A DNA stretch of 64,000 nt, taken from Asparagopsis taxiformis. Taxonomy: Eukaryota > Rhodophyta > Florideophyceae > Bonnemaisoniales > Bonnemaisoniaceae. Shown one piece after another: positions 1-64,000 of the stretch. The stretch covers positions 26,269 through 90,268 of the forward strand of contig JALQPE010002394.1 in the NCBI GenBank assembly GCA_030407315.1. Direction: 5' to 3'. Within the stretch, counting starts at the first letter, position 1. Each line of letters starts with the position of its first letter. The notes beneath the pieces are model-generated. The model ran no database searches. It saw nothing but the letters and a program-made list of their open reading frames with translations, and had not been told where the DNA came from. A program made the position numbers and the translations under genes.

Positions 1-484
1 GATCAGACCAACTGATGGCACGTGTTGATGAAATTACCAAATTTTTGAGTGAACATGCCACAGAGCTTTCGAAATACGAAAACGGTTTACCACAACTCGA
101 TTACCTTGTGAACAATATACTGCAACGTGTCCAGCGATACAAAACTTCAGTGCTAGAAGCCACTTCACAGCGGACCATTCAGCGAACCTGGGCAAACCCA
201 GACGTACTTTTCCTCCCATGAAATAAATCAAGAATATTAAGTCCATCCCGATTTAATCATCAGCCCAAAACCATTGCCTGTTTGTCCCTAAGTGCCCTTC
301 TCGCGGGTGAAGAACTTTCCCGTCTGATATACGCGGCCAAGAACGTTTCCAGCCAGTTTACGCTTTGCCGTTTGTCAGCACAGAGCGAACCACAGTCGGT
401 GCAGGTGGTTGGTAGGTGTGGTGCGACACAAGGGATGAGCAGTGTTGCAGGCTGAGTGCGCTTGGTGTTTGGCAGGTTCAGATA

Positions 485-945
485 GACAGGCGGGGCGCAG
501 CGTACAACTGCGTGGCGGTGTGGAATTGGGAGGCGGCGTGACGCTGTGATGCACACAGTGCAGGCGGGGGCGAGGTAAAGCTGCGAGGCTGTGTGCAAGT
601 GAGAGGCGGTGTGAAGCTGTGATGTACAGGGCGGGGGCGAGGTACAGCTGCGAGGCGGTGTGCGTGTGCAAGTGGGAGGCGGTGTGAATCTGTTATGCAC
701 ACAGTGCAGGCGGGAGCGAGGTATAGCTGCGAGGCTGTGTGCAAGTGGGAGGCGGTGTGAAGCTTCGGTGCACACAGCGCAGGCGGCGGTGAGTTACAAC
801 TGTGAGGCGTCTTGAAGCTGTGATGTACAGGGCGGGGGCGAGGTACAGCTGCGAGGCGGCGTGCGTGTGCAAGTGGGAGGCGGCGTGATGCTGTGATGCA
901 CACAGCGCAGGCGGGAGCGAGGTACAATTGTGAGGCGGTGTTATG
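485..945. repeat. GC-rich minisatellite-like tandem repeat
   Basis: Imperfect tandem units recur about six times. Shared pieces are GCGAGGTACAGCTGCGAGG, CAAGTGGGAGGCGGTGTGAA and GATGCACACAGYGCAGGCGG, in units of roughly 70 to 140 bases that are themselves composites. The long minus-strand ORFs across this block are artefacts of the repeat: their products are repetitive Pro/His/Ser/Thr strings in several frames. No gene is supported here. Confidence 0.8.
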
Positions 946-2455
946 TGTGATCCGGAGTTTGAATGTCCAGCTGTTTCTAAATGTCGCCGGTATGATAAAA
1001 CCTGGTTCCTCTTCGGCGGCGGCGGCGGCTCGCTGGCACATTCCAAGTTTGCATACCAAAATATTTCCCAGGATTTCGTACACTATCCCAGTACACTGGA
1101 AGCAGAGTTTCAAGTGCGTACTGAATTCTAACAACACCTGTCCACTCGCCCCGCGCTACCTCCCAGTCACGCCCAAATCAGTATGTGTAATATCCTCTGG
1201 CGAATAAAGTCTAGTACGGATTTCGCTGCACAGAACTTGTCTCGACCTCACCAAGAAGATCACAACACGCCATTAGCCAATGAAATATGATTTTTCCGGT
1301 GCTACCGAACAGGAGTATGCCAGGTGGGCGAGTAGATTGTGAGATTTGCTGCTGCTGTTTATTTCATTGGGCAATCGAGGTGCCACTTGGAATGAAATTA
1401 CGAAGAAAATTGGATCGATTGGCTAGGAATGACTTGCAGCGCCCACGAAATACAGTAGAAATTTAATTGTCATTCTGGGCCAAACGTTTCTATTGGTCTG
1501 GGAATAAGTTTGGAAAAACTCCATCACGCTCATGCCCGGGCATACACTTGCCTGAATTATCCAGCTGCTACCAGTCTAGTGTCGTGTCTGAATGGGCGCT
1601 CGATGAATCAAGGCAACATCACTCCCTATCTAGCCGCCGTTCGGTCAGCGATCAACTCCTCTCGCTGGCATACAACCAATAAAAAACCAACGTGACACAA
1701 CTGCACAGCTGGTCTTTGTTGGAAAACCCTCAACAGTCCAAGAACTCATTGACATCCGACCGACAAGTCTCAGGACTAGACTGGGGAGCGGAGCATTTTG
1801 ACAAGAAATAAGACACTTCATATGGAAACACTCCCTGAGCGCCAAATCTACCTGAGAGCTATGTGGAATTTGCGTGACCTGGGTAGTGGATATAGAAGCG
1901 ACTTATTTTGTGTATTCCGTTCTTTCCAAACATCCATCAGCTGCGATCTGTGGCCTAACGGCTAAAGTCCAAGCGGGATGTACGCAAAGTTGCTGTCTCT
2001 TTCAAGCTGCCCTTGCTAGATATCACTGCTGTGTCATGGTGAAACTTTTGGATCAGATCGTTCTTTCTGGTCCGATTTTTTCCTGGTCCCGTTCGTGTCC
2101 ACAAATTGGCGTCGACTGGACCAATTCAATACAGTTTCGGGTCAACGAATTGTTGCCAAGACAACAGTTCAATCCTCGTACACGTCGCGGATCATTTCAG
2201 CGCATAAATGGGAAAGAACGACTCCGCCAATGGAAATTATCCAGGTGTACGAATCATGTCTAAAGCAAACTTGTGCTCGCTGATTTAGAAACACTTGCTG
2301 CTCCTTATAATCGAATATATGAGCATATTATAGCTCTCGCGTTAACACATTTATACCGAGTTCAAAAAGCGTTTATTGCATTGCGTAAAATTGAGAGCTA
2401 CTCAAACCTTTTCGAACCGCTACATACCAAGCCAGCTAAACCAAGTATCAATAAA
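946..2455. other. Intergenic, no supportable gene
   Basis: Only short ORFs without recognisable domains or consistent starts are present. The longest plus-strand frame (1874-2263) has no motif I can name and overlaps other equally poor frames. The first 220 bases hold a 68-aa plus-strand frame (15-221) with a mildly helical N-terminus that could be a remnant of something; I cannot support it as a gene. Confidence 0.5.
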
Positions 2456-3163
2456 TTAATCATGAATACCGCACACCTCGACAACGATCTGATCGACGAT
2501 GTCAAGAAGCTCAAAGTAGTTGTTAATGTTGAGCACACGGGTTCGGCTTCCAGTAATACGACGAAGGGTCCTGTTGTCCCTGAATCCAATACCGACAGCG
2601 CAGATGTCACCGTCGTACATGTTGCGGAACCTCTTGGCAATTGGCACCGGGTCACCACCAAAGTTGGAGCGACCATCACCGATCAACACAATCTTGTTCG
2701 CATCCTCAAGGCGCGGGCGAAGCTGCTGCACACAGAATCCGAGACCAGCGGCAATGAAAGTACGCTCGGCAAATGCTTGTTTCGCGTCGTTAACGGCGAG
2801 GAGGAATGGATCCGCATCGCTTGTCAGCTTGCTGATATCAATGTTACGAAGACCGTATTGTGTGGCAGCAAAGCCTGGGTCACCGGAACCGGCGATGATA
2901 CCGGCGATGAACAGCACAAAGTCCTGCTGCATACGGAATTCACTTTCAAAGATGGAACCAGAACCGTCCAAAGCGAAGCATACGTTGACGTTACACCCGC
3001 CCTGGTTGGCGACACGCTGACGGAGACCACGGGCAATCAGGAGTGCTTCGGGAGTGGCGAAGATGGAACCATCGGGGAACAAGTTGACAAATTCGGTCTG
3101 TGCCTTAGTCACGGCAATCAGGGCGAGAAGGACTGATACGACAACGGTGTTGCGGAAGTTCAT
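2456..3163 (-). CDS. Secreted von Willebrand factor type A domain protein (copy 1)
   Basis: A protein of 235 aa starting at the ATG ending at 3163; an in-frame ATG at 3214 would add 17 residues in front of the signal peptide. The chosen start gives a clear hydrophobic signal peptide ending near TKAQ, as in the paralogue at 21642. The body is one vWA domain: a MIDAS motif DGSGS near residue 66, a conserved Thr in a RTFIAAGL stretch, and a second metal-side Asp in IGDG. vWA domains bind divalent cations and mediate protein or matrix adhesion; here the protein is probably extracellular or in the cell wall. There is no other domain and no anchor. A TATA box lies about 80 bases upstream. The long plus-strand ORF across the same DNA is a shadow. 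The partner bound is unknown. Confidence 0.85.
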   Translation of the reverse strand: MNFRNTVVVSVLLALIAVTKAQTEFVNLFPDGSIFATPEALLIARGLRQRVANQGGCNVNVCFALDGSGSIFESEFRMQQDFVLFIAGIIAGSGDPGFAATQYGLRNIDISKLTSDADPFLLAVNDAKQAFAERTFIAAGLGFCVQQLRPRLEDANKIVLIGDGRSNFGGDPVPIAKRFRNMYDGDICAVGIGFRDNRTLRRITGSRTRVLNINNYFELLDIVDQIVVEVCGIHD

Positions 3164-3242
3164 TTTGTGAGGTGTGTGGCTTGGATACTGTGCTTGTGCT
3201 GGTTTGATGAACATTTCTGGGGAGGGAGCACGGTCGAAGTGG

Positions 3243-3250
3243 TTTATATA
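3243..3250 (-). promoter_or_regulatory. TATA box of vWA gene copy 1
   Basis: On the minus strand this reads TATATAAA, about 80 bases upstream of the ATG at 3163. The paralogue has TATAAATA at a comparable distance, which supports a conserved TATA-type promoter. Confidence 0.55.
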
Positions 3251-6200
3251 GGCAATTGGATGTGGATTGAGGTTTGGATTTTTGAGATGTACGCCATTTG
3301 GAGTTGCTGGCTGGATCGGATTGCTTCCATTGCAGGTGATTCGAATAGATTAGAGAGGCGTGACGTTGCCCGGACTTGGGTGTGGTAAGATTCAGAAATT
3401 TTTAGATTGGGAGTACAGGTGGATACGGGTAATGACGAGTGATCGAAGATATGGTCAATGATTGGTTTCTGATGTCGCTGAATAGACAGAAGACTAAAGC
3501 TACATAGGCAGATGCACAATGATATGTGGACGAGGATTGGACTGCTTCCAAACTGTCAGAGAGGTACTGATCCATTTGTGGCAGTAAGTGAAAACGAGCG
3601 AATCGAACGCGTTACCAAGCCGCAGCATCGTCACATCGATAGGCCGTGGAAATTTGTCAATGCGTGATGTCTTTCTCACAATGGCATCGTTGTATCCATA
3701 CTGACATGCCTTATCACAAAAATCTGACGAGAAAACCCGGTCACTGGTATTATATATGATACCATATGGATCAACCTTACAGTCTCGTGTTTTTTATCTC
3801 TGTAAAGCGGCAGACACGACATGATTGGAACGCGCGCCGCGTAGTGTTCATCCTTGAGGACGAATTACGATTGGCAAAAGCGTTCGTGCTTCGCCGGTTG
3901 AAATTCAACTGGTGCATTCATCTTGCGCATTTCCGTCGTGCGCACGGCCACAATGGTCATGAATGCTTTCAGCAAAGCACATAGTTTTTTTCGCTGGGAG
4001 AGCTATTTGCTACCAAGGATCCCTGTTTCAAAACGGCTCGTACATATCTATCCCTATTTCTCTACCCAGCACTGCACGCAACGCACAATTTGCACTGAAA
4101 AAAATGACCACCCATGCCGTGCCATGTTAGGCGTGCCGCGGCATACGTGCAATACTTTAACTTGCTTGGAGATGAGTCCAAATTCGGCTTGTATTCATCT
4201 GTTCGCCAGGCATCTTTTATTATATTCGTCATCGAAGATATGTGTTCCCCTTTCCACTCCAGCTCAACGAATTGCTTTGTGTAATCATCGTCGTGTCGAT
4301 TTTATTCCATCAGGCCAGCGGTACATAACGGGGTACAGTGCACTTATCGGTTCAATATGAAACGTCATGAGCCCATGAAAAATAATACTTGTTCCACAGC
4401 AGCTTAACGGATTGCGACTGGTCCACAAATGTCAGACATGCCATTCCTCGTTCAATACGTCATCGACATCTGGTTTTCGAAAATCTCACGTCTTCCACAT
4501 GAGATGAGCATGTAATTTACACGGCACATGAGCGAGTTGCTCGAGCTGTTATGGTTCGGATTCTTTACTGTGCTAGACAAAGCATCGCAGAATCGCCTAT
4601 TATAAGTTTTGACTCAACTGCTTGACGTCATGTGACGAACAAGTATTTCATAGGACTGGAATGACTGATTAAAGTTCGGCGCGTCGTCATCACCACTCTG
4701 CGGTCATTCGAGAGTTTGATAGAAGTTTCAGGACGACTAACCTTCTTTTCTCTCACTGGGTATCGGGACAGAAAATGAACTGAAAGTGTCCGTCGGGAGT
4801 AAGGTGGGGGCTACGGAAGAATTCAGATTTAGATACGGAGTAGATGAAATGTTCAATGACATGTCGGGTCCATGTCAGTAATATTGCAGGATAGTAAGGC
4901 CTCAAGGCGCCGACAAAGGAATTATCTTTTTTTGGATTGCTCTTACTCCATGTACATCCATAACAACAACATTGGGGCTCACCAAGACAGTCGAGTGAGA
5001 CGAGACGGGGAGATCACCTTGATTCACATTTTGCAAACGAGGAATATACTGCCGGTAAATATCATATTAATTCTACTGTCTGAGGAATAATATCTGGCAA
5101 CTCTGACCCGTCTCACAATCGTCAACATGAAGGGCAACAAATACACCAGGTGCTTACTGTGGAGTGATAACAACGATTAAGTTATATTATCCATGACTTA
5201 CAATATATGGGTTACTATATTATCATGTCATCACACATTTCTGTGTCGAGGACACTTGTAAGACCTAGGATATCCAAGCATATGCTGAGACGAAAGGTTG
5301 GTCGCAACTTTCTAGGCGCACTACGTGGATATTTTCGCCAAACCAAAATGTGATCGCAGTACGTGATTTGAATATTCCACCACGTCCAGTCAATCTTCTA
5401 GAAAAGGTTTCTAGCAGTCTCTCGCAAACTATTTGCCAGTCGAAAACGCTCTGTGGAACATACATCACCCGCCTGGCACGAAGTCTCCTGCGTGCAGGTG
5501 CTTCTACACTTCATATATACACACATGCTGTACTTGGACTATTGAAATGTGAGGTGAAATCAGCTCATGTGGGATTTCAAAATTGTGTAACGTGCTCCAA
5601 CACAGCTGGCTCACCTATGCTGAGCATGGCAAGAATGATCTTCATGAATTGCGCGACGAGGTCTGGTGCATACAATGTTTCTACGCCAAAAGAAATAGCC
5701 TATTTGCGGCGGGCAGATGTTGAACTGTCATGTTTATCACGCACCGCGTGTTTGCGAGCCTGTCACAGATTCAGCAAATTAGAATTCGAAACCGCCAAAG
5801 ACATGAGTGAAGCGCACGAAAGTCTGCGCTACTATTGGCTAGAATTAGTCAAAGTTGCGGGGATGAGCAATTTGCGCACAGCCTATCGAGCAGTTCCCAC
5901 CATGTCGAGCTGGAAATCCAAGAATATAAATTCGCGTGCGGCATAAAAATGTTTCCTGTGACAAAGATCGATACAAAGCATGCAAAGAACGGCAATCCAT
6001 ATGACGGAATGGGCGCGATGCGCGACATGATGGAAAGTTGAACAGTGAAAACAAGGCTGTGCAGTGACGCTATGAAGAACAACTAATTCAATAGGCTCAA
6101 CTTTCCTCGCAGGCGTTGCGCACTATGCTGAGATGATCTGTACACATTTTTCGCAACCCTCTCGGCAGATCATCCATGCGTGTTCTTTCTCACATCATTT

Positions 6201-6646
6201 CCCTGTGAGATTTGTGACGCATTGGTGCATGGAAGGCCCTTCTGTGTTCATGAGAGGCTCAAGATACGTGGGCAGAGAGGATATTTGCGGGTTTGAAAAA
6301 TTATTAGGTCTAGTTACTAGAGTTGGAATGGTTTGGAGGGGTCTTTGTCGCCTCCCCGTCTTCGAGAAACCGTTCGAGTTGCTCGTTATTCCTTCCTCTC
6401 ATTCCCGGGACTGGAAGTGAGAGACGGAACGGAAGTTTGTTGATGGATACCGCAACGATGGGCGTTGGTAGTGTGAAGAGGAGTTGATCTCCAGATGACT
6501 CACAGTTCTGTCTGCAGAGGAGCTCAAGCGACGGCAGGTCTATTTCAAATCCGAAAAAATTTATGCTGATCAACGATGGATATCCGCTCTACGCACCGAT
6601 GTACGATGGCATCTGACCTGCCACACCAGGCTGAAATATGCAGCGG
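3251..6646. other. Intergenic, no supportable gene
   Basis: Several ORFs of 70-198 codons occur (for example 3923-4360 plus, 5350-5946 plus, 6310-6573 minus), but none shows a domain, a signal peptide or a paralogue in the window. The longest, at 5350, opens on GTG. The last few hundred bases probably belong to the 3' flank of the membrane-protein array, since similar flank sequence follows the other copies. Confidence 0.45.
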
Positions 6647-8642
6647 TCATCGCTTGCCGAAGCACCTCTGGACGCAGCCCACATGAAGATGGGTGCTGCT
6701 GTTGCGCATCAACCTTTTCTTGCCAATCTCAGTGGCAACCTCATGCGAAAACAAAAACCATTTGCGGTCATTATCGTTACCCATATGTCCGTACGCAAGC
6801 GCTATACCCTCGGGTGATACCTCGTCGTCTTCTGATTCGACAAGCAGCTCCCCTAACATCCACTCCCTCTCAAAAAAATTGGCTTCAGATGTGGATTCAA
6901 GCTCCTTGTGTACAATGGCTGCCAATCTGTTCAACAGATTTTTCAAACAATTCAGTCGCAATGGCTCAACCTTTTCGTTGTACAAAACGCTTTTCACTTG
7001 CAACACTTTCCCAAGGTCTACACGGTCCTCCTCGTGGAACTCATACGCACCATTCCCATCTCGTTCACACAGACATTTCATGTTTGATATATCATCCGGG
7101 GGGACTTTCCATGCTGTTGACAGTGCTTTGGCCTGTTCCTGACGGAGGGCTGCGACCTCCTCATCAGTGATGCGCACAGTAACGGGAAATGGGATACTTC
7201 TCGTCATACGATACGCACGAAGAGCGGCCTTTACAATGGATAACCCTCCACCATCATCTTTTTTCCTGGCATATTCGTTCATTGTGGACAGCAGTTGTAA
7301 CCAGTTGGTGTCTGTGAGCTCCCAATACTCGGTTTCCGCCTCCCATTCGAGACGAATCTCTGTGCCATCTAGTAGTTCATCTCGGAAGGCGTTACCATCT
7401 AGGGATGGATTTTGAAGCTCCTCTGATCGGAGTGGACGTCGGTGGCGTTTGGTGATTTGGGTGTTGTCCATGTGCCATGAGGGGGCTCTCTCGAGCAGGA
7501 ACTGGGCAGCATCATCTCGCTTCAACAGGTACCAATACTGTTGTGCACCCTGTGGACATTTATGAATCTTGCCGTATGCCAGGGCATTCTGTAGATGTAT
7601 GCTTTGCTCGAACATCTGGCGACTTCCCCGATTTGCATTTTCGTCGTCATTGTCAATGACATCGCCTGGTAAGGGAAGACTTCCAACAAATACTTCTCCA
7701 AGAAGCCAATCTACCATATATTGGTACCATTCATCACGGTTGTTGTTAGGTTGCTGAGGATCTTCTCTGGCCAGCTTGATGTGCAGTAACATTGCGATAT
7801 CCTCGCGACGCTCACATTCGACATAACGTTTCCCGTGCTTGACTGTGAAGAACTTGAGCTGCTCGAGCTCTCTTTGTGGAACACCCCATATTTTGGCAAC
7901 TTCAGTACCTTTGGTCCCCCTGACGCTATAATACTCTCGTGTTCCAACACAGATTCTAACGGGGACCGGTATTGAATATGCCATTCGAAGTGCTGCAGCG
8001 GCGTGCTTAGCAGGCCTGACACCCAATCTGGCTTGTTTCATGAGGTCTTTCCAAAGACCTTGGGATTTCTCCCAATGCATCTTATCGATTTCCTCAACGA
8101 AAATCGCCTCTGTATGGTCCCATAATCGCGATGAGTATGCCTCGCCATTCCAGTCATGCTTTACTCGTCTCATTTGTTGTAACGTTTGATTGGGGAGCGT
8201 CTCATATTTCTGCGGCTTTCGGCGCATGCGCTTGAACACCATGCCGTATACGTGCGCCACATGGGCGCTTCGAATGCAGCGTTCGAAACTGTATCGTCCA
8301 ATGCCGCGGAAATCTGTGTCGGATGAGGTAGCTGACCGCTACAGTGCCGATAAGGAGCATGTCGGGGGAAGAGAACCGGTATGTGACATAGAGAGATATC
8401 AGAGTTGTGATGACAAAGCATATGTAGAACCCAGCGAATGCCACAAACTCCTTCCATATAGTGCTCGGATAGTAGTCATGAAAGCCGGACGCAATGCCAC
8501 CCAATACCACGCCGACCAAGTGTAGTCCGAAAAACAACCACGAGTTGTCTTCGCAAGCGTCCGTGAGCGGAATGGCATTTGTAGCGGCGATGAACGTGTG
8601 CAATAGAATTGCACGTGAACGGAGGAGGGATGGTGCGCGCAT
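6647..8642 (-). pseudogene. Array family membrane protein, copy 1 (frameshifted)
   Basis: A homologue of the intact 660-aa protein at 16341-18323, split into two frames. The first frame (8202-8642) starts at an ATG with a signal peptide, then has three hydrophobic segments. The second (6647-8260) carries the whole soluble part, 537 codons, without any stop. Alignment with the intact copy shows two one-base deletions: one near 8267 (one base short before the shared PMWRTY codons) and one near 8250 (TATACGG against TATAACGG). Together they move the frame by two. The soluble part is almost identical to copy 4, but the membrane part has diverged strongly. It could be a recent pseudogene, or a sequencing error if both deletions prove false. 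The function of the family is unknown to me. Confidence 0.75.
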
Positions 8643-8690
8643 TTTATGAGCAGCGATTGAAAGAGCGCATGGAGAAGGTAATGGGAATTG

Positions 8691-8699
8691 TATATATAT
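8691..8699 (-). promoter_or_regulatory. TATA box upstream of array copy 1
   Basis: TATATATA run about 50 bases upstream of the ATG at 8642, on the minus strand. Low-complexity TA tracts also arise by chance, so the call is tentative. Confidence 0.35.
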
Positions 8700-10974
8700 G
8701 TTTATGAAGGTTGAGTGAGAGCATTTTTCAAGGACATCGACGACGTGAAGGGCGAGTCATATAGGATAGGTGTTTAGTAGGGTTGACTTCACCGTGACGT
8801 GTTGAATTTTGGGTATGCACGTGTATTCGTTGGAAAATGGGGTTATCACCCTCAGACTTTGTGACGAGGAGCTATGAAGTTACCGAGATGCATAGCAGCA
8901 CAAGACGGCGAACTATTTTCTACCAAGTGTAAAAGTTGAAATGTCGTTATTATCAGTTGCCTTGTTTGGCCTGTCGGACGCGGTATTGCTGTCTTGAGAG
9001 CTCCTGTCTTCTTCCTGGTCATATTTCATCTATTCCAAACTTGCTGCTACCGGTTATGTAAGATTAGCAGTGTTGCCACATCCTCTGCACTCAATCGGAC
9101 ATATTCACTCGTCATCATCTGTCGTTGTGGTCGTGCCTCTTGTACATGCCTATCGTATTCGCCGTCTGGTATCGTTTCGCCGTTTATCTATGGTGAATAA
9201 TATCCTTACTAAGAGTCTCGATAGTACAAGAACAAGTTCACGTGAGAAAGAGCCTCCTCTTTGTACCTGATTTTAGGTACAATGCCGCAAGAGTGGGTTG
9301 ATGTTTTGGAAAAGCCTATCACGTCGTTTTTCTCAGTTTTTCAGGTGTGGTACGAGCAGGTCGCGTTCCCCCTTGCACGTTACACCGGTTGTCGGGCTGG
9401 AAACGGAAACATATATATGGCACACTAGCGTGAAGCGACTTTATTGTCATGGCTGCATGCGTGGGTGTGCAACATGCAAAGGCAAGAATGAAAGCTGCCT
9501 GTTTATGCTTGCCATGTATCGGTGTTATTTTGCGTCATTCTATTGGATGCTCACAATACATCTATTGCTACAACACATGTGAGTTGTTAAACAGAGCCAG
9601 TTTACACAGGCAAGGCATACAAAGTGTTTTCGTACCACCTTGCCATGCTCCATCTCCATGTCAAATTGATTGCGTCGCTTCCAGCCGCCAAGGCTTTCCA
9701 GTTAGGGTGCATGCACCGTCACTTCCATAACAGTAGTAGAAACTACCACAATGGCATTGTACAATTCGCCAGTTGTCAACTTTTGCAGCTCAACTATTTC
9801 AACCTACACCATAGTCATGCACGTTAACTGACCAAAACATCAATGCTATTTCTGCACACTGAACGTCACAACGCCATATGTCAAGAGAGGACAGCGCAAT
9901 ATTGGGACGCTCTCGCAATTCGGAGGCTTTCTACTATGCCCAGATATGTTGTCAAATTCGGCCGTTTGCATGAGTAGTTCCAGATTGCTCTCTTCCGGTG
10001 TGCACGCAGGATGATGTCAGTCATTACTTGGACACAGCCTACCAAGTCCATTCTTCGCGCAGAAATGGCGCTGCGCCAGTTCCAATCTAGATCTCCAACT
10101 ACTTGCAATACATGAAACTTGTGGAAGGTTATACTTGAAACTGACAGCCAATTATTGGCCAACATCTCAAGCAATGAGTCAGTCAATAATGTCCACGCAT
10201 TACTGATTAACAAGTTCATTCGACAGCAAGGAACGATACGGAGCATCGAGGGGATCCTCATCTAACTGTGTCTACTCACAATGCCGATGACGCAAAGACA
10301 GATGTCTATTACCAACAATTTTATGTGCAGTTTTTCTATTTAAATTTTCGTGCAATGCCGGGCTCGCACACCGAGATCTGCTTACATCTGAATCCCCCTC
10401 TCCGCGCCCCCAGGCGTCGCGGCCGAGACGCCACGACCGCGAGGAGGTTAAGTCTGCGGATAGTTTGCCTGAGATGGACAAGGCATGAACTCCGGTCGAG
10501 ATGACCAGATTTTTAACAGTTACAGCGATTTCTGATGTCGTCAGAACTACTTGGGATTCCCCTTCATATGCGCAATCAGCAGCGAGTGACACCAATGTGA
10601 CGTAACATCATTGATTACTGTCGCGTCAGATAATGCCGATGCCTCAAAGAAGACAAGGATCAAGACCATCATGCAGCACTCATCAAGTCATCTCAGGCCC
10701 CGTCCAATGCAAACGATGGCTATTTCCGAAGACTATACGCTTCAACGGCTGCAACACACTCTACACAACTTTTCATCATGCGTACCACTTCTACTGAAGT
10801 GAAACTCAAAAACTGCGCGGTTGCAATGTCTTTGTTACCAGAGGCCGTAATTCCCGTGGCCACTCTGCATATCATGTATACGTATGAAAACAAACGTCCT
10901 TTGTTTTCACGCTGACCGCTGTTCGCCATTCTCGATCGCATCATCATGTGATATCAAGAACCATCTTTGTTATC
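8700..10974. other. Intergenic spacer of the array
   Basis: No gene supported. The minus frame at 9881-10261 (126 codons) has no recognisable domain. Bases around 10270-10320 and 10620-10660 share a short direct repeat (AATGCCGATG followed by CAAAGA). The stretch 10741-10850 resembles the 3' flank of array copy 4 (16200-16280), for example GCGGTTGCAATGTCTT, showing that the duplicated unit includes downstream DNA. Confidence 0.5.
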
Positions 10975-12556
10975 CAAGAGTTCATATCTAAGTATGCCCA
11001 TGCCATCAGGCGGTGTTCCATCGTCATCTGATTCGATAACTCTCCAAACAACTATTTCTTTTCAAACCAATCGGTTTCCACTTTGACTCCATGTTTTTCA
11101 AAGGGCATACTCTCCGACCTTCGACGTAACTAGTTGAACCAATTCGATTGCAACGCGTGAATGAACAAACCTCCACCATCATCTTTGTTCCTGGCATAGT
11201 CGTTCATTGTGGATCGCAGTTGTAACGAGTTGGTGTCTGTGAGCTCCCAATACTCGGTTTCCGCCTCCCATTCGAGACGAATCTCTGTGCCATCTAGTAG
11301 TTCATCTCGGAAGGCGTTACCATTTAGGGATGGACGTTGAAGCTCCTCTGATCGGAGTGGACGTCGGTGGCGTTTGGTGATTTGGGTGTTGTCCATGTGC
11401 CATGAGGGGGCTCTCTCGAGCTGGAACTCGGCAGCATCATCTCGCTTCAACAGGTACCAATACAGTTGTGCACCCTGTGGACAGTTGTGAACCTTGCCGT
11501 AAGCGAAAGCAATCTGCAATAATATGCTTTGCTTAGAGATATGTTGACTACCCTCAGTCGCGTTTGATCTTGGCTACTGGGTATAGATTGATTGTTGAAA
11601 AATACTCCGCCTGAAAGCCGTTCAGTAACATATCGTGGACATTTATTACCGAAGTCGCACAGAATGATCCCCCAGTAGACTTGGGATTTGGGAAGATTGT
11701 AAGTTCCTTGAAATAACGGCATTCAAAATAGGACCTAAAGCTCTTCTCTGAAAAGAATTGGAGTTGTTCAATATCTGTCTGCGCACAGCCTCACAGTTTG
11801 GCAGCTTCAATGCCTGCGATCCCTTTGACGTTGTAATATTCTCGGCGCAACAAGGATTTTCGCCCGTAATAGGACTGAATAGGCTATGCTCAAAACAGTA
11901 ATGATATGCCTTGTAGGCTGTGCACCCAATCTTGCTTCTGCCATCCAGTAATTCCAGATAGCTTCCAACCCACCCCAATATCCATTCCAGGATTCCATGA
12001 AAATAGCCGCAGTATAGTCCATCAATCGTATACAATATGCCATCCTAAACCAATCGCATCTATCTCTTTACATCGACTGTAAATCGCGAGTTACTCTCGT
12101 CTCGACGATCTTCATCTTATCTCTCGCGCACTTATGCCCGAGCCCTCGGTTCTTGCGCTATGCCCGTGCGTCGTGAAACGGCCTTCGAAATTGTATGTTC
12201 CTCCGGCGCGGAGAGTTTTTTCGAATGATGACACGGACCACAACGGCGCCGAAGAGGAGTAAATTTGGAGAAGAAAACTTGTATGCAACATAGAGAGATA
12301 TCAGAAATGTAAGTATTGAACACACATACAGTCCATAAAATGCAAAGTAGTCCCCATTTGTACTCGGAGTGTAGTCACACACTCTGGATGCGAAACCACC
12401 TAACGACAATACGACAAGATTCAGAAGTAAGAAAAGCGTCCATCTGTTGTCGGAAATCAGATGAGAGAAGCGATCGCTGCGTGGAACAGAGCCAATGAGA
12501 GCGAAGACCACTGACGCGAGAAATATAAACCACTGGATGAGAATTCTGAGGCGCAT
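10975..12556 (-). pseudogene. Array family membrane protein, copy 2 (decayed)
   Basis: The start is preserved: an ATG at 12556 opens a 132-codon frame (12158-12556) with signal peptide and three hydrophobic segments like the family N-terminus. After this the homology passes through at least three frames: 11807-12043 matches the family segment around DHTEAIF and AALRMAYSIP, 11646-12035 and 11447-11722 carry scattered matches, and 11130-11519 is again nearly identical to copy 1 (AYGK, YWYLLKRDDA, PSWHMDNTQ). Remnants of the C-terminus run to about 10975. The sharp contrast between decayed and near-identical segments suggests patch gene conversion from an intact copy. It cannot make a full-length protein. 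Confidence 0.75.
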
Positions 12557-12950
12557 TTTGCGATGCGAGGAACGAAGGTATATGTGAGAGAGGGGTGTGT
12601 GAATGACGTCTTTGGTCCCGTTGACTGGTTTGAGAAGAAAGTCGGAAATTATGGACGACGACTTCGACCGAATGTGGATGCTATCATTTGGGTTTATGAG
12701 AGTTTTTTTAGTACTGTTTCCCTCAACGAATTGTTGACATCGTCGGCGAGGATGGAGGAAACATACTAGAAGGAAAATATGTCGACAGGCAGGATGTAAA
12801 TTAGGTTTAATTGTATGCGAGTATTCTTGTCCTGTCGAGGCAACAGTAGGAGGCTGAATATTAATTTGGCGAGGGTGCGCTGGCTGTGCTGGGTTTTCGC
12901 GAGGATGATGAATTTAGGGAAGCTGAAGTGTCATTATTTCCCGCAGAAAT

Positions 12951-13442
12951 ATGATGCCACGTTGTAGAGCATTGTTGTGGTTTATACGATTTCATCTCCT
13001 GTTGGTGCTTCTGTGCAGCGCAGAAAGGCCTGATCAACATGTCGCAATCGGTGATAGCGTACGACCATTGGGAACCATGATTCTATCGAATACATTTAAT
13101 ACACAGCGTGGTTTATTCTTGTCCATATTTCATTTGTCGGTTTGGATCAACAGCGTATCACCTTGCCAAGTTTGTATGTTTTTAGGAAACATATCGAATC
13201 GTAGCATACAACCCAGCAATCTCACATACCTCCGAAATCTTACGTTATTGGTACCCCTGGACACTAGTTTTAATAATCATGCGAAGCAAATTCCGTCCCT
13301 TATGCCACAAAATTCTCAACCGTGTTGGACTCGTCATCACTCGAACAGGTGCAACTTGAAGGGAAAGCACGTATTCTATAAGCCACAATGTGTTTCCAGT
13401 CCTGTCGTCTTTCTGCCCAAGTCTCTATTCGACGTGATGTAA
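12951..13442 (+). CDS. Hypothetical small secreted protein
   Basis: A 163-codon frame opening with two ATGs (12951 and 12954). The N-terminus (MPRCRALLWF followed by a Leu-rich stretch ending CSAERP) is a plausible signal peptide. The rest has several Cys and Asn-x-Thr/Ser sites but no domain I recognise, and no paralogue in the window. It lies between decayed array copies 2 and 3, on the opposite strand. It may be a chance frame. Confidence 0.25.
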   Translation: MMPRCRALLWFIRFHLLLVLLCSAERPDQHVAIGDSVRPLGTMILSNTFNTQRGLFLSIFHLSVWINSVSPCQVCMFLGNISNRSIQPSNLTYLRNLTLLVPLDTSFNNHAKQIPSLMPQNSQPCWTRHHSNRCNLKGKHVFYKPQCVSSPVVFLPKSLFDVM

Positions 13443-14038
13443 TGATACCTCTTACATTCCCATCACGTGTATCATCTTAATGGGACCGCCCTGTATCGGA
13501 TAGGACCCATCGAAATCGCTTCATTTCAAACAAGTCTCGACCAATAGAAACGGTTCGTACAGATTGTGGAGAAAATATTCGAAAAAACAATGACCAGGGG
13601 TGCCCTCCCAAACAGACAGACCAGGTCCACTATTAAAAAACCCCCCGTTCCGTCATGGACCGACAGGTCGGTCACGCGATTTCAGATCACAGACTTCAAC
13701 CTCTGATCGTCTCAACTCTCGGTATTGCATAGCCGCTTCTACCAGACCTCTTCGACTCTTCCAGGCGTATTCTTGCTTCGTGCGATAACCACGTCTGGTA
13801 TCGGTGTACATATTCTGTGCGAGAATAATCTTCAACAGCCATTCCAACCACTTGAGCGAGTATCACGACCTTCCGGCGCCGCCCGTCTCACCGCGTCCAT
13901 CATCAACTTCGCTTGGTTCATTGCAAATAACGCACAATGCAGAAGATTGTTCACAAACTTTGCATTTCTAAAACTGCACAGTTGTAATGGCCTGTTCTTC
14001 CCCATGGCCGTGACTTCCAAGGTTACTTTCAGGTATCC
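13443..14038. other. Array spacer
   Basis: No gene seen. The segment 13960-14030 carries AAACTGCACAGTTGTAATGG, which resembles the flank downstream of array copies 2 and 4 and marks the boundary of the duplicated unit. Confidence 0.45.
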
Positions 14039-15680
14039 TCAGTTCATCCAGTAAAAAGGCATTTCTGCTCTGTCTTTGCTTCGATCTTCGCTTGCCAATT
14101 TTGACCGCGTCAATACACGATGATAAAACCAGTTGCAGTTGCCACGATCACCCATACGTCCGCGTGCAAGCACCACGTCCGCCGGCGATATCTCGTCGTC
14201 GTCTGATACGACAAGCGGCCCCCCAACATCCACTCCCTCTCAAAAAACTTGGCTTCAGATGTGGATTCATGCTCCCCGTGCACAATGGCTGCCAATCTGT
14301 TCAACAGATTTCTGAAGCAATTCAGTCGCAATGGCTCAACCTTTTCGTTGTACAAAACGCTTTTCACTTGCAACTCTTTCCCAAGGTCTACACGATCCTC
14401 CTCGTGGAACTCATACGCACCATTCACATCTCGTTCACACAGATATTTCATGTTTGATATATCATCCGGGGGGACTTTCCATGCTGTTGACAGTGCTTTG
14501 GCCTGTTCCTGACAGAGAACAGCGACCTCCTCACCAGTGATGCGCACAGTAACGGGAAATGGGATACTTCTCGTCATACGATACGCACGAAGAGCAGCTA
14601 TTATATCGGGCTCCCCACAATAGTTGGCTTCGGGCTTCCACTCCAGACGAATTTCTGTACCATCTAATAGTTCATCTCGGAAGGCGTTACCATCTAGGGA
14701 TGGATGTTGAAGCTCTTCTGATCGGAGTGGACATCGGTGGCATTTGGTGATTTGGGCGTTCTCCATGTGCCATGAGGGAGCTCTCTCGAGCACGAACTGG
14801 GCAGCATCATATCGCTTCAACAAGTACCAATACTGTTGTGCACCCTGTGGACAGTTATGAACCTTGCCGTAAGCGGTAGCAATCTGCAATAATATGCTTT
14901 GCTCAGAGATCTGTTGACTTCCCTAAGGTGTTTCGCATGCTTGACCATGAAGAAGTTGGGCTGCTTTAGATCTCTTTGTGCAATATCGCAAGTTTCCGCA
15001 ACTTGAGTACATGTCGTTCCTTTTCTGTATGGCACTCTCTTTGGTCAGCACAGATTTTCACAGGTATTGAGTCATTATAAGCCCTTCAGAGAGCGACATC
15101 AGCACACCTAGCAGGCCTGACTCCCAATCTGATTTGGTTCATGAGGTTTTTCAGCGAGCTTGGGATCTTTCCCAGTGCATACCATCGATTTCCTCTACGA
15201 AAATCGCCTCTGCATGGTCCAGCGATCGAGAAGAGGATGTTCATCCACTCTAATCATGCTCTTTTCGTCTCACCTCATTTAAATCTCACATGTCTCCCAT
15301 GCATGTACGGTTTGGGTCGTACACGGTTGAACACCATTCCTTATAGGTGTGCCACGAAGTGCGGGGTTCGAAAAGATATTAGCCACGGGCGTTAATAATT
15401 TCGTGCGGTATAATACAGTAACGTGGTGATAATGAGGAGCATGTCAGGGGAAGAGAAGCGTCATGTCACATAGAGACACAGAAATAGTGATTGCAGAGGC
15501 ACCACATAATCTATACAACGCAATATAATCTCCTGCACTGAAATGTGCAATATAATTGTGCACGCCGGAACCAATGGCACTGAACATGCCAATGACATGC
15601 AAGCATAGAAACAGCCTCGAATCACTGTTCAAGTCATTGGAAGAACAATTTTCCAAGCAAGGAACGAGTGAATGTTTGGA
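14039..15680 (-). pseudogene. Array family membrane protein, copy 3 (decayed)
   Basis: Homologous in order to the intact copy but broken. The membrane region survives in a 70-codon frame (15444-15656). The middle is eroded between about 14890 and 15440, with remnants such as the 14817-15035 frame. A 259-codon frame (14110-14889) then matches the second half closely but lacks a segment around the family motif WELTD..N. The C-terminal end is in a different frame at 14039-14233. The well-preserved block 14250-14889 stands out against the decayed flanks, as in copy 2. Confidence 0.75.
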
Positions 15681-16340
15681 CTAGAAGAAAATCTGCAATC
15701 TCCATCCGAATTCGAGATCAAATCACAATCATATCTTGTGTTCTAAGGAAAGTTGTCAAATTCTGTCATGCTCCTGATGGACTTGCGCATGAAAATTGTT
15801 CTTGATACAAATGCAGGGCTCTGGTTTATTTCAAAACGTGGTAGTCGGATAATTGCTCTGCACATCTTCTCGTCTTCAAATGGAAATCCGTGGGTAGACT
15901 TAATCCATACTTAACCATTTCGTCGGACCGTACGGCAATTAACCAAGTTTAGATCAGACATTTGCAAAGTTTGGCATGTCACGGCTCTCCACGCCAGCCA
16001 CGCATCGTGTGACACCTGCAATTTTATTAGCCCTTCCATTCCTGCGTTGTGCCCTTATTCAAGCTGACATGTAACCCATGTTTGACTTTGCGGCGAGTTT
16101 GAAGACCATCCTGCCTGTATTCATATCATCAAGTTTATCACTCGCTTTATCGCCAAGCATGCGAAAATCCGATGACACATTCTACACTTCAAAAACTGCA
16201 TTGGGCTCTACACAATTCGTCATCAGGCATACTACTATAACGAGGGCACCATCCTAAAGCTTTGCGGTTGCAATGTCTTGTCGCTAATTGTCATGAAGTT
16301 TATGGGTACCGAAGAGCACCAAACCTTAGTACATGCCATA
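15681..16340. other. Array spacer
   Basis: No gene seen. Bases 16190-16290 are the 3' flank of copy 4 and match the flank downstream of copy 2 (CTACACAA, GCGGTTGCAATGTCTTG). Confidence 0.45.
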
Positions 16341-18323
16341 TTAGGGTATGATAACATTTGTACTCTGTCTTTGCTCCGACCTTTTCTTGGCAATTTCAGT
16401 GGCAGCCTCATGCGAAAACAAAAACCATTTGCGGCTATCGCTACCACCCATGGATCCATAGGCAAGTGCAGTATCCTCAAGTGCTGTTTTATCGTTGTCG
16501 AATTCGAAAAGCAGCTCCCCGAACATCCATTCCCTCTCAAAAAAATTGGCTTCAGATGTGGATTCAAGCTCCTTGTGTACAATGGCTGCCAATCTGTTCA
16601 ACAGATTTTTCAAACAATTCAGTCGCAATGGCTCAACCTTTTCGTTGTACAAAACGCTTTTCACTTGCAACACTTTCCCAAGGTCTAAGCGATCCTCCTC
16701 GTGGAACTCATACGCACCATTCCCATCTCGTTCACACAGACATTTCATGTTTGATATATCATCCGGGGGGACTTTCCATGCTGTTGACAGTGCTTCGACC
16801 TGATCTTGACGGAGGGCTGCGACCTCCTCATCAGTGATGCGCACAGTAACGGGAAATGGGATACTTCTCGTCATACGATACGCACGAAGAGCGGCCTTTA
16901 CAATGGATAACCCTCCACCATCATCTTTGTTGCCAGCATATTCGTTCATTGTGGACCGCAGTTGTAACCAGTTGTCGTCTGTGAGTTCCCAATACTCGGT
17001 TTCCGCCTCCCATTCGAGACGAATCTCTGTGCCATCTAGTAGTTCATCTCGGAAGGCGTTACCATCTAGGGATGGATGTTGAAGCTCCTCTGATCGAAGT
17101 GGACGTCGGTGGCGCTTGGTGATTTGGGCGTTTTCAATGTGCCATGAGGGAGCTCTCTCGAGCATGAACTGGGTAGCATCATCTCGCTTTAACAGGTACC
17201 AATACTGTGGTGCACCCTGTGGACATTTATGAATCTTGCCGTATGCCAGGGCATTCTGTAGATGTATGCTTTGCTCGAACATCTGGCGACTTTCCTGATT
17301 TGTATTTTCGTCATCATTGTCAATGACATCGCCTGGTAAGGGAAGATTACCAACAAATACTTCTCCACCAAGCCAATCGAACATATATTGGTACCATTCA
17401 TCACGGTTGTTGTTAGGTTGCTGAGGATCTTCTCTGGCCAGCTTGATGTGCAGTAACATTGCGATATCCTCGCGACGCTCACATTCGACATAACGTTTCC
17501 CGTGCTTGACCGTGAAGAACTTGAGTTGCTCGAGCTCTCTTTGCGGAACACCCCATATTTTGGCAACTTCAGTACCTTTGGTCCCCCTGACGCTATAATA
17601 CTCTCGTGTTCCAACACAGATTCTAACGGGGACCGGTATTGAATATGCCATTCGAAGTGCAGCAACGGCGTGCTTAGCAGGCCCCACACCCGATCTGACT
17701 TGTTTCATGAAGTCTTTCCAAAGAACCTGCGATTTCTCCCAACGCATCTTATCGATTTCCTCAACGAAAATCGCCTCTGTATGGTCCCATAATCGCGATG
17801 AGTATGCCTCGCCATTCCAGTCAAGCTTTTCTCGTCTCGATTGTTGTAACGTTTGATTGGGGAATACCTCATCTTTCAGCGGCTTTCGCCACATGCGCTT
17901 GAACACCATGCCGTTATACGTGCGCCACATGGGCGTATGGGAATGGAACTCTCGAAACAGCATTGGCCACGGGCGATAAGAATTTTGTGCGATATAATAT
18001 TGTAGCGTGGTGGTAATCAGGAGCATATCAGGAGAAGAGAACCGGTATGTGACATACAGAGATAGAGAAATAGTGATTGCAGAGGCACCATATAATCCCA
18101 AGTACGCAACGTATTCTCCCATATGGGAATCAGCATTATATTTATGCAAGCCAGAAGCAATGGCACTGAACAACATGCCAATGACATGCAACCCTAAAAA
18201 CAGCCACGAATCGCTGTTGGAGTCATCGCAAGAACAGTTGTCTGAGCGAGGAAGCCCGCTAGTCACATTGATGAGTGTGAACGCTAGGGCTATTTGCGAA
18301 TAGATGCGAAGTTGTGGAGACAT
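16341..18323 (-). CDS. Array family membrane protein, copy 4 (intact, 660 aa)
   Basis: The only uninterrupted member of the local family, starting at the ATG ending at 18323. Residues 1-24 form a signal peptide. Hydrophobic segments lie at about 40-59, 71-94 and 98-112, with a Cys-rich acidic loop (30-39) before the first. From about residue 140 the chain is soluble and charged, so a large domain probably faces one side of the membrane. That part contains two related units of roughly 200 residues: each has an acidic Trp-rich lead-in, then AALR followed within a few residues by SIPxPV, then a W.VP segment, then an ALAYG...(W/K)W/Y.L segment. No known domain, catalytic motif or transporter signature is apparent. 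Neighbours are decayed copies of the same gene in the same orientation. The function is unknown; a surface receptor or sensor role would be speculation. Confidence 0.75.
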   Translation of the reverse strand: MSPQLRIYSQIALAFTLINVTSGLPRSDNCSCDDSNSDSWLFLGLHVIGMLFSAIASGLHKYNADSHMGEYVAYLGLYGASAITISLSLYVTYRFSSPDMLLITTTLQYYIAQNSYRPWPMLFREFHSHTPMWRTYNGMVFKRMWRKPLKDEVFPNQTLQQSRREKLDWNGEAYSSRLWDHTEAIFVEEIDKMRWEKSQVLWKDFMKQVRSGVGPAKHAVAALRMAYSIPVPVRICVGTREYYSVRGTKGTEVAKIWGVPQRELEQLKFFTVKHGKRYVECERREDIAMLLHIKLAREDPQQPNNNRDEWYQYMFDWLGGEVFVGNLPLPGDVIDNDDENTNQESRQMFEQSIHLQNALAYGKIHKCPQGAPQYWYLLKRDDATQFMLERAPSWHIENAQITKRHRRPLRSEELQHPSLDGNAFRDELLDGTEIRLEWEAETEYWELTDDNWLQLRSTMNEYAGNKDDGGGLSIVKAALRAYRMTRSIPFPVTVRITDEEVAALRQDQVEALSTAWKVPPDDISNMKCLCERDGNGAYEFHEEDRLDLGKVLQVKSVLYNEKVEPLRLNCLKNLLNRLAAIVHKELESTSEANFFEREWMFGELLFEFDNDKTALEDTALAYGSMGGSDSRKWFLFSHEAATEIAKKRSEQRQSTNVIIP

Positions 18324-21300
18324 CTTTGAGCTGTTGGGAGAAATGAAGAGAAAGGAGAGGGAAGTGTGAGTAACGTAGATGTATGTGCGGGTAGTGTGGT
18401 GACATTTTGGGAAAGGTGTAGCGAGAAGGTCGGTTGAAATGGGATGGTGGCGGTGGAGGGTATTGTGGAATCATGCACGTGCATGGGGATTTAGTCGCGT
18501 TCGTCCGTTGAATTTCCGCAAATGGTAAGGTCTGGAACGCAGATGCCACAAGCTGGCGCAAATTGCGACGGGCAAGCTAATTTCTCGATAAAGCAGAGTT
18601 TAGACAGGCGATCAGATCAAATATGAAGTGAAAACTAGGATGCAATAAAAATCCTCTGATGGATCAAAGCATTGGAATGCTCCGAATTTCGGCTGATCTG
18701 TTTCTGAACCAATTGGCACTCCATGACTTTGTTTGAATATTGTGACAGCATATCCACGGCTACCACGCTTGCACCAGGTCCCTCACCGGGTTTGTGGTTC
18801 ATTTGGTTTTTTCAAACATCGTGCGATTGTGATGAAGTCAGTGCGCCCATAGTGTAACCCTTTTTCTGAGTGCCACAAGTACACCGATTTGTTCAACCCA
18901 GGCGACTCTACACTTGTACGTTTCGCATTTGTATTAGATGCGCATATCTTACAGCAGTGAAACCTAGTAGTCCACTATTGAATATAAGTGTTGGAACTGA
19001 ACAAACTTTACAAGTACTGTCAAGATTTCATGTGAAAAAGTTGCCAGCTCATCGGGGAAAGCGCATATCTCGGCCGACAGCAGTGTACCAGTGATTGTTT
19101 ACAATGGGAAGTAGTCTTCGTGTTTTCTTGAAACATTCAAGTTGTGGAAAACAAATTCACCATTACATTCCTCGGGCTGAGCCCACCAGTTTTAGCAATA
19201 ATACGAACGCGAGGCATGTACAAAACGTACTGCTTGTCGTAGTGAATATGCTCAAGTTACCGAAAGACCGTTCAGTTGGATTGCCTCGACAAACTTTTTC
19301 TCTGGCAGACGACTTCCGTCCACTGGAATAAGGAGCCGTGGTAACTCCTACTCTGCAATTGTACGCGTGTACAACGATATACACGTTGCCATCATCGACA
19401 CGACGATTTCTAACGGCTAAAGATGTTTCAAAAACAACCAAACTTGGTCTTGATTTCTCAAATGTTTTTCAATCATCTTCCCGCGCATCAATACGAGCCT
19501 AATCTGGCGAACATCACTCTTTCCATTTACACGCGAACGCACAGATCCTGCCCACCGCGCACTCAATAATCCATCAAACGCATTCATGCCGAGCTAGATT
19601 GCGCCCGTATTCGGGCCTCCTCCATCGGGATAACATGCAATGGTGCGACTAACATAGCGCGAGAAACAAGTGTGTCAAACCGCACTTGAGAACCCCAATA
19701 CATCTGGACTTTTCCAATCGCGGTCCTCACAACGTATTGTGCACTACGTTGTAACAAGATGTTCCCCCGCCTGACTACGGAAAGATTCCACACGGAACCT
19801 AGTGGTGTGCACAAGTTTCGATTTTTATTTGTTCTCAACATGCACTGTCGTCCGATTGGCGTCTGTTGAGTTGGTGACACGAATGCTTCCTGCCTTGTAT
19901 GTGTAATGTAAAAGTGAACACATGTTGTCAATTTTCACAATTGAGTTGGCTGTATCCTCTTCCATAACTTTTCTCGTTACAGTAGCATGCAGTCGCTGCT
20001 CAACAAACATCTCGCGTATTTGAATATAATGTGCAAGCTTGACATACATTCATACGCCTGCTTAATCTTAGCTCGCGGAGCCGAGTTTCTATGACACGGA
20101 TAATCCGGCTCCTATCTACGCGCGGAATTAGTGCAGCTGGTACGCTGCTGCGAGTACTGTTGGAAGGGTAAGGTGTGCCGGAGTAGATGTACAACCTCAT
20201 GTCGACCGACGTCATGCGTATACATTGGCAGCCAAATGTTGTTTCATTGCTATTTATCATCGCCGACATCCCGATGAAAGCCGCCCAATTGGTTGATAAT
20301 TACTCCTCGTTATACACTTCGGCCCGAAAAAAAACGGCGTGATATCACCCATCATACACCATCTTTTCCAAATAAATCTATGACATATCCCGTCACACGC
20401 AAAAAATTCGTCTAATTCCATTAAGCACGATAAGTGACAAGGGTTAGCCAGCCCTCTGAATGAATCGTCAAACGATTCATCTCTGGGGACGCCAAATGAC
20501 GTCTTTCTCCGCGACATCTTGTCGGAGATTTTTTAACGTCCTTAAACCGCTCATATCGCCCGATCGTACGTAAGCAGGGCCACGTCGCAGTCACGCCGTG
20601 ACCCCAATCCTTACACGTATGCTCCTCTGTACCGTATATTGAGACCGTTTCTGAAAAATCAAATCGCTTACGGAACGCAACAAGGATAGTAGAGGCAGAG
20701 CCTTCGCGTTGGCGATGCGTATGATGCACAGCACGGTGTGATGCTACCGAAGATTCTATCTCGAATTATCTCTTCGCTGAATGGTCCAAAATCATCCGCA
20801 GAAGCTGTCTATTGTGCTTGCTTGCTTCGCGTCCTTTTGACCCCGTTTGCAGACGACGCATTCAATTACATGCTTTTTCAATATGCCAAAAGAATCGTTT
20901 CATCCCTCCCCGACCAGTTGCAACGCTTCGTTTGCTTACCGTGCCGTACGCAATAAATTCGTAGATGCTACTTCTTGCCGAGCGTTGCCCCTTTCTCTCT
21001 AGCCTTGTAAAGATTTTGCAAGCCCTTATTATCTACGCTATGGTGACCAATGCGTACAATGCAATGCAGTATATGACCGTGATGACGGCATGACCGAAAG
21101 GTGAAAATCAATGTGACACCCATCCTTCCCGTTCCCATGATTTCATTGGGAAAAGACTAACAATGGTGAGATGAGGTATATTCCATTCTGTACACACTTG
21201 TTGTACGATGTCAGCTATCACCACCAAGACAATTCCTCCAACAAAGGGCATGTCAATCTCTTCTTTTCCATCCATCAGATCCGTTGCATCGTTGAATCCC

Positions 21301-21531
21301 CAATTTGCAAAGTACCTCTCTATAGCAACATCTTTCTTTCAGATACAGATTTCGCATCATTGCGTCCATCTCCTGAATACAGTGGAATTACGCCGCACGT
21401 TTTTCTCCTCCATCTCATTGTACCATGTTGGAACCTTCACATCTAATCGAACGTGCTCCAGAATCGCTGGATCCCCATCCAAATCGGCAGCGACGGCTGA
21501 AAAAGCAGACATATCATCCACCCACAAACAA
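18324..21531. other. Intergenic, no supportable gene
   Basis: About 3.2 kb with only short frames (up to about 115 codons) in all six frames. None has a domain, signal peptide or paralogue. The final 100 bases are the promoter region of the vWA gene at 21642. Confidence 0.5.
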
Positions 21532-21539
21532 TATAAATA
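21532..21539 (+). promoter_or_regulatory. TATA box of vWA gene copy 2
   Basis: TATAAATA, about 105 bases upstream of the ATG at 21642. The intervening leader is pyrimidine- and CA-rich with no ATG, as expected for a 5' leader. Confidence 0.65.
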
Positions 21540-21641
21540 CCCCACCTACCTCATCGATCCCCATCTTCTCGGCATCATCCAAGCCTACAAGCCCAGCAAC
21601 AATCGAAGCATCTCCACTTTCGACTTAAAAGAACATCCAAA

Positions 21642-22346
21642 ATGTCCCGCCACACCATCGCCGCATCTGTCCTCCTCGCTCTAATTGCCGTCACGCATGC
21701 ACAGACCAACTTTGTCAACTTGTTTCCCGATGGCTCTCTTTTCGCTTCTGAGGAAGCGCTTCTGATTGCACGTGGTCTCCGCCAGCGCGTCGCCAACCAG
21801 GGTGGCTGTAATGTCAACGTTTGCTTCGCTTTGGACGGTTCTGGTTCCATCTCACCAAGTGAATTCCGCACACAGCAGGATTTCGTGCTCTTCGTCTCCG
21901 CTATTTTGTCCGGTTCCGGTGACACCGGCTTAGCTGCCACACAATACGGTCTTCGTAACATCGATATCAGCAAGCTGACATCTGATGCTGATTCATTTCT
22001 TCTCAGCGTCGACGACGCCAAGCAGGCTTTCGCCCCGCGTACTTTCATTGCTGCCGGTCTCGGTTTCTGCATCCAACAACTTCGTCCCCGTCTCGAGGAT
22101 GCCAACAAGGTTGTGTTGATCGGTGATGGTCGCTCCAACTTTGGTGGAAACCCCGTGCCAATTGCCAGGAGATTCCGCCGCAGATACGACGGTGACATCT
22201 GCGCAATCGGTATTGGATTCAGGGACAACAGGACTCTTCGCCGCATTACTGGAAGCCGAACTCGTGTGCTCAGCATTAACAACTACTTCGAGCTTCTCGA
22301 CATCGTCGATCAGATCGTTGTCGAGGTTTGCGGTCTTCACGACTAA
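21642..22346 (+). CDS. Secreted von Willebrand factor type A domain protein (copy 2)
   Basis: 234 aa. Residues 1-20 are a signal peptide ending THA-Q. The rest is a single vWA domain: MIDAS Asp65-x-Ser67-x-Ser69 (DGSGS), Thr134 in the second MIDAS loop, Asp162 in IGDG. The length is typical for an isolated vWA domain. The protein is very similar to the product of 2456-3163 along its whole length, differing mainly in the signal peptide and scattered surface positions, so the two are recent paralogues. Orientation is opposite to copy 1. A TATA box lies upstream and an AATAAA hexamer about 90 bases downstream, both as expected for a functional gene. Likely a secreted adhesion or matrix protein; the ligand is unknown. 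Confidence 0.88.
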   Translation: MSRHTIAASVLLALIAVTHAQTNFVNLFPDGSLFASEEALLIARGLRQRVANQGGCNVNVCFALDGSGSISPSEFRTQQDFVLFVSAILSGSGDTGLAATQYGLRNIDISKLTSDADSFLLSVDDAKQAFAPRTFIAAGLGFCIQQLRPRLEDANKVVLIGDGRSNFGGNPVPIARRFRRRYDGDICAIGIGFRDNRTLRRITGSRTRVLSINNYFELLDIVDQIVVEVCGLHD

Positions 22347-22434
22347 TTTGTACGTTCTAGTACCTTTTATTCGAATGTTTTGGTGCATAGATTGAATGGA
22401 AAGATTGTGAGTAGCTCTCACTGCTAGGAAGGAA

Positions 22435-22440
22435 AATAAA
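22435..22440 (+). terminator. Possible polyadenylation signal
   Basis: AATAAA about 90 bases after the stop codon of the vWA gene, followed by a T-rich stretch. Confidence 0.4.
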
Positions 22441-22645
22441 CTTTGAATGGCTCCAGAGATACCAAACTTTGTTATATTATTGTTCTGTAACATTCTGAAC
22501 TGAAGGCCCGCAAGGAATTGTATGTTTGAGATTATATGCACAAAAAGATTTCATTAAACGTAACCAGAAACTTCGGATCCAAGGATTTATCGATTGCTTG
22601 CGACCGGTGGACATGAACGGGATGTGACTCAAAATAGAAAAGATC

Positions 22646-22718
22646 TGCCGACTCCCAGGATCGAACTGGGGACCTTAAGAACTTCAGTCTCACGCTCTCC
22701 CAACTGAGCTAAATCGGC
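22646..22718 (-). tRNA. tRNA-Phe (GAA)
   Basis: The minus strand folds into a full 73-base cloverleaf. The acceptor stem is GCCGATT with AGTCGGC (one G-T pair), discriminator A. The D arm is GCTC/GAGC, and the anticodon stem TGAGA/TCTTA closes the loop CTGAAGT, giving anticodon GAA. The T arm is CCCAG/CTGGG with loop TTCGATC. There is no intron and no encoded CCA. The internal A box (TAGCTCAGTTGG) and B box (GTTCGATCC) are intact, so it is probably functional. Confidence 0.95.
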
Positions 22719-23101
22719 TCCTACCGTAATACTTCGCCTTTCGTTATTTATTACTCCAAAATTAGGAATAAGAGAAAACATACAGTCCCTCTCCACGACG
22801 GCTCAATTCTGGACATTGAGGGGTGTCTGACATCATCAATGACTAAATTAGTAAACTTTCTGATAAAATTTATTCGAAAATCAGGACTCTTGTAAAACCG
22901 ACGTCTATCGGCAGAGTTGAGGCTTTTTAGTAAAAGTTTGGACAAACTTCCAGCGAAATATACACACAACGTGTCAGAACGCGAACTCATCGAAAGCTGT
23001 TGGGAAATCCATATCCTTCATCTCCTCCCTAGCCAATCAGCTCCGCTCTGTTGGGATATCCATATAACCAGGTGACCTTCCAACTCTAGTGTCTATCGGA
23101 C

Positions 23102-23125
23102 AAGTGGCCTCATATGAGGCCACTT
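23102..23125. repeat. Perfect 24-base palindrome
   Basis: AAGTGGCCTCAT followed directly by its reverse complement ATGAGGCCACTT, then T residues. It lies about 100 bases outside the left end of the Harbinger element. It could be a hairpin, a dimeric protein site, or the relic of another element. Confidence 0.7.
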
Positions 23126-23226
23126 TTTACCACAGTAGTTTAAATTGAAAAAATAGACTAGTTCCCATACTGCCACTAGAAGACTGGGAGCAACCGGAAA
23201 TTTCCAGTCCGCCATTCCGACACTTT

Positions 23227-23270
23227 AGAGGGTTTTGGAATCCTACAAGCAGGAAGTTTGTAGGATTTTA
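23227..23270 (+). repeat. Left terminal inverted repeat of Harbinger element
   Basis: AGAGGGTTTTGGAA plus an inner GTAGGATTTT box; matches the right end in inverted orientation, with a short insertion between the boxes. Preceded by TTT at 23224-23226. Confidence 0.75.
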
Positions 23271-23611
23271 GGGGGCGTTTTTCTATTAATAAGATCGCTG
23301 ATCCTGTAAGTGTTTGAGGGGAGTAGTTGTGTACGAAAGTTCTAGATGTAAAACCTTTCTAAAACAACTTCAAAAAGAAATCACTTTTCAACAAATCGAA
23401 TTGTATTCAAAAACACGCTCATCCGTTACGTCACGGAATTCCTCGAGAGCTTTACCTCGTCACTCAGACAGCTGTCCAGGATTCTGATCCGGTCTCACAA
23501 TTCTCACTCGACGGATTCCTGTTCAAGTACATAAACATAGACAGAAGTCAGTTGACAAGATTGATCAAGACGTCGTCAATAACTCTTAGATCCGCAACAA
23601 TTTTCATCATT

Positions 23612-24772
23612 ATGTCATCCGGTGACAACACCTCCCGTATACCTATATCTTCCCTCGTTTCTCAGTCAGTTTGGGACGATAATTCTGATACAGGGAACAT
23701 ATCCATCGACCCTGGGAGTGTGGAGATATTTGGAAGACAGGAAATGTGTTATGGAGAAATGGAAAACATAGACGGGTGATAAGCACAGGCGAAAATCAAC
23801 AAGGAACACAGAGTTCTGACGTAGAAGATTATGATTCAAGTGAAGAGGAGGAGGGTCGCACAAGGGAAAACAAGAGAAATTTTAACACTGAACTGGACGT
23901 CATTCTTGTCAAAAATATTTTGGATAAAAACGTGAATTTAAGAAGAAGAGGGAACAGGAGACAAGGGTTTGAAAGAGTGGCGGGGTTACTGAACCAATCT
24001 GGCCGTCTTCCGTGGGGGACCGATAGCAAGCACTGCATTGAGAGAGTGAAGGTCATAATTGACAAGCACAAGATCAGGAGGAGTTTGCAGGTTCGTCGGA
24101 GGGTATCTGCTCTGACACTTTTCAATTTGTGCTCTAGAATGATGGATGGAAGAAAAAAAGCGGGAAGATGAAAAAGTCGGTGAAGAAAGAAGGAAGAGAA
24201 GTGAAGGACAGGCTAGGAGGCAAGAATTTGCGTCGGATTTGCGGGATAGGGCGATGTCTAGGATTACAACTGTCACAAATACACTGCCTAGAGATGAAGA
24301 ACTATCGCCAAGTACGCCAATGAAAAGCGCAAATCGTGGGAGTGATAGATCTCTCCATGGAGGTGATCGGTACAGCCCACTGGAAGCAAATCAACAAGAA
24401 ATCCATATGCTGCAAAACTGTGAAGCATATGCAAGAGCTTCTGCGGATCGAACTAAGATTCGTGAAAATAAACGATTGGAAATAGAAGCTACTCGTCATG
24501 GTATTGAAAAGGACGCGATTAGCCGGAGACTGGAGTTGGGCACGAGGAAGGTTAGGGTCGAAGAGGATATGGTTACTGTAAGGAAGATGAAAGAAGAGCG
24601 GGAGAAAAGAAGGGATGAGAGAGAAGAAAAAAGAGAGCAGCGAGAGGAGGAAAGGGAAAAGCGGGAGGCTCAGAAAGCAGAGAAAGAAGATGCTGTACGT
24701 GAAGCATTCTTCAAAAAACAGGAGTCCATGGTGAACCTCGTCAATACAATGATACAAAAGTTCCAGAACTAG
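23612..24772 (+). pseudogene. Harbinger Myb/SANT-like DNA-binding protein (frameshifted)
   Basis: One original gene now spread over three frames. It probably starts at the ATG at 23612 (SSGDNTSR). The first frame ends at 23779; homology continues in the frame of 23746-24171, which contains an acidic DSSEEEE stretch and then a Myb/SANT-like segment (RNFNTELDVILVKNIL ... RVAGLLN ... CIERVKVII). A slip in an A run near 24150 moves it into 24146-24772, a long Lys/Arg/Glu-rich coiled coil (about 200 residues). Harbinger elements need such a Myb-like partner to bring the transposase to the nucleus and to the element ends. Both shifts lie at short A-rich runs, typical of decay. It cannot be read as one protein. 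Confidence 0.6.
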
Positions 24773-25032
24773 ATGTAGAAATCTAAATTCATTTCATAGT
24801 CTCAGAATGAGACAAGCAGAGCAATAAAAAGTAGTCTTTGCATACCACTCAGCTCGAGTTACCGCACCTCTTTTTCATGAGTTGCAATTTCTCCAATAGC
24901 TCGAGTTAATTAGCTTTTAGTGTGGAACCACCAAACCGCGAAGTCGCCGACTTTCACAAAATTGGTGAACTTGCTTGTCTCTACTTCCCGTCCCATTCAA
25001 CACAATGGCCAGCGCTAGTCGCACCAAACATA

Positions 25033-26310
25033 TTACAAAGTATCAGCGACTTTGATGGCAATGAAGATACTGGCAACCTGTACTGGGAACCTGTTCTCGC
25101 TATTGTTTGGTTTGTTGCCGATGCTCTCCCCTCGTGACAATTGCTGCATCACCAGTGCTCTCCGAGATTCATTCATCGCAAGCCTTCCACCACGTCCCTC
25201 ATCCAATTCTCCCACGACGTCTGCGTTGTTGACATGCGCAACACCAGAATGTCCAACAGGACCAGGAAGAGGCACTACGGAAGCGGAATTCATGTCCGAC
25301 AATCGTCCTGCAACTGCGTTTGGATTCTGCTCCTGACTCGCAAGAGCTATCTTTAGAGTTCTGTCTGCAATTACATATCCATCTAATTTCAGCTCGTCTG
25401 CTCGGTGCGCAGCGTTAGATCGAATTGGATGTCTGGTTTCCATGGACCAACCAACAGATGTTTAAACAGCAGCATCTGCTATTCTAGCAGTCGGTGGAGT
25501 AGAATCGAGCGCATGAGCAGCATTACTCGACGGATTTTCCTGTAACGTTCGTTCATCGACAGTGGGTTTGACGGCAACTGGGTAACCGCAAAGGATTTTT
25601 TCGTTGAGTGCCACCGCAGCGGCTACGGCGTGTCTGTCAAAATACTCCTCATAGCAGGCGCTCTTGTGACGAGCTGTAACGCGATCCATGCCAAGTCTGA
25701 CATCGCGGACTTTTCCAGCGGCGGAAAACAACTGCAAGAGATCCTTTTCGCGTACACGCTGCGCAAGTAGCGAAACGAAAACGGTTCTGAGGTCTCTATG
25801 TTTAAATGCCTGGGCGGATTCGCCAGGGGGCGGATCCGACCTTCGCGTATCGCGTTGATACCTTCTACGCGTGTTTCTACGCCATACATGCGGAGGACTA
25901 TAGCGACGACGGGGGCTGTACGGGCTACCTCGTGCTCGCTGTCGTCGACTATATTCGCGCGGCGACGGGATTCTTCTTGTCGTGTTGCGACTGCGAGTGA
26001 ACAGATCGGAGCGGTAGCGCCGGCCCCTGTCGCGGTGGCGGTGGCGGGGCGGGCTGCGACTGCGCAGTTCGTACGAGCTGAAGCTTGGAGAAGGGGATCC
26101 CCTTCAACCCGCTCGAGCGGGTTCGAAGGCGGGGACGTCGGGGAGGACTGATGCTTCGACTGATACTGCGGGTGTAGCTGGGACTATAGCTGGTGAATTC
26201 GCTGGAAAAATCTGAGTAGCTATCCGGGGAGCTATCATAGCTGTCCGAATCGGAGTGTCTGCGGGAACGCTGACGTCGTCGCGGGTATGAACGATCCTTA
26301 TGGTGATCTG
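25033..26310 (-). pseudogene. RBM39/CAPER-like splicing factor fragment
   Basis: On the minus strand an Arg/Ser-rich region (about 26290 to 25830, split over two frames with SPSYTRSISRS, RRRYSPP and similar) leads into an RRM starting at RTVFVSLL near 25795 and running to AVKPTV near 25570, with RNP motifs partly altered. A stop at 25462 follows. A second frame (25033-25443) begins near the end of what would be the next RRM (LDGYVIADRTLKIA) and continues with the linker typical of this family (LDEGRGGRL, ESRRALVMQQLSRG). The middle of RRM2 is missing and the C-terminal RRM is absent. RBM39-type proteins are nuclear U2AF65-related splicing factors. This copy is broken and lies inside a Harbinger element, so it is probably a captured fragment. 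Confidence 0.65.
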
Positions 26311-26532
26311 GCTTTGTGCGCGGCTCGGAGCTGGGGAAAGCGAACGCCTTGGAGGCATAGTTGGTGGTGGGGAGAATGGATTGGTGGAGCAGTGCAGTGC
26401 TTGCGTGTTGTCAGGGTACTTATGTTACCAAATTAACCTGCACTCATGTTCACTCGAAACTCACCCCTGCAAAACCTCTTCGCAACGCAACGCAAACAGC
26501 CAATCACAGCGTTCAATGCAAAATATTATTAT

Positions 26533-27493
26533 TAAGGACGACGGCCGTATCGTGCTCGGCGTCGGCGAGGGCGCCGCCATGCCGGCGATGAACGCCATTG
26601 TATCGGCGTATGTGCTTGCGGAGCAGCGCGCGCGTAGTCTTAGTTTTATATATTCGGGCATGTACGCCGGCTCGATTCTCGGTCTCTTACTGGCGCCTGT
26701 ATTTATCGCTTATCTCGGCTGGCCGAGTGTGTTTTACTTTTTCGGTATCATCGGCCTCACCCGGGTGCTTGTGTTCCTACTGACGACGTATCCAACCGAC
26801 AGTCGGTACGACGTGTTGCCGTTGCAAGACGCGCAGGGGGAGGCGACGACAGTCGCGGAGACTGAACCGCGTGATGACAAGCCGAGTTTGCGCGAGATAT
26901 TTTCAAAACCTTGCATCTGGGCGATTATCGTCACCCATTTCTGCTGCACATGGGGTTATTTCGTCTGTCTCACCTGGCTGCCGAACTACTTAAACTCGCG
27001 CTTCGTTCGCGACGTGACACAATCGGCGCCACTGTCCATTGCGCCGTGGGTAAGCATGTTCGTCTGCGCGAATATCGGCGGGTCGATCGCAGATAATCTC
27101 ATCGGATGTCGCGGACTGTCCGTGACGCACACGTGCAAATTGATGCAATCGATCGGCTTTATTGGCCCGGCTGTCTTTCTGTCATTGACACCGAGCGCGG
27201 CAAACGCATACGTCGCTATGGCGTATATCAGCACCGCGTTGGGGTTTGCAAGCTTCTCGCAAAGCGGTGTGTATGCAAACCATCAGGGCGTCGGGCCGCG
27301 CATCGCCGGAACGCTGCTGGGCATTTAGAATACATTTGCGAGTCTGCCCGGCATTATCGGCGTGTATTCGACCGGTGTATTGTTGGAGGTGACGCACGGC
27401 AATTGGAACGCCGTGTTCGGTTTGGCCGTGCTGTTCTATCTGGTCGGACTCGTTGTCTACAATGTCTTTGCAACCATGGTTTCACTGCAGTGA
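26533..27493 (+). pseudogene. PHT4/SLC17-like MFS anion-phosphate transporter fragment
   Basis: Homology starts abruptly at DDGRIVLGVGEG, which corresponds to the middle of the N-terminal half of the MFS fold, and runs through typical family motifs: AMPAMN, RSLSFIYSGMYAGS, GWPSVFYFFG, a central acidic loop (TTVAETEPRDD), WGYFVCLTWLPNYL, and the C-terminal helices. A TAG at 27328-27330 interrupts the frame after TLLGI, and coding resumes in the same frame (NTFASLPGIIGVYSTG) to a TGA ending at 27493. Family members (plant ANTR/PHT4, animal SLC17) export or import phosphate and organic anions across plastid, Golgi or vesicle membranes. Missing the N-terminus and carrying an internal stop, it is non-functional. 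Its GC content is visibly higher than that of the flanking Harbinger genes. Confidence 0.75.
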
Positions 27494-28118
27494 GCAGCAA
27501 TGGTGATTGATTGATTGATTCAGGTCGGCTGTTGTAGAAATGTGTGCCGTGCAGCCGCGGCTCTGCCGCATTTGCTGCGCCGTTATGGAAGTCTAGAAGG
27601 AAATAGTGCGGAATATACAAACGTTGGGCGGGAATTCTACAATGAGGGCGACAATGGTGGTGGCGTGAATGGGGTGCTGCCGTTATCTGCAAGCTGTTAT
27701 TGTTCATTGAGTGGAGGCACAACACTGTTCTGTTGACAAGGCCTAAGCTGAACAAATGGCCGTTTCTCTAGATCTCCGAATGTCATCTTCCCTCTTCTCT
27801 GCCCTTGCTCGTCAGAAAAGCTCCAAACATCAGCATGCAATGCTTCCGGCATGATTGAGCTGTTGGTACCGTGCAACAATGTGTCGGACTTCAAAGAACA
27901 TAGCTTCGCAAAGAGTTTATTTTTGTCTATCAGGACTGCTGGCACATCCTATGGGGTTATCTGGCGCTGCTGTTCCGAGCGCGCCACGCAACATCTCGGG
28001 AAGTAGCTCAGTGGCAAGTATCGACTGTCTAAATAAACTCTACTAGTGCATTCATATTTCAGCTCTCCCCATCGGTTCCTAGTGCTGCACTTTCAGTTGC
28101 AGAAACTGGAAGATTCAT

Positions 28119-29157
28119 TTACGATTCCAACGAAGGTGGGTGGCAATGAAAATATCGGCTTGTCTGGGAGCCGTATAAACATGTTCTGAAATTTAGAAGT
28201 AGTGCAGCTGCGCAGTACCACAAACCGACTGGAGACTTACCCACAACCATCTTTCGCGTTACATCGACATGTGTGTAGTACTTCTTAATCTCCTTGAATG
28301 TCCACTCAACAGATATACGAGCCTTCGACATGCGTCTATTGAATGCTCTCCGTTGAGTGGACAAATTGCTGCCTCTATATCCCACCATCATGTACGGCTG
28401 CAACTGGTAGGCTGAGTCCGCATATACGTAGAACTGCAGCCCAGAAATTTCCATATGCATGTTTAAATTATGATTGAGATTCGACTGTCTGAACATAGTC
28501 ATGTCATGTCTACATCCTTCTACTGGACCACTCAGGTGTAATATCATTCCGTCCGGCGTAGTTAGAGCCTGAAATTTGATACAGTGGCGCTTTTATGACC
28601 GTTGTACGCTTCTCTCTGCATATCTCCACCCGGCTGTGCGATAAAACATTGGTTCCATCCACAAACCCAACACAACTGTCCAATGGAGCCCCTGATTCGA
28701 ACACCTTCGTCACATACTCTTCACATCTTTCAATTATGAGCCCTGCTTTGAATTCCTCCACCAAATGACCTTTTTCCTTGTATAATTGTTCAATTGTCTC
28801 GTAGAATATCTCACATAGTGCCGATACAGACCTCCCGAACTCTTTCTCTAGATCGCTCCATACACATGGAGTACTGAGTCTCCTTGCAATTATGCAGAAC
28901 GCTTCAATACCGCTCGCACGATATCCCCTCCTTGCAGTTGAAAACAATTCTTCCCCCCACTCTAGAAGTGAAACCAATCGCGCGACGTCTTTTTTAAGGA
29001 ATCGGAAGCGTCTGAGACATTCTTGATCGTCCAGCTTTTCAAGATCGAAACGATTCTCGAATATACTGTAACGACGCTCTTGTTTCAATTGCAAGTACAT
29101 GTACTCTCTCTGGGCCTCATTGAGGAAGTACATTCCCAACGGTCTCGACGCGTTCAT
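28119..29157 (-). pseudogene. PIF/Harbinger DDE transposase (frameshifted)
   Basis: ATG ending at 29157. Frame 1 (28510-29157) covers the N-terminal helical region and the first catalytic Asp (GFVDGTN). In the middle (28555-28620) the homology switches twice: Y-N-G-H-K is in a third frame, and KFQALTTPDGM leads into the frame of 28119-28547. That last frame holds LSGPVEGCRHD, the second Asp (YADSAY) and the catalytic Glu (VEWTFKEIKKYY). At least two one-base indels are needed, one next to an A run. HARBI1-like transposases cut at the element ends together with a Myb-like partner. The reading frames converge with the Myb gene at 23612, the standard layout, but 3.3 kb of foreign DNA separates them. 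Confidence 0.75.
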
Positions 29158-29582
29158 ATTAACCTACACCTCACGAGGAAAATAATAATTCTTGTGTTCC
29201 GATCAATTACCCTTGCTCGCGTTTGGTCTCTCTGTCTGCTGGGAATTCTAGCCATGAGGTGTAACTTTGTTCCCACACGTCGATGTGGAGCACGTCAGTT
29301 TGTCTCATCTCGACTTGCCAGCCAGGTAGAAAGCTTTTCATTTTGTGTGTTTCCTAGGACAAGTGTCCTATTCTCATTTTTGTCACAGTTTAGTTCTGTT
29401 CCGTCACACTTCTTAAAGTCGAACATAAACAAAATGATTTCTACAGCAAAACCTCACCGCCGCCGCTACTTTTCTAGAAACATTTCACATTTGAACCATG
29501 AACAGAATTGTTAATAACTTTACCCCTGGATACTATTCTTGGAATATGTGGTGCCTACTGAATCGCTGAGCTACCAAAAACC

Positions 29583-29619
29583 GTAAAAATCCTACTTCGG
29601 GTTTTTTCCAAAACCCTCT
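29583..29619 (-). repeat. Right terminal inverted repeat of Harbinger element
   Basis: Reverse complement begins AGAGGGTTTTGGAA and then carries AGTAGGATTTTT. Followed by TTT at 29620-29622, equal to the bases on the left flank. Confidence 0.75.
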
Positions 29620-29822
29620 TTTATGATAGCAATTCGAAAATACAATGACTTGCCACTCCGCCAGCTCAGCTCACTAGTCCACTTTTTGACATAAGCAGGG
29701 TGCAGTTTACAACTGTAATTTCCGCTTTGCGCATCAATTTTCAACTACAATTTATTTGAGGCTGGTACCACTACCCATCTTCTATTTGCACTGATCGAAA
29801 CGTTTCCAAAAACATAAGACTT

Positions 29823-30431
29823 ATGTCTGCTGTTCCGCAGAACACGCCAAGCAAGCATGACGACGAGCCCCCATCTTCCTCACATACCGTCGCCTTACCA
29901 GCAGAGGAAGGTGTAAACACGTCTGAACCGGTACACCTGGCCTTTGAACCGTTGGGAATAGTGAAAAGGCAAACTCGAGCTGGGGCACCAAACTACACCA
30001 CAGAAGACATAGAAGCTCTTCTCAATTGCGTATCTGCAGTGCATCCTCTCGGCTCTAACCATTGGGCTATAGTAGCGAGCAAGTTTTCGCTGTGGGCGAA
30101 GGAGAACGAGAGATCGGTCAGGGACCAAGACAGTATCTGCAACAAGTTTGAAAAGATTGACAATACCAAAGAACGAACTGGAGACCCTTCGTTCCCCTCG
30201 ACCGTTCGCAAAACGAAACATATAGTACTGGACATACAAAACAAATGCGCAGCTCGAGTGCTAGGAAGTGACGTCGAAAAAGAGGATACAAATGATGCTG
30301 ACTGTTTCGGGAGAGGTGGAACGTGTGTGACAGAGGGGATCGAAACGGTAGGCAAATATGTTGGGAAGCGTCGAATGGGGAGCTCGGGTCTGTCAACACT
30401 GTCAAAAATGTCAAAGACTGATAGCAACTAG
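29823..30431 (+). CDS. Harbinger-type Myb/SANT-like partner protein
   Basis: 202 aa from the ATG at 29823. Residues 50-130 form a Myb/SANT-like domain of the transposon type: RAGAPNYTTEDIEALL, then WAIVASKF, RDQDSICNKFEKI, and TGDPSFPSTVRKTK. The N-terminus is low-complexity and acidic; the C-terminal third is basic. After the stop at 30431 a different frame (30482-30664) continues with a short helical segment (LKPTNQMLESMAEIL) of the type that normally ends such proteins, so a frameshift may have removed the tail. It converges with the transposase gene at 30621-31490 (the ORF ends overlap by about 40 bases). It should bind the element ends and import the transposase. Confidence 0.65.
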   Translation: MSAVPQNTPSKHDDEPPSSSHTVALPAEEGVNTSEPVHLAFEPLGIVKRQTRAGAPNYTTEDIEALLNCVSAVHPLGSNHWAIVASKFSLWAKENERSVRDQDSICNKFEKIDNTKERTGDPSFPSTVRKTKHIVLDIQNKCAARVLGSDVEKEDTNDADCFGRGGTCVTEGIETVGKYVGKRRMGSSGLSTLSKMSKTDSN

Positions 30432-30620
30432 TGGAACATGTGGGGAAAATTTCAGGACATATTGGAAAGATATAAGAGTTCATGTCACGCAGTGTACTCG
30501 AAGAAGCATCCGCAATGACCAAAGAAGACGGTAAGGCAGATGTAAAAGCGGAAATATCAAAAAGCCTAAAACCTACTAACCAGATGCTGGAGAGTATGGC
30601 CGAGATTCTTTGTGCTTTGA

Positions 30621-31490
30621 CTAAGTCTGGCTGTCAGAGTAATGGCGCGAATAAACCGGGATGATGCGATCTAACGAGAACGGTAAAATTAATTGCAACT
30701 GTATGGACTGAGCTTGTTGTGGATCAGAATAAGTAGAGCGAATCTGACTAAGAACGACATATCTGGTTCTAAAGTTGAACAGGTGGCAGAATATAGTCAA
30801 TAGTCTAAGCCTTTTTGTACAATCCGCAGGCAGTGGAACTTTTTGTCTAGCGAATGGCGCTTTAATGGCACGTATGCTCCATTCACCGCTTTGACGTTCA
30901 CTTGGCATAATTCGCTGTTGTAGGAGATCCACAGCTGCAAGTGGCGCACTTTCAGGTATGTTAGATACCTCATTCGTTTTGCGATTACGAACAGTCTTTC
31001 CGTTTGTCGCTTTTGAATTTGTCACAAAAGCGGAGTCGCCTAGTATTGCCATTCCAGGTGGTGTGCACTCATCAGAGATTTTAGGGTAGTACAATCTAGA
31101 TACTGTGGCTATTTTGGTATCGTGCCAACTACCAGGGTAATTGAAAGCTGCATGTATGAGCTCCCCGAAAAAGTTGAACACGAAAAGGTTCGTCACCTCC
31201 ACAGATTGAGTGAATCCTTCGAAGTATACATTCTGGAGATTTGGCTCTGCATAATCTGCACAAGGCATTCTTCTGCCATCAGTTATCCCAAAAACTCCCT
31301 GCAAGAGCCTTCCATTCACACGACTAGAATGCAAAAGTGAAGATGATTTCTCCATTTCATCATGTGATGGCCAATGTATTTCACATTCCTTGTTTCGCTG
31401 AACAACTCTCTGTAATACCTCCAGGCTATAAACTATCCAAACACCGAGCGTACTATTCACTACTCCAAATATTGGGCATAAGCTACACAT
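30621..31490 (-). CDS. PIF/Harbinger (HARBI1-like, DDE_4-type) transposase
   Basis: 289 aa from the ATG ending at 31490. All three catalytic residues are present: Asp in VFGITDG, Asp in AILGDSAF, and Glu in SGEWSIRAIKAPF. The HD of the conserved PGSWHD and the basic C-terminal helix (LRLLTIFCHLFNFRTR) are also there. The N-terminus is short for the family: only the end of the helical DNA-binding region (FGVVNSTLGVW) remains, and the frame is open upstream only to about 31535, just before the retroelement end at 31557. It is probably truncated by that insertion. It is a different subfamily from the transposase at 28119-29157. It is partnered by the Myb-like gene at 29823. Confidence 0.7.
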   Translation of the reverse strand: MCSLCPIFGVVNSTLGVWIVYSLEVLQRVVQRNKECEIHWPSHDEMEKSSSLLHSSRVNGRLLQGVFGITDGRRMPCADYAEPNLQNVYFEGFTQSVEVTNLFVFNFFGELIHAAFNYPGSWHDTKIATVSRLYYPKISDECTPPGMAILGDSAFVTNSKATNGKTVRNRKTNEVSNIPESAPLAAVDLLQQRIMPSERQSGEWSIRAIKAPFARQKVPLPADCTKRLRLLTIFCHLFNFRTRYVVLSQIRSTYSDPQQAQSIQLQLILPFSLDRIIPVYSRHYSDSQT

Positions 31491-31556
31491 AGTTTGGTTT
31501 TTTTGATGTACCAGAGAGACATTCCTAGTAAATCAATAGATTATAATAGTGGCTTC

Positions 31557-32693
31557 TGTGGAACGACGGTTCGTTAGAAGTAGCTGGTACGAGCCACGGA
31601 CACGCTGTCCTTACGAAACGAAACAACGAACAGTGCTACCCGCTGGTGTTTGACTGTATTGGTAGGTAGAAAGGTAGAGTAGAAGGTTAGGGAGTAGACA
31701 CGAGCGTCACGACGCAACAATCCACGCGAGGATTACGTTAACGAACGAGGTGGCACGTCACCGGAGGCGCTCTCGACCAAGCCCGTAGGCACTACACGCG
31801 ATCAGCCTCACGTGTGGCGATGGGTAGGGAGTGCGCAGCTCGACGGAAACGAAGCCTCGTTAGGCGAAAACGTAAACGTAAAACGTAGAAGTCAGTCGTA
31901 GACTAGAGCCGTTGCTCGTTCGATGCTTGTCCCCTTTCCCTCCCGGCACGATGCCAATACCTATATAGCCACGATGGCATCGCTTTACAGTGTAAACACT
32001 GCTCGTAACGTCCCCGAATGGGAAAGGACCTTGTGGGTCGCACGTAGGGACCCGTTGGTCCGTTGGCCGTTGCCAGTACGTTCGTTGCACACGTGTGCCG
32101 GTTGCGCGCGCGCATGCGCCAGCAATGTTCGTGCATTGCTGTCGCCGGTCGTGTCCGCCGAAATTCGAATTCTGCGGAAATCGTAAATATTTGCAATTTC
32201 GGAATTGCCACGTATACTACACAGCCCCACCCCCACACGTGGACGTCCCGGCCACGCGAGGCCCATCAGGACGCGCCTGAGACACGGGGCCGTGGCGCCT
32301 TTTCGGGTACAACTGCGGACGTGGCAGTTGTCCCGAAAAATCTCGCTTAAACGTACGCGGCCCGGTTGGCTGATCGGTTCGCCACGGCGCCGGAGCGCGC
32401 GCGTGCGCTCCGGCTCTTTCGTAATCATCGAGGCCCGCCCGTTGGCATCGTTCGTCAATGCCTCGCTTAGGCGTTTCCTGCAATCGAATGCAGTGTCCAA
32501 TTCCACCACGCGGGTGTGCTTCCTTTCAGCGTGATACGTGCGTAGGCCGCGGCCATTTCGTGAGTCTGCCAGCGGGCATTACGACAACGGTCGTCCGAAG
32601 GTTATTTAAGCCGCGACTTAACGTGATAGCGATCGTCGCTCACCCTTCCTCTCACCATCGTCATCCAGGCCGTTGCCTTTCCGTTCTTCCTCA
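31557..32693 (-). repeat. Probable 3' LTR of the chromovirus
   Basis: Proposed from three signs: an abrupt composition break at 31557, TG...CA ends on the minus strand (TGAGGAAG at 32693, CCACA at 31557), and a polypurine tract directly inside it at 32694-32705. No second LTR is visible, so the limits are not verified. Confidence 0.4.
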
Positions 32694-32705
32694 CCTCTTT
32701 CCCCC
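32694..32705 (-). promoter_or_regulatory. Candidate polypurine tract
   Basis: The minus strand reads GGGGGAAAGAGG immediately before TGAG, the proposed LTR start. Such tracts prime plus-strand DNA synthesis in LTR retroelements. Confidence 0.4.
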
Positions 32706-32821
32706 GCTGGGTACTCCTGGATACTTCCGTTCCTTACGTTCTCTTGTTCCGTCTTGCCCGCGTGGCTCTCGTCTTCGTGCTCGTTGCACTTTTCGTCTTC
32801 GTCGCGTACGAACTAACCACG

Positions 32822-34510
32822 ATGGTTACTACGCATAGCACCGATACCAACACTCCGCGGCCCGCCGGCTCTGCTAGAGGTGGAGCGAGGAACCCTTCGC
32901 AGGGCGCTCCCTCCCTCGTCGAGGCCGGTGCGCCGCCAGCGACGGAAGCGTCCATCGCGCCCGCCCCATCCGTTAGGGCGGGTCAAGCCGTTGCTTCGCA
33001 GGCCGTCGCCTCGTCGTCTCGCCCGATGGATCCGTCTCGTCTGGTGGCTTCCGTGACGCCTGCCGAGGCTGCCCAGGCCGATGCCCCACGTGATGATGAC
33101 GCGACGGCATCCGACTCGGGGAATTCGTCACCCATCATTCCGGAGGTCGCGGCCCCGTCTGTGGGTGTAGCTGCGATGGCAGCGGCCGCTCGTTCGCGTC
33201 GTGCTGGGGCAGCGGCCCGCACGGGCGTGCCTCATCGTGACGGCTCGCCTCGTTCCCCTCGCCAGGGTCCCTCGCCGGAGAGTGGTGGCCCCGCTGGGAC
33301 AGTCGGCACCGCCTCACGTGGCGGTGTGGCGCTCAACGTAGGCGTCCTGACCCACGCGTGGGCTGCGTTGCCTCGCGTGGCTGTCACGGATGACGATCTC
33401 GCCACGTTGACCAAAGATCGTCTAGATGCCCGCGCGGTCGTCGACTACATGCGTTCCGCCGAGGATACGGGGGGGCGGGCAGCCGGGCGTCGTTTCGCCA
33501 ACGGGCCACCGGGATCGGAACGTTACCAGATCCCGGCGTCGATACGTTGCGACCGCTCGTGGTTGCGCGACGTCAACGACGCGATCTACGTCGATCGGAT
33601 GGACGCGTTCCTGTGGAAGGGGACGCCCGAGGAACCGCCGTTCATCTCGGTGGCGTCCGTATTCGTGTGTCCGCGGACACTTTCCGAGAGGCAACGAGCC
33701 GAATGGAAGACCGCCCTTTCGTTGAGCGTCATCTCCAAGAGCGTGGTGTCGTACGACGACCATTTCGCGCTCCGTCACGTGAACGTGGACGATTACCGCG
33801 TGTCGCACGCGTCGGCTCCGTGGGTCGTCCCGAGCGAGCTCTACTTCCCGCCGTTGCCGGAAGTGGTAGAGGAGTTCCCGTACCCCCGTGGGTCGTCCAC
33901 GTTGCTACGACGCGTGGTGCACTATTTTACCGATGCCGTGAAGGACGCGCCTGCCCCCGTGAAGGAACGTTTCCTCATGGCCGTGGACATTGAACACGCA
34001 GCGATGCTCGCATGCTCGTTGTTCGTGGAGCGTCGTGTGTTCGGGCGCGCGTGCCTGCTGCCGGAGTCCACGTTGGACTTCCTGGCCGACTACGAGATGC
34101 TTCGTGCAATCCCGGTGGACGGCTCTGACACGTTCGTCTCCGTTACCAGCACGTTGGCTGAGGCTCGCGGCGCCCTTGCGTTGGGGCCGGAGTATCGCGT
34201 TATACGCCCCGACTACGCAAGCGGCGATAATCAGGAGTTCGTATCCGTGCGAAGCGATGGGGCTTACGTGCCGCGGACCGCTTCCTGTTCCGAACGCCGT
34301 CGTGGCAATCGTACCGGTTATTTTGGCGGCCTCAGGGGCAACGACCGACCTCGCGGGTCGCGTTCTGGCCGTCGTGGCCATCAAACGAAGCGCCGCATGC
34401 GCCGGATCCTCGAGGGATCGTGCCACGCGAGGCTACGGGAGGGGGCAACGTTGCCCGCGTTGGTCGTCCGGATGCGGCTACGCCGGCCGAGCGCGCGCCA
34501 CGGTTCGTGA
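32822..34510 (+). CDS. Unknown protein encoded antisense to the chromovirus
   Basis: 562 aa from the first ATG (32822); the frame is open further upstream without an ATG. Residues 1-170 are disordered and rich in Ala, Pro, Ser, Gly and Arg. About 190-490 looks globular: it contains RYQIPASIRCDRSWLRDV, FISVASVFVCPRTLSERQ and SPERFLMAVDIEHAAML-like segments with hydrophobic periodicity. After about residue 500 the frame turns Arg-rich and is probably no longer the real one. The same-strand frame 34420-34953 carries a more protein-like continuation. There are no Zn knuckles, protease or envelope motifs. It may be a Gag-like protein of another element or an antisense accessory ORF of the chromovirus. 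I do not recognise the family. Confidence 0.5.
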   Translation: MVTTHSTDTNTPRPAGSARGGARNPSQGAPSLVEAGAPPATEASIAPAPSVRAGQAVASQAVASSSRPMDPSRLVASVTPAEAAQADAPRDDDATASDSGNSSPIIPEVAAPSVGVAAMAAAARSRRAGAAARTGVPHRDGSPRSPRQGPSPESGGPAGTVGTASRGGVALNVGVLTHAWAALPRVAVTDDDLATLTKDRLDARAVVDYMRSAEDTGGRAAGRRFANGPPGSERYQIPASIRCDRSWLRDVNDAIYVDRMDAFLWKGTPEEPPFISVASVFVCPRTLSERQRAEWKTALSLSVISKSVVSYDDHFALRHVNVDDYRVSHASAPWVVPSELYFPPLPEVVEEFPYPRGSSTLLRRVVHYFTDAVKDAPAPVKERFLMAVDIEHAAMLACSLFVERRVFGRACLLPESTLDFLADYEMLRAIPVDGSDTFVSVTSTLAEARGALALGPEYRVIRPDYASGDNQEFVSVRSDGAYVPRTASCSERRRGNRTGYFGGLRGNDRPRGSRSGRRGHQTKRRMRRILEGSCHARLREGATLPALVVRMRLRRPSARHGS

Positions 34511-34953
34511 GCCTGGACGACCGCGTCTCCGATGAGGATGCCCGTCGGCTTCTCGGTACGGCGATGGCTGCTCCGCCTCGTGCGGACGGTTGGGTTATTC
34601 GTTCCCTTATCACGTCCGTGGCTCGCGCAGCCGAAGATTTCAGGGCCCAGACGTTGGACCTGACCGCCCGTTTGGCGACGGAACGCGCGATTTCCGAGCG
34701 TCTCGCCGCGGCGACTCGTGGTTACGCACCGCCCGTTGGCGTGCGTAACGAACCCTACGGTTATGCGAGTGGCGGCGGCTACGGAAACCCCGTCGGGTAT
34801 GGCCACGCGGCGGCGTACCTGCCACGCGACCCCGCTTCGGCGCGCCCTTCGCATTCACGCAGTCACGGGACTGCGGACCCTTACGCTGGGGATCCCGCGT
34901 CGCGTCGCGTCGCGTCGCGTCGCGAGCCCCCGTGGTCACGCAGACCTGCGTGA
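34420..34953 (+). CDS. Out-of-frame continuation of the antisense ORF
   Basis: A helical, acidic-basic segment (FVSLDDRVSDEDARRLLG, VIRSLITSVARAAEDF, LDLTARLATERAISERLAAA) is followed by Gly/Tyr-rich repeats (YASGGGYGNPVGYG) and a Ser/Arg tail. It reads like the C-terminal coiled coil and tail of the protein starting at 32822, so one frameshift between about 34290 and 34510 probably separates them. The frame ends in the palindrome at 34922-34967; similar SRSRSHDSHG coding resumes in another frame beyond it. Confidence 0.4.
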   Translation: MPREATGGGNVARVGRPDAATPAERAPRFVSLDDRVSDEDARRLLGTAMAAPPRADGWVIRSLITSVARAAEDFRAQTLDLTARLATERAISERLAAATRGYAPPVGVRNEPYGYASGGGYGNPVGYGHAAAYLPRDPASARPSHSRSHGTADPYAGDPASRRVASRREPPWSRRPA

Positions 34954-34967
34954 CCACGGGGGCTCGC
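34922..34967. repeat. Perfect 22-base inverted repeat next to GCGTC repeats
   Basis: Left arm 34922-34943 (GCGAGCCCCCGTGGTC and on), a 2-base spacer, right arm 34946-34967 exactly complementary. It is preceded at about 34898-34922 by five copies of GCGTC/CGCGT. The hairpin would be very GC-rich and stable. It breaks the reading frame of the protein above. Confidence 0.85.
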
Positions 34968-35179
34968 TCGTCGATCCGTACGCGCCGGGCTTCGTTCAGC
35001 CCAGTCGCAGCCGCAGCCACGATAGCCACGGCGAAGGCCCTGGTTCGTATGACCCTGCGGGCAAGCGTTCGCGTCGCTACTTGGTCTTTCCTAGGTTAGT
35101 ACGTAGGCCTCGTAGGCTTTTAGCATCGAGCTGCTTCGTAAACTTTTGTTTGTTTCTTTGCGTAATCGCATGGCTCCGT

Positions 35180-37087
35180 TGAGCTTCGTAATTCGTATTA
35201 GCAGGTCGTCTGCAGCGAGGGAGGGGTGTGCGTTAAGCCCCTCCCCACAATTTTTTTGTTGTGGCGTCTACCCCGCTGGGTGTCGTATGGCTTACGTAGC
35301 CCGTTCTCCGCGTTCGCGACGGCGCGTGCCCGTTGGCAGGTTCGTGCAATCCGTAACTATTCGGCGAAGCGGCGGCGCGTAGCGGCGGCTTTTCAGTGCG
35401 AGTGGTACGTTAACCTCGATCGTTCAGCCCGTTGGCGTCCGTATCATTTAGTAACTAACTCGGAAATCGTTTCCGCCGTCGCTTCTCGTGCGGATAACCC
35501 CGTCGGGTGTCGAATTCCGTTGAGCGTACGAGCTCCTTGGCGCGTAGCACGTCGGTGCCAATTTTAATTTGCTCCGATGAGCTGAGCGAAAAATTCGTCG
35601 AACGTCAGACCGGCTCGCGCGTGAGTCGGTTTGAAGTTCTACGCCGTGGCGTGTACGCAGCAATTCGTCGCGGTGCGTTGCGGTTCCGTTGACAACGTGG
35701 TTGCCGGCGGGCTTGGCTTTTCGTATAGCCGTTTAACATAGTTAGCGCCGTCGCGCTGGTCGTTTCTGCGGCTTCACGTTAGCCGGTGGCGCAATAGTTC
35801 CGCTTGTTCGCTTCGCGCGGCGGCGTCAGTTCGCCGCGGCGTCCGTGGAGCGTTTCGTTAGCTCGTCCGTTTTGTGGTGCGACGTGCACCTGGGCATACG
35901 TAATGCTAGCCCTCTACGCCGTTGCGTAGTTTCGTTTATTCGCCTTGCGAACCCGACGGGGACGCGATTGACGAAGTCGTTTCGCATGCCCGCAGGTGTT
36001 TGAGGCTGCTACGTGAGCCAGTTTTTCGTCGGCTCGTTGCCTTCAGCTGTGCCGTTTACGTTGGCTACCAGTATGTACGCCGTTGCGTATTCGTATTTCG
36101 TTTCGTGGGTTCGACCCGTTGAGGTACGTCGTTATCGTTGCCGACGTTCGCGTACGCGCTCGTATCCTGGCCGACGTGGCCGGTGGCGCGTGCGCCTTCG
36201 AATTCGAGCGAAGTTTAAGCTTCGTTAGCTTATTCGGTTAAGACGCGCACGTGCGCGTCTTAGTCTTCGTGACCGTACGTGGTCAACCCCTTTCGGGCTT
36301 GCTCGTGCGTTTCGACTAGCCCGCGGGATTGTCGTTTTCGCGCGTTTTCCGTGCGCGTTTCGTGCGCTGAGACCCGTTGGTCTCGTTCATCAGCTAGCGT
36401 ATAGCTTCGTTCCGCTTCGTGCGTGAAGTTTCGTAATGAGGCCGTTGCCATCTTCGTTAGGGACGCGTCCGTCCTACGTGGTTTCTCCGCCTTTCGGCGT
36501 TACGTTGCCGTTAGCTCGCGAGCTGTTGGCGTGACCTCGTTGGTCGCTGCGACTCGTTGTCAGCGGTTGTCCACGGGGACGTACGATGGCTCACACGACA
36601 TGCCAAAATTACAAAATTTTCGGGGCATGCGTGCCTCGAGATTTGGCCAGATTAGCGCACTGTAATCAGCCCGATTTTTTCGTACCGTGCGTCCATGGCC
36701 CGCTGGCCCTATCATAAATTTCGCGCGAAAAATCTGACGTGATGTCCGTCCGTGGCCCGTGATGTCGTCATCGATGCCTGTGGGACGGACAACACTGTCG
36801 AGCCAGTCGTGGCTCTTCACATCGTGTGAATCGTCCGCACGTGGACTCGTCGTTCCGACTTTTCGTTGGCGCTCGTGCCTCCACCAACGTATGGTGTCGA
36901 AAAAGAACAGAGCGACGGCTCTAGCACGCATCACGCCCCCCAACGCAAGGGTGGACGTCCCGGCCACTCGTTGTGCCTTCGCTTCTCGTTCGTGCGGCTC
37001 GTCGCCTTCGGTGTTGCATCGTGCAACGTCGCGTACGCGTTCGCTTAACCCCACGCTCGTGTGCGTTTTCGGGGCCGTCGTGGCCTT
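35180..37087. other. CG-rich non-coding part of the retroelement
   Basis: Nearly 2 kb without a credible ORF; the text is dominated by CGT, TCG and GTTAG words. A short inverted pair (CATGCC ... GGGCATG, 36599-36630) is present. The phrase GTGGACGTCCCGGCCAC occurs both here (about 36952) and in the proposed LTR (about 32241), the only shared word I noticed. Confidence 0.45.
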
Positions 37088-37342
37088 TCACGTTGTTGCT
37101 CGTCGCACGCGTGCGAAGTATCGAGAGACGCTCTCTTCAGATACGTTCCGGCGGGGCTCCCACGTAGGGTTACGATACCCGACCCACTTCACGAGGAAGT
37201 CTAACGTTCCGTCCTCGTTCCCGCGATGGTTGAGTAGGTCGTCTACTACATACGCCGGACCGTCGCGGTTCTTGTCGAGGTCTGCCTCGGTGGCATCGTA
37301 TGGCTCCGGCGGGGGCGCGTTCGCCGGCGTTGGCGCGTACGC
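37088..37342 (-). pseudogene. Chromodomain at the end of chromovirus pol
   Basis: Minus-strand frame ending in TGA at 37088-37090. After a Pro/Ala linker it reads AYVVDDLLNHRG, then LDFLVKWVGY, NPTWEPRRNV, and a final helix ESVSRYFARVRR. This matches the chromodomain fold (aromatic, LVKW.GY, TWEP, C-terminal helix). In chromoviruses the domain follows the integrase and directs integration to marked chromatin. It lies in a different frame from the integrase at 37343-38265, next to a deletion. Confidence 0.8.
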
Positions 37343-38265
37343 TCCACCTGCACGTTTGTTTGAGGGTGGTACGTCGACGTGAAGACGTTCGTTACGCCAA
37401 TCTCATTGCAAACGCGCTGGAAGAACTTAGCAGCAAACTGCTTTCCGTTGTCGCTTATGAGCGTCCGTGGGGGTCCGTACGAGAAGACCCACGCGTTGAC
37501 GAACGCACTCGCCACGTTGGCGGAATCGATATTTCGTAGAGGTACGACTCTAGTCAGCTTCGTGAAGCGGTCCGTTATAACGAGAATAAATCGGTTACCC
37601 CGCGTGGTCTTCGTAAGCGGACCTAGTATGACGATACATAGGTCTCGCAACGGCTCCGTAGCCGGAAATAAACGTAGCGGGTTCGTCCGTTTGCGAAGCT
37701 TCACGCGGTTCTTCGCACATCCGACGCAGTTTCGTACCGTTGCGTGGATGTCGGCGGCCATCGCAGGCCGATAGTACGTCCTCCGTAGGGTGTCGTACAT
37801 ACGCGTTTGTCCGGGATGTCCAGCGAGGACGTGGTGGTGCGTTAACTCCAGCAGCCGCGGCCGTAACGAAGCCGGCACAACGATTTGTGTACGTTCCTCA
37901 TCGTGAGGGTTCCGGCGTCGGAGTAAGCCATCGTGGCCTTCGAAGAATGCAGCGTCCTGCGTGTCGGACTGTCGTGTCAGTATCGTTTGACAGAGCGCGT
38001 CCTCGCGTTGAGCTTCGATAAGCTCGTCCCTCGTAATGGGAAGCTGAACGTCAGCTGGTGGCACGCGTGCCGAATCGTTTTCAGCAGCGCGCTGCTCGTC
38101 GAGGAAATCCGGTTCCTCGTCAAGAACGTCATCGAGCGACGCATCGCGGTTGAACTCGAGTTCATCGTGGCCAGCCGTCGTGGCTGGTGTTCGTTCGTCA
38201 CGAGTTTCGTTCAACGGGTCGTGACCCCTGGCATTCGTTGCCTTTTTACGTACGGACGTCGTTCG
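37246..38265 (-). pseudogene. Chromovirus integrase (damaged)
   Basis: The zinc-binding domain is intact (H-x-H spacing in HHHVLAGHPGQTRMYD, then NCVGCAKNR). In the catalytic core the first Asp, normally in a D-I-LGPL context, reads IVILGPL, so the metal ligand is lost (Val in place of Asp, a single-base change). The second Asp is present (LISDNGKQF). The Glu is present in the last in-frame words HPQTNVQVE. Directly after it the frame leaves the family: the remaining core and the GPY/F region are missing, and the chromodomain linker follows in another frame. A one-base shift near 38268 separates the integrase from RNase H. The enzyme is inactive. Confidence 0.8.
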
Positions 38266-38267
38266 TC

Positions 38268-39784
38268 CTACCCACTTCGTGTGGGTTGTCGCCGACTGCG
38301 AGTCGTCACGAGGACCGCGTCCCCGTACGATGGTACGTCATCGTCGACGGGTCGACCGTCGTCATACGTAGATATCACACGTGATAAAGCGTCAGGTACC
38401 TGGTGCACGCGCCCAGGCCTGTACGTAACTTCGAAATCGAATTCGGCAACGCGTAGCCTCCATCGTAGTAGTCGTCCGGACGCGTCCGTCAACGTCATCA
38501 GCCAGCGTAAGGCTTCGTGGTCCGTACGTACGGTAAATCGTTGACCCTCTACGTAGGGTCGGAGCGACGTTATCGCCCAAACGACGGAGTAGCACTCGCG
38601 CTCAATTGCCGAATAACCGCGTTCGGTTTCGTTAAGGGTCTTCGACCAGTACCCAATCGGCACCCATTCGTTGGGCTTATCTTTGTTTTGCTGCTGGAGC
38701 AACGTAGCTCCCAGCTGATACGCCGACGCGTCGGTATCGATCATGAACGGACGTCCCGCCTTCGGAAGGTGCAATACTGGTGGCGACACCAGTATTGTCT
38801 TTAACGTCTCGAACGCATTCGTCTGCGCGTCAGTTGGATTCGTCCAATCGGGGGAAGCGTCCTTCTTCAACATCGTGTTGAGTGGCCGAGCGATCTCGGC
38901 ATACGCCTTTACGAAGCGGCGGTAAACGTTGGCCGCGCCCAAAAACGATCGACACTGCGTCTTATCCCGCGGGAAAGTAGCCGTACGAACGGCTTCCTTG
39001 TTCCGAGCTGCGACGTGCAGCTTCCCTGGGGTAATCACGTGCCCCAGGTAGTCAACTCGTGGTTGAAAGAACGAGCACTTCGCGAGCTTTAACGTTACTC
39101 CTGCTGCGCGTAGCAGGGAAAGTACCTGGTCAACGTGACCCAGATGAGACTCGAGGTCTTTCGAAAAGACGATTACGTCGTCTAAGTAGACCAGGCAAGA
39201 TTGCCAACGAACTCCGGAGAGGATTATGTCCAACGTCCGCTGAAACGTAGCGGGGGCATTTCGTAGCCCAAATGGCATTCGCACGTAGCGATACGTTCCC
39301 ATGAAAGACGTAAAAGTTGTCTTATCACGGTCCTCGGCGGAGACGGGCACTTGCCAGTAACCGGCGTTACAATCGAGTGTCGTGAATATGGCGGCGTCGC
39401 CCAACGAATCGAGACAGTCTTCCATACGAGGAAGTGGATACGAATCAGCGATCGTTTTCGCGTTCAAACGTCTGTAATCGACACAGAAACGTAAGGATCC
39501 GTCCTTCTTCGGCACCAACACGATTGGTGACGCCCATTCGCTGGACGCGGGTTCGATAACCCCTTCGTTGAGCATCTTCGTGATTTGCTCCTCGGCTATC
39601 GTACGTAGAGCCGGACCCTGTCGATAGGGCATTGAACGTATGGGCCGCGTGCCCGGTTCGAGTTCGATTCGGTGCTCCGTAGCATTGATCTCGCCGAGGC
39701 GACCACTCGTCCACATTGACGAATGTGTGCCTAGCATCTCGTGGATGCGCTTCCGTAAATCCTCGTCACTACGGTGTTGAGAAT
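38268..39784 (-). pseudogene. Chromovirus reverse transcriptase and RNase H
   Basis: Open from the interrupted edge (39784) to a TAG at 38268. The RT domain has the order typical of Ty3/gypsy: VLVPKKDGSLRFCVDYR, LDCNAGYWQV, YVRMPFGLRNAPATFQR, and the catalytic LVYLDD, followed by LAKCSFF and YLGHVI. RNase H follows with DTDASAYQLGA, the ERECYSVVWA segment and RTDHEAL. Both domains look complete and catalytically intact. The protein continues upstream in frame (SQHRSDEDLRKR), which shows the 5' part of pol was cut off by the insertion at about 39785. Confidence 0.85.
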
Positions 39785-40140
39785 GAAAAAAGACAGTAAA
39801 TTTACTGTCTGAGACAGTAAAAATTACTGTCTGGCCAAGACAGTGCGCGGAGACAGTAAAATTTACTGTCTGGAAATTTCAGAATACTGCTGCAGCAGTA
39901 AACTGGCACGAAATCTGGACAGTACCAAAAACAGTAAAATTTACTGTCCAGAACAGTAAATTTTACTGTCCGGAAGTGTTGCCTCCAGACAGTATGTGCA
40001 GACAGTACATTCTACTGTCTGAGGCAATGCATTGTATTGTATTACTGCACTGTCTGGGTAAATCTGTAGACAGTAGTGTAGATAGCAAATTGTATTGTCT
40101 GCGGGTAGTACCGTGCATTGGTTCACAACACTGTCTGGTG
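39785..40140. repeat. Left subterminal repeats (GACAGTA/TACTGTC)
   Basis: At least ten copies of ACAGTA or its complement, often paired as palindromes such as GACAGTAAATTTACTGTC. Dense short subterminal repeats are the usual transposase-binding sites of CACTA-like and related elements. Confidence 0.8.
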
Positions 40141-40675
40141 GAGTGGACTTGAGAGGAAATATGGAGCATAGTGTTGGTGTGAAGGTAAATATTGGAATGG
40201 TGTGTGGTATACGACTATAGTAATTGTGATGGTGCTTTACAGATAGTTGGGTGCGGGAAGCTAGATGCTGAATAGGACGTAGAATGAAAGATTGGGAAGA
40301 TTGAACATATCTCGTTTGTCTCACCGTAAGGAGAGAATGTACAGAGTAGCTATATTATGTTGAGTTTAGCATTTCAAATTATACCTATCTATCTTTGCAT
40401 TGAAAGTGTCGAGTAGGAGACGTCAGTCTGGTAGCGAGGTGTGGTATGCACAGGACGTGGGTGGTGGCAAAGGAAAGAATACGCACCATCCACCACTAAA
40501 TTATGAAAAATAACCGTTACGGAGCACTGGGAAGCATTATTATTATGTAGAGTAGAACAGGATGGATGCATCCACTGGAATGATATTTGCTACAACACTG
40601 CTGTACTAAGCGTGACATCCTTCCTTCAAAGCACTTCTCCTTCTCCTTTTAGCAAACTCCAATTGCAAGTTCAAC

Positions 40676-42160
40676 ATGAATCCCGAAACCTCCGTAAGCA
40701 TCGCCGCATTTTCCGAAATAACGCGTGAGGGCTTTTCGAACATCACTGCAGAGCTGAAAGCCCTGAGTGATAAAATGGATGCCGTCGAGAAGAGCACCAT
40801 TCAATTACGCGAGACTCTCGGAAATGTCGCCAAGACTGTCTCCATGCTAAACACCGATATGCAGGAGGTCAAGAGCATCGTCGATGGGCTTCTGAGCCAG
40901 GGACAAGGACATCCGAAGAAGATCGCCTCCGAGAAGGACAGGGAACGTCTCCGCATTGCGCAGGATGCGGAGAAATCGTTCACGTTCGAAATGGTGTGTG
41001 CTGTGCTGTGTGCTGTTGTTCCAACGTACACGAAGGCAATGGTGGATAAGAGGGATAGGCATTTCAACGGATGCCAGCTAATCAATACGCTGATGTTCGC
41101 CAGGCAGAGCAATGAGCGAAAGGATGTGTTCAATAGGACGCTTGCCGGCCGGAACCACATTGAATTGCGCTGCCAAGTTGTGACCTCTTTAATCAAGAAT
41201 ACGTGTCAAAACAATTCTTTCAGAGAGGGAGGAGACCGTTCCAGCTCCAATGGAACGTCGGAAGGTATCGAACGGTGGAGGGCGCGGGGGTATGTGACTA
41301 CCGGGACCATTGAGGAGACAATTCGCGGAACGGACTCTGCTCGCATGGATGGAATGCATGGGACGTCCGAGGGAAGTGATGGGGCCGCTCGAAAGCAGAA
41401 GCGAAGAAAGGTTGGTGACAATGGGCCGTTGCACAGAAAGGAGGTAGGCATCACTGTGACGAAATCGGCACTCACGGCAGTGACCGGGTTTATGAACAAG
41501 TCCAGAGATCATGTGCGAAACCGGTTCATCCGAGATCTTGGATTCGTTCTATACAGTGGGTTTCAAGGTTCAGTCCGAATGGAGCATCATTTGCACGACG
41601 GTGGGCTGGACATTGAGTCAGTTCCAAGTCTGTACTCGGCGCAGAGGAAAATGAATGCAGCGGAGCGTGCAGCAATGGATGACAAGAATATGAAGATTCT
41701 TCGCGACTTCATTGCAGTGCGAAAAGAAATGCTATTCAAAGTCGAGTACGAAGTTCAAATAATTGGAGAACCGGACAAGAGGTTTTTGACTAGGAGGATC
41801 AATTTAGTAGAGGTTGCACTGAACTTTGCAGTCGCCTACACGCAATGTTCTGATAAGAACATGTTCCTGCGACGTTCAGAATACTCCTTGCAATTCATCT
41901 ACATACTTGCATACGGGTTCCGAACGATTTTGAAATTTCAAAGTGGAACAGAGGTGGAAGGAGCGCAAATCCGGGAAATCAATGAAGCAGTGAAACTGCT
42001 TCTTCCCGGGGAGCGGGTGAGTAGTCGGTTCATGAATGAGGAGGTTTTGACTATATCGCGTGATAGATATGAAGAACTGAATGTAGACGATGGGGGGAAT
42101 CAGTGCTGGAGGAGAGCTTCAGGTCTATGGAAGAGGACGGAGGAGATGCAGAATATGTGA
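40676..42160 (+). CDS. Unknown coiled-coil protein of the giant transposon
   Basis: 494 aa from the ATG at 40676. Residues 1-80 are a predicted coiled coil (heptad-like FSNITAELKALSDKMDAVE, then LGNVAKTVSMLNTDMQEV). About 95-170 is a compact hydrophobic-basic region. Residues 180-260 are low-complexity and charged with a basic patch KQKRRK that could be a nuclear signal. About 260-440 looks helical and globular. No enzyme motif is apparent. It is the first gene after the left end of the element, transcribed inward. A structural or DNA-end-binding role is possible but only a guess. Confidence 0.6.
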   Translation: MNPETSVSIAAFSEITREGFSNITAELKALSDKMDAVEKSTIQLRETLGNVAKTVSMLNTDMQEVKSIVDGLLSQGQGHPKKIASEKDRERLRIAQDAEKSFTFEMVCAVLCAVVPTYTKAMVDKRDRHFNGCQLINTLMFARQSNERKDVFNRTLAGRNHIELRCQVVTSLIKNTCQNNSFREGGDRSSSNGTSEGIERWRARGYVTTGTIEETIRGTDSARMDGMHGTSEGSDGAARKQKRRKVGDNGPLHRKEVGITVTKSALTAVTGFMNKSRDHVRNRFIRDLGFVLYSGFQGSVRMEHHLHDGGLDIESVPSLYSAQRKMNAAERAAMDDKNMKILRDFIAVRKEMLFKVEYEVQIIGEPDKRFLTRRINLVEVALNFAVAYTQCSDKNMFLRRSEYSLQFIYILAYGFRTILKFQSGTEVEGAQIREINEAVKLLLPGERVSSRFMNEEVLTISRDRYEELNVDDGGNQCWRRASGLWKRTEEMQNM

Positions 42161-42476
42161 AGGTATTCGTCGATGATGAAATCGAGAATGAAGGGGAGTA
42201 GTATCGGATGAAACCAGTTTCGGTGTAGTAGACGAAGAATGAAGAAATAAAATTTCTGTTGAGTTGAATTTTGTAATAGATGGAAGTAGATAGATGCGAG
42301 ACATCAGGAAACCAGTCAGACGATAGTGTCAAGTCGAAGGAAAAGCGCAGAGACAGGTAGTGGAATAGTCGAAGTAGGAAGGGGCGAGGGTATCCGTCTT
42401 TACTAGAAATTGATGGCCACAGGAGCTCTAGAATGGAATACCCAGGAACAGGATAACTACGGATAGGTGTGCTTTA
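42161..42476. other. Spacer between convergent genes
   Basis: About 300 bases between the stops of the coiled-coil gene (plus) and the next gene (minus). It contains AATAAA at about 42246, a possible polyadenylation signal for the plus gene. Nothing else seen. Confidence 0.4.
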
Positions 42477-43838
42477 TCATTTTTGCTCCGGACTGCAGGT
42501 GGCAGGTGGAGGAGAGGGTGGGTGGGTAGTGTCTGAATCCGCATTGAAGCCAAGACGAGAGATAGCCTCATAGCCAATGTCTTCAAGCTCCTGGCATGTA
42601 GTAGTACCACTGAAAATACAGCAAGGTAAGCGTAGATGTAGTGTACCAAACGTCTCTGCGGTTGATAGAGGCTGGAAAGTGCTGTAACAAGCTCGGCGCT
42701 GAATACGTCTCCACAGTAACGAAAACGTTGCTCCATAGGTAACAGTAGCCTTATCACGTAGGTGGAAAGAGTCCACGATGCTAGACTGTGATAGTTGGCT
42801 AAGACATAGGGGATGTAAAAATGTATTGTTGACATGGTCAAACTCGTAGGAGTCTCTGCAAAGAACTGTCATACGTTGGTCTGGGCTGGACAGGACGTAA
42901 GCAGATGAGCCGACGAGAAATGCGGAAGAAGGAGCATCATGAGAGCAATCAACGTCGACTAGATTTCCTAAAATTCGGACAATCGATGAGCTGCCTCCAT
43001 CGCGTTCCGCCCTGCTCTTCACCAATATTTTCTGGAACCCGTGTTGCGAGGTACCTATGGAGTCACATAGTGCCTGAAAGGTGGGGAAAATGATGGAAAG
43101 ATCCGACTCATTTCCAGAGGGAAAGGTGATGTCCTCAAAGGACGGCTGGAAGAGAACGTCACGATTCTCTTTCGCCTTGCATTGAATGGCAATAGTGCGG
43201 AATTGAGCAAGGGAGCAGTCAGCCTGTACTCTGATTTCTTCTTGCGATGTTTGTCGCATTCCCCTGGAGTGCTCGGATTTTGTCATCCGGAGGGAGAGGG
43301 GCTTGTCCGTGTACACACCAAGCTTCTGAAACAGAATGCTACATACAGTCAGAGCAGAGGAGGTCATGGAGCTGTTGGAATCGAATGGAGGGGGAAGAGG
43401 ATGTTTGGCAGCTGACTCCAGCTTTTCCAATCTTGCCAGCATTTCTGCTATGGTCTTCTTCATTTGATCCGCAGTGCAATCTTGAAGGATGCCGCGGTGG
43501 CGGTGGCGAGTGTGGTCAATGCCGTAGTCCGGGTCTCTCTCTGCTGGGGATGCAGGTGAGTCCATACTGCGAAGCTCACCACTTCGCCACGGGAGAACCC
43601 TTCCGGAATCCTTGTCGACGAGCTCGTTACGATCTGAAATCTTGACTTGAGAAAGGGTAGAGTCGAAACCATATTCAGCTTTGTATTCGAGCAATGCATG
43701 GAGGAATGGGTCTGTTTCAGTCTTGACCTGAGTAATTTCCTTGACGATTGCAGACCACCACACAATTTTTCGTTTCCTCCCAAACGGCCGAAGTTCCCAT
43801 TGAACTTCTATAACGTCGTTTGGAGCGAGAGGAAGCAT
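42477..43838 (-). CDS. Unknown protein with possible chromatin-reader-like N-terminus
   Basis: 453 aa from the ATG ending at 43838. The first 60 residues (NDVIEVQWELRPFGRKRKIV, then WWSAIVKEI) have the pattern of a small SH3-like barrel such as Tudor or chromo-barrel: V-E-V, basic turn, W-W-x-A-x-V. This is a weak resemblance. Residues about 115-150 are helical (KKTIAEMLARLEKLESA). The remaining 300 residues look globular, with no motif I know, and end in a Pro/Ser tail. It is divergent from the ParB-methyltransferase-SET gene across a 0.5 kb spacer, which suggests shared control. Confidence 0.55.
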   Translation of the reverse strand: MLPLAPNDVIEVQWELRPFGRKRKIVWWSAIVKEITQVKTETDPFLHALLEYKAEYGFDSTLSQVKISDRNELVDKDSGRVLPWRSGELRSMDSPASPAERDPDYGIDHTRHRHRGILQDCTADQMKKTIAEMLARLEKLESAAKHPLPPPFDSNSSMTSSALTVCSILFQKLGVYTDKPLSLRMTKSEHSRGMRQTSQEEIRVQADCSLAQFRTIAIQCKAKENRDVLFQPSFEDITFPSGNESDLSIIFPTFQALCDSIGTSQHGFQKILVKSRAERDGGSSSIVRILGNLVDVDCSHDAPSSAFLVGSSAYVLSSPDQRMTVLCRDSYEFDHVNNTFLHPLCLSQLSQSSIVDSFHLRDKATVTYGATFSLLWRRIQRRACYSTFQPLSTAETFGTLHLRLPCCIFSGTTTCQELEDIGYEAISRLGFNADSDTTHPPSPPPATCSPEQK

Positions 43839-44350
43839 GTTGGGATAGCTATGGGATAGAATTGTTGTATTAGTGAAAGCCTAACCGTTACCTTCTGCTA
43901 AAGAGTAGTATATACTAGGAGGATTGGAAAGGTCGAGAAGAGATGTTTAGGTGGTGTAGAAATAGAATGGACAATTGACAAAATTGACACGTCAGTGTGG
44001 ATGATGTCTGCCATGAACTGATTGCAGCATAAAATTTGATGTGAATAATCGTTCTAGAAGTGAATGTCGGATGCATACGATTGGACTACAAAGATACGTT
44101 AGAGATGTTACGGGGCCCAATAAATTGCATGGAAAAATATTTTGAGTATTACTTTAGTATTACATTGATTATTGAGCTAACAGTCGATGTAGTTATCTTG
44201 TAAAGGTTCGGACAGGGGTGGAAAGGAAACAGCCACCGAAGTGCTACCACTCGCTGACACTTTGTTTTAAACAACCAACTTCTGCTTTGCGCCACCCTGG
44301 TCAAGCAGCAACCAACTATCCCTTTCTTAAAAACTCTACCTTTGTTCGCC
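43839..44350. promoter_or_regulatory. Divergent promoter region
   Basis: Intergenic DNA between divergent genes (43838 minus and 44351 plus). TATATA at 43909-43914 lies about 70 bases upstream of the minus-strand ATG. No equally clear TATA is visible for the plus gene. Confidence 0.4.
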
Positions 44351-47300
44351 ATGGAAGGAACGTTCCACAATCACGGTGAAAAGCACGACGGATGGGTGTT
44401 CATCGACCCCAATCAAGTCAGCAAATTCGTATCGATTCGCGATGTTGATGCAAGTCATGTGGAAGCGCTCATGGAGAGCATTCGCAACAGCGGTTATGAC
44501 ACAGCTCATCCCGTGACTGGCAGGTTTCGAGAAGGCGTTCTGGAGATATTGGATGGAGCGCACCGCTGCATGGCAATTGTACGTGGAATGGAGAAGGGCG
44601 TCTTTCCTCCTGGCGTTACGATTCCTATGCGAGAAGAGTCTATCGTGGCGGACACCAACAGCAGTACTGCTGTTGTGCTGGACCGTGTGAGAGCGACGAC
44701 ATCCAACGACATTGCAGGCCTGCAAAGGCGCATGATGTTTGTTGAGTATCTGATGATCGCCGTTGATCTCAGAGACGAGTACTGGGTCCAAAACGGAAAG
44801 GACAAGTACGCTCATATTTCGTCTGTGAGGATGGCTGATGTGTTGGGCTGGATCAAATCCTGCGATCCAAGCGGCCAAATTGCTTCAAGCCTGAGTGGTA
44901 AACCGCAGTACAGCTCATGCATGTCTATCCTGGCTGTGCTTCGGCCGTATCACCGAGCAGAAGATTCGAGTTCGATTGATTTGCGTCTGTGGCAAATGTT
45001 TTGTCATGCATGGGGACTCAATGCAGAGATGGGTGATTCTCCGAGGATGGTTGAGTTTCCGAAACAGGTGGGGGTGACTAGTTCTCGTGCCGTCGAAATG
45101 TTTGGCAAGACACCCCGCGGAGAATTGTCCTCTCCACTGAACCGCGAACTGCTTTCGAGCAGGTACTTTCTGGACGGCGCTACATCCGACATGCAAGATT
45201 CTTTGCAGGCTAGCCAGAAGCGGTTCAGGAGGCTGATGGTTATGATGTGCCAGTGTATCTTGGCTATTCGCAGTAAGGAGATGGGCAGTGTGCCATCTAG
45301 GCGGGCCAGAGCCACATCCGGGGCCATTGGTGGTGGTGGAATGGTTGGAATTGCAACATCCAGTGCGCAAGCCAACCAGCTTGGATTTGTTGTCGACCGT
45401 GTGTTAGCTGCGTGGGATACCGGGGCAAGAGTGTTGGGGTATGAGGATGTTGAATCGATGTGCTGGCCGTTCATGGTATTCGATCCTGCGAGCCTTTGCT
45501 TCAGGTCACTCCCGAATCGGTCTGATGGCTGCGCGGTCGAGGAGCATCGGAAAAACCTGACCATTGTCCCGAAAACTGTAGACAGTGAAAACGGGTTCTG
45601 TGCCGACCTTCCAGTGGCTGTGGATGCAAGGCTGCGATCATTGACAAGCGCCTTCCTGCTGTCGATACGCCAATGTGTCACTGAGGTGAATGTGTTCGCC
45701 GAGCGTGGTCAGCTGATGCAGAGACTTCGAGCCTTGCTTTTCGACACTCCTGACAAGTTCGGCTTGAACTCGTTCATGCGAGCCAAGTTGAACACGTCTC
45801 ATGCCCTGGATGGTCAGAGGAGGCTGAAGGCTTGGTTATTGCGAACCCGAGAGCAACGAAAGCTTCCTCTGACCATGGATGAGTTGCACAGTCTTGAGGA
45901 TACGCCCGAGCCTGGCATCCTTGAAGGTGCACCTGCGCAGATGGAAATATCCGCAGCAGTGCCAAACAATGGCAGCGAGGATATAGAAGAGGATAGTCTG
46001 GAGCCACAGAGGAAGAAGGCTAGGCTGGAGCGCGGTGGTGGAGAGGACGATAATGCGGCGGTTGCTAGCGAAACAGCAACAAGAGAAGGTGCGGCCGAGG
46101 ATGACGCTATGGAGGTTGACACTGTATCGCCTACAGAAGCACCGCTCGTTGACGTCGGAAAGGAAACCAAGCCAGAATATGTCACCAAGCTGGAAGCTGT
46201 GATGGGGCGTTACATTCACACTGTGAATTGTGACGCCACTGATGTAGCCAAAGAGGTGGAGGACAAAATTAGTTTCCTGGAAGATGGCGTGTTGGAGGAC
46301 AGTGTTCAGCTTGTGCTCACTGATCCTCCATTCAACACGAGGCGGGAAGGCGGCAGAGAAAACTCGGAGTACGATATTCTGGAGCCGGAAGAGTTGGCGA
46401 GTGTTGCGTGTGAAATAGTTCGAGTTCTTCGGCCTGGCGGTCATGCTCTAATCTATTCCAGCGTGCGCCAACTCGTGGCATGGATGGATGCAATCAGAAA
46501 TGCCGAGCCTGGCAAGATGATTGTGGACAGTGTTCCAGTCGTGCTATCTCGCCGACCACACAGCTTTACGTCCAATCCATCGACGAAAACGTGCACACTG
46601 CATAATATGCACGATTTCGTTATCCATGCGTATAAGCGGGGGAAGGGTATGGCTGCATACGATATGGTGGATTACAGGTTGCACAATCCGGACATATCGA
46701 GGCACCCTGGGTTCACCAACGCGATTGACAACGTTCCGAGGTTGTCGGCTGGTGAAGCTCAATACGATGGGCAGAACAACCGACTGCGCCATGAGCAGAA
46801 GGCGTTGACCACTCTTCGTGAGCTTCTGGAACGATTTTCGAAGCAGAACGATATCGTGATGGATTTCTTCTCGGGAACATACAGCACAGCCATAGCGTGT
46901 ATGACGTTGAGGGATGGTACGTATCGTCGGTTCATTGGGTGTGAGAAGGAAAAAAGGTGCCACGATGCATCGCAGGAGTGGATACTGCATGCTTTCGTCA
47001 GTGAGGTGAAAGCCGGGCGATATGGGGGGATCTTGCAGCGTGAGGTGGAGAGTATTCTTGGGGACGAGTCGGTACCGGTCACAGGAAAAGCTCCAAGGCT
47101 TCGTCAGAAGCACATCTCAGATGCACCAGAAGGTTTACCTGCTGTGACAGCATTGCCGAACCATCTGCTTGTGTTCGTTGCGTCAATGAAGAAGGACGGG
47201 TCTATGCTTCACAGATTGAGCGGGGTGCCTATGGACCAGTGGCCGGCCGAGGACATGCACTCGTTTTGGAGCATAGACCCGGACGCGATTCTGGCTGCTG

Positions 47301-47818
47301 ATGCCGCATTCTACGGTGTCTATGTTTCGCAATCGGAGGTAAGAGGTGGTGGGTTTGGCGTATTCGCGGCGAAGAAACTGAAGAAGGGGACGGTCATTGG
47401 CTGGTACAACGGGACGATTTTCTATGCGAAGATTCGAGACTCGGAACCGCAGAGATCAGTGATGTACGGCCCGGAAGGATTTGGGTGCACAGGAGAGAGG
47501 TTCCAGGACTACAACATGGAATTGGAAACCACGTACATAGGGAGGGGTGCACCTGTTCGGAAGGTCTGGCTCGTTCCAGCGGTCTATAATTGTACCAGCT
47601 ACCTCAATGATTGTCGGGTCATTGACGGAACGGAGAAAGCGACCGAGGTGAGTCGAACACAGTCAGCCGAGTTTCGACAAGGCGATGCCATAGACAAACC
47701 GGACTTTGCTTCAAATATCAAGAATCCCCATGCTGTCAAGGTCGTTCTGACCAGAGACGTTGAAGCTGATGAGGAGATATTTGCTGACTATGGTAGAAAA
47801 TATTGGCCAGCTAACTGA
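44351..47818 (+). CDS. ParB-like / DNA methyltransferase (DPPF) / SET fusion protein
   Basis: 1155 aa from the ATG at 44351. The ParB/sulfiredoxin-like N-terminal domain has DGAHR (68-72) preceded by the usual ILDGAH strand. A long helical middle follows, then an acidic linker (about 540-600) with RKKAR as a possible nuclear signal. The amino-methyltransferase domain has the order of the beta class: TDPPF (Asp658; motif IV), an RVLRPGGHALIY strand, then motif I late as DFFSGTYSTA (Asp838), with GCEKEK after it. This class makes N6-methyladenine or N4-methylcytosine; the target base cannot be told from sequence. The C-terminal SET domain (about 985-1155) has GGGFGVFAAKKLKKG, NIKNPHAV and FADYGRKYW, typical of protein lysine methyltransferases. 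ParB-methylase fusions are familiar in phages and bacterial mobile elements; I do not know one with SET. The frame is intact over 3.5 kb. Confidence 0.85.
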   Translation: MEGTFHNHGEKHDGWVFIDPNQVSKFVSIRDVDASHVEALMESIRNSGYDTAHPVTGRFREGVLEILDGAHRCMAIVRGMEKGVFPPGVTIPMREESIVADTNSSTAVVLDRVRATTSNDIAGLQRRMMFVEYLMIAVDLRDEYWVQNGKDKYAHISSVRMADVLGWIKSCDPSGQIASSLSGKPQYSSCMSILAVLRPYHRAEDSSSIDLRLWQMFCHAWGLNAEMGDSPRMVEFPKQVGVTSSRAVEMFGKTPRGELSSPLNRELLSSRYFLDGATSDMQDSLQASQKRFRRLMVMMCQCILAIRSKEMGSVPSRRARATSGAIGGGGMVGIATSSAQANQLGFVVDRVLAAWDTGARVLGYEDVESMCWPFMVFDPASLCFRSLPNRSDGCAVEEHRKNLTIVPKTVDSENGFCADLPVAVDARLRSLTSAFLLSIRQCVTEVNVFAERGQLMQRLRALLFDTPDKFGLNSFMRAKLNTSHALDGQRRLKAWLLRTREQRKLPLTMDELHSLEDTPEPGILEGAPAQMEISAAVPNNGSEDIEEDSLEPQRKKARLERGGGEDDNAAVASETATREGAAEDDAMEVDTVSPTEAPLVDVGKETKPEYVTKLEAVMGRYIHTVNCDATDVAKEVEDKISFLEDGVLEDSVQLVLTDPPFNTRREGGRENSEYDILEPEELASVACEIVRVLRPGGHALIYSSVRQLVAWMDAIRNAEPGKMIVDSVPVVLSRRPHSFTSNPSTKTCTLHNMHDFVIHAYKRGKGMAAYDMVDYRLHNPDISRHPGFTNAIDNVPRLSAGEAQYDGQNNRLRHEQKALTTLRELLERFSKQNDIVMDFFSGTYSTAIACMTLRDGTYRRFIGCEKEKRCHDASQEWILHAFVSEVKAGRYGGILQREVESILGDESVPVTGKAPRLRQKHISDAPEGLPAVTALPNHLLVFVASMKKDGSMLHRLSGVPMDQWPAEDMHSFWSIDPDAILAADAAFYGVYVSQSEVRGGGFGVFAAKKLKKGTVIGWYNGTIFYAKIRDSEPQRSVMYGPEGFGCTGERFQDYNMELETTYIGRGAPVRKVWLVPAVYNCTSYLNDCRVIDGTEKATEVSRTQSAEFRQGDAIDKPDFASNIKNPHAVKVVLTRDVEADEEIFADYGRKYWPAN

Positions 47819-48094
47819 GCTACTTTGATAGATTTGAGTAAACACGCATTGACAGAGACAATAGACTGTGCATCATCTTCCAAGAGCGCTAGATATTATA
47901 GACTACACTACAACAATCGTGACATGACTGCAGGAAGGCATCTGCGGCCTGGAGTGCAAACTATCCACTTTTCTACTGCTATACCTATGGATACGAAAAG
48001 GAGAGAAACTAGAAAGATGTGAGTGAGAAATTGTGTAGCAACGCAGCATGTAGAACACCAGTAAGAGAGCGATGTAGGAGAAGCAGTCACCCCA

Positions 48095-48330
48095 TTACAG
48101 TGCGGGCCGTTTACCGGGGATGCTGACAGCAAAGTCATCGTTACGATGACTTTGCTGTAAGAAAACAAATCATTACAGCGGCCACAATTTTTTACCCGGT
48201 AAAAATTCTTGCTGATTTTTTACCCGGTAAAAAATTCTTTGGCCACTGCAAGGAAACGGTTCCTTACAGCAAAGTCATCGTAACGATGACTTTGCTGTAA
48301 GGAACCCTGGTAAACGGCTTCGGCTGTAAG
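48095..48330. repeat. Palindrome cluster 1
   Basis: Bounded by TTACAG and CTGTAAG. It contains two A modules (ACAGCAAAGTCATCG-W-TACGATGACTTTGCTGT, about 48126 and 48265) and between them a B module with two TTTTTACCCGGTAAAAA palindromes inside CATTACAGCGGCCA ... TGGCCACTGCAAG. The outer edges GCCGTTTACC and GGTAAACGGC are also inverted. The whole cluster folds back on itself. Confidence 0.85.
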
Positions 48331-48805
48331 CAGCAGGGAGTTTCGTCCTTCTCCCATCTTGGTAAAGGTGAGAAGCGAAGTGTGAAGTCGGGAAAATTGC
48401 TCAGCAAAGGTCTGTACGGCTGTGAGCAGCTCTCAGGAGTATTTTACCTCACGTGGTCTCTGTTCAGGTTATACCCTGTATATATATAGGTAGCCTAGTG
48501 TAGGTGGGAAGATAGACGAAAATTCTACCAATAATTTATCACAGTGACGGCTCTCGTAGTCGAAATCTGCGCGTTGTCAAGGGTTGAAACTAGTCTCCCC
48601 CTACGGCCTAGCTAGTAAAATCATACAACGTTGTAGACTAATATTAAAAAGTAGCAAGCAATCTGCTGAGTAGCACTAAACTATGAGATGAAGGACAGAT
48701 GTATAGATGAGAACTGAAAAGTGGGCTAAGGTAACAATGTTGAGATGAGAAAGACAGAACTTTATAGCAGGGAACAGTAGTATAGGTTTTAATACTTCTG
48801 ATATG

Positions 48806-50017
48806 CTATCTATTGCTCCTATCGTACTTGTAATATTCGACGGTGTGGATGTGGTCCGTGAGGACGTCCTTCTCCGTCTTCAAGTAGATGTGGCCGCGCG
48901 TGGGCAGGCCATAGACTAGCTTTTCGCCCGCAGGAATATCTCCGCGCTTGAAGCCGACCCCGTAATGGTAAAGGTCACCGCGACCAACCAATACGGAATA
49001 GGGTGGCACATAAAGCCTATGAATGGGAACCTTCCACATATCGGCGTCCGGATTGGCCAGGCATACATGACTATAAGGGGCAGCTACTATAGAGAATCCA
49101 TCTGCTCCGCTCGACATCATGAAATATGATGGAGACTCGGTAGGTCCTGCAACACGACTCGTTGATACCTTGAAGTCCGTGTGCCCATCCTGGTCCGCAG
49201 CCCCATCTGCTGTAAGAAGCAGCCGCAATCCTGTCTTCGGGAAGAAGACAGGATCCTCACCCTCCATTCCCAACTTCAAGAACTCCGCACAAACACCAAG
49301 AGCAAGCTCTGCCACCAACTTGTTCTTGTACATCTCCAAATTCCCCTCCTCCAACTTGTCGCACAACTCACGCCGCGGCAGAGAGAGGCGCCCACGACCA
49401 CCATCGATGCGGTCCTTCGCATCACCCACGTTGTGGATGAACTGCCACGGCGAAGGATCGAAGCCGGGCTTTGCGAAAGCTGGCGGCTCGTCCTGTGGCT
49501 CCCTGTCGTCATCGTTAGAATCAGACTGCTGGGAGGGTTTTTCAACCTCCTCAACCAGCGGGAACTGCCTAGCGAAGTGACCGAACAGCTCATGCGTCGC
49601 ACTCCCAGCCGTGGACGATGCCAACAGGCCTTCCAAAACAATAACCCCCAAGTTCTCCAGCAACGCCCGCTTCACCGCAAAGTACTGTTCCACCACCGTT
49701 TCCTCAGCTCCCGGCGATGCAGCTACCTGGAATGCTGCCGCCCTCATTTCCGCCCGAACCGTCTCCACCGTCGTACTTTCCATATAGTACTTCATCCGGC
49801 TGCCAGACGCAATTGCGCTGGGGAGAACGGCGGCCACATTCTCATCGACGATACTGTCGGGAATGGGATTCTCCTGGGCGTCGTCGAACTGGAGAACCGG
49901 CTCCCGAGAGCGACCTCGGGAAGCCGACTTGGATTTCTTTGACGACGACTTTGATGAAGTCTCACCGAGCCTTCTCTTTTTGGTAGAAGGCTCGGGCGTC
50001 GCAGAAGCGCTTCCAAG
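48806..50017 (-). CDS. 2OG-Fe(II) dioxygenase-like half of a frameshifted ParB-dioxygenase gene
   Basis: This frame is open from 50017 (after a TAA at 50018) down to 48806. It begins with a basic, nuclear-signal-like stretch (TKKRRLGE, KKSKSASRGR), then runs SRMKYYM, an N-terminal helical part, and a jelly-roll-like domain with HTD (His codon 49180-49182) and a distal LYHYGVGF. The His-x-Asp ... His spacing (about 70 residues) fits Fe(II)/2-oxoglutarate dioxygenases; PSYFMMSSGADGF and LYVPPYSVLVGR are shared with the intact paralogue. It is the C-terminal continuation of the gene at 49792-52428, moved by one base near 50017. Possible substrates are a modified base or protein; unknown. Confidence 0.65.
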   Translation of the reverse strand, partial: LGSASATPEPSTKKRRLGETSSKSSSKKSKSASRGRSREPVLQFDDAQENPIPDSIVDENVAAVLPSAIASGSRMKYYMESTTVETVRAEMRAAAFQVAASPGAEETVVEQYFAVKRALLENLGVIVLEGLLASSTAGSATHELFGHFARQFPLVEEVEKPSQQSDSNDDDREPQDEPPAFAKPGFDPSPWQFIHNVGDAKDRIDGGRGRLSLPRRELCDKLEEGNLEMYKNKLVAELALGVCAEFLKLGMEGEDPVFFPKTGLRLLLTADGAADQDGHTDFKVSTSRVAGPTESPSYFMMSSGADGFSIVAAPYSHVCLANPDADMWKVPIHRLYVPPYSVLVGRGDLYHYGVGFKRGDIPAGEKLVYGLPTRGHIYLKTEKDVLTDHIHTVEYYKYDRSNR

Positions 50018-52428
50018 TTACGCTTCCCGAGGATGGAGTTTTCACCCGCATCCTCGGGGGCGCTCTCCAGCTCGACGACCTCCACAGCACCACCCGCCGT
50101 TCCACCACGACCGGAACGACTCGCTTGCAGGCGGGTACTCCTTCTGGGCATCACTTTCCTCCCAGAAGTTTCCACTCCGGGCGGTGCAGAATCACTGACT
50201 TCAATGACATCTTCGTCAGGATCTGCACCGCCCTTCGCACTGCTGCCCTCGACCACATTCTCGGGAGTAGGGCCCTCCGTCGAAATCCTCGCAACCGTCT
50301 TCTGTCCAACCCCACCGGATGGTGAAGGGACGAAACTGTCATCGCTGGAGCTTCCCGAACTGCTAGCAGATGCAGAACGGGAAGCTTCGACAGCGGGGGC
50401 CGGAGCAGCAGGGTGCTGCTCGGCAGCCGGAGTCGCAGGCTCAGGCTGCGAAGCCGGTGAGACCTGCTCCTGCGCGGCTTGGACAGGACGGTTGGGGGTA
50501 CCAGTCCCGGCGTGGGAAACTGGACCAGAGCGTTCGCTGCCATCCTGGGGACCACGCGCAGTCGGCTTGACCGGGGTCACCGCAGGGGAGGATGCAGACA
50601 CGGCAGGGGTAGTGAGAGGAACAGGGGCAACCTCGGAATCGCTGGAAGATTCCAGTTGAGGTGGTGGGGGCAAAGGAATGGAGGATGAAGGGATGGGCAA
50701 GGAATTGGAAGAGGAAGGGATGGGGGCATCATCACCACATGTGGCTGGGAGCGCAGCATGTGGGATGTCTGGGTACATCGCGTGAAAGCGTTTCCGCATA
50801 ATCATGTCGCGGTACCCAGTGACGCGCAGGAGCATTTTCCTGGCGTCCTTCCCGAAGACAGACTTCTTACGGGGAAAAATGTTCTCCGACTTGTAACCAT
50901 CGGGGGGGCCTTCCTTGGGACGGAAGTCTGCCCAACACCCCTTCTTGGGGACCATCTGAGCAAGAACTTCGACAACGCGCGAGCGAATGTCGAAGCTCTT
51001 GCTCGGGTCACCCACGCTGGGAATTGACCCATCCAGCATCCTCAACACATCCGACACGTTCCAGTACTCGGCCACCTCCTTCACGTACCCGAAGATTTCC
51101 AACAAACCAGCAATCCATTCCTGCCCAATGGTACCAACCGAGTACGGTTTCAGCCCGGCCGACCGACGGCTACAAGTGTAGCGCGCCGTCATCTCCAGGA
51201 TGAAACACTTCTGCACATCCGGAGCACTCCTGAACGACCCATTGAACAACAAGTTCACCGTACACCCAGCCAGATCCTCCGTCGAAGAAAATTGAACGAA
51301 CTCCGGCCTGTTCGGGATGCTCGACCAGTATTTGAAAGCAGGGCTTTCAATGGTCTTGAACCCTCGCGCGATCGAGACGTAGCGCATGAGCTGTCTCGGA
51401 CGAATCCAGCTCAGCGCTTTCCGTTCTTTAATGTATTGAACGGTCGGCTCGATCTTCTTCTTTCCCAGGCGGTGGATATTGATGAACTCCATCACAGAGC
51501 ACACATTGTCAGCAACTGTTACCTCGCTGACATTGTGGGTGTGGAAGTTCATCAGCCGTGAAAGCGGGAGTACTTCTTCGGAGCAGAAGACATCCCGGCC
51601 AAGCCGAGTCGGTGGGAGGAGAAAGTCGACTGGAATAGTTCCAAAGCGACGGTAGATGTCAGACTTGACAAACTCCTCCCACTCTGGACTGTCCTTCGCA
51701 GGAGCAGGTCCAGCCGACTCGAGAATGGCCTTCAACGCGGTCACTCGGTGAGATCCATCGACGTATTGCAGTCGGACTTTGGCATTGGAATCAATCACCT
51801 CGCAGACGGACACGCGTGAAGCAATCACGGAAAATCCTTGAGTGAGAAACGTTTTCTTCAACTCATCAACGCGATGCGGCCTGACCACCCTGGACACGAC
51901 TGCCGGAGGAGAAACATCCAGAGGGGAAATGAAGACTGGAATGTTTCGGCAGCTCTCCGGACTTATGTCGTAGTCCACATCCACCGGGATGGGCACTGTG
52001 CCAGGGTAGGCCAGCCTGGTGCTGCGGAGAGGCTTGTTCGGTACGATGTCACGAGCGTTGTGATCATCGACCTTCTCCGCATCCTCTGCCAAGTCGCTGC
52101 CGGACGCGATGATCATGTCCGGAGCAGGCGAGCTAGGCAGAGGAGCACCAGATCCCTCGACGGCTGGCGCCGCTTCGGCAGATTGAGCCGGAAGCGGAGT
52201 TGCGGGAACGCCAGCGTCGATTGTCGGGACAACCGCGGGATCGGAAGCGGAAGGGGGGGAGGGGACGGGCTTAGGTGCTGGGCTGAGCTGGGTCAGCGCT
52301 GCAGCAGCTTCGCAAACGTCCATGGGGACAGGGGGGGCCAGAGAAGGAGAAGGAGTGGGAGAATCGTTGTCACGGCGGCTGGCAGAGCGCACCTGGCGGT
52401 CGAAAGCGTTGGGGGATTGTTGAGCCAT
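49792..52428 (-). CDS. ParB-like half of a frameshifted ParB-dioxygenase gene
   Basis: The start is the ATG ending at 52428 (MAQQSPN); the frame is open upstream but without ATG. Residues 1-150 are Pro/Ala/Ser-rich. The ParB-like domain (about 160-300) contains VVRPHRVDELKKTF, SRVSVCEV and YVDGSHRVTAL (DGSHR 224-228). A helical domain similar to the paralogue follows to about residue 600 (IKERKALSWIRP, SIARGFKTIESPAFKYWSSIP, RYTCSRRSAGL). A long Pro/Ser/Glu linker leads to the region where the frame is lost. After about 50017 this frame no longer matches the paralogue; the true continuation is one base out of phase. The start and all domains are otherwise undamaged, so the shift is recent, programmed, or an assembly error. 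Confidence 0.75.
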   Translation of the reverse strand: MAQQSPNAFDRQVRSASRRDNDSPTPSPSLAPPVPMDVCEAAAALTQLSPAPKPVPSPPSASDPAVVPTIDAGVPATPLPAQSAEAAPAVEGSGAPLPSSPAPDMIIASGSDLAEDAEKVDDHNARDIVPNKPLRSTRLAYPGTVPIPVDVDYDISPESCRNIPVFISPLDVSPPAVVSRVVRPHRVDELKKTFLTQGFSVIASRVSVCEVIDSNAKVRLQYVDGSHRVTALKAILESAGPAPAKDSPEWEEFVKSDIYRRFGTIPVDFLLPPTRLGRDVFCSEEVLPLSRLMNFHTHNVSEVTVADNVCSVMEFINIHRLGKKKIEPTVQYIKERKALSWIRPRQLMRYVSIARGFKTIESPAFKYWSSIPNRPEFVQFSSTEDLAGCTVNLLFNGSFRSAPDVQKCFILEMTARYTCSRRSAGLKPYSVGTIGQEWIAGLLEIFGYVKEVAEYWNVSDVLRMLDGSIPSVGDPSKSFDIRSRVVEVLAQMVPKKGCWADFRPKEGPPDGYKSENIFPRKKSVFGKDARKMLLRVTGYRDMIMRKRFHAMYPDIPHAALPATCGDDAPIPSSSNSLPIPSSSIPLPPPPQLESSSDSEVAPVPLTTPAVSASSPAVTPVKPTARGPQDGSERSGPVSHAGTGTPNRPVQAAQEQVSPASQPEPATPAAEQHPAAPAPAVEASRSASASSSGSSSDDSFVPSPSGGVGQKTVARISTEGPTPENVVEGSSAKGGADPDEDVIEVSDSAPPGVETSGRKVMPRRSTRLQASRSGRGGTAGGAVEVVELESAPEDAGENSILGKRNLEALLRRPSLLPKREGSVRLHQSRRQRNPSRLPEVALGSRFSSSTTPRRIPFPTVSSMRMWPPFSPAQLRLAAG

Positions 52429-52633
52429 TGCTTTGGTGAGTGATTGACAAACGAAGAGTGAAAGATTGAGAAAGAGAGAAGAAGATCTGAACGACAAGCT
52501 GTTTTGCTGCGTAAGCTGAGTAGGATAGGCGAAACTTAGAGAACTGACATATTCCTATTAGTATACACCCTGGTAATGATATTCAGCGGTTGACCAATCC
52601 GAACCTTCCACATCACTTTTCGTTGTACGACAA

Positions 52634-52956
52634 TTACAGCTCAGGCAGTTTACCAAGGATCCTTACAGCAAAGCCATCGTTACGATGACTTTGCTGTAAG
52701 GAAACGTTTCATTACAGAGGCCAGGAATTTTTTTACCGGGTAAAGAAATCATGGCTACTGTAATGTTTTGTTTCCTGACAGCAAAGTCATCGTTACGATG
52801 ACTTTGCTGTAAGAAAACGTTTTCATTACAGCGGCCAGGAATTTTTTTACCGGGTAAAGAAATCATGGCCACTGTAATGAAACCTTTCCTTACAGCAAAG
52901 TCATCGTAACGATGACTTTGCTGTAAGCATCCCTGGTAAACTGCTCCATCTGTAAG
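52634..52956. repeat. Palindrome cluster 2
   Basis: Starts TTACAG, ends CTGTAAG. Order A-B-A-B-A: three copies of the CAAAGTCATCG palindrome (first at 52665, one with C for T) alternate with two B modules containing TTTTTTACCGGGTAAAGAAA flanked by CATTACAG(A/C)GGCCA and TGGC(T/C)ACTGTAATG. Outer edges CAGTTTACCAAGGATC and ATCCCTGGTAAACTG are inverted. It lies about 200 bases upstream of the ATG at 52428. Confidence 0.85.
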
Positions 52957-53497
52957 CCGTTGGTCTCAACCCTCGCTCTCATTTCTGTTGTCCTCCTTCA
53001 TCATCTCCACCTACCTTCCCCCTACACACCACGTCTCTAATGTCACTCTGCCCACCCTTTGGTGCATGAAATATTTTCTTACCACTGCCATAGTCTACAC
53101 ATACTGCTGCCTTCATACTTCTGCATGCCTACCCTTCAATCTTTCTTCCATCTTTCTCTACCGTGCTAGGCTTAGACCATGCTCTGTGCACATCTGACTT
53201 ACTTAATATCATTGTATAGTTAGAAACTAGAATAATAATTACATCACTAGAGTACACTGCAAATGTTAGTAACTATGGTTGGTGTGGTACACAACACCCT
53301 ACCTCCTTCATGAGTAAACTTTGCGCACAGAACCGTTCAATACCAGGTAGTGCAGCCAGCGCAAACCAGGCTTGCACGACGCAGAGTGCTCCCCAGAGCC
53401 GTCAACAGCCGTCCAAACCATCGTTGTACGATGTTCCCGGCTCCACACTTCCCTTCTCACCCTTCCCAGGGTGGGAGACGGACGAAACTCCCAACCG
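52957..53497. other. Spacer between palindrome clusters 2 and 3
   Basis: No gene supported. The last 100 bases (about 53400-53497) are an inverted copy of the DNA just right of cluster 1 (48331-48400): GGGAGTTTCGTCC and GGTGAGAAG are shared in opposite sense. Confidence 0.5.
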
Positions 53498-53733
53498 CTT
53501 ACAGCCGAAGCCGTTTACCCGGGATGCTTACAGCAAAGTCATCGTTACGATGACTTTGCTGTAAGGAAAGGTTTGATTACAGTGGTGAGAAAATTTTACC
53601 GGGTAAAAAATCAGCAAGAATTTTTTACCCGGTAAAAAATTGTGGCCGCTGTAATGATTTGATTTCTTACAGCAAAGTCATCGTAACGATGACTTTGCTG
53701 TCAGCACCCCAGCGAAACTGCATCATCTGTAAG
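53498..53733. repeat. Palindrome cluster 3
   Basis: Starts CTTACAG, ends CTGTAAG. Two A modules (about 53527 and 53667) enclose a B module with TTTTTTACCCGGTAAAAAA. The left edge GCCGAAGCCGTTTACCC is the inverse of the right edge of cluster 1, so clusters 1 and 3 form an inverted pair around the frameshifted ParB-dioxygenase gene. Confidence 0.85.
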
Positions 53734-53954
53734 CCTTCCTCACCTCAATGTTGCAACCAAAGACGACTGCGATATTACCTTGTTCTATTCTAGTAGTGCC
53801 CACCATAGTTTCCTCCCCTTCTCATATTAAATTGAGTATTGTATATCTCCTGACCCGTCTACATACGCAAACGTCATGTACTAGCCTAACTTTCATCGTT
53901 TACTTGAAGGCGGCCTTGATGCCTGCCATAGAATGCTATTAAGAACTAATTTCA

Positions 53955-56900
53955 TCAGATATCTAAACGCTCCCAGTAGTTGACATTGAAGGGAGGCTGT
54001 AGCAACTTCTCCCTGGAAGTTCGCAGTGATAGATGGGACCGGATAGGATGCTGGTACCTCACCGAAGAACGACCCTCCGCGAATCCCATTCCTCCGTGAT
54101 ACACGTCCGTTCGGCATACAAGCAGGGAATACGGTGGGATGCGCACGTTCGTCACTGGCACGCGGTACTTGTCTTTCGCTGGATGACTTAGGCACACATG
54201 GCTGAACTTGGCGATACGAATGATGAACCCATCCGCACCAGCAGCCATCATGAAATATGATGGCGAGTTGAGAGGACCAGTTCCAGTTCCCTCACGGACG
54301 GGAACATCGGTATGCATAAGTTGCTCCTGACTACCTTCTGCGGTCAAAATCAGACGAAGACCCGTTTCTGGAAAGACCACCGCTTCTTCTCTTCCAAACC
54401 CGAGCTTCAGGTTCTCCGCACAAATCGCCTTACCTAGCTCCAGAATCAGCTTGTTCCTGTACTGCCGCGCGCTTTCTTGCTCAAGGTCATCGCAGATGCT
54501 TTTCCGGTCCGTCTTGAATACACCAGTGCTGTCTTTCGGTCGAAGTGGTTTCCACGGGTTCTTCTGACTTGCACTTGAGCCACTTGTAGTACCTTGGAAT
54601 GTGCTGGCCATCTGTGTGAATAACTCGTGCGTAGCTGCTCCCACTGTAGTAGAAGAGAAAATGTCTTGCAACACCACGTAACCAAGCTCGTCGATCATTC
54701 TTCTCTGGTAGCTGAAGTATTGTTGGCTTTCACAAGAACCGAGGGGACATACCAAAGTAGAGTAGCCTGCAGCTGCTTCCATTATCTCCGTCCGGATTGT
54801 ATCAATGTCTTCTTCTGTGATATAATACTTCATTCTCGAGTTGGAAGGAACGCATAAAGGCAGCTTCTCAGGTATCTCCTCTGCGAATGTGCGGTCTGGA
54901 AGGGAGTTTTCTTGCTCGTCAGTGAAGAGTGGTGCTTCTTCTCCAGTCGTTCGTTTTCTTGCATTGACTCTACTCTTCTTTTCCCGGGGAGGCCCAATCT
55001 CAATGTTGTCATCCGGCGTATTGGGCTCAGAAAACTTCGCGCTAGTATCTTCCCTTCTTCGCTTCTTATGCAACCTGGACTCGTTTTCATCGCCGCTTCC
55101 ACCAGAACTCCTGCTTCTTCCCGAATTCTCCTTGTCCACTTCGGCCGGGCTAGTGCTGTTAGTTTCTGGTGTCCTGATTCGAAGTTTCAATATCACAGAG
55201 CGGTTCTGCGCATCTCCAGCTTGTTGTCCAGGCGTGTCTATGTCCATGCGACCACTATTGTCCAAGTTGATATCCAGACTTTGCGTATCGCCGCTTTGTT
55301 TCCTTCCCTGAGGAAGATCTTCTCTGACAATCCTTCCCGGCGAATTATCCCTGGCACGACTTTCCCGCTCTGCCCTTGAAGCTGAAAGACGTTCCTGTTC
55401 TTTTTGGAGAACAGCAAGACGTTCTGCTTCCCTCTTCTCAGCTGCTGCAAGACGCGTGGCAGGACGTTCCTGTCCTCCCTCTTTTGCTGCGGCAGGACGG
55501 TCTTCTGCTTCTTTCGGGGTGCTCAGAGGTGCCTCTTCTATTGCTTTCGTCGCGACAGCAGGAATCACTTCTTCAGCCACCACATTTGGAGTAATTTCCT
55601 GTTCTTCCTCCACAACAGCAGAAACTTCCTGCTCTACTTGGGCTTCGGCAGATACTCCTTCTTCTGCTTGAACAGGACCAGGAGTTTCCACCGTTTCCTT
55701 CTCTGTAGAATTATTTCCCTGTTCTGCGGCAGTAGGTGCTTCTTCCTCTTCTGCTTTGGCGCCAGCAACAAGTGCTTTTTCTATTTCTCCGGGGGTCATG
55801 CGATTCCGTTCCCTCTCCTCCTCCGCTTTCGTCTCCTGCATTGCCTTTGTCCCGGTAGCATATTCCAGTTTGTCGTAAAAACTGTTTGTAAACATCCCGT
55901 TCTTGGTTCTCAGACTGCTTCTGTCTACCACGTCGTCATGAAAGTCGACAAGGACGAATACAATGCGCTCTCCAATGCGATGATCATTATCCCCGACCTC
56001 CTTCGCGTTTTCTGCTGCCAAATCCGTTCGCACGAATTCCTCCATCGTTGCAGAGTTCAACCACTTGCGGACGACCTCTGCCATATCATAGATGGCCAAC
56101 AGAGCCAGTAGCCAAGTGCGCATCGTGAACGGACTTCCGCTTCCGATATTTCTGACAAGTCCTCTCTTCCTCCTCATCCTTGTCCACGACGCTGTCATCT
56201 CGAGCACAAACCACTGGAACCACTCCTTATCGCGCGTCCCGCGTCCGTCCGTGCCATTGCGGAATATTGCGTTATTGACAAGATCGAGCACGCACCCGTA
56301 CATATCGGCAGAGTCAATTCGAGAAAAGTCCGGATCTCTTCCCTCGGTTCTTGCATCCTCGATTTCTCTGTTCCTATCCAAAGCATTGTAAACGCTAGGG
56401 ATAGAGCTCCAGTACACGAAAGCAACGCTGTCTGTGCGATTGAACCCCTTCGCAATGTTGATGTACTGCCTATACGAGTTCTCCGAACGGTTCCTGTCGG
56501 ACGGCAGAATATAGCTCACTTCTTTCAGAATAGGAATAAGCCGGACAACAGGAAGATCCATCTGGTTGGAAAACCTGAGAAACTCTATGACCGCACAGAC
56601 ATTGTCGGCAATGCTCACAGAAGCGACATCGTGAGTTTGTATATTGGCTTCGAGAGACAGTTTCAGAACCTCCAGCGCATCGAAAATTAGACGCCCGTTC
56701 GGCGCAATCAACTGTTGTACCCAAACCAATTCCAAGGAATCCCTGTTCTTTCCTGAGTACTTCTCCAGGCATAGTTGCAGAGCAGCTATGCGATGAGAGC
56801 CATCGATGCAGTAAAACTCGTCTCCTTCGTTATCTTCCATTTTGCAGACTGTAATCATAGTTCCAGTGGTAGAGAAACCTCTATCCATGAAAATGCTGGC

Positions 56901-57077
56901 CAGTTCGTTTACACGACCCGGTCGCACCAAACGGGAGGTCACTGTCGGAAACTTCACTTTGCGAGGATCAACTTGCACTTTAGAAGAGCTGTACTGAGCA
57001 ATAGTGATGCTTTTCTCTTCAGCAGAAGGAGAATTGCTCTTCTCCGCTGTAGTATTCATGATACTATTGTCTCCCAT
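53955..57077 (-). CDS. ParB-like / 2OG-Fe(II) dioxygenase-like protein (intact)
   Basis: 1040 aa; start at the ATG ending at 57077 (MGDNSIMN), because the 24 upstream codons open on TTG. The ParB-like domain covers about 40-180, with SRLVRPGRVNELA, MITVCKM and CIDGSHRIAAL (DGSHR 92-96). A helical domain of about 200 residues follows, then a Glu/Ala-rich low-complexity linker (about 430-600) and an acidic-basic region with KKRRRE and KKSRVNARKR, possible nuclear signals. From about residue 770 comes the dioxygenase-like domain: SRMKYYI, GLRLILTAEG, MHTD (His922-x-Asp924), SPSYFMMAAGADGF, PPYSLLVCR, VYHGGMGF (His994), and a later Arg in RSHLSL. Such enzymes oxidise methyl groups on bases or proteins, or other substrates; which applies here is unknown. 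TET/JBP-like activity would be an attractive hypothesis next to a methylase. The whole chain is colinear with the gene pair at 48806-52428. Confidence 0.8.
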   Translation of the reverse strand: MGDNSIMNTTAEKSNSPSAEEKSITIAQYSSSKVQVDPRKVKFPTVTSRLVRPGRVNELASIFMDRGFSTTGTMITVCKMEDNEGDEFYCIDGSHRIAALQLCLEKYSGKNRDSLELVWVQQLIAPNGRLIFDALEVLKLSLEANIQTHDVASVSIADNVCAVIEFLRFSNQMDLPVVRLIPILKEVSYILPSDRNRSENSYRQYINIAKGFNRTDSVAFVYWSSIPSVYNALDRNREIEDARTEGRDPDFSRIDSADMYGCVLDLVNNAIFRNGTDGRGTRDKEWFQWFVLEMTASWTRMRRKRGLVRNIGSGSPFTMRTWLLALLAIYDMAEVVRKWLNSATMEEFVRTDLAAENAKEVGDNDHRIGERIVFVLVDFHDDVVDRSSLRTKNGMFTNSFYDKLEYATGTKAMQETKAEEERERNRMTPGEIEKALVAGAKAEEEEAPTAAEQGNNSTEKETVETPGPVQAEEGVSAEAQVEQEVSAVVEEEQEITPNVVAEEVIPAVATKAIEEAPLSTPKEAEDRPAAAKEGGQERPATRLAAAEKREAERLAVLQKEQERLSASRAERESRARDNSPGRIVREDLPQGRKQSGDTQSLDINLDNSGRMDIDTPGQQAGDAQNRSVILKLRIRTPETNSTSPAEVDKENSGRSRSSGGSGDENESRLHKKRRREDTSAKFSEPNTPDDNIEIGPPREKKSRVNARKRTTGEEAPLFTDEQENSLPDRTFAEEIPEKLPLCVPSNSRMKYYITEEDIDTIRTEIMEAAAGYSTLVCPLGSCESQQYFSYQRRMIDELGYVVLQDIFSSTTVGAATHELFTQMASTFQGTTSGSSASQKNPWKPLRPKDSTGVFKTDRKSICDDLEQESARQYRNKLILELGKAICAENLKLGFGREEAVVFPETGLRLILTAEGSQEQLMHTDVPVREGTGTGPLNSPSYFMMAAGADGFIIRIAKFSHVCLSHPAKDKYRVPVTNVRIPPYSLLVCRTDVYHGGMGFAEGRSSVRYQHPIRSHLSLRTSREKLLQPPFNVNYWERLDI

Positions 57078-57878
57078 TGTAATCCCTGCAATCTCAGTTC
57101 GTTCAATCGGTTCTCTGTTCAAATGTTGTGTAGACGATGAAATCCACAATTGTGGTACCTCCGAGTGCGCTTCCCGTCTCTCAGCTTCCTCTCATATACT
57201 GTCCGGACAAGACATTCCCCCTACCTTCAGTCCTGATGAACCTTACGCTGCACCCGCTCAGCACCTCTGACTCTACCTGATCCTGATACCTCCACAAAGC
57301 GTTTAGCCCTTTCCATCAATCTACACCTAATAGTATGTACCTCTAGCGCATATAATGCAATCGAACCCGTTTACCTCACCACGTCAATTATCATTCATAT
57401 TCCAACAACCTATTTCATCCACACTCTCCACCTCGCTTCTTCTTCCATACCATTGATTCCTATCAATCGATTCTACGTGAGTTTTATACATTTACTACGA
57501 TCCACCTCTCCTACAAGTCTGAAAAATTCATTTCTACACTAACTTTTGCTACTCACAAATAAACGGTTCCCGTGCAGGCCACTGCTTGAATTTCTTCCTA
57601 TTGGCGTACTCGGCTGCAAAGGATTCATAGACTATTTAAACGGTGATCATATAAATGGTTTTCAATGTGCTCCAATGGACAATACACCAATGAACATCAA
57701 TATGAATTCTTTCAACTACCTATTCACTACTGCGATTCAGTTTTCTTGCATACCAAATCTCATTGCCTTCCTACCCTAGTCGATTCAAAATGCTTCCTCC
57801 TCGTCAGTTGATCAATATTCCTTACAACGAGCAGGTCCTCTGGACATCCTAAAGTTGGTTACTTAACCTTAACTATCG
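57078..57878. other. Spacer upstream of the ParB-dioxygenase gene
   Basis: About 800 AT-rich bases with no credible ORF (the 77-codon frame at 57546 has no domain). It probably contains the promoter of the minus-strand gene at 57077; no clear TATA box is visible. Confidence 0.4.
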
Positions 57879-58221
57879 ATGAATTTGCTGTAAGAAAAGA
57901 AAACATTACAGCAGCCACGATTTCTTTACCGGGTAAAAAATTGTGGCCGCTGTAATGAAACGTTTTCTTACAGCAAAGTCATCGTTACGATGACTTTGCT
58001 GTAAGAAAACAAATCATTACAGCGGCCACAATTTTTTACCCGGTAAAAATTCTTGCTGATTTTTACCCGGTAAAAAATTCTTCGGCCACTGCAAGAAAAC
58101 GGTTCCTTACAGCAAATCATTACAGCTGCCACGATTTTTTTACCCGGTAAAAAATTCTTGGCCACTGTAATGGCAACGTTTTCTTACAGCAAAGTCATCG
58201 TAACGATGACTTTGCTGTAAG
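57879..58221. repeat. Palindrome cluster 4
   Basis: The left part is eroded (starts within GAATTTGCTGTAAG). Two full A modules (about 57967 and 58184) and one deleted A (TTACAGCAAATCATTACAG at about 58105) alternate with B modules containing TTTACCCGGTAAAAA and CATTACAGCGGCCA. It lies between the dioxygenase gene promoter and the 3' end of the transposase. One internal stretch (57998-58110) is nearly identical to cluster 1. Confidence 0.85.
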
Positions 58222-58341
58222 CATACCTCCCTCCATCCTCTCAGATCCTCTCCCCACTACTTCGCACCAATCCACCAACGCCCTAGAGTGTACAATTCAT
58301 ATGTGATGCATCTGGTTATTCATTTTATTCTTCCCTAAAAA

Positions 58342-59601
58342 TCATGCAGCCCTCGGTGGAAATCCGTCTCGCCTACATAGTGCATATATCTCTCCACCCT
58401 CCAGCAGTCCGGGTCCGTGCCTTACCTCCCTCATGTTCTCATCATATTCGCATACACTCCCATTGCAATAGTGCATACCAAACACCTCAGTGACTCCCTC
58501 ACTCATCTCCACAATTACTGTTCGTCGCCTCTCTTCGACCTTGAACACTCCTTCATCAGTTTTTTGCAAACCCAGGCAAACTCCATAAGCTGTACCTTGC
58601 TCATCTCTCGCACTCTCGTTCCTCAGGATAAAGAACGCTAGAACAATAAAAAACCGCGGTTCATAATTAATTCTTCCCCGCATTATCTCTGATGTGAGAC
58701 GAGACGCCGGGTACAGAATCGCTTGTGAAGTTGCACCATCCTCACATGTCATCTGTTCAGGGCAAACAGCATGGATGATAGCTCCTGATTCTAGAGAGCC
58801 AGACCTCTGCACTGTTTTCCTTCCCCACTCTGTCGTAGTGCTTCTAGAAACTCTTCTCACCCATTCGGCATACTTTCCACACCCGCTTGTTCCGCTTCCG
58901 TACCTTTCGGTAAAGAACCGTTTGAAAACACCTACAGCACCCTCTGCCATATCACATTTTCCATTCATGTACTCCTTGACCTCGTCAATAGATATACCTC
59001 CATGCCCTCTCCACGTCACAATTTCACCATCCGCCGACAATATCTTTCCTCGACGCTGGGAGAGAAGCTGGAGAACCGGTTCCTGGAAGCAGTTTTTCAC
59101 TACCTCGTCTTCCACATCTATTTCTCTCCCTAGCTCCTGTGAAAGAACGTTGACCATTTGAGAGCATTCGGACGAGGACCAATGTTGTGGCTCCATGCCG
59201 ATTTCGCGCAAAACAATGGCCACTCTCGTCTGCCAGTCATCCGCAAGAACTAATTCCAGCGCTGAAAGCTGTTCGCTTTGGTGATTGGACATTCTCACAC
59301 CTTTCTTCAGCGGCTGATGCATCCGTTCGAATATAAGCTCCTGCACGTGCTTCACAGAGCCGTAGGCAGGAAGCGTATGAACACAAAACTCGACAAGACG
59401 ATGAACATTAGGCTTGTCCAAATGTGCTCCTGCTCCCTTCACTTTCCGACAATACTCATTCAACGTCTCCACGTAGTCTACAGTTCTTCCCAGAATGTAT
59501 TCATTCCTGCCACCTTCTCCGTCAGCCGTCTCTACTTCATGTGGACCGTCTTTCCACCATACGGGCATGAAACTAATACACGAAACCAGCTTCTGAAACA
59601 T
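58342..59601 (-). pseudogene. Transposase, C-terminal part with catalytic Glu
   Basis: 419 codons from the ATG ending at 59601. It starts where the frame at 59607 stops, displaced by one base. The segment KPNVHRLVEFCVHTLPAYG followed by ELIFERMHQPLKK matches the end of the catalytic core of CACTA/KDZ-type transposases (NxH...LP..YG...E/F/E...LKK), providing the third acidic residue. The rest (about 290 residues) is a separate, probably helical region plus a beta-rich tail (FKVEERRRTVIVEM, EVFGMHYCNGSVCEYDE). The link to the upstream frame needs a frameshift or a very short intron; TTTCAG at about 59593 could be an acceptor, but no in-phase donor is obvious. Confidence 0.6.
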
Positions 59602-59606
59602 CACTA

Positions 59607-60665
59607 CTAGTTTGACGGCCCATCAAATTTTTCACGATGACCTTCCCCTTTCCCATCCATCATTCGAGCTGCGTTTTCGAATGCCATAGGTGCTATCAGC
59701 AGCACACTGAATATGTCACTCATGTTCATGGAAAGCAGATTGTTGGTTCCAAATAAACGGTTCTGCCTTCCCATCCTGAACTTCTTCAGAGCGCCCAGAA
59801 TTTGCAATTCAGCTACCTCTCGAATTCGTGGGCTGGCAGCTGAAATACAAGCGTTCAGTACATCTTGTGCCAGTCCAGACAATAGATGGTCAGGTGCTAT
59901 CACTGCGGAACGGTACGGGTCAAAAATTGCTGGGACAACTGAAACTCCGTTTTCCGTCTTCGGTACTTCTTCCTGCACTGCTTCCAAGGAAGTGCTCAGG
60001 ACATGAAATGGTAAATCTTCCCCTTCTTCTGCAGCCAGTCCGAGAGTGCGAAGCTGGGTTTCTGTGGCATCCTTACGTGTCGATGCATTCCGATACTTGC
60101 TCCTGGCATGCGTCGATGTTTGCCCGTTCACTACCGAAGTGTATGCATTCTTCGTGCCACCAGTACTGCTCAGGTCATATTTGCGGAAACTGCAGATGTG
60201 GCACGGAGAGTTTGATGTGTGTCCAAGAACATCCAGGGTATGTGAAACTGCAGGATAGTCTCCAATGCTCCCCACTGGGTCTAGAAATACCACAACATCT
60301 TCTCCCTCTGCATTTTTCGTTGGGAAACCCTCTGTGCTTCCTCGCACTATATCTTGAACGATATATCGCAATACACAATTTGTGGACACTCCCGGAGGTG
60401 GCAAACCAATCACTCGAACCGCTTGGTAGCTTCCCCTTTTCCGAGGCGGTAGATTGAGAGGTAACATATAGCATCCACCAAAACTTCCCTTCCTGCTTGT
60501 GAATGGTTCAAAGTCATCCGTGTAAAGGAGAAATCGGTAAACAAAGTAGTTTCGACCATCCTCCAGCTTTCCCCAACATGGTGCATCTTCTCGCGGAGAC
60601 GCTGGGTGCCATTGCGACCTGTGGTCTCCGAAACCATCCGAGAACACCCTGAAACACGAATTTCT
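59607..60665 (-). pseudogene. Transposase, central catalytic part
   Basis: Contains the first catalytic Asp in VFSDGFGDH, the strand MLPLNLPPRKRGSY, the second Asp region FLDPVGSIGDYPAVSH, and directly after it a zinc-type CHICSFRK, the usual position of the C-x-x-C insert in CACTA, KDZ and hAT-like transposases. It then has PDHLLSGLAQDVLN and LLSMNMSDIFSVLLIAP, which correspond to the D/H and W/S...LL...P motifs before the final Glu. This frame is the same as that of 60666-61259: only a TGA at 60666-60668 separates them, so either a nonsense change or an intron ending TTTCAG at 60650 lies here. The stop at 59607 divides it from the C-terminal part. Confidence 0.65.
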
Positions 60666-61259
60666 TCATAGTTTATCGGGCGGGTTTCTGGCTTCAGCAA
60701 AGCTCGCGCCCGGTGAAAAGCAAAGTAACATGGTGGATGCTTCTCCGACCTGCTCTTTCAAATACCTGTTCACCAATACGACGTGTGGAACAATATCACC
60801 CTCTTCCATTCCAATTGGTAATAGAACGGTTATCACGTCCCCAGCTCGTGTTCCTTTTCCCTTGGCTCCTGCTCCGATTACACATTGCGATATCGCTCGC
60901 AGAGCATGCTGCCTCTCCCATTCCAATAGATGTGACATTCGCGGCTGCAGATATTTTTCGACATGCACATCATGCTCACCGTCGTGTCGAGCCTCATAGG
61001 TAACTATGGTCCTAGCATGAAGTTCCCACAACGACGTAACCGCCACTCTTCTCCTCTTCGGTTTCCCACCATCTCTGTCATTCTTCCTGAACCCTTTTGC
61101 TCTTTCGATGACGGCAACCTGACGAGCTCCTGGATGACATCGGATTCGAATTGCTGTTCCATCAGGTACATAAATGTGCTTCAAACCCTTTTTCCCATCG
61201 CTGTCAATGGGAACAACTGCTGTGCGAACGAATGGGTCGCTCAAAACACCCTCCTGCAC
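60666..61259 (-). pseudogene. Transposase, N-terminal domain part 2
   Basis: 198 codons; this frame opens just after a TGA upstream of 61259 and has no ATG (GTG at 61259), so it cannot be an independent gene by normal rules. Segments such as PIDSDGKKGLKHIYVPDGTAIRIR and VPHVVLVNRYLKEQVGEA look structured but match nothing I recognise. It continues from the 61241-62128 frame by a one-base shift and runs into the catalytic part after a single TGA. Confidence 0.5.
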
Positions 61260-62128
61260 TTTGCAATGAACGAATCTTCAATGCTGCACTCTGCGGTTGA
61301 TTTTTCTCCTTCCGAGCTTCGATTGTTCGCATCACTGCGGAATGCTTTAAAGATTGGTCGAGTCTGGACATCTTTCAGAGCCCATGTGCTTGGGAGTACA
61401 ATACGAACTTTCGCCATTCCTCCACAATTGTCTCTGTCATCTGTTGTTCCACGGGTTCCTACTGCACCTCGATGCTGTGCAGCTCTTGCTCCGCTCTTTC
61501 GAAGGTCTATCGGAAACTCGATGTCACAGCTCTTTGCATAGCAGTGTTTCCTCAAGAATGGTAGTATCTTCTGTCGCATCACAGAGTCCGACGGGACGTG
61601 CTCACTTGGATCTCTGCGGAAATTCATTCCGAACAGGGTACCTTCATAGTGGGCTCTTGTCATTCTTTGAGTTCCACTCAGCTGAAGAGCCCCATACATC
61701 GCAGGCCATTGTAGTAATGCCTTGAAATCACCACATGCTTCATCCCCAGCATTTCGGTCTATCGGGCCTCCAGTTGAAATGGAATCAGAACCTCGTCCGG
61801 TTGCTTCTTCCGATTCCATTAGCGTGCTCGATGCTACGTAGATGTCACTTCCAGCTTCATCGTTGTTGCTGTACACATCAATACAACCTTCTATTGTGTC
61901 ACCCATAGGGATTGGGGACTCCAATAGGTCATCTGTGGTACACTCACGTCGTAGCTCATTACCTCTCGGGATTTCTTTGTTCATGCAGGCTGCATCACTG
62001 CTGCGGATTTCTCCCTGCAGTTTCCCAGGAAGCTGTTTACTGGGACTGGCCACATTGAGTGAATCGAATCTCGCCTTTGTCCTACGACTTGTGGTTTTCT
62101 TTCGAATAGGAGTCCGTCTCGGAGCCAT
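61241..62128 (-). pseudogene. Transposase, N-terminal domain part 1
   Basis: 295 codons from the ATG ending at 62128. The first 25 residues are strongly basic (RRTPIRKK, SRRTKAR), a likely nuclear or DNA-binding tail. An acidic low-complexity region (40-120) follows. About 130-250 looks globular (FKALLQWPAMYGALQL, MRQKILPFLRKHCYAKSCDIEF). The frame ends at 61241 after SFIAKCRRVF, while the next part overlaps in another frame from 61259. The segment is colinear with the transposase parts downstream, so it is most simply the N-terminus of the same protein. Confidence 0.5.
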
Positions 62129-62230
62129 CTTGATGTTTTTGTTCTTTTCTTCTTCGCTCAGTTTTGTTGCATAGAATACAACTCTAAACTTCTATGACAT
62201 GACTACTATCTCAATACAGTACTACTACTT

Positions 62231-62473
62231 TTAACCGTTACGAAACCTTTCCAGGCTTTCATTCGATCCAATGAACTGGTTCACCACAATGCTTTGCCCT
62301 ATGCTCATTGCTTTATGCACATTGATTGCTATTTCATCCGGACTCAACATCGTTTTGCTATCTTGTATCGCATCCCTAACCACAAACCCAGCCAAGATGT
62401 ATCCATTTCCGGAAAACGGCCGTTTATTTCGCAGTGATGCTCTAGGCACTAATACTGAATCTGATTTTCTCAT
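62231..62473 (-). CDS. Small hypothetical protein upstream of the transposase
   Basis: 80 aa from an ATG ending at 62473, in the same direction as the transposase and 100 bases upstream of it. The composition looks protein-like (FSGNGYILAGFVVRDAI, SPDEIAINVHKAM), with no low-complexity bias. No domain is recognised. It could be a first exon, a small separate gene, or chance. Confidence 0.3.
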   Translation of the reverse strand: MRKSDSVLVPRASLRNKRPFSGNGYILAGFVVRDAIQDSKTMLSPDEIAINVHKAMSIGQSIVVNQFIGSNESLERFRNG

Positions 62474-63085
62474 ACACGTACTTCCTACTCGTATACTCTA
62501 CCATTTTCGGCCCTATTTACAAGTTGAAAGCACAATCTCTCGTTGAATCGTACTCGGTGTGATATCTTAAATTAGCATAAATTTATATATTGCAATGCAG
62601 ATTCACTGCTCGCTTGCAACATGAAAATTATAAAATTTCTCCCACACTGCTGTTTCCTAGCCGCCCACATCCACGTGGCCCGCTTTGACTGCCTGCCAAG
62701 TGTGCTCAGAGCATGCAATGACGTCATCGATATATACCGTCCAAATCATCACTGGAAGCGCGGACTCCTCGTCCAGGAAAGTGCGCCATTTTTCCTACTC
62801 CTCGCCTCCCCTTTCAGTAGGCCCCATATGCTAGTGTTTTTCCTATATTTCTGTAGTGATGACGTCATTATAGACTAGAGAAGGCGGTAGAAGATACAAT
62901 AATTTTGCGCCTGTTCTGCCAGGTCATGTGCTTCAAAGCGTAATTCGCACCCTAGGTATCGTTTTTTCTGGGCCTCCCATCGCACCGCTCCGTTTCAAAT
63001 TCATCCCTCTATTGTTCTCCTACACGTCATTTCCGCCCGCAGAGTGCTACTTAAACAACAGATTCTGGAAATCCCTGTTTCCATC
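62474..63085. other. Non-coding DNA near the right end of the giant element
   Basis: About 600 AT-rich bases without a credible ORF. The plus frames at 62621 and 62928 are short and hydrophobic with no domain. Confidence 0.4.
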
Positions 63086-63225
63086 TTCATATCCGTCGGA
63101 AACAAAGCAACAACCTTGGCCGTGGAAGCCGTATAGATCATCTATACTGCTTCCAAAGCGTAAGTTTTAGATCATCAATACTGCTTCCAAGGCAAAGTTG
63201 TTGCTTTGTCTCCGACGGATATGAA
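63086..63225. repeat. Long inverted repeat (35-base arms)
   Basis: Left arm 63086-63120 (TTCATATCCGTCGGAAACAA and on) and right arm 63191-63225 are complementary with a few mismatches. The 70-base loop holds two direct copies of TAGATCATC(T/A)ATACTGCTTCC. It has the shape of a small foldback element or a hairpin at the base of the right terminal region. Confidence 0.8.
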
Positions 63226-63919
63226 CCATGATGGTACGTTTCACACAACTCACGCCACTAACCCAGTTTTCTATTTGTTTTCTCTTTCTCAGGTTTCCAG
63301 TCGGTGAGTGTTCCACTTCTACTTTCATTTATCTTTCTCTCTTAACCACTTCCTCCACTACTTTTCTTTTTCTGCCTGTGAGTACATATCTCAATTTGGG
63401 ATGCAATGGTATTTGTTAAGGTACGTTAGTCTCCTAATCACCATCAATTTCCCTCTCCAATTCAACGTCACTAACTTGTTTCCTTTCTCTACATCATTTT
63501 TCTTTCTTCTCTTCATTTCCTAGCTTATTCATGCAGCTCAATCAGTTGATAGATTTCTAGACTTTTCTAGTAGTTTTAGTTTTACTCGTCGGAATAGTTG
63601 TTAGTTGTAGTAGCATTTTTAACATAGGGATTGTTTATCTCTCAATGTAGCCTGCGCAAATAAACAAATCAGAGTGAGCTTCCCATATCGCATCCCTCTT
63701 AGATTGCTACCTATCCTACCCGCGTATCCCTCTCGCTAGCTCATAGTCATACTACGAAATAAAATTCCTAGCCGTACTATTCTGTCCATTCCCATATGAA
63801 TACCGTCCATGCCCCATCCTCATAGCGCTAGAACTGCCTTCCTCTACCCCAAAAGATGCCCACGACAGCGTGACGCTCCATCTCATCCATCACTCCCAGA
63901 TACCGGAATTTTACTATAG

Positions 63920-64000
63920 TCAGGACACTATCTTTTTACTGTCTCCAGGTGCTGCCGCAGGGCGAGCACGAAATACTGTCTACAGGTGCTGCCCAGGCAG
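63920..64000. repeat. Right subterminal repeats (TACTGTC ... CAGGTGCTGCC)
   Basis: TTTACTGTCTCCAGGTGCTGCCG and, 40 bases later, ATACTGTCTACAGGTGCTGCC. The reverse complement, (G)GAGACAGTAAA or GTAGACAGTA, recurs in the left subterminal region. The array probably continues beyond the window. Confidence 0.65.

Follow-up and report, generated by a model that had tools for sequence, protein, structure and literature searches.

The last part of the window (that is, the whole 64,000-nucleotide stretch of Asparagopsis taxiformis DNA analysed here) belongs to a single mobile DNA element of 24.6 kb, which is present in high copy number with little divergence, has CACTA-like ends and makes 2-bp target duplications. 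Four of its six genes are under purifying selection among copies. Three of the six carry a ParB-like motif, in one case together with a putative adenine-type DNA methylase and a SET domain and in the two others, which are paralogues, together with a putative 2OG-Fe(II) dioxygenase.

Results

A high-copy element with CACTA-like ends

The visible part of the element extends from 39767 (CACTACGG...) to 64000, and long collinear blocks elsewhere in the genome match it at 97.0–99.5%. The original prediction had described a continuous block running from a break in chromovirus pol to the window end. This holds, with the start moved 18 bp to the left of 39785: copies on contigs C1728 and C1937 are collinear across the whole block, and those on C1620 and C93 over part of it. 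The interrupted pol just outside the left end matches the Pfam families RVT_1 (2e-33), RT_RNaseH (4e-33), Integrase_H2C2 (6e-17) and rve (8e-11). Since the contig stops at 64000, with other copies continuing for about 0.4 kb more, the right end lies beyond the window and the predicted GACAGTA-type repeats at both visible ends are borne out, with 13 occurrences at 39792–40075 and two at 63937–63980 (21 in the window versus 5.85 expected).

A complete copy (C1728:30466-55087) measures 24,622 bp and is flanked by an AG/AG duplication. Complete copies bear the 14-bp inverted repeat CACTACGGTGTTGA at both termini, giving the 5'-CAC(TA)...GTG-3' ends of EnSpm/CACTA elements. GACAGT/ACTGTC repeats are clustered subterminally, as in CACTA elements, at 34–47 per kb in the terminal ~300 bp at both ends of the C1728 copy (46.7 per kb in the first 300 bp, versus 0.5 per kb inside). 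Copies elsewhere are collinear with identical ends, as expected of one element, and supply the right end and target duplication that the window copy could not. We counted 929 exact right ends genome-wide and 793 left ends (degenerate 22-mer, at most one mismatch; reversed-pattern control, 0). A 2-bp target duplication flanks 8 of 16 end pairs, against about one expected by our arithmetic, and the other 8 show none. These pairs are a subset of those possible, chosen among the first 100 places listed per end search; the count leaves out a further right end matching the left end on C212 (also TA) and single ends on C24, C66, C1620, C390, C671, C20 and C1889. Divergence among copies is 0.4–1.5% (10 comparisons between five copies, two of them partial).

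Features of the element and its left flank, in window coordinates
Feature	Position	Strand	Basis
Ty3/chromovirus pol (integrase, RNase H, reverse transcriptase), interrupted by the element's left end, outside the element	37249..39766	-	Pfam
Left terminal inverted repeat CACTACGGTGTTGA	39767..39780	+	inverted at right end of three other copies
Left subterminal GACAGT/ACTGTC repeats	39792..40135	.	density in C1728 element and window positions
ORF1, 494 aa, no assigned family	40676..42160	+	open frame
ORF2, 467 aa stop to stop, no assigned family	42477..43880	-	open frame
ParB-like + N6_N4_Mtase + SET fusion, 1155 aa from first Met	44351..47818	+	Pfam, PDB profiles, motifs
Domains of methylase-SET gene	ParB-like motif 44552-44575; DPPF 46322-46339; FSGT 46862-46879; SET 47399-47794	+	motif positions
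Palindrome array 1	48123..48301	.	2 sites
ParB-like (51745-51759) + 2OG-like dioxygenase, gene 1	48806..52428	-	motifs; two frames in this copy
Dioxygenase gene 1 motifs	HTD 49175-49183; YHYG 48950-48970; R.H 48890-48904	-	motif positions
Palindrome array 2	52662..52927	.	3 sites
Palindrome array 3	53527..53704	.	2 sites
ParB-like (56790-56804) + 2OG-like dioxygenase, gene 2	53955..57077	-	open frame in window
Dioxygenase gene 2 motifs	HTD 54306-54314; YHGG 54081-54101; R.H 54033-54047	-	motif positions
Palindrome array 4	57877..58221	.	2 full sites and a half site
Transposase gene, broken in window copy	58342..62191	-	1288-aa open frame elsewhere
Transposase candidate catalytic motifs	YTDDF 60510-60524; GDYP 60252-60263; CHIC 60192-60203; PDH 59886-59894; FERMH within 59302-59331	-	by eye, against CACTA/Plavaka patterns

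Transposase and classification

The DDE transposase had been described as lying in pieces. This is true of the window copy; elsewhere the gene is open over 1288 aa in all 36 scored copies (chosen by best score). Its pN/pS among copies is 0.25 (P 9e-5). Candidate DDE motifs were read by eye: YTDDF, GDYP, CHIC (C(2)C) and ERMH are present, and the H(3-4)H motif is indistinct (HRLVE). The 1288-aa protein matched no Pfam family at E ≤ 10, in a search where the HMMER filters drop most weak matches, and no PDB entry.

Canonical EnSpm elements generate a 3-bp target duplication. Because none of the 16 end pairs shows one and 8 show 2 bp, we do not file the element as canonical EnSpm. The available text of Kojima 2025 defines the CMCT clade by CA..TG termini with duplications of 2–5 bp, and its transposases by a DDE domain in which a C(2)C and an H(3-4)H motif lie between the second D and the last E (PMC12730594). 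The element shows CA..TG termini and, in 8 of 16 pairs, a duplication within this range. An affiliation with KDZ transposons (Zisupton, Dileera, Kyakuja), which the original prediction had invoked, is rejected on duplication length and on the absence of a Pfam match for the transposase: the 8-bp duplication given there for Zisupton and Dileera (PMC12730594) contrasts with 2 bp here, no pair matches even over 3 bp, and the ends are CACTA-like. A giant-virus origin was considered and rejected: viral contigs yielded no confirmed relative when scanned with the transposase and with alignments of the methylase and of the dioxygenase domain.

ParB-like fusion genes

The methylase domain matches Pfam PF01555 (60.8 bits versus a cut-off of 26.7; 2e-16), its DPP[FY] motif preceding the FxG motif, and PDB profiles of DpnA, MboIIA and CcrM; NCBIfam CcrM-type models also match, all under their curated cut-offs. 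We therefore regard it as a putative adenine-type enzyme. The same protein matches Pfam PF00856 (27.5 bits versus 22.4; 4e-6) and so carries a predicted SET methyltransferase domain. The SET domain keeps ND where the canonical motif has NH.

In a database of 5.8 billion proteins, where each search scored about 8,000 candidates, each of three queries found one near-identical protein, and the methylase query one homologue besides. In this homologue the three domains follow one another as in the query, 45% of which aligns at 38% identity, and DG.HR, DPP[FY]NT, FSGT and the SET motifs are kept. Within the genome, a search for divergent families with the methylase-SET query (P0002) returned 39 scored copies, all of the same family.

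The ParB-like motif DG[AS]HR..A recurs in three genes, as had been predicted, and DG.HR..A is invariant in 4 of 4 members; the phrog_1033 profile lends weak support (3 of 4 members at E ≤ 1, best E 6e-4), and Pfam and PDB gave no ParB match. Phage methylase profiles match the methylase-SET protein, as do, separately, ParB-like ones. The predicted ties of these domains to methylase, SET or dioxygenase domains need rearranging, as methylase and SET share one gene and the other two genes are both dioxygenase-like. Pfam supports the methylase and SET assignments only; the dioxygenase call comes from motifs conserved between the paralogues, whose C-terminal domains are 42% identical and keep the HxD...H...R residues (HTD, H, R). 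Neither profiles nor PDB gave a match to this domain, and we treat both fusions as carrying a putative 2OG-Fe(II) dioxygenase.

Coding constraint among copies

Open-frame counts, which cover best-scoring copies only, are 39 of 39 for the methylase-SET gene (window copy included) and 42 of 42, over 1087 aa, for dioxygenase gene 2. Besides the transposase, pN/pS is below 1 at P ≤ 0.004 for the methylase-SET gene (0.44, P 3e-4), both parts of dioxygenase gene 1 (0.12 for the N part and 0.50 for the C part) and ORF2 (0.39, P 0.004). Significant constraint was absent among copies of dioxygenase gene 2 (0.54) and ORF1 (0.78). ORF1 gave sub-threshold Pfam matches only and ORF2 none; the N-terminal start of ORF1 looks coiled-coil-like by eye.

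A 39-bp palindrome in arrays around the dioxygenase genes

The gaps around the dioxygenase genes hold arrays of a 39-bp palindrome that the original prediction did not mention. All 9 sites in the window fall within three such gaps. Exact copies of its core number 8,457 genome-wide (control, 0), or about 9 palindromes per right end, and we propose these palindromes as candidate landing sites of the ParB-like domains. The arrays form long inverted repeats whose site number varies between copies; by eye, array clusters show outer inverted arms. A 14.4-kb derivative on C104 has 12 sites and no complete element gene. Because three short fragments of dioxygenase gene 2 persist in it, palindrome retention may be partly hitch-hiking. 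Array flanks sampled on four other contigs match element-family DNA in 5 of 5 cases (one over 60 of 151 bp only), a very small sample relative to 8,457 sites.

Methylation footprint

We see no strong sign of the mutational footprint of CpG methylation, given that the CpG observed/expected ratio of the element (0.87) is only mildly below those of three other window parts (0.99, 1.07 and 1.53); transition/transversion ratios among copies are 0.9–1.6. This is weak evidence, because methylation in another red alga, Gracilariopsis chorda, is reported at about 8% and mostly non-CG in the available text of PMC8566409.

Discussion

The original prediction cast the element as self-modifying or self-silencing, which it may be. 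In the mechanism we propose, the transposase would act on the inverted ends and GACAGT subterminal repeats, and the ParB-like domains would bind the element's own palindromes, thereby addressing three enzymes to element copies. There the methylase would write N6-methyladenine, the SET domain would modify a nearby chromatin protein, and the dioxygenases would oxidise or remove a methyl mark, set either by the host for silencing or by the element itself. Overall, this would produce a self-addressed chromatin state in which copies stay expressed and mobilisable despite host silencing, and derivatives that have lost every complete gene but keep ends and palindromes could be served in trans. Taken as a whole, this is the best explanation we can offer, and we judge it about evenly poised between right and wrong. 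More tentatively, the ParB-like domains may read the palindrome as a parS-like site and deliver in trans to every copy two writers, one for adenine and one for chromatin, together with two dioxygenases that remove marks. The element would then be the eukaryotic equivalent of a plasmid partition system, redirected to chromatin.

The same genes and addressing sites could instead serve self-restraint, the methylase and SET domain placing repressive marks on the element's own copies, which would limit damage and recombination among hundreds of copies, and the dioxygenases relieving them at a chosen life stage. Given the very high copy number with little divergence, the host, and through it the element, would benefit from such restraint, but selection within copies would be expected to favour escape, and we consider this reading unlikely.

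Another notion is that the arrays are foldback- or MITE-like repeats that became nested in the element long ago, and that the accessory proteins are not self-addressed but have host DNA, RNA or protein as their targets. The long inverted repeats, the outer arms seen by eye and the variable site number would suit it; we nevertheless rate it improbable in view of the confinement of the arrays to three gaps round the ParB-dioxygenase genes, their presence in a derivative devoid of complete element genes, the constraint on four of six genes and the element-family flanks (5 of 5, in that very small sample of 8,457 sites).

In bacteria, Dam gates transposition of IS10/Tn10 and IS50. By analogy, adenines methylated close to the element's ends or within transposase sites might couple its transposition to replication, and both the likeness of the methylase to the bacterial adenine methylases DpnA, MboIIA and CcrM and the dense end repeats, which could hold its target, point that way. 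Such control would need neither a SET domain nor two dioxygenases nor internal palindromes, which makes it quite improbable. That nested or neighbouring repeats were mistaken for one block, as the right end lying outside a window that stops at 64000 and the missing duplication at half of the end pairs might suggest, is contradicted by the complete copy of 24,622 bp, which has both ends and an AG/AG duplication, and by collinear copies on other contigs, and we regard it as highly implausible.

If the self-addressed chromatin reading is true, a single element family brings its own means to find its own DNA and to write and rewrite marks there, and how transposons escape silencing, a long-standing question, becomes testable by long-read base-modification calls. 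Asparagopsis taxiformis is studied because the seaweed cuts livestock methane. The available text on its genome counts 66 genes with an N6_N4_Mtase domain, called potentially its most striking feature, and a figure legend there places two DNA methyltransferase genes on the contig that holds the bromoform gene cluster (PMC12115072). In the genome analysed here, a PAP2 search for a cluster of bromoperoxidases gave 12 matches among 19 candidates, and these formed no cluster. The element offers a plain explanation for the 66 genes, many of which could belong to transposons instead of reflecting an expanded host gene family.

Comparison with known systems

Phages carry ParB-methylase fusions, which resemble the element in pairing a ParB-like domain with a DNA methylase; they differ in being prokaryotic and are not known to have a SET domain or transposon ends. 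The original prediction knew of no described system with this gene set. That claim stands in part: the general kind is already in print, since algal transposons that encode ParB-methylase proteins and giant EnSpm elements of red algae have both been described (PMC12477816), and we did not find in print the SET fusion, the ParB-dioxygenase pair or the palindrome arrays, the elements of Petroll et al. 2025 being compared through a citing description. According to that description, red algae (Bostrychia moritziana) harbour giant EnSpm elements with several accessory genes (Petroll et al. 2025, ref 51 in PMC12477816), which share with ours the giant size, EnSpm-like ends, accessory genes and type of host. 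Sola1-1_Ec32 of Ectocarpus, a 21.5-kb transposon, encodes a 1104-aa protein with ParB-like and 4mC/6mA methyltransferase domains, and the same self-modification hypothesis is voiced for it; unlike our element, it belongs to the Sola-1 transposase superfamily, and the terms 'SET domain', '2OG' and 'dioxygenase' are absent from the main text (PMC12477816).

Mobile elements with their own DNA methylase are also described in dinoflagellates and charophytes, but these are retrotransposons with cytosine-C5 enzymes (DNMTs), for which the available text names no addressing domain (PMC5890265). Transposon-borne SET histone methyltransferase genes occur in HarbingerS and MuDR elements of Phytophthora, which belong to other superfamilies and for which the available text mentions no DNA methylase fusion (PMC12730594). 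The fungal DNA transposons that carry TET/JBP genes include EnSpm, Plavaka and ESTA elements with CA..TG termini and 2–5 bp duplications (Kojima 2025, PMC12730594), and thus share with ours these termini and a DNA-modifying 2OG dioxygenase, putative in our case. Their enzymes are recognisable TET/JBP proteins, whereas the dioxygenase-like domain described here has no family that we could detect, occurs as a fusion with a ParB-like domain and is paired with a writer.

Delimitation and mobility of the element

The genome searched comprises 141.5 Mb in 3,156 contigs, in which the window forms the final 64 kb of contig C2268. One mobile element spans position 39767 to the contig end, and its left end breaks a Ty3-type pol gene recognized by Pfam RVT_1, RNase H and integrase matches. 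The right terminus is absent from this contig, as the window and the contig end together. Copies on contigs C1728, C1937 and C1620 have the interior in common and stop at an identical right terminus, ~0.4 kb past the window's final base, in agreement with the original prediction of a single element. The complete copy on C1728 starts with CACTACGGTGTTGA and ends with TCAACACCGTAGTG. The giant transposon is real and well delimited.

Coordinates of element copies, dioxygenase-like genes and palindrome arrays
Feature	Location	Size or count	Ends and flanks
Complete element copy	C1728:30466-55087	24,622 bp	flanks AG/AG
Derivative element	C104:62353-76797	14,445 bp	same ends, GA/GA duplication
Dioxygenase gene 1	window 48806..52428 (-)		
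Dioxygenase gene 2	window 53955..57077 (-)		
Palindrome arrays (39-bp + ACC[CG]GGT)	window 48123-48301, 52662-52927, 53527-53704, 57877-58221	9 sites	

Genome-wide, a 21-mer of the right terminus has 929 exact matches and a degenerate 22-mer of the left terminus has 793 at ≤1 mismatch; the reversed control patterns have 0. Counting each right end as an element of 14.4-24.6 kb yields a family total of ~13-23 Mb, an arithmetic upper range and not a count of complete copies. Divergence among five copies, two of them partial, is 0.4-1.5% (10 comparisons). The target duplication proposed as a check was sought in 16 same-orientation end pairs, hand-picked among the places listed: the 2-bp flanks match in 8 pairs, against ~1/16 expected by chance (arithmetic), and 3-bp flanks match in 0/16. 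By pair spacing, the 2-bp matches amount to 2/5 at 24.5-27.2 kb, 6/10 at 14.4-15.5 kb and 0/1 at 8.4 kb; part of the non-matching pairs may be ends from different elements joined.

At C20:85030-85230, a left terminus is followed 151 bp further in by an inverted right terminus, and the same spacing is listed at C214:6108 and 6259, which would correspond either to a family member nested in another or to a duplicated site. Contig C66 harbors two intact transposase frames in the same orientation (12683-16546 and 26300-30163), with a spacing of 13.6 kb, less than two full 24.6-kb elements would require.

Gene content and constraint

From left to right, the element encodes ORF1 (+) and ORF2 (-), both without assigned identity, a methylase-SET gene (+), dioxygenase genes 1 (-) and 2 (-), and a transposase candidate (-). 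The methylase-SET gene is a ParB-like/N6_N4_Mtase/SET fusion and both dioxygenase genes are ParB-like/dioxygenase-like fusions. Three genes joining ParB-like domains to methylase, SET or dioxygenase-like domains are present, as originally noticed, but methylase and SET share one of them. The transposase, described earlier as being in pieces, is indeed interrupted in the window copy, where dioxygenase gene 1 is spread over two frames.

Open frames were observed for the methylase in 39/39 copies, the window copy among them (best 39 of 4,095 first-look candidates), for dioxygenase gene 2 in 42/42 (best 42 of 5,137) and for the transposase in 36/36 (best 36 of 2,179); as these are the best-scoring copies, they demonstrate that dozens of intact copies exist and do not give the intact share. 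Among five element copies, pN/pS is 0.44 for methylase-SET (P 3e-4), 0.12 and 0.50 for the N and C parts of dioxygenase gene 1 (P 3e-6 and 0.003, respectively), 0.39 for ORF2 (P 0.004) and 0.25 for the transposase (P 9e-5). In the same five copies, constraint is not significant for dioxygenase gene 2 (0.54) or ORF1 (0.78).

The methylase-SET protein matches Pfam N6_N4_Mtase (2e-16) and SET (4e-6) and has the catalytic motif DPPF. A two-sequence methylase profile retrieved DpnA, MboIIA and CcrM from the PDB, the first two labelled adenine-specific there and CcrM adenine-specific according to its NCBIfam name. The homologue P0002 (JGI source) is 38% identical across 45% of the query, has an identical domain order and retains the ParB-like motif, DPPYNT, FSGT and the SET motifs. 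This conservation argues that the three-part protein predates the present burst and did not arise by accidental fusion.

The two dioxygenase-like proteins are paralogs (42% identity in the C-terminal domain, 34% in the N-terminal part), each beginning with a DGSHR ParB-like domain. The C-terminal domain lies at window 48809-50017 in gene 1 and 53958-54959 in gene 2, both on the minus strand. Both retain HTD followed by YHxGxGF and P.R.H, a layout that we take to resemble a 2OG-Fe(II) active site. Profile and PDB searches returned no match for the dioxygenase assignment, which is hence based on motifs, and the domain is a putative 2OG-Fe(II) dioxygenase.

Palindrome arrays and a gene-poor derivative

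The original inventory missed arrays of palindromes inside the element. Scanning the window with ≤6 mismatches allowed, we found the palindrome CTTACAGCAAAGTCATCGTWACGATGACTTTGCTGTAAG at 9 sites in the element part and 0 elsewhere, each with 0 or 1 mismatch; its 18-mer half site occurs 19 times versus 0.00 expected. All 9 full sites fall within three intergenic gaps flanking the two dioxygenase genes, and the remaining two intergenic gaps of the element contain 0. A second palindrome, with an ACC[CG]GGT centre, alternates with the 39-bp one. The exact 25-bp core occurs 8,457 times genome-wide (control 0), or ~9 per right terminus.

The derivative on contig C104 contains 12 palindrome sites. 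Apart from the arrays, its DNA in common with the window element includes the leftmost 483 bp, some spacer sequence and positions 62224-63997, which lie upstream of the transposase frame. Of dioxygenase gene 2 it retains three short fragments at 81-86% identity, so that no element gene is complete in it. Its open frames with EamA and glycine-transporter matches would resemble Pack-type gene capture. On contig C19, a pair of ends with AG/AG flanks is spaced at the length of this derivative.

Array flanks on four other contigs match element-family DNA in 5/5 cases, one across 60 of 151 bp only. Together with the sites in the gene-poor derivative, these matches indicate that the arrays accompany the element family in the places sampled, as expected of a cis-acting site. 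We infer that the ParB-like domains may bind the palindromes.

Proposed mode of action

The CACTA-like transposase would move the element ends, and the ParB-like domains would direct the adenine-type writer, the SET enzyme and both dioxygenases to element copies, most simply via the palindromes. Copies would thereby be held in a usable chromatin state, and the effect may be either escape or restraint. The CpG observed/expected ratio is 0.87 in the element and ranges from 0.99 to 1.53 in three other window segments, indicating no strong CpG methylation footprint, and none is expected if methylation is mostly non-CG, as is reported for another red alga (PMC8566409). Left of the insertion, positions 32000-39766, the right part of which is the interrupted pol, exceed the rest of the window in GC (0.54-0.63) and CpG observed/expected (~1.5).

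Relation to known systems

The Asparagopsis taxiformis L6 genome paper (PMC12115072) describes an assembly of 142.47 Mb in 3,308 contigs, 33.48% DNA transposons and 66 N6_N4_Mtase genes versus 4-6 in three other red algae. The bromoform gene cluster contig 5424 is drawn there with two DNA methyltransferase genes (figure 4 legend), which may be copies of the present element.

The SET fusion, the ParB-dioxygenase pair and the palindrome arrays were not found in the open-library papers searched, the palindromes not being a search target, and some of these features may already be described in Petroll 2025. Kojima 2025 reports TET/JBP in many fungal transposons and mentions that HarbingerS and MuDR elements of Phytophthora carry SET genes (PMC12730594), and the 21.5-kb Sola1-1_Ec32 of Ectocarpus, like the present element, encodes a ParB-like and methyltransferase protein (PMC12477816). 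The general kind, a recently described one, is therefore already known, and the Asparagopsis element is a variant of it whose writer/eraser set is unusually complete and which likely has an internal addressing site.
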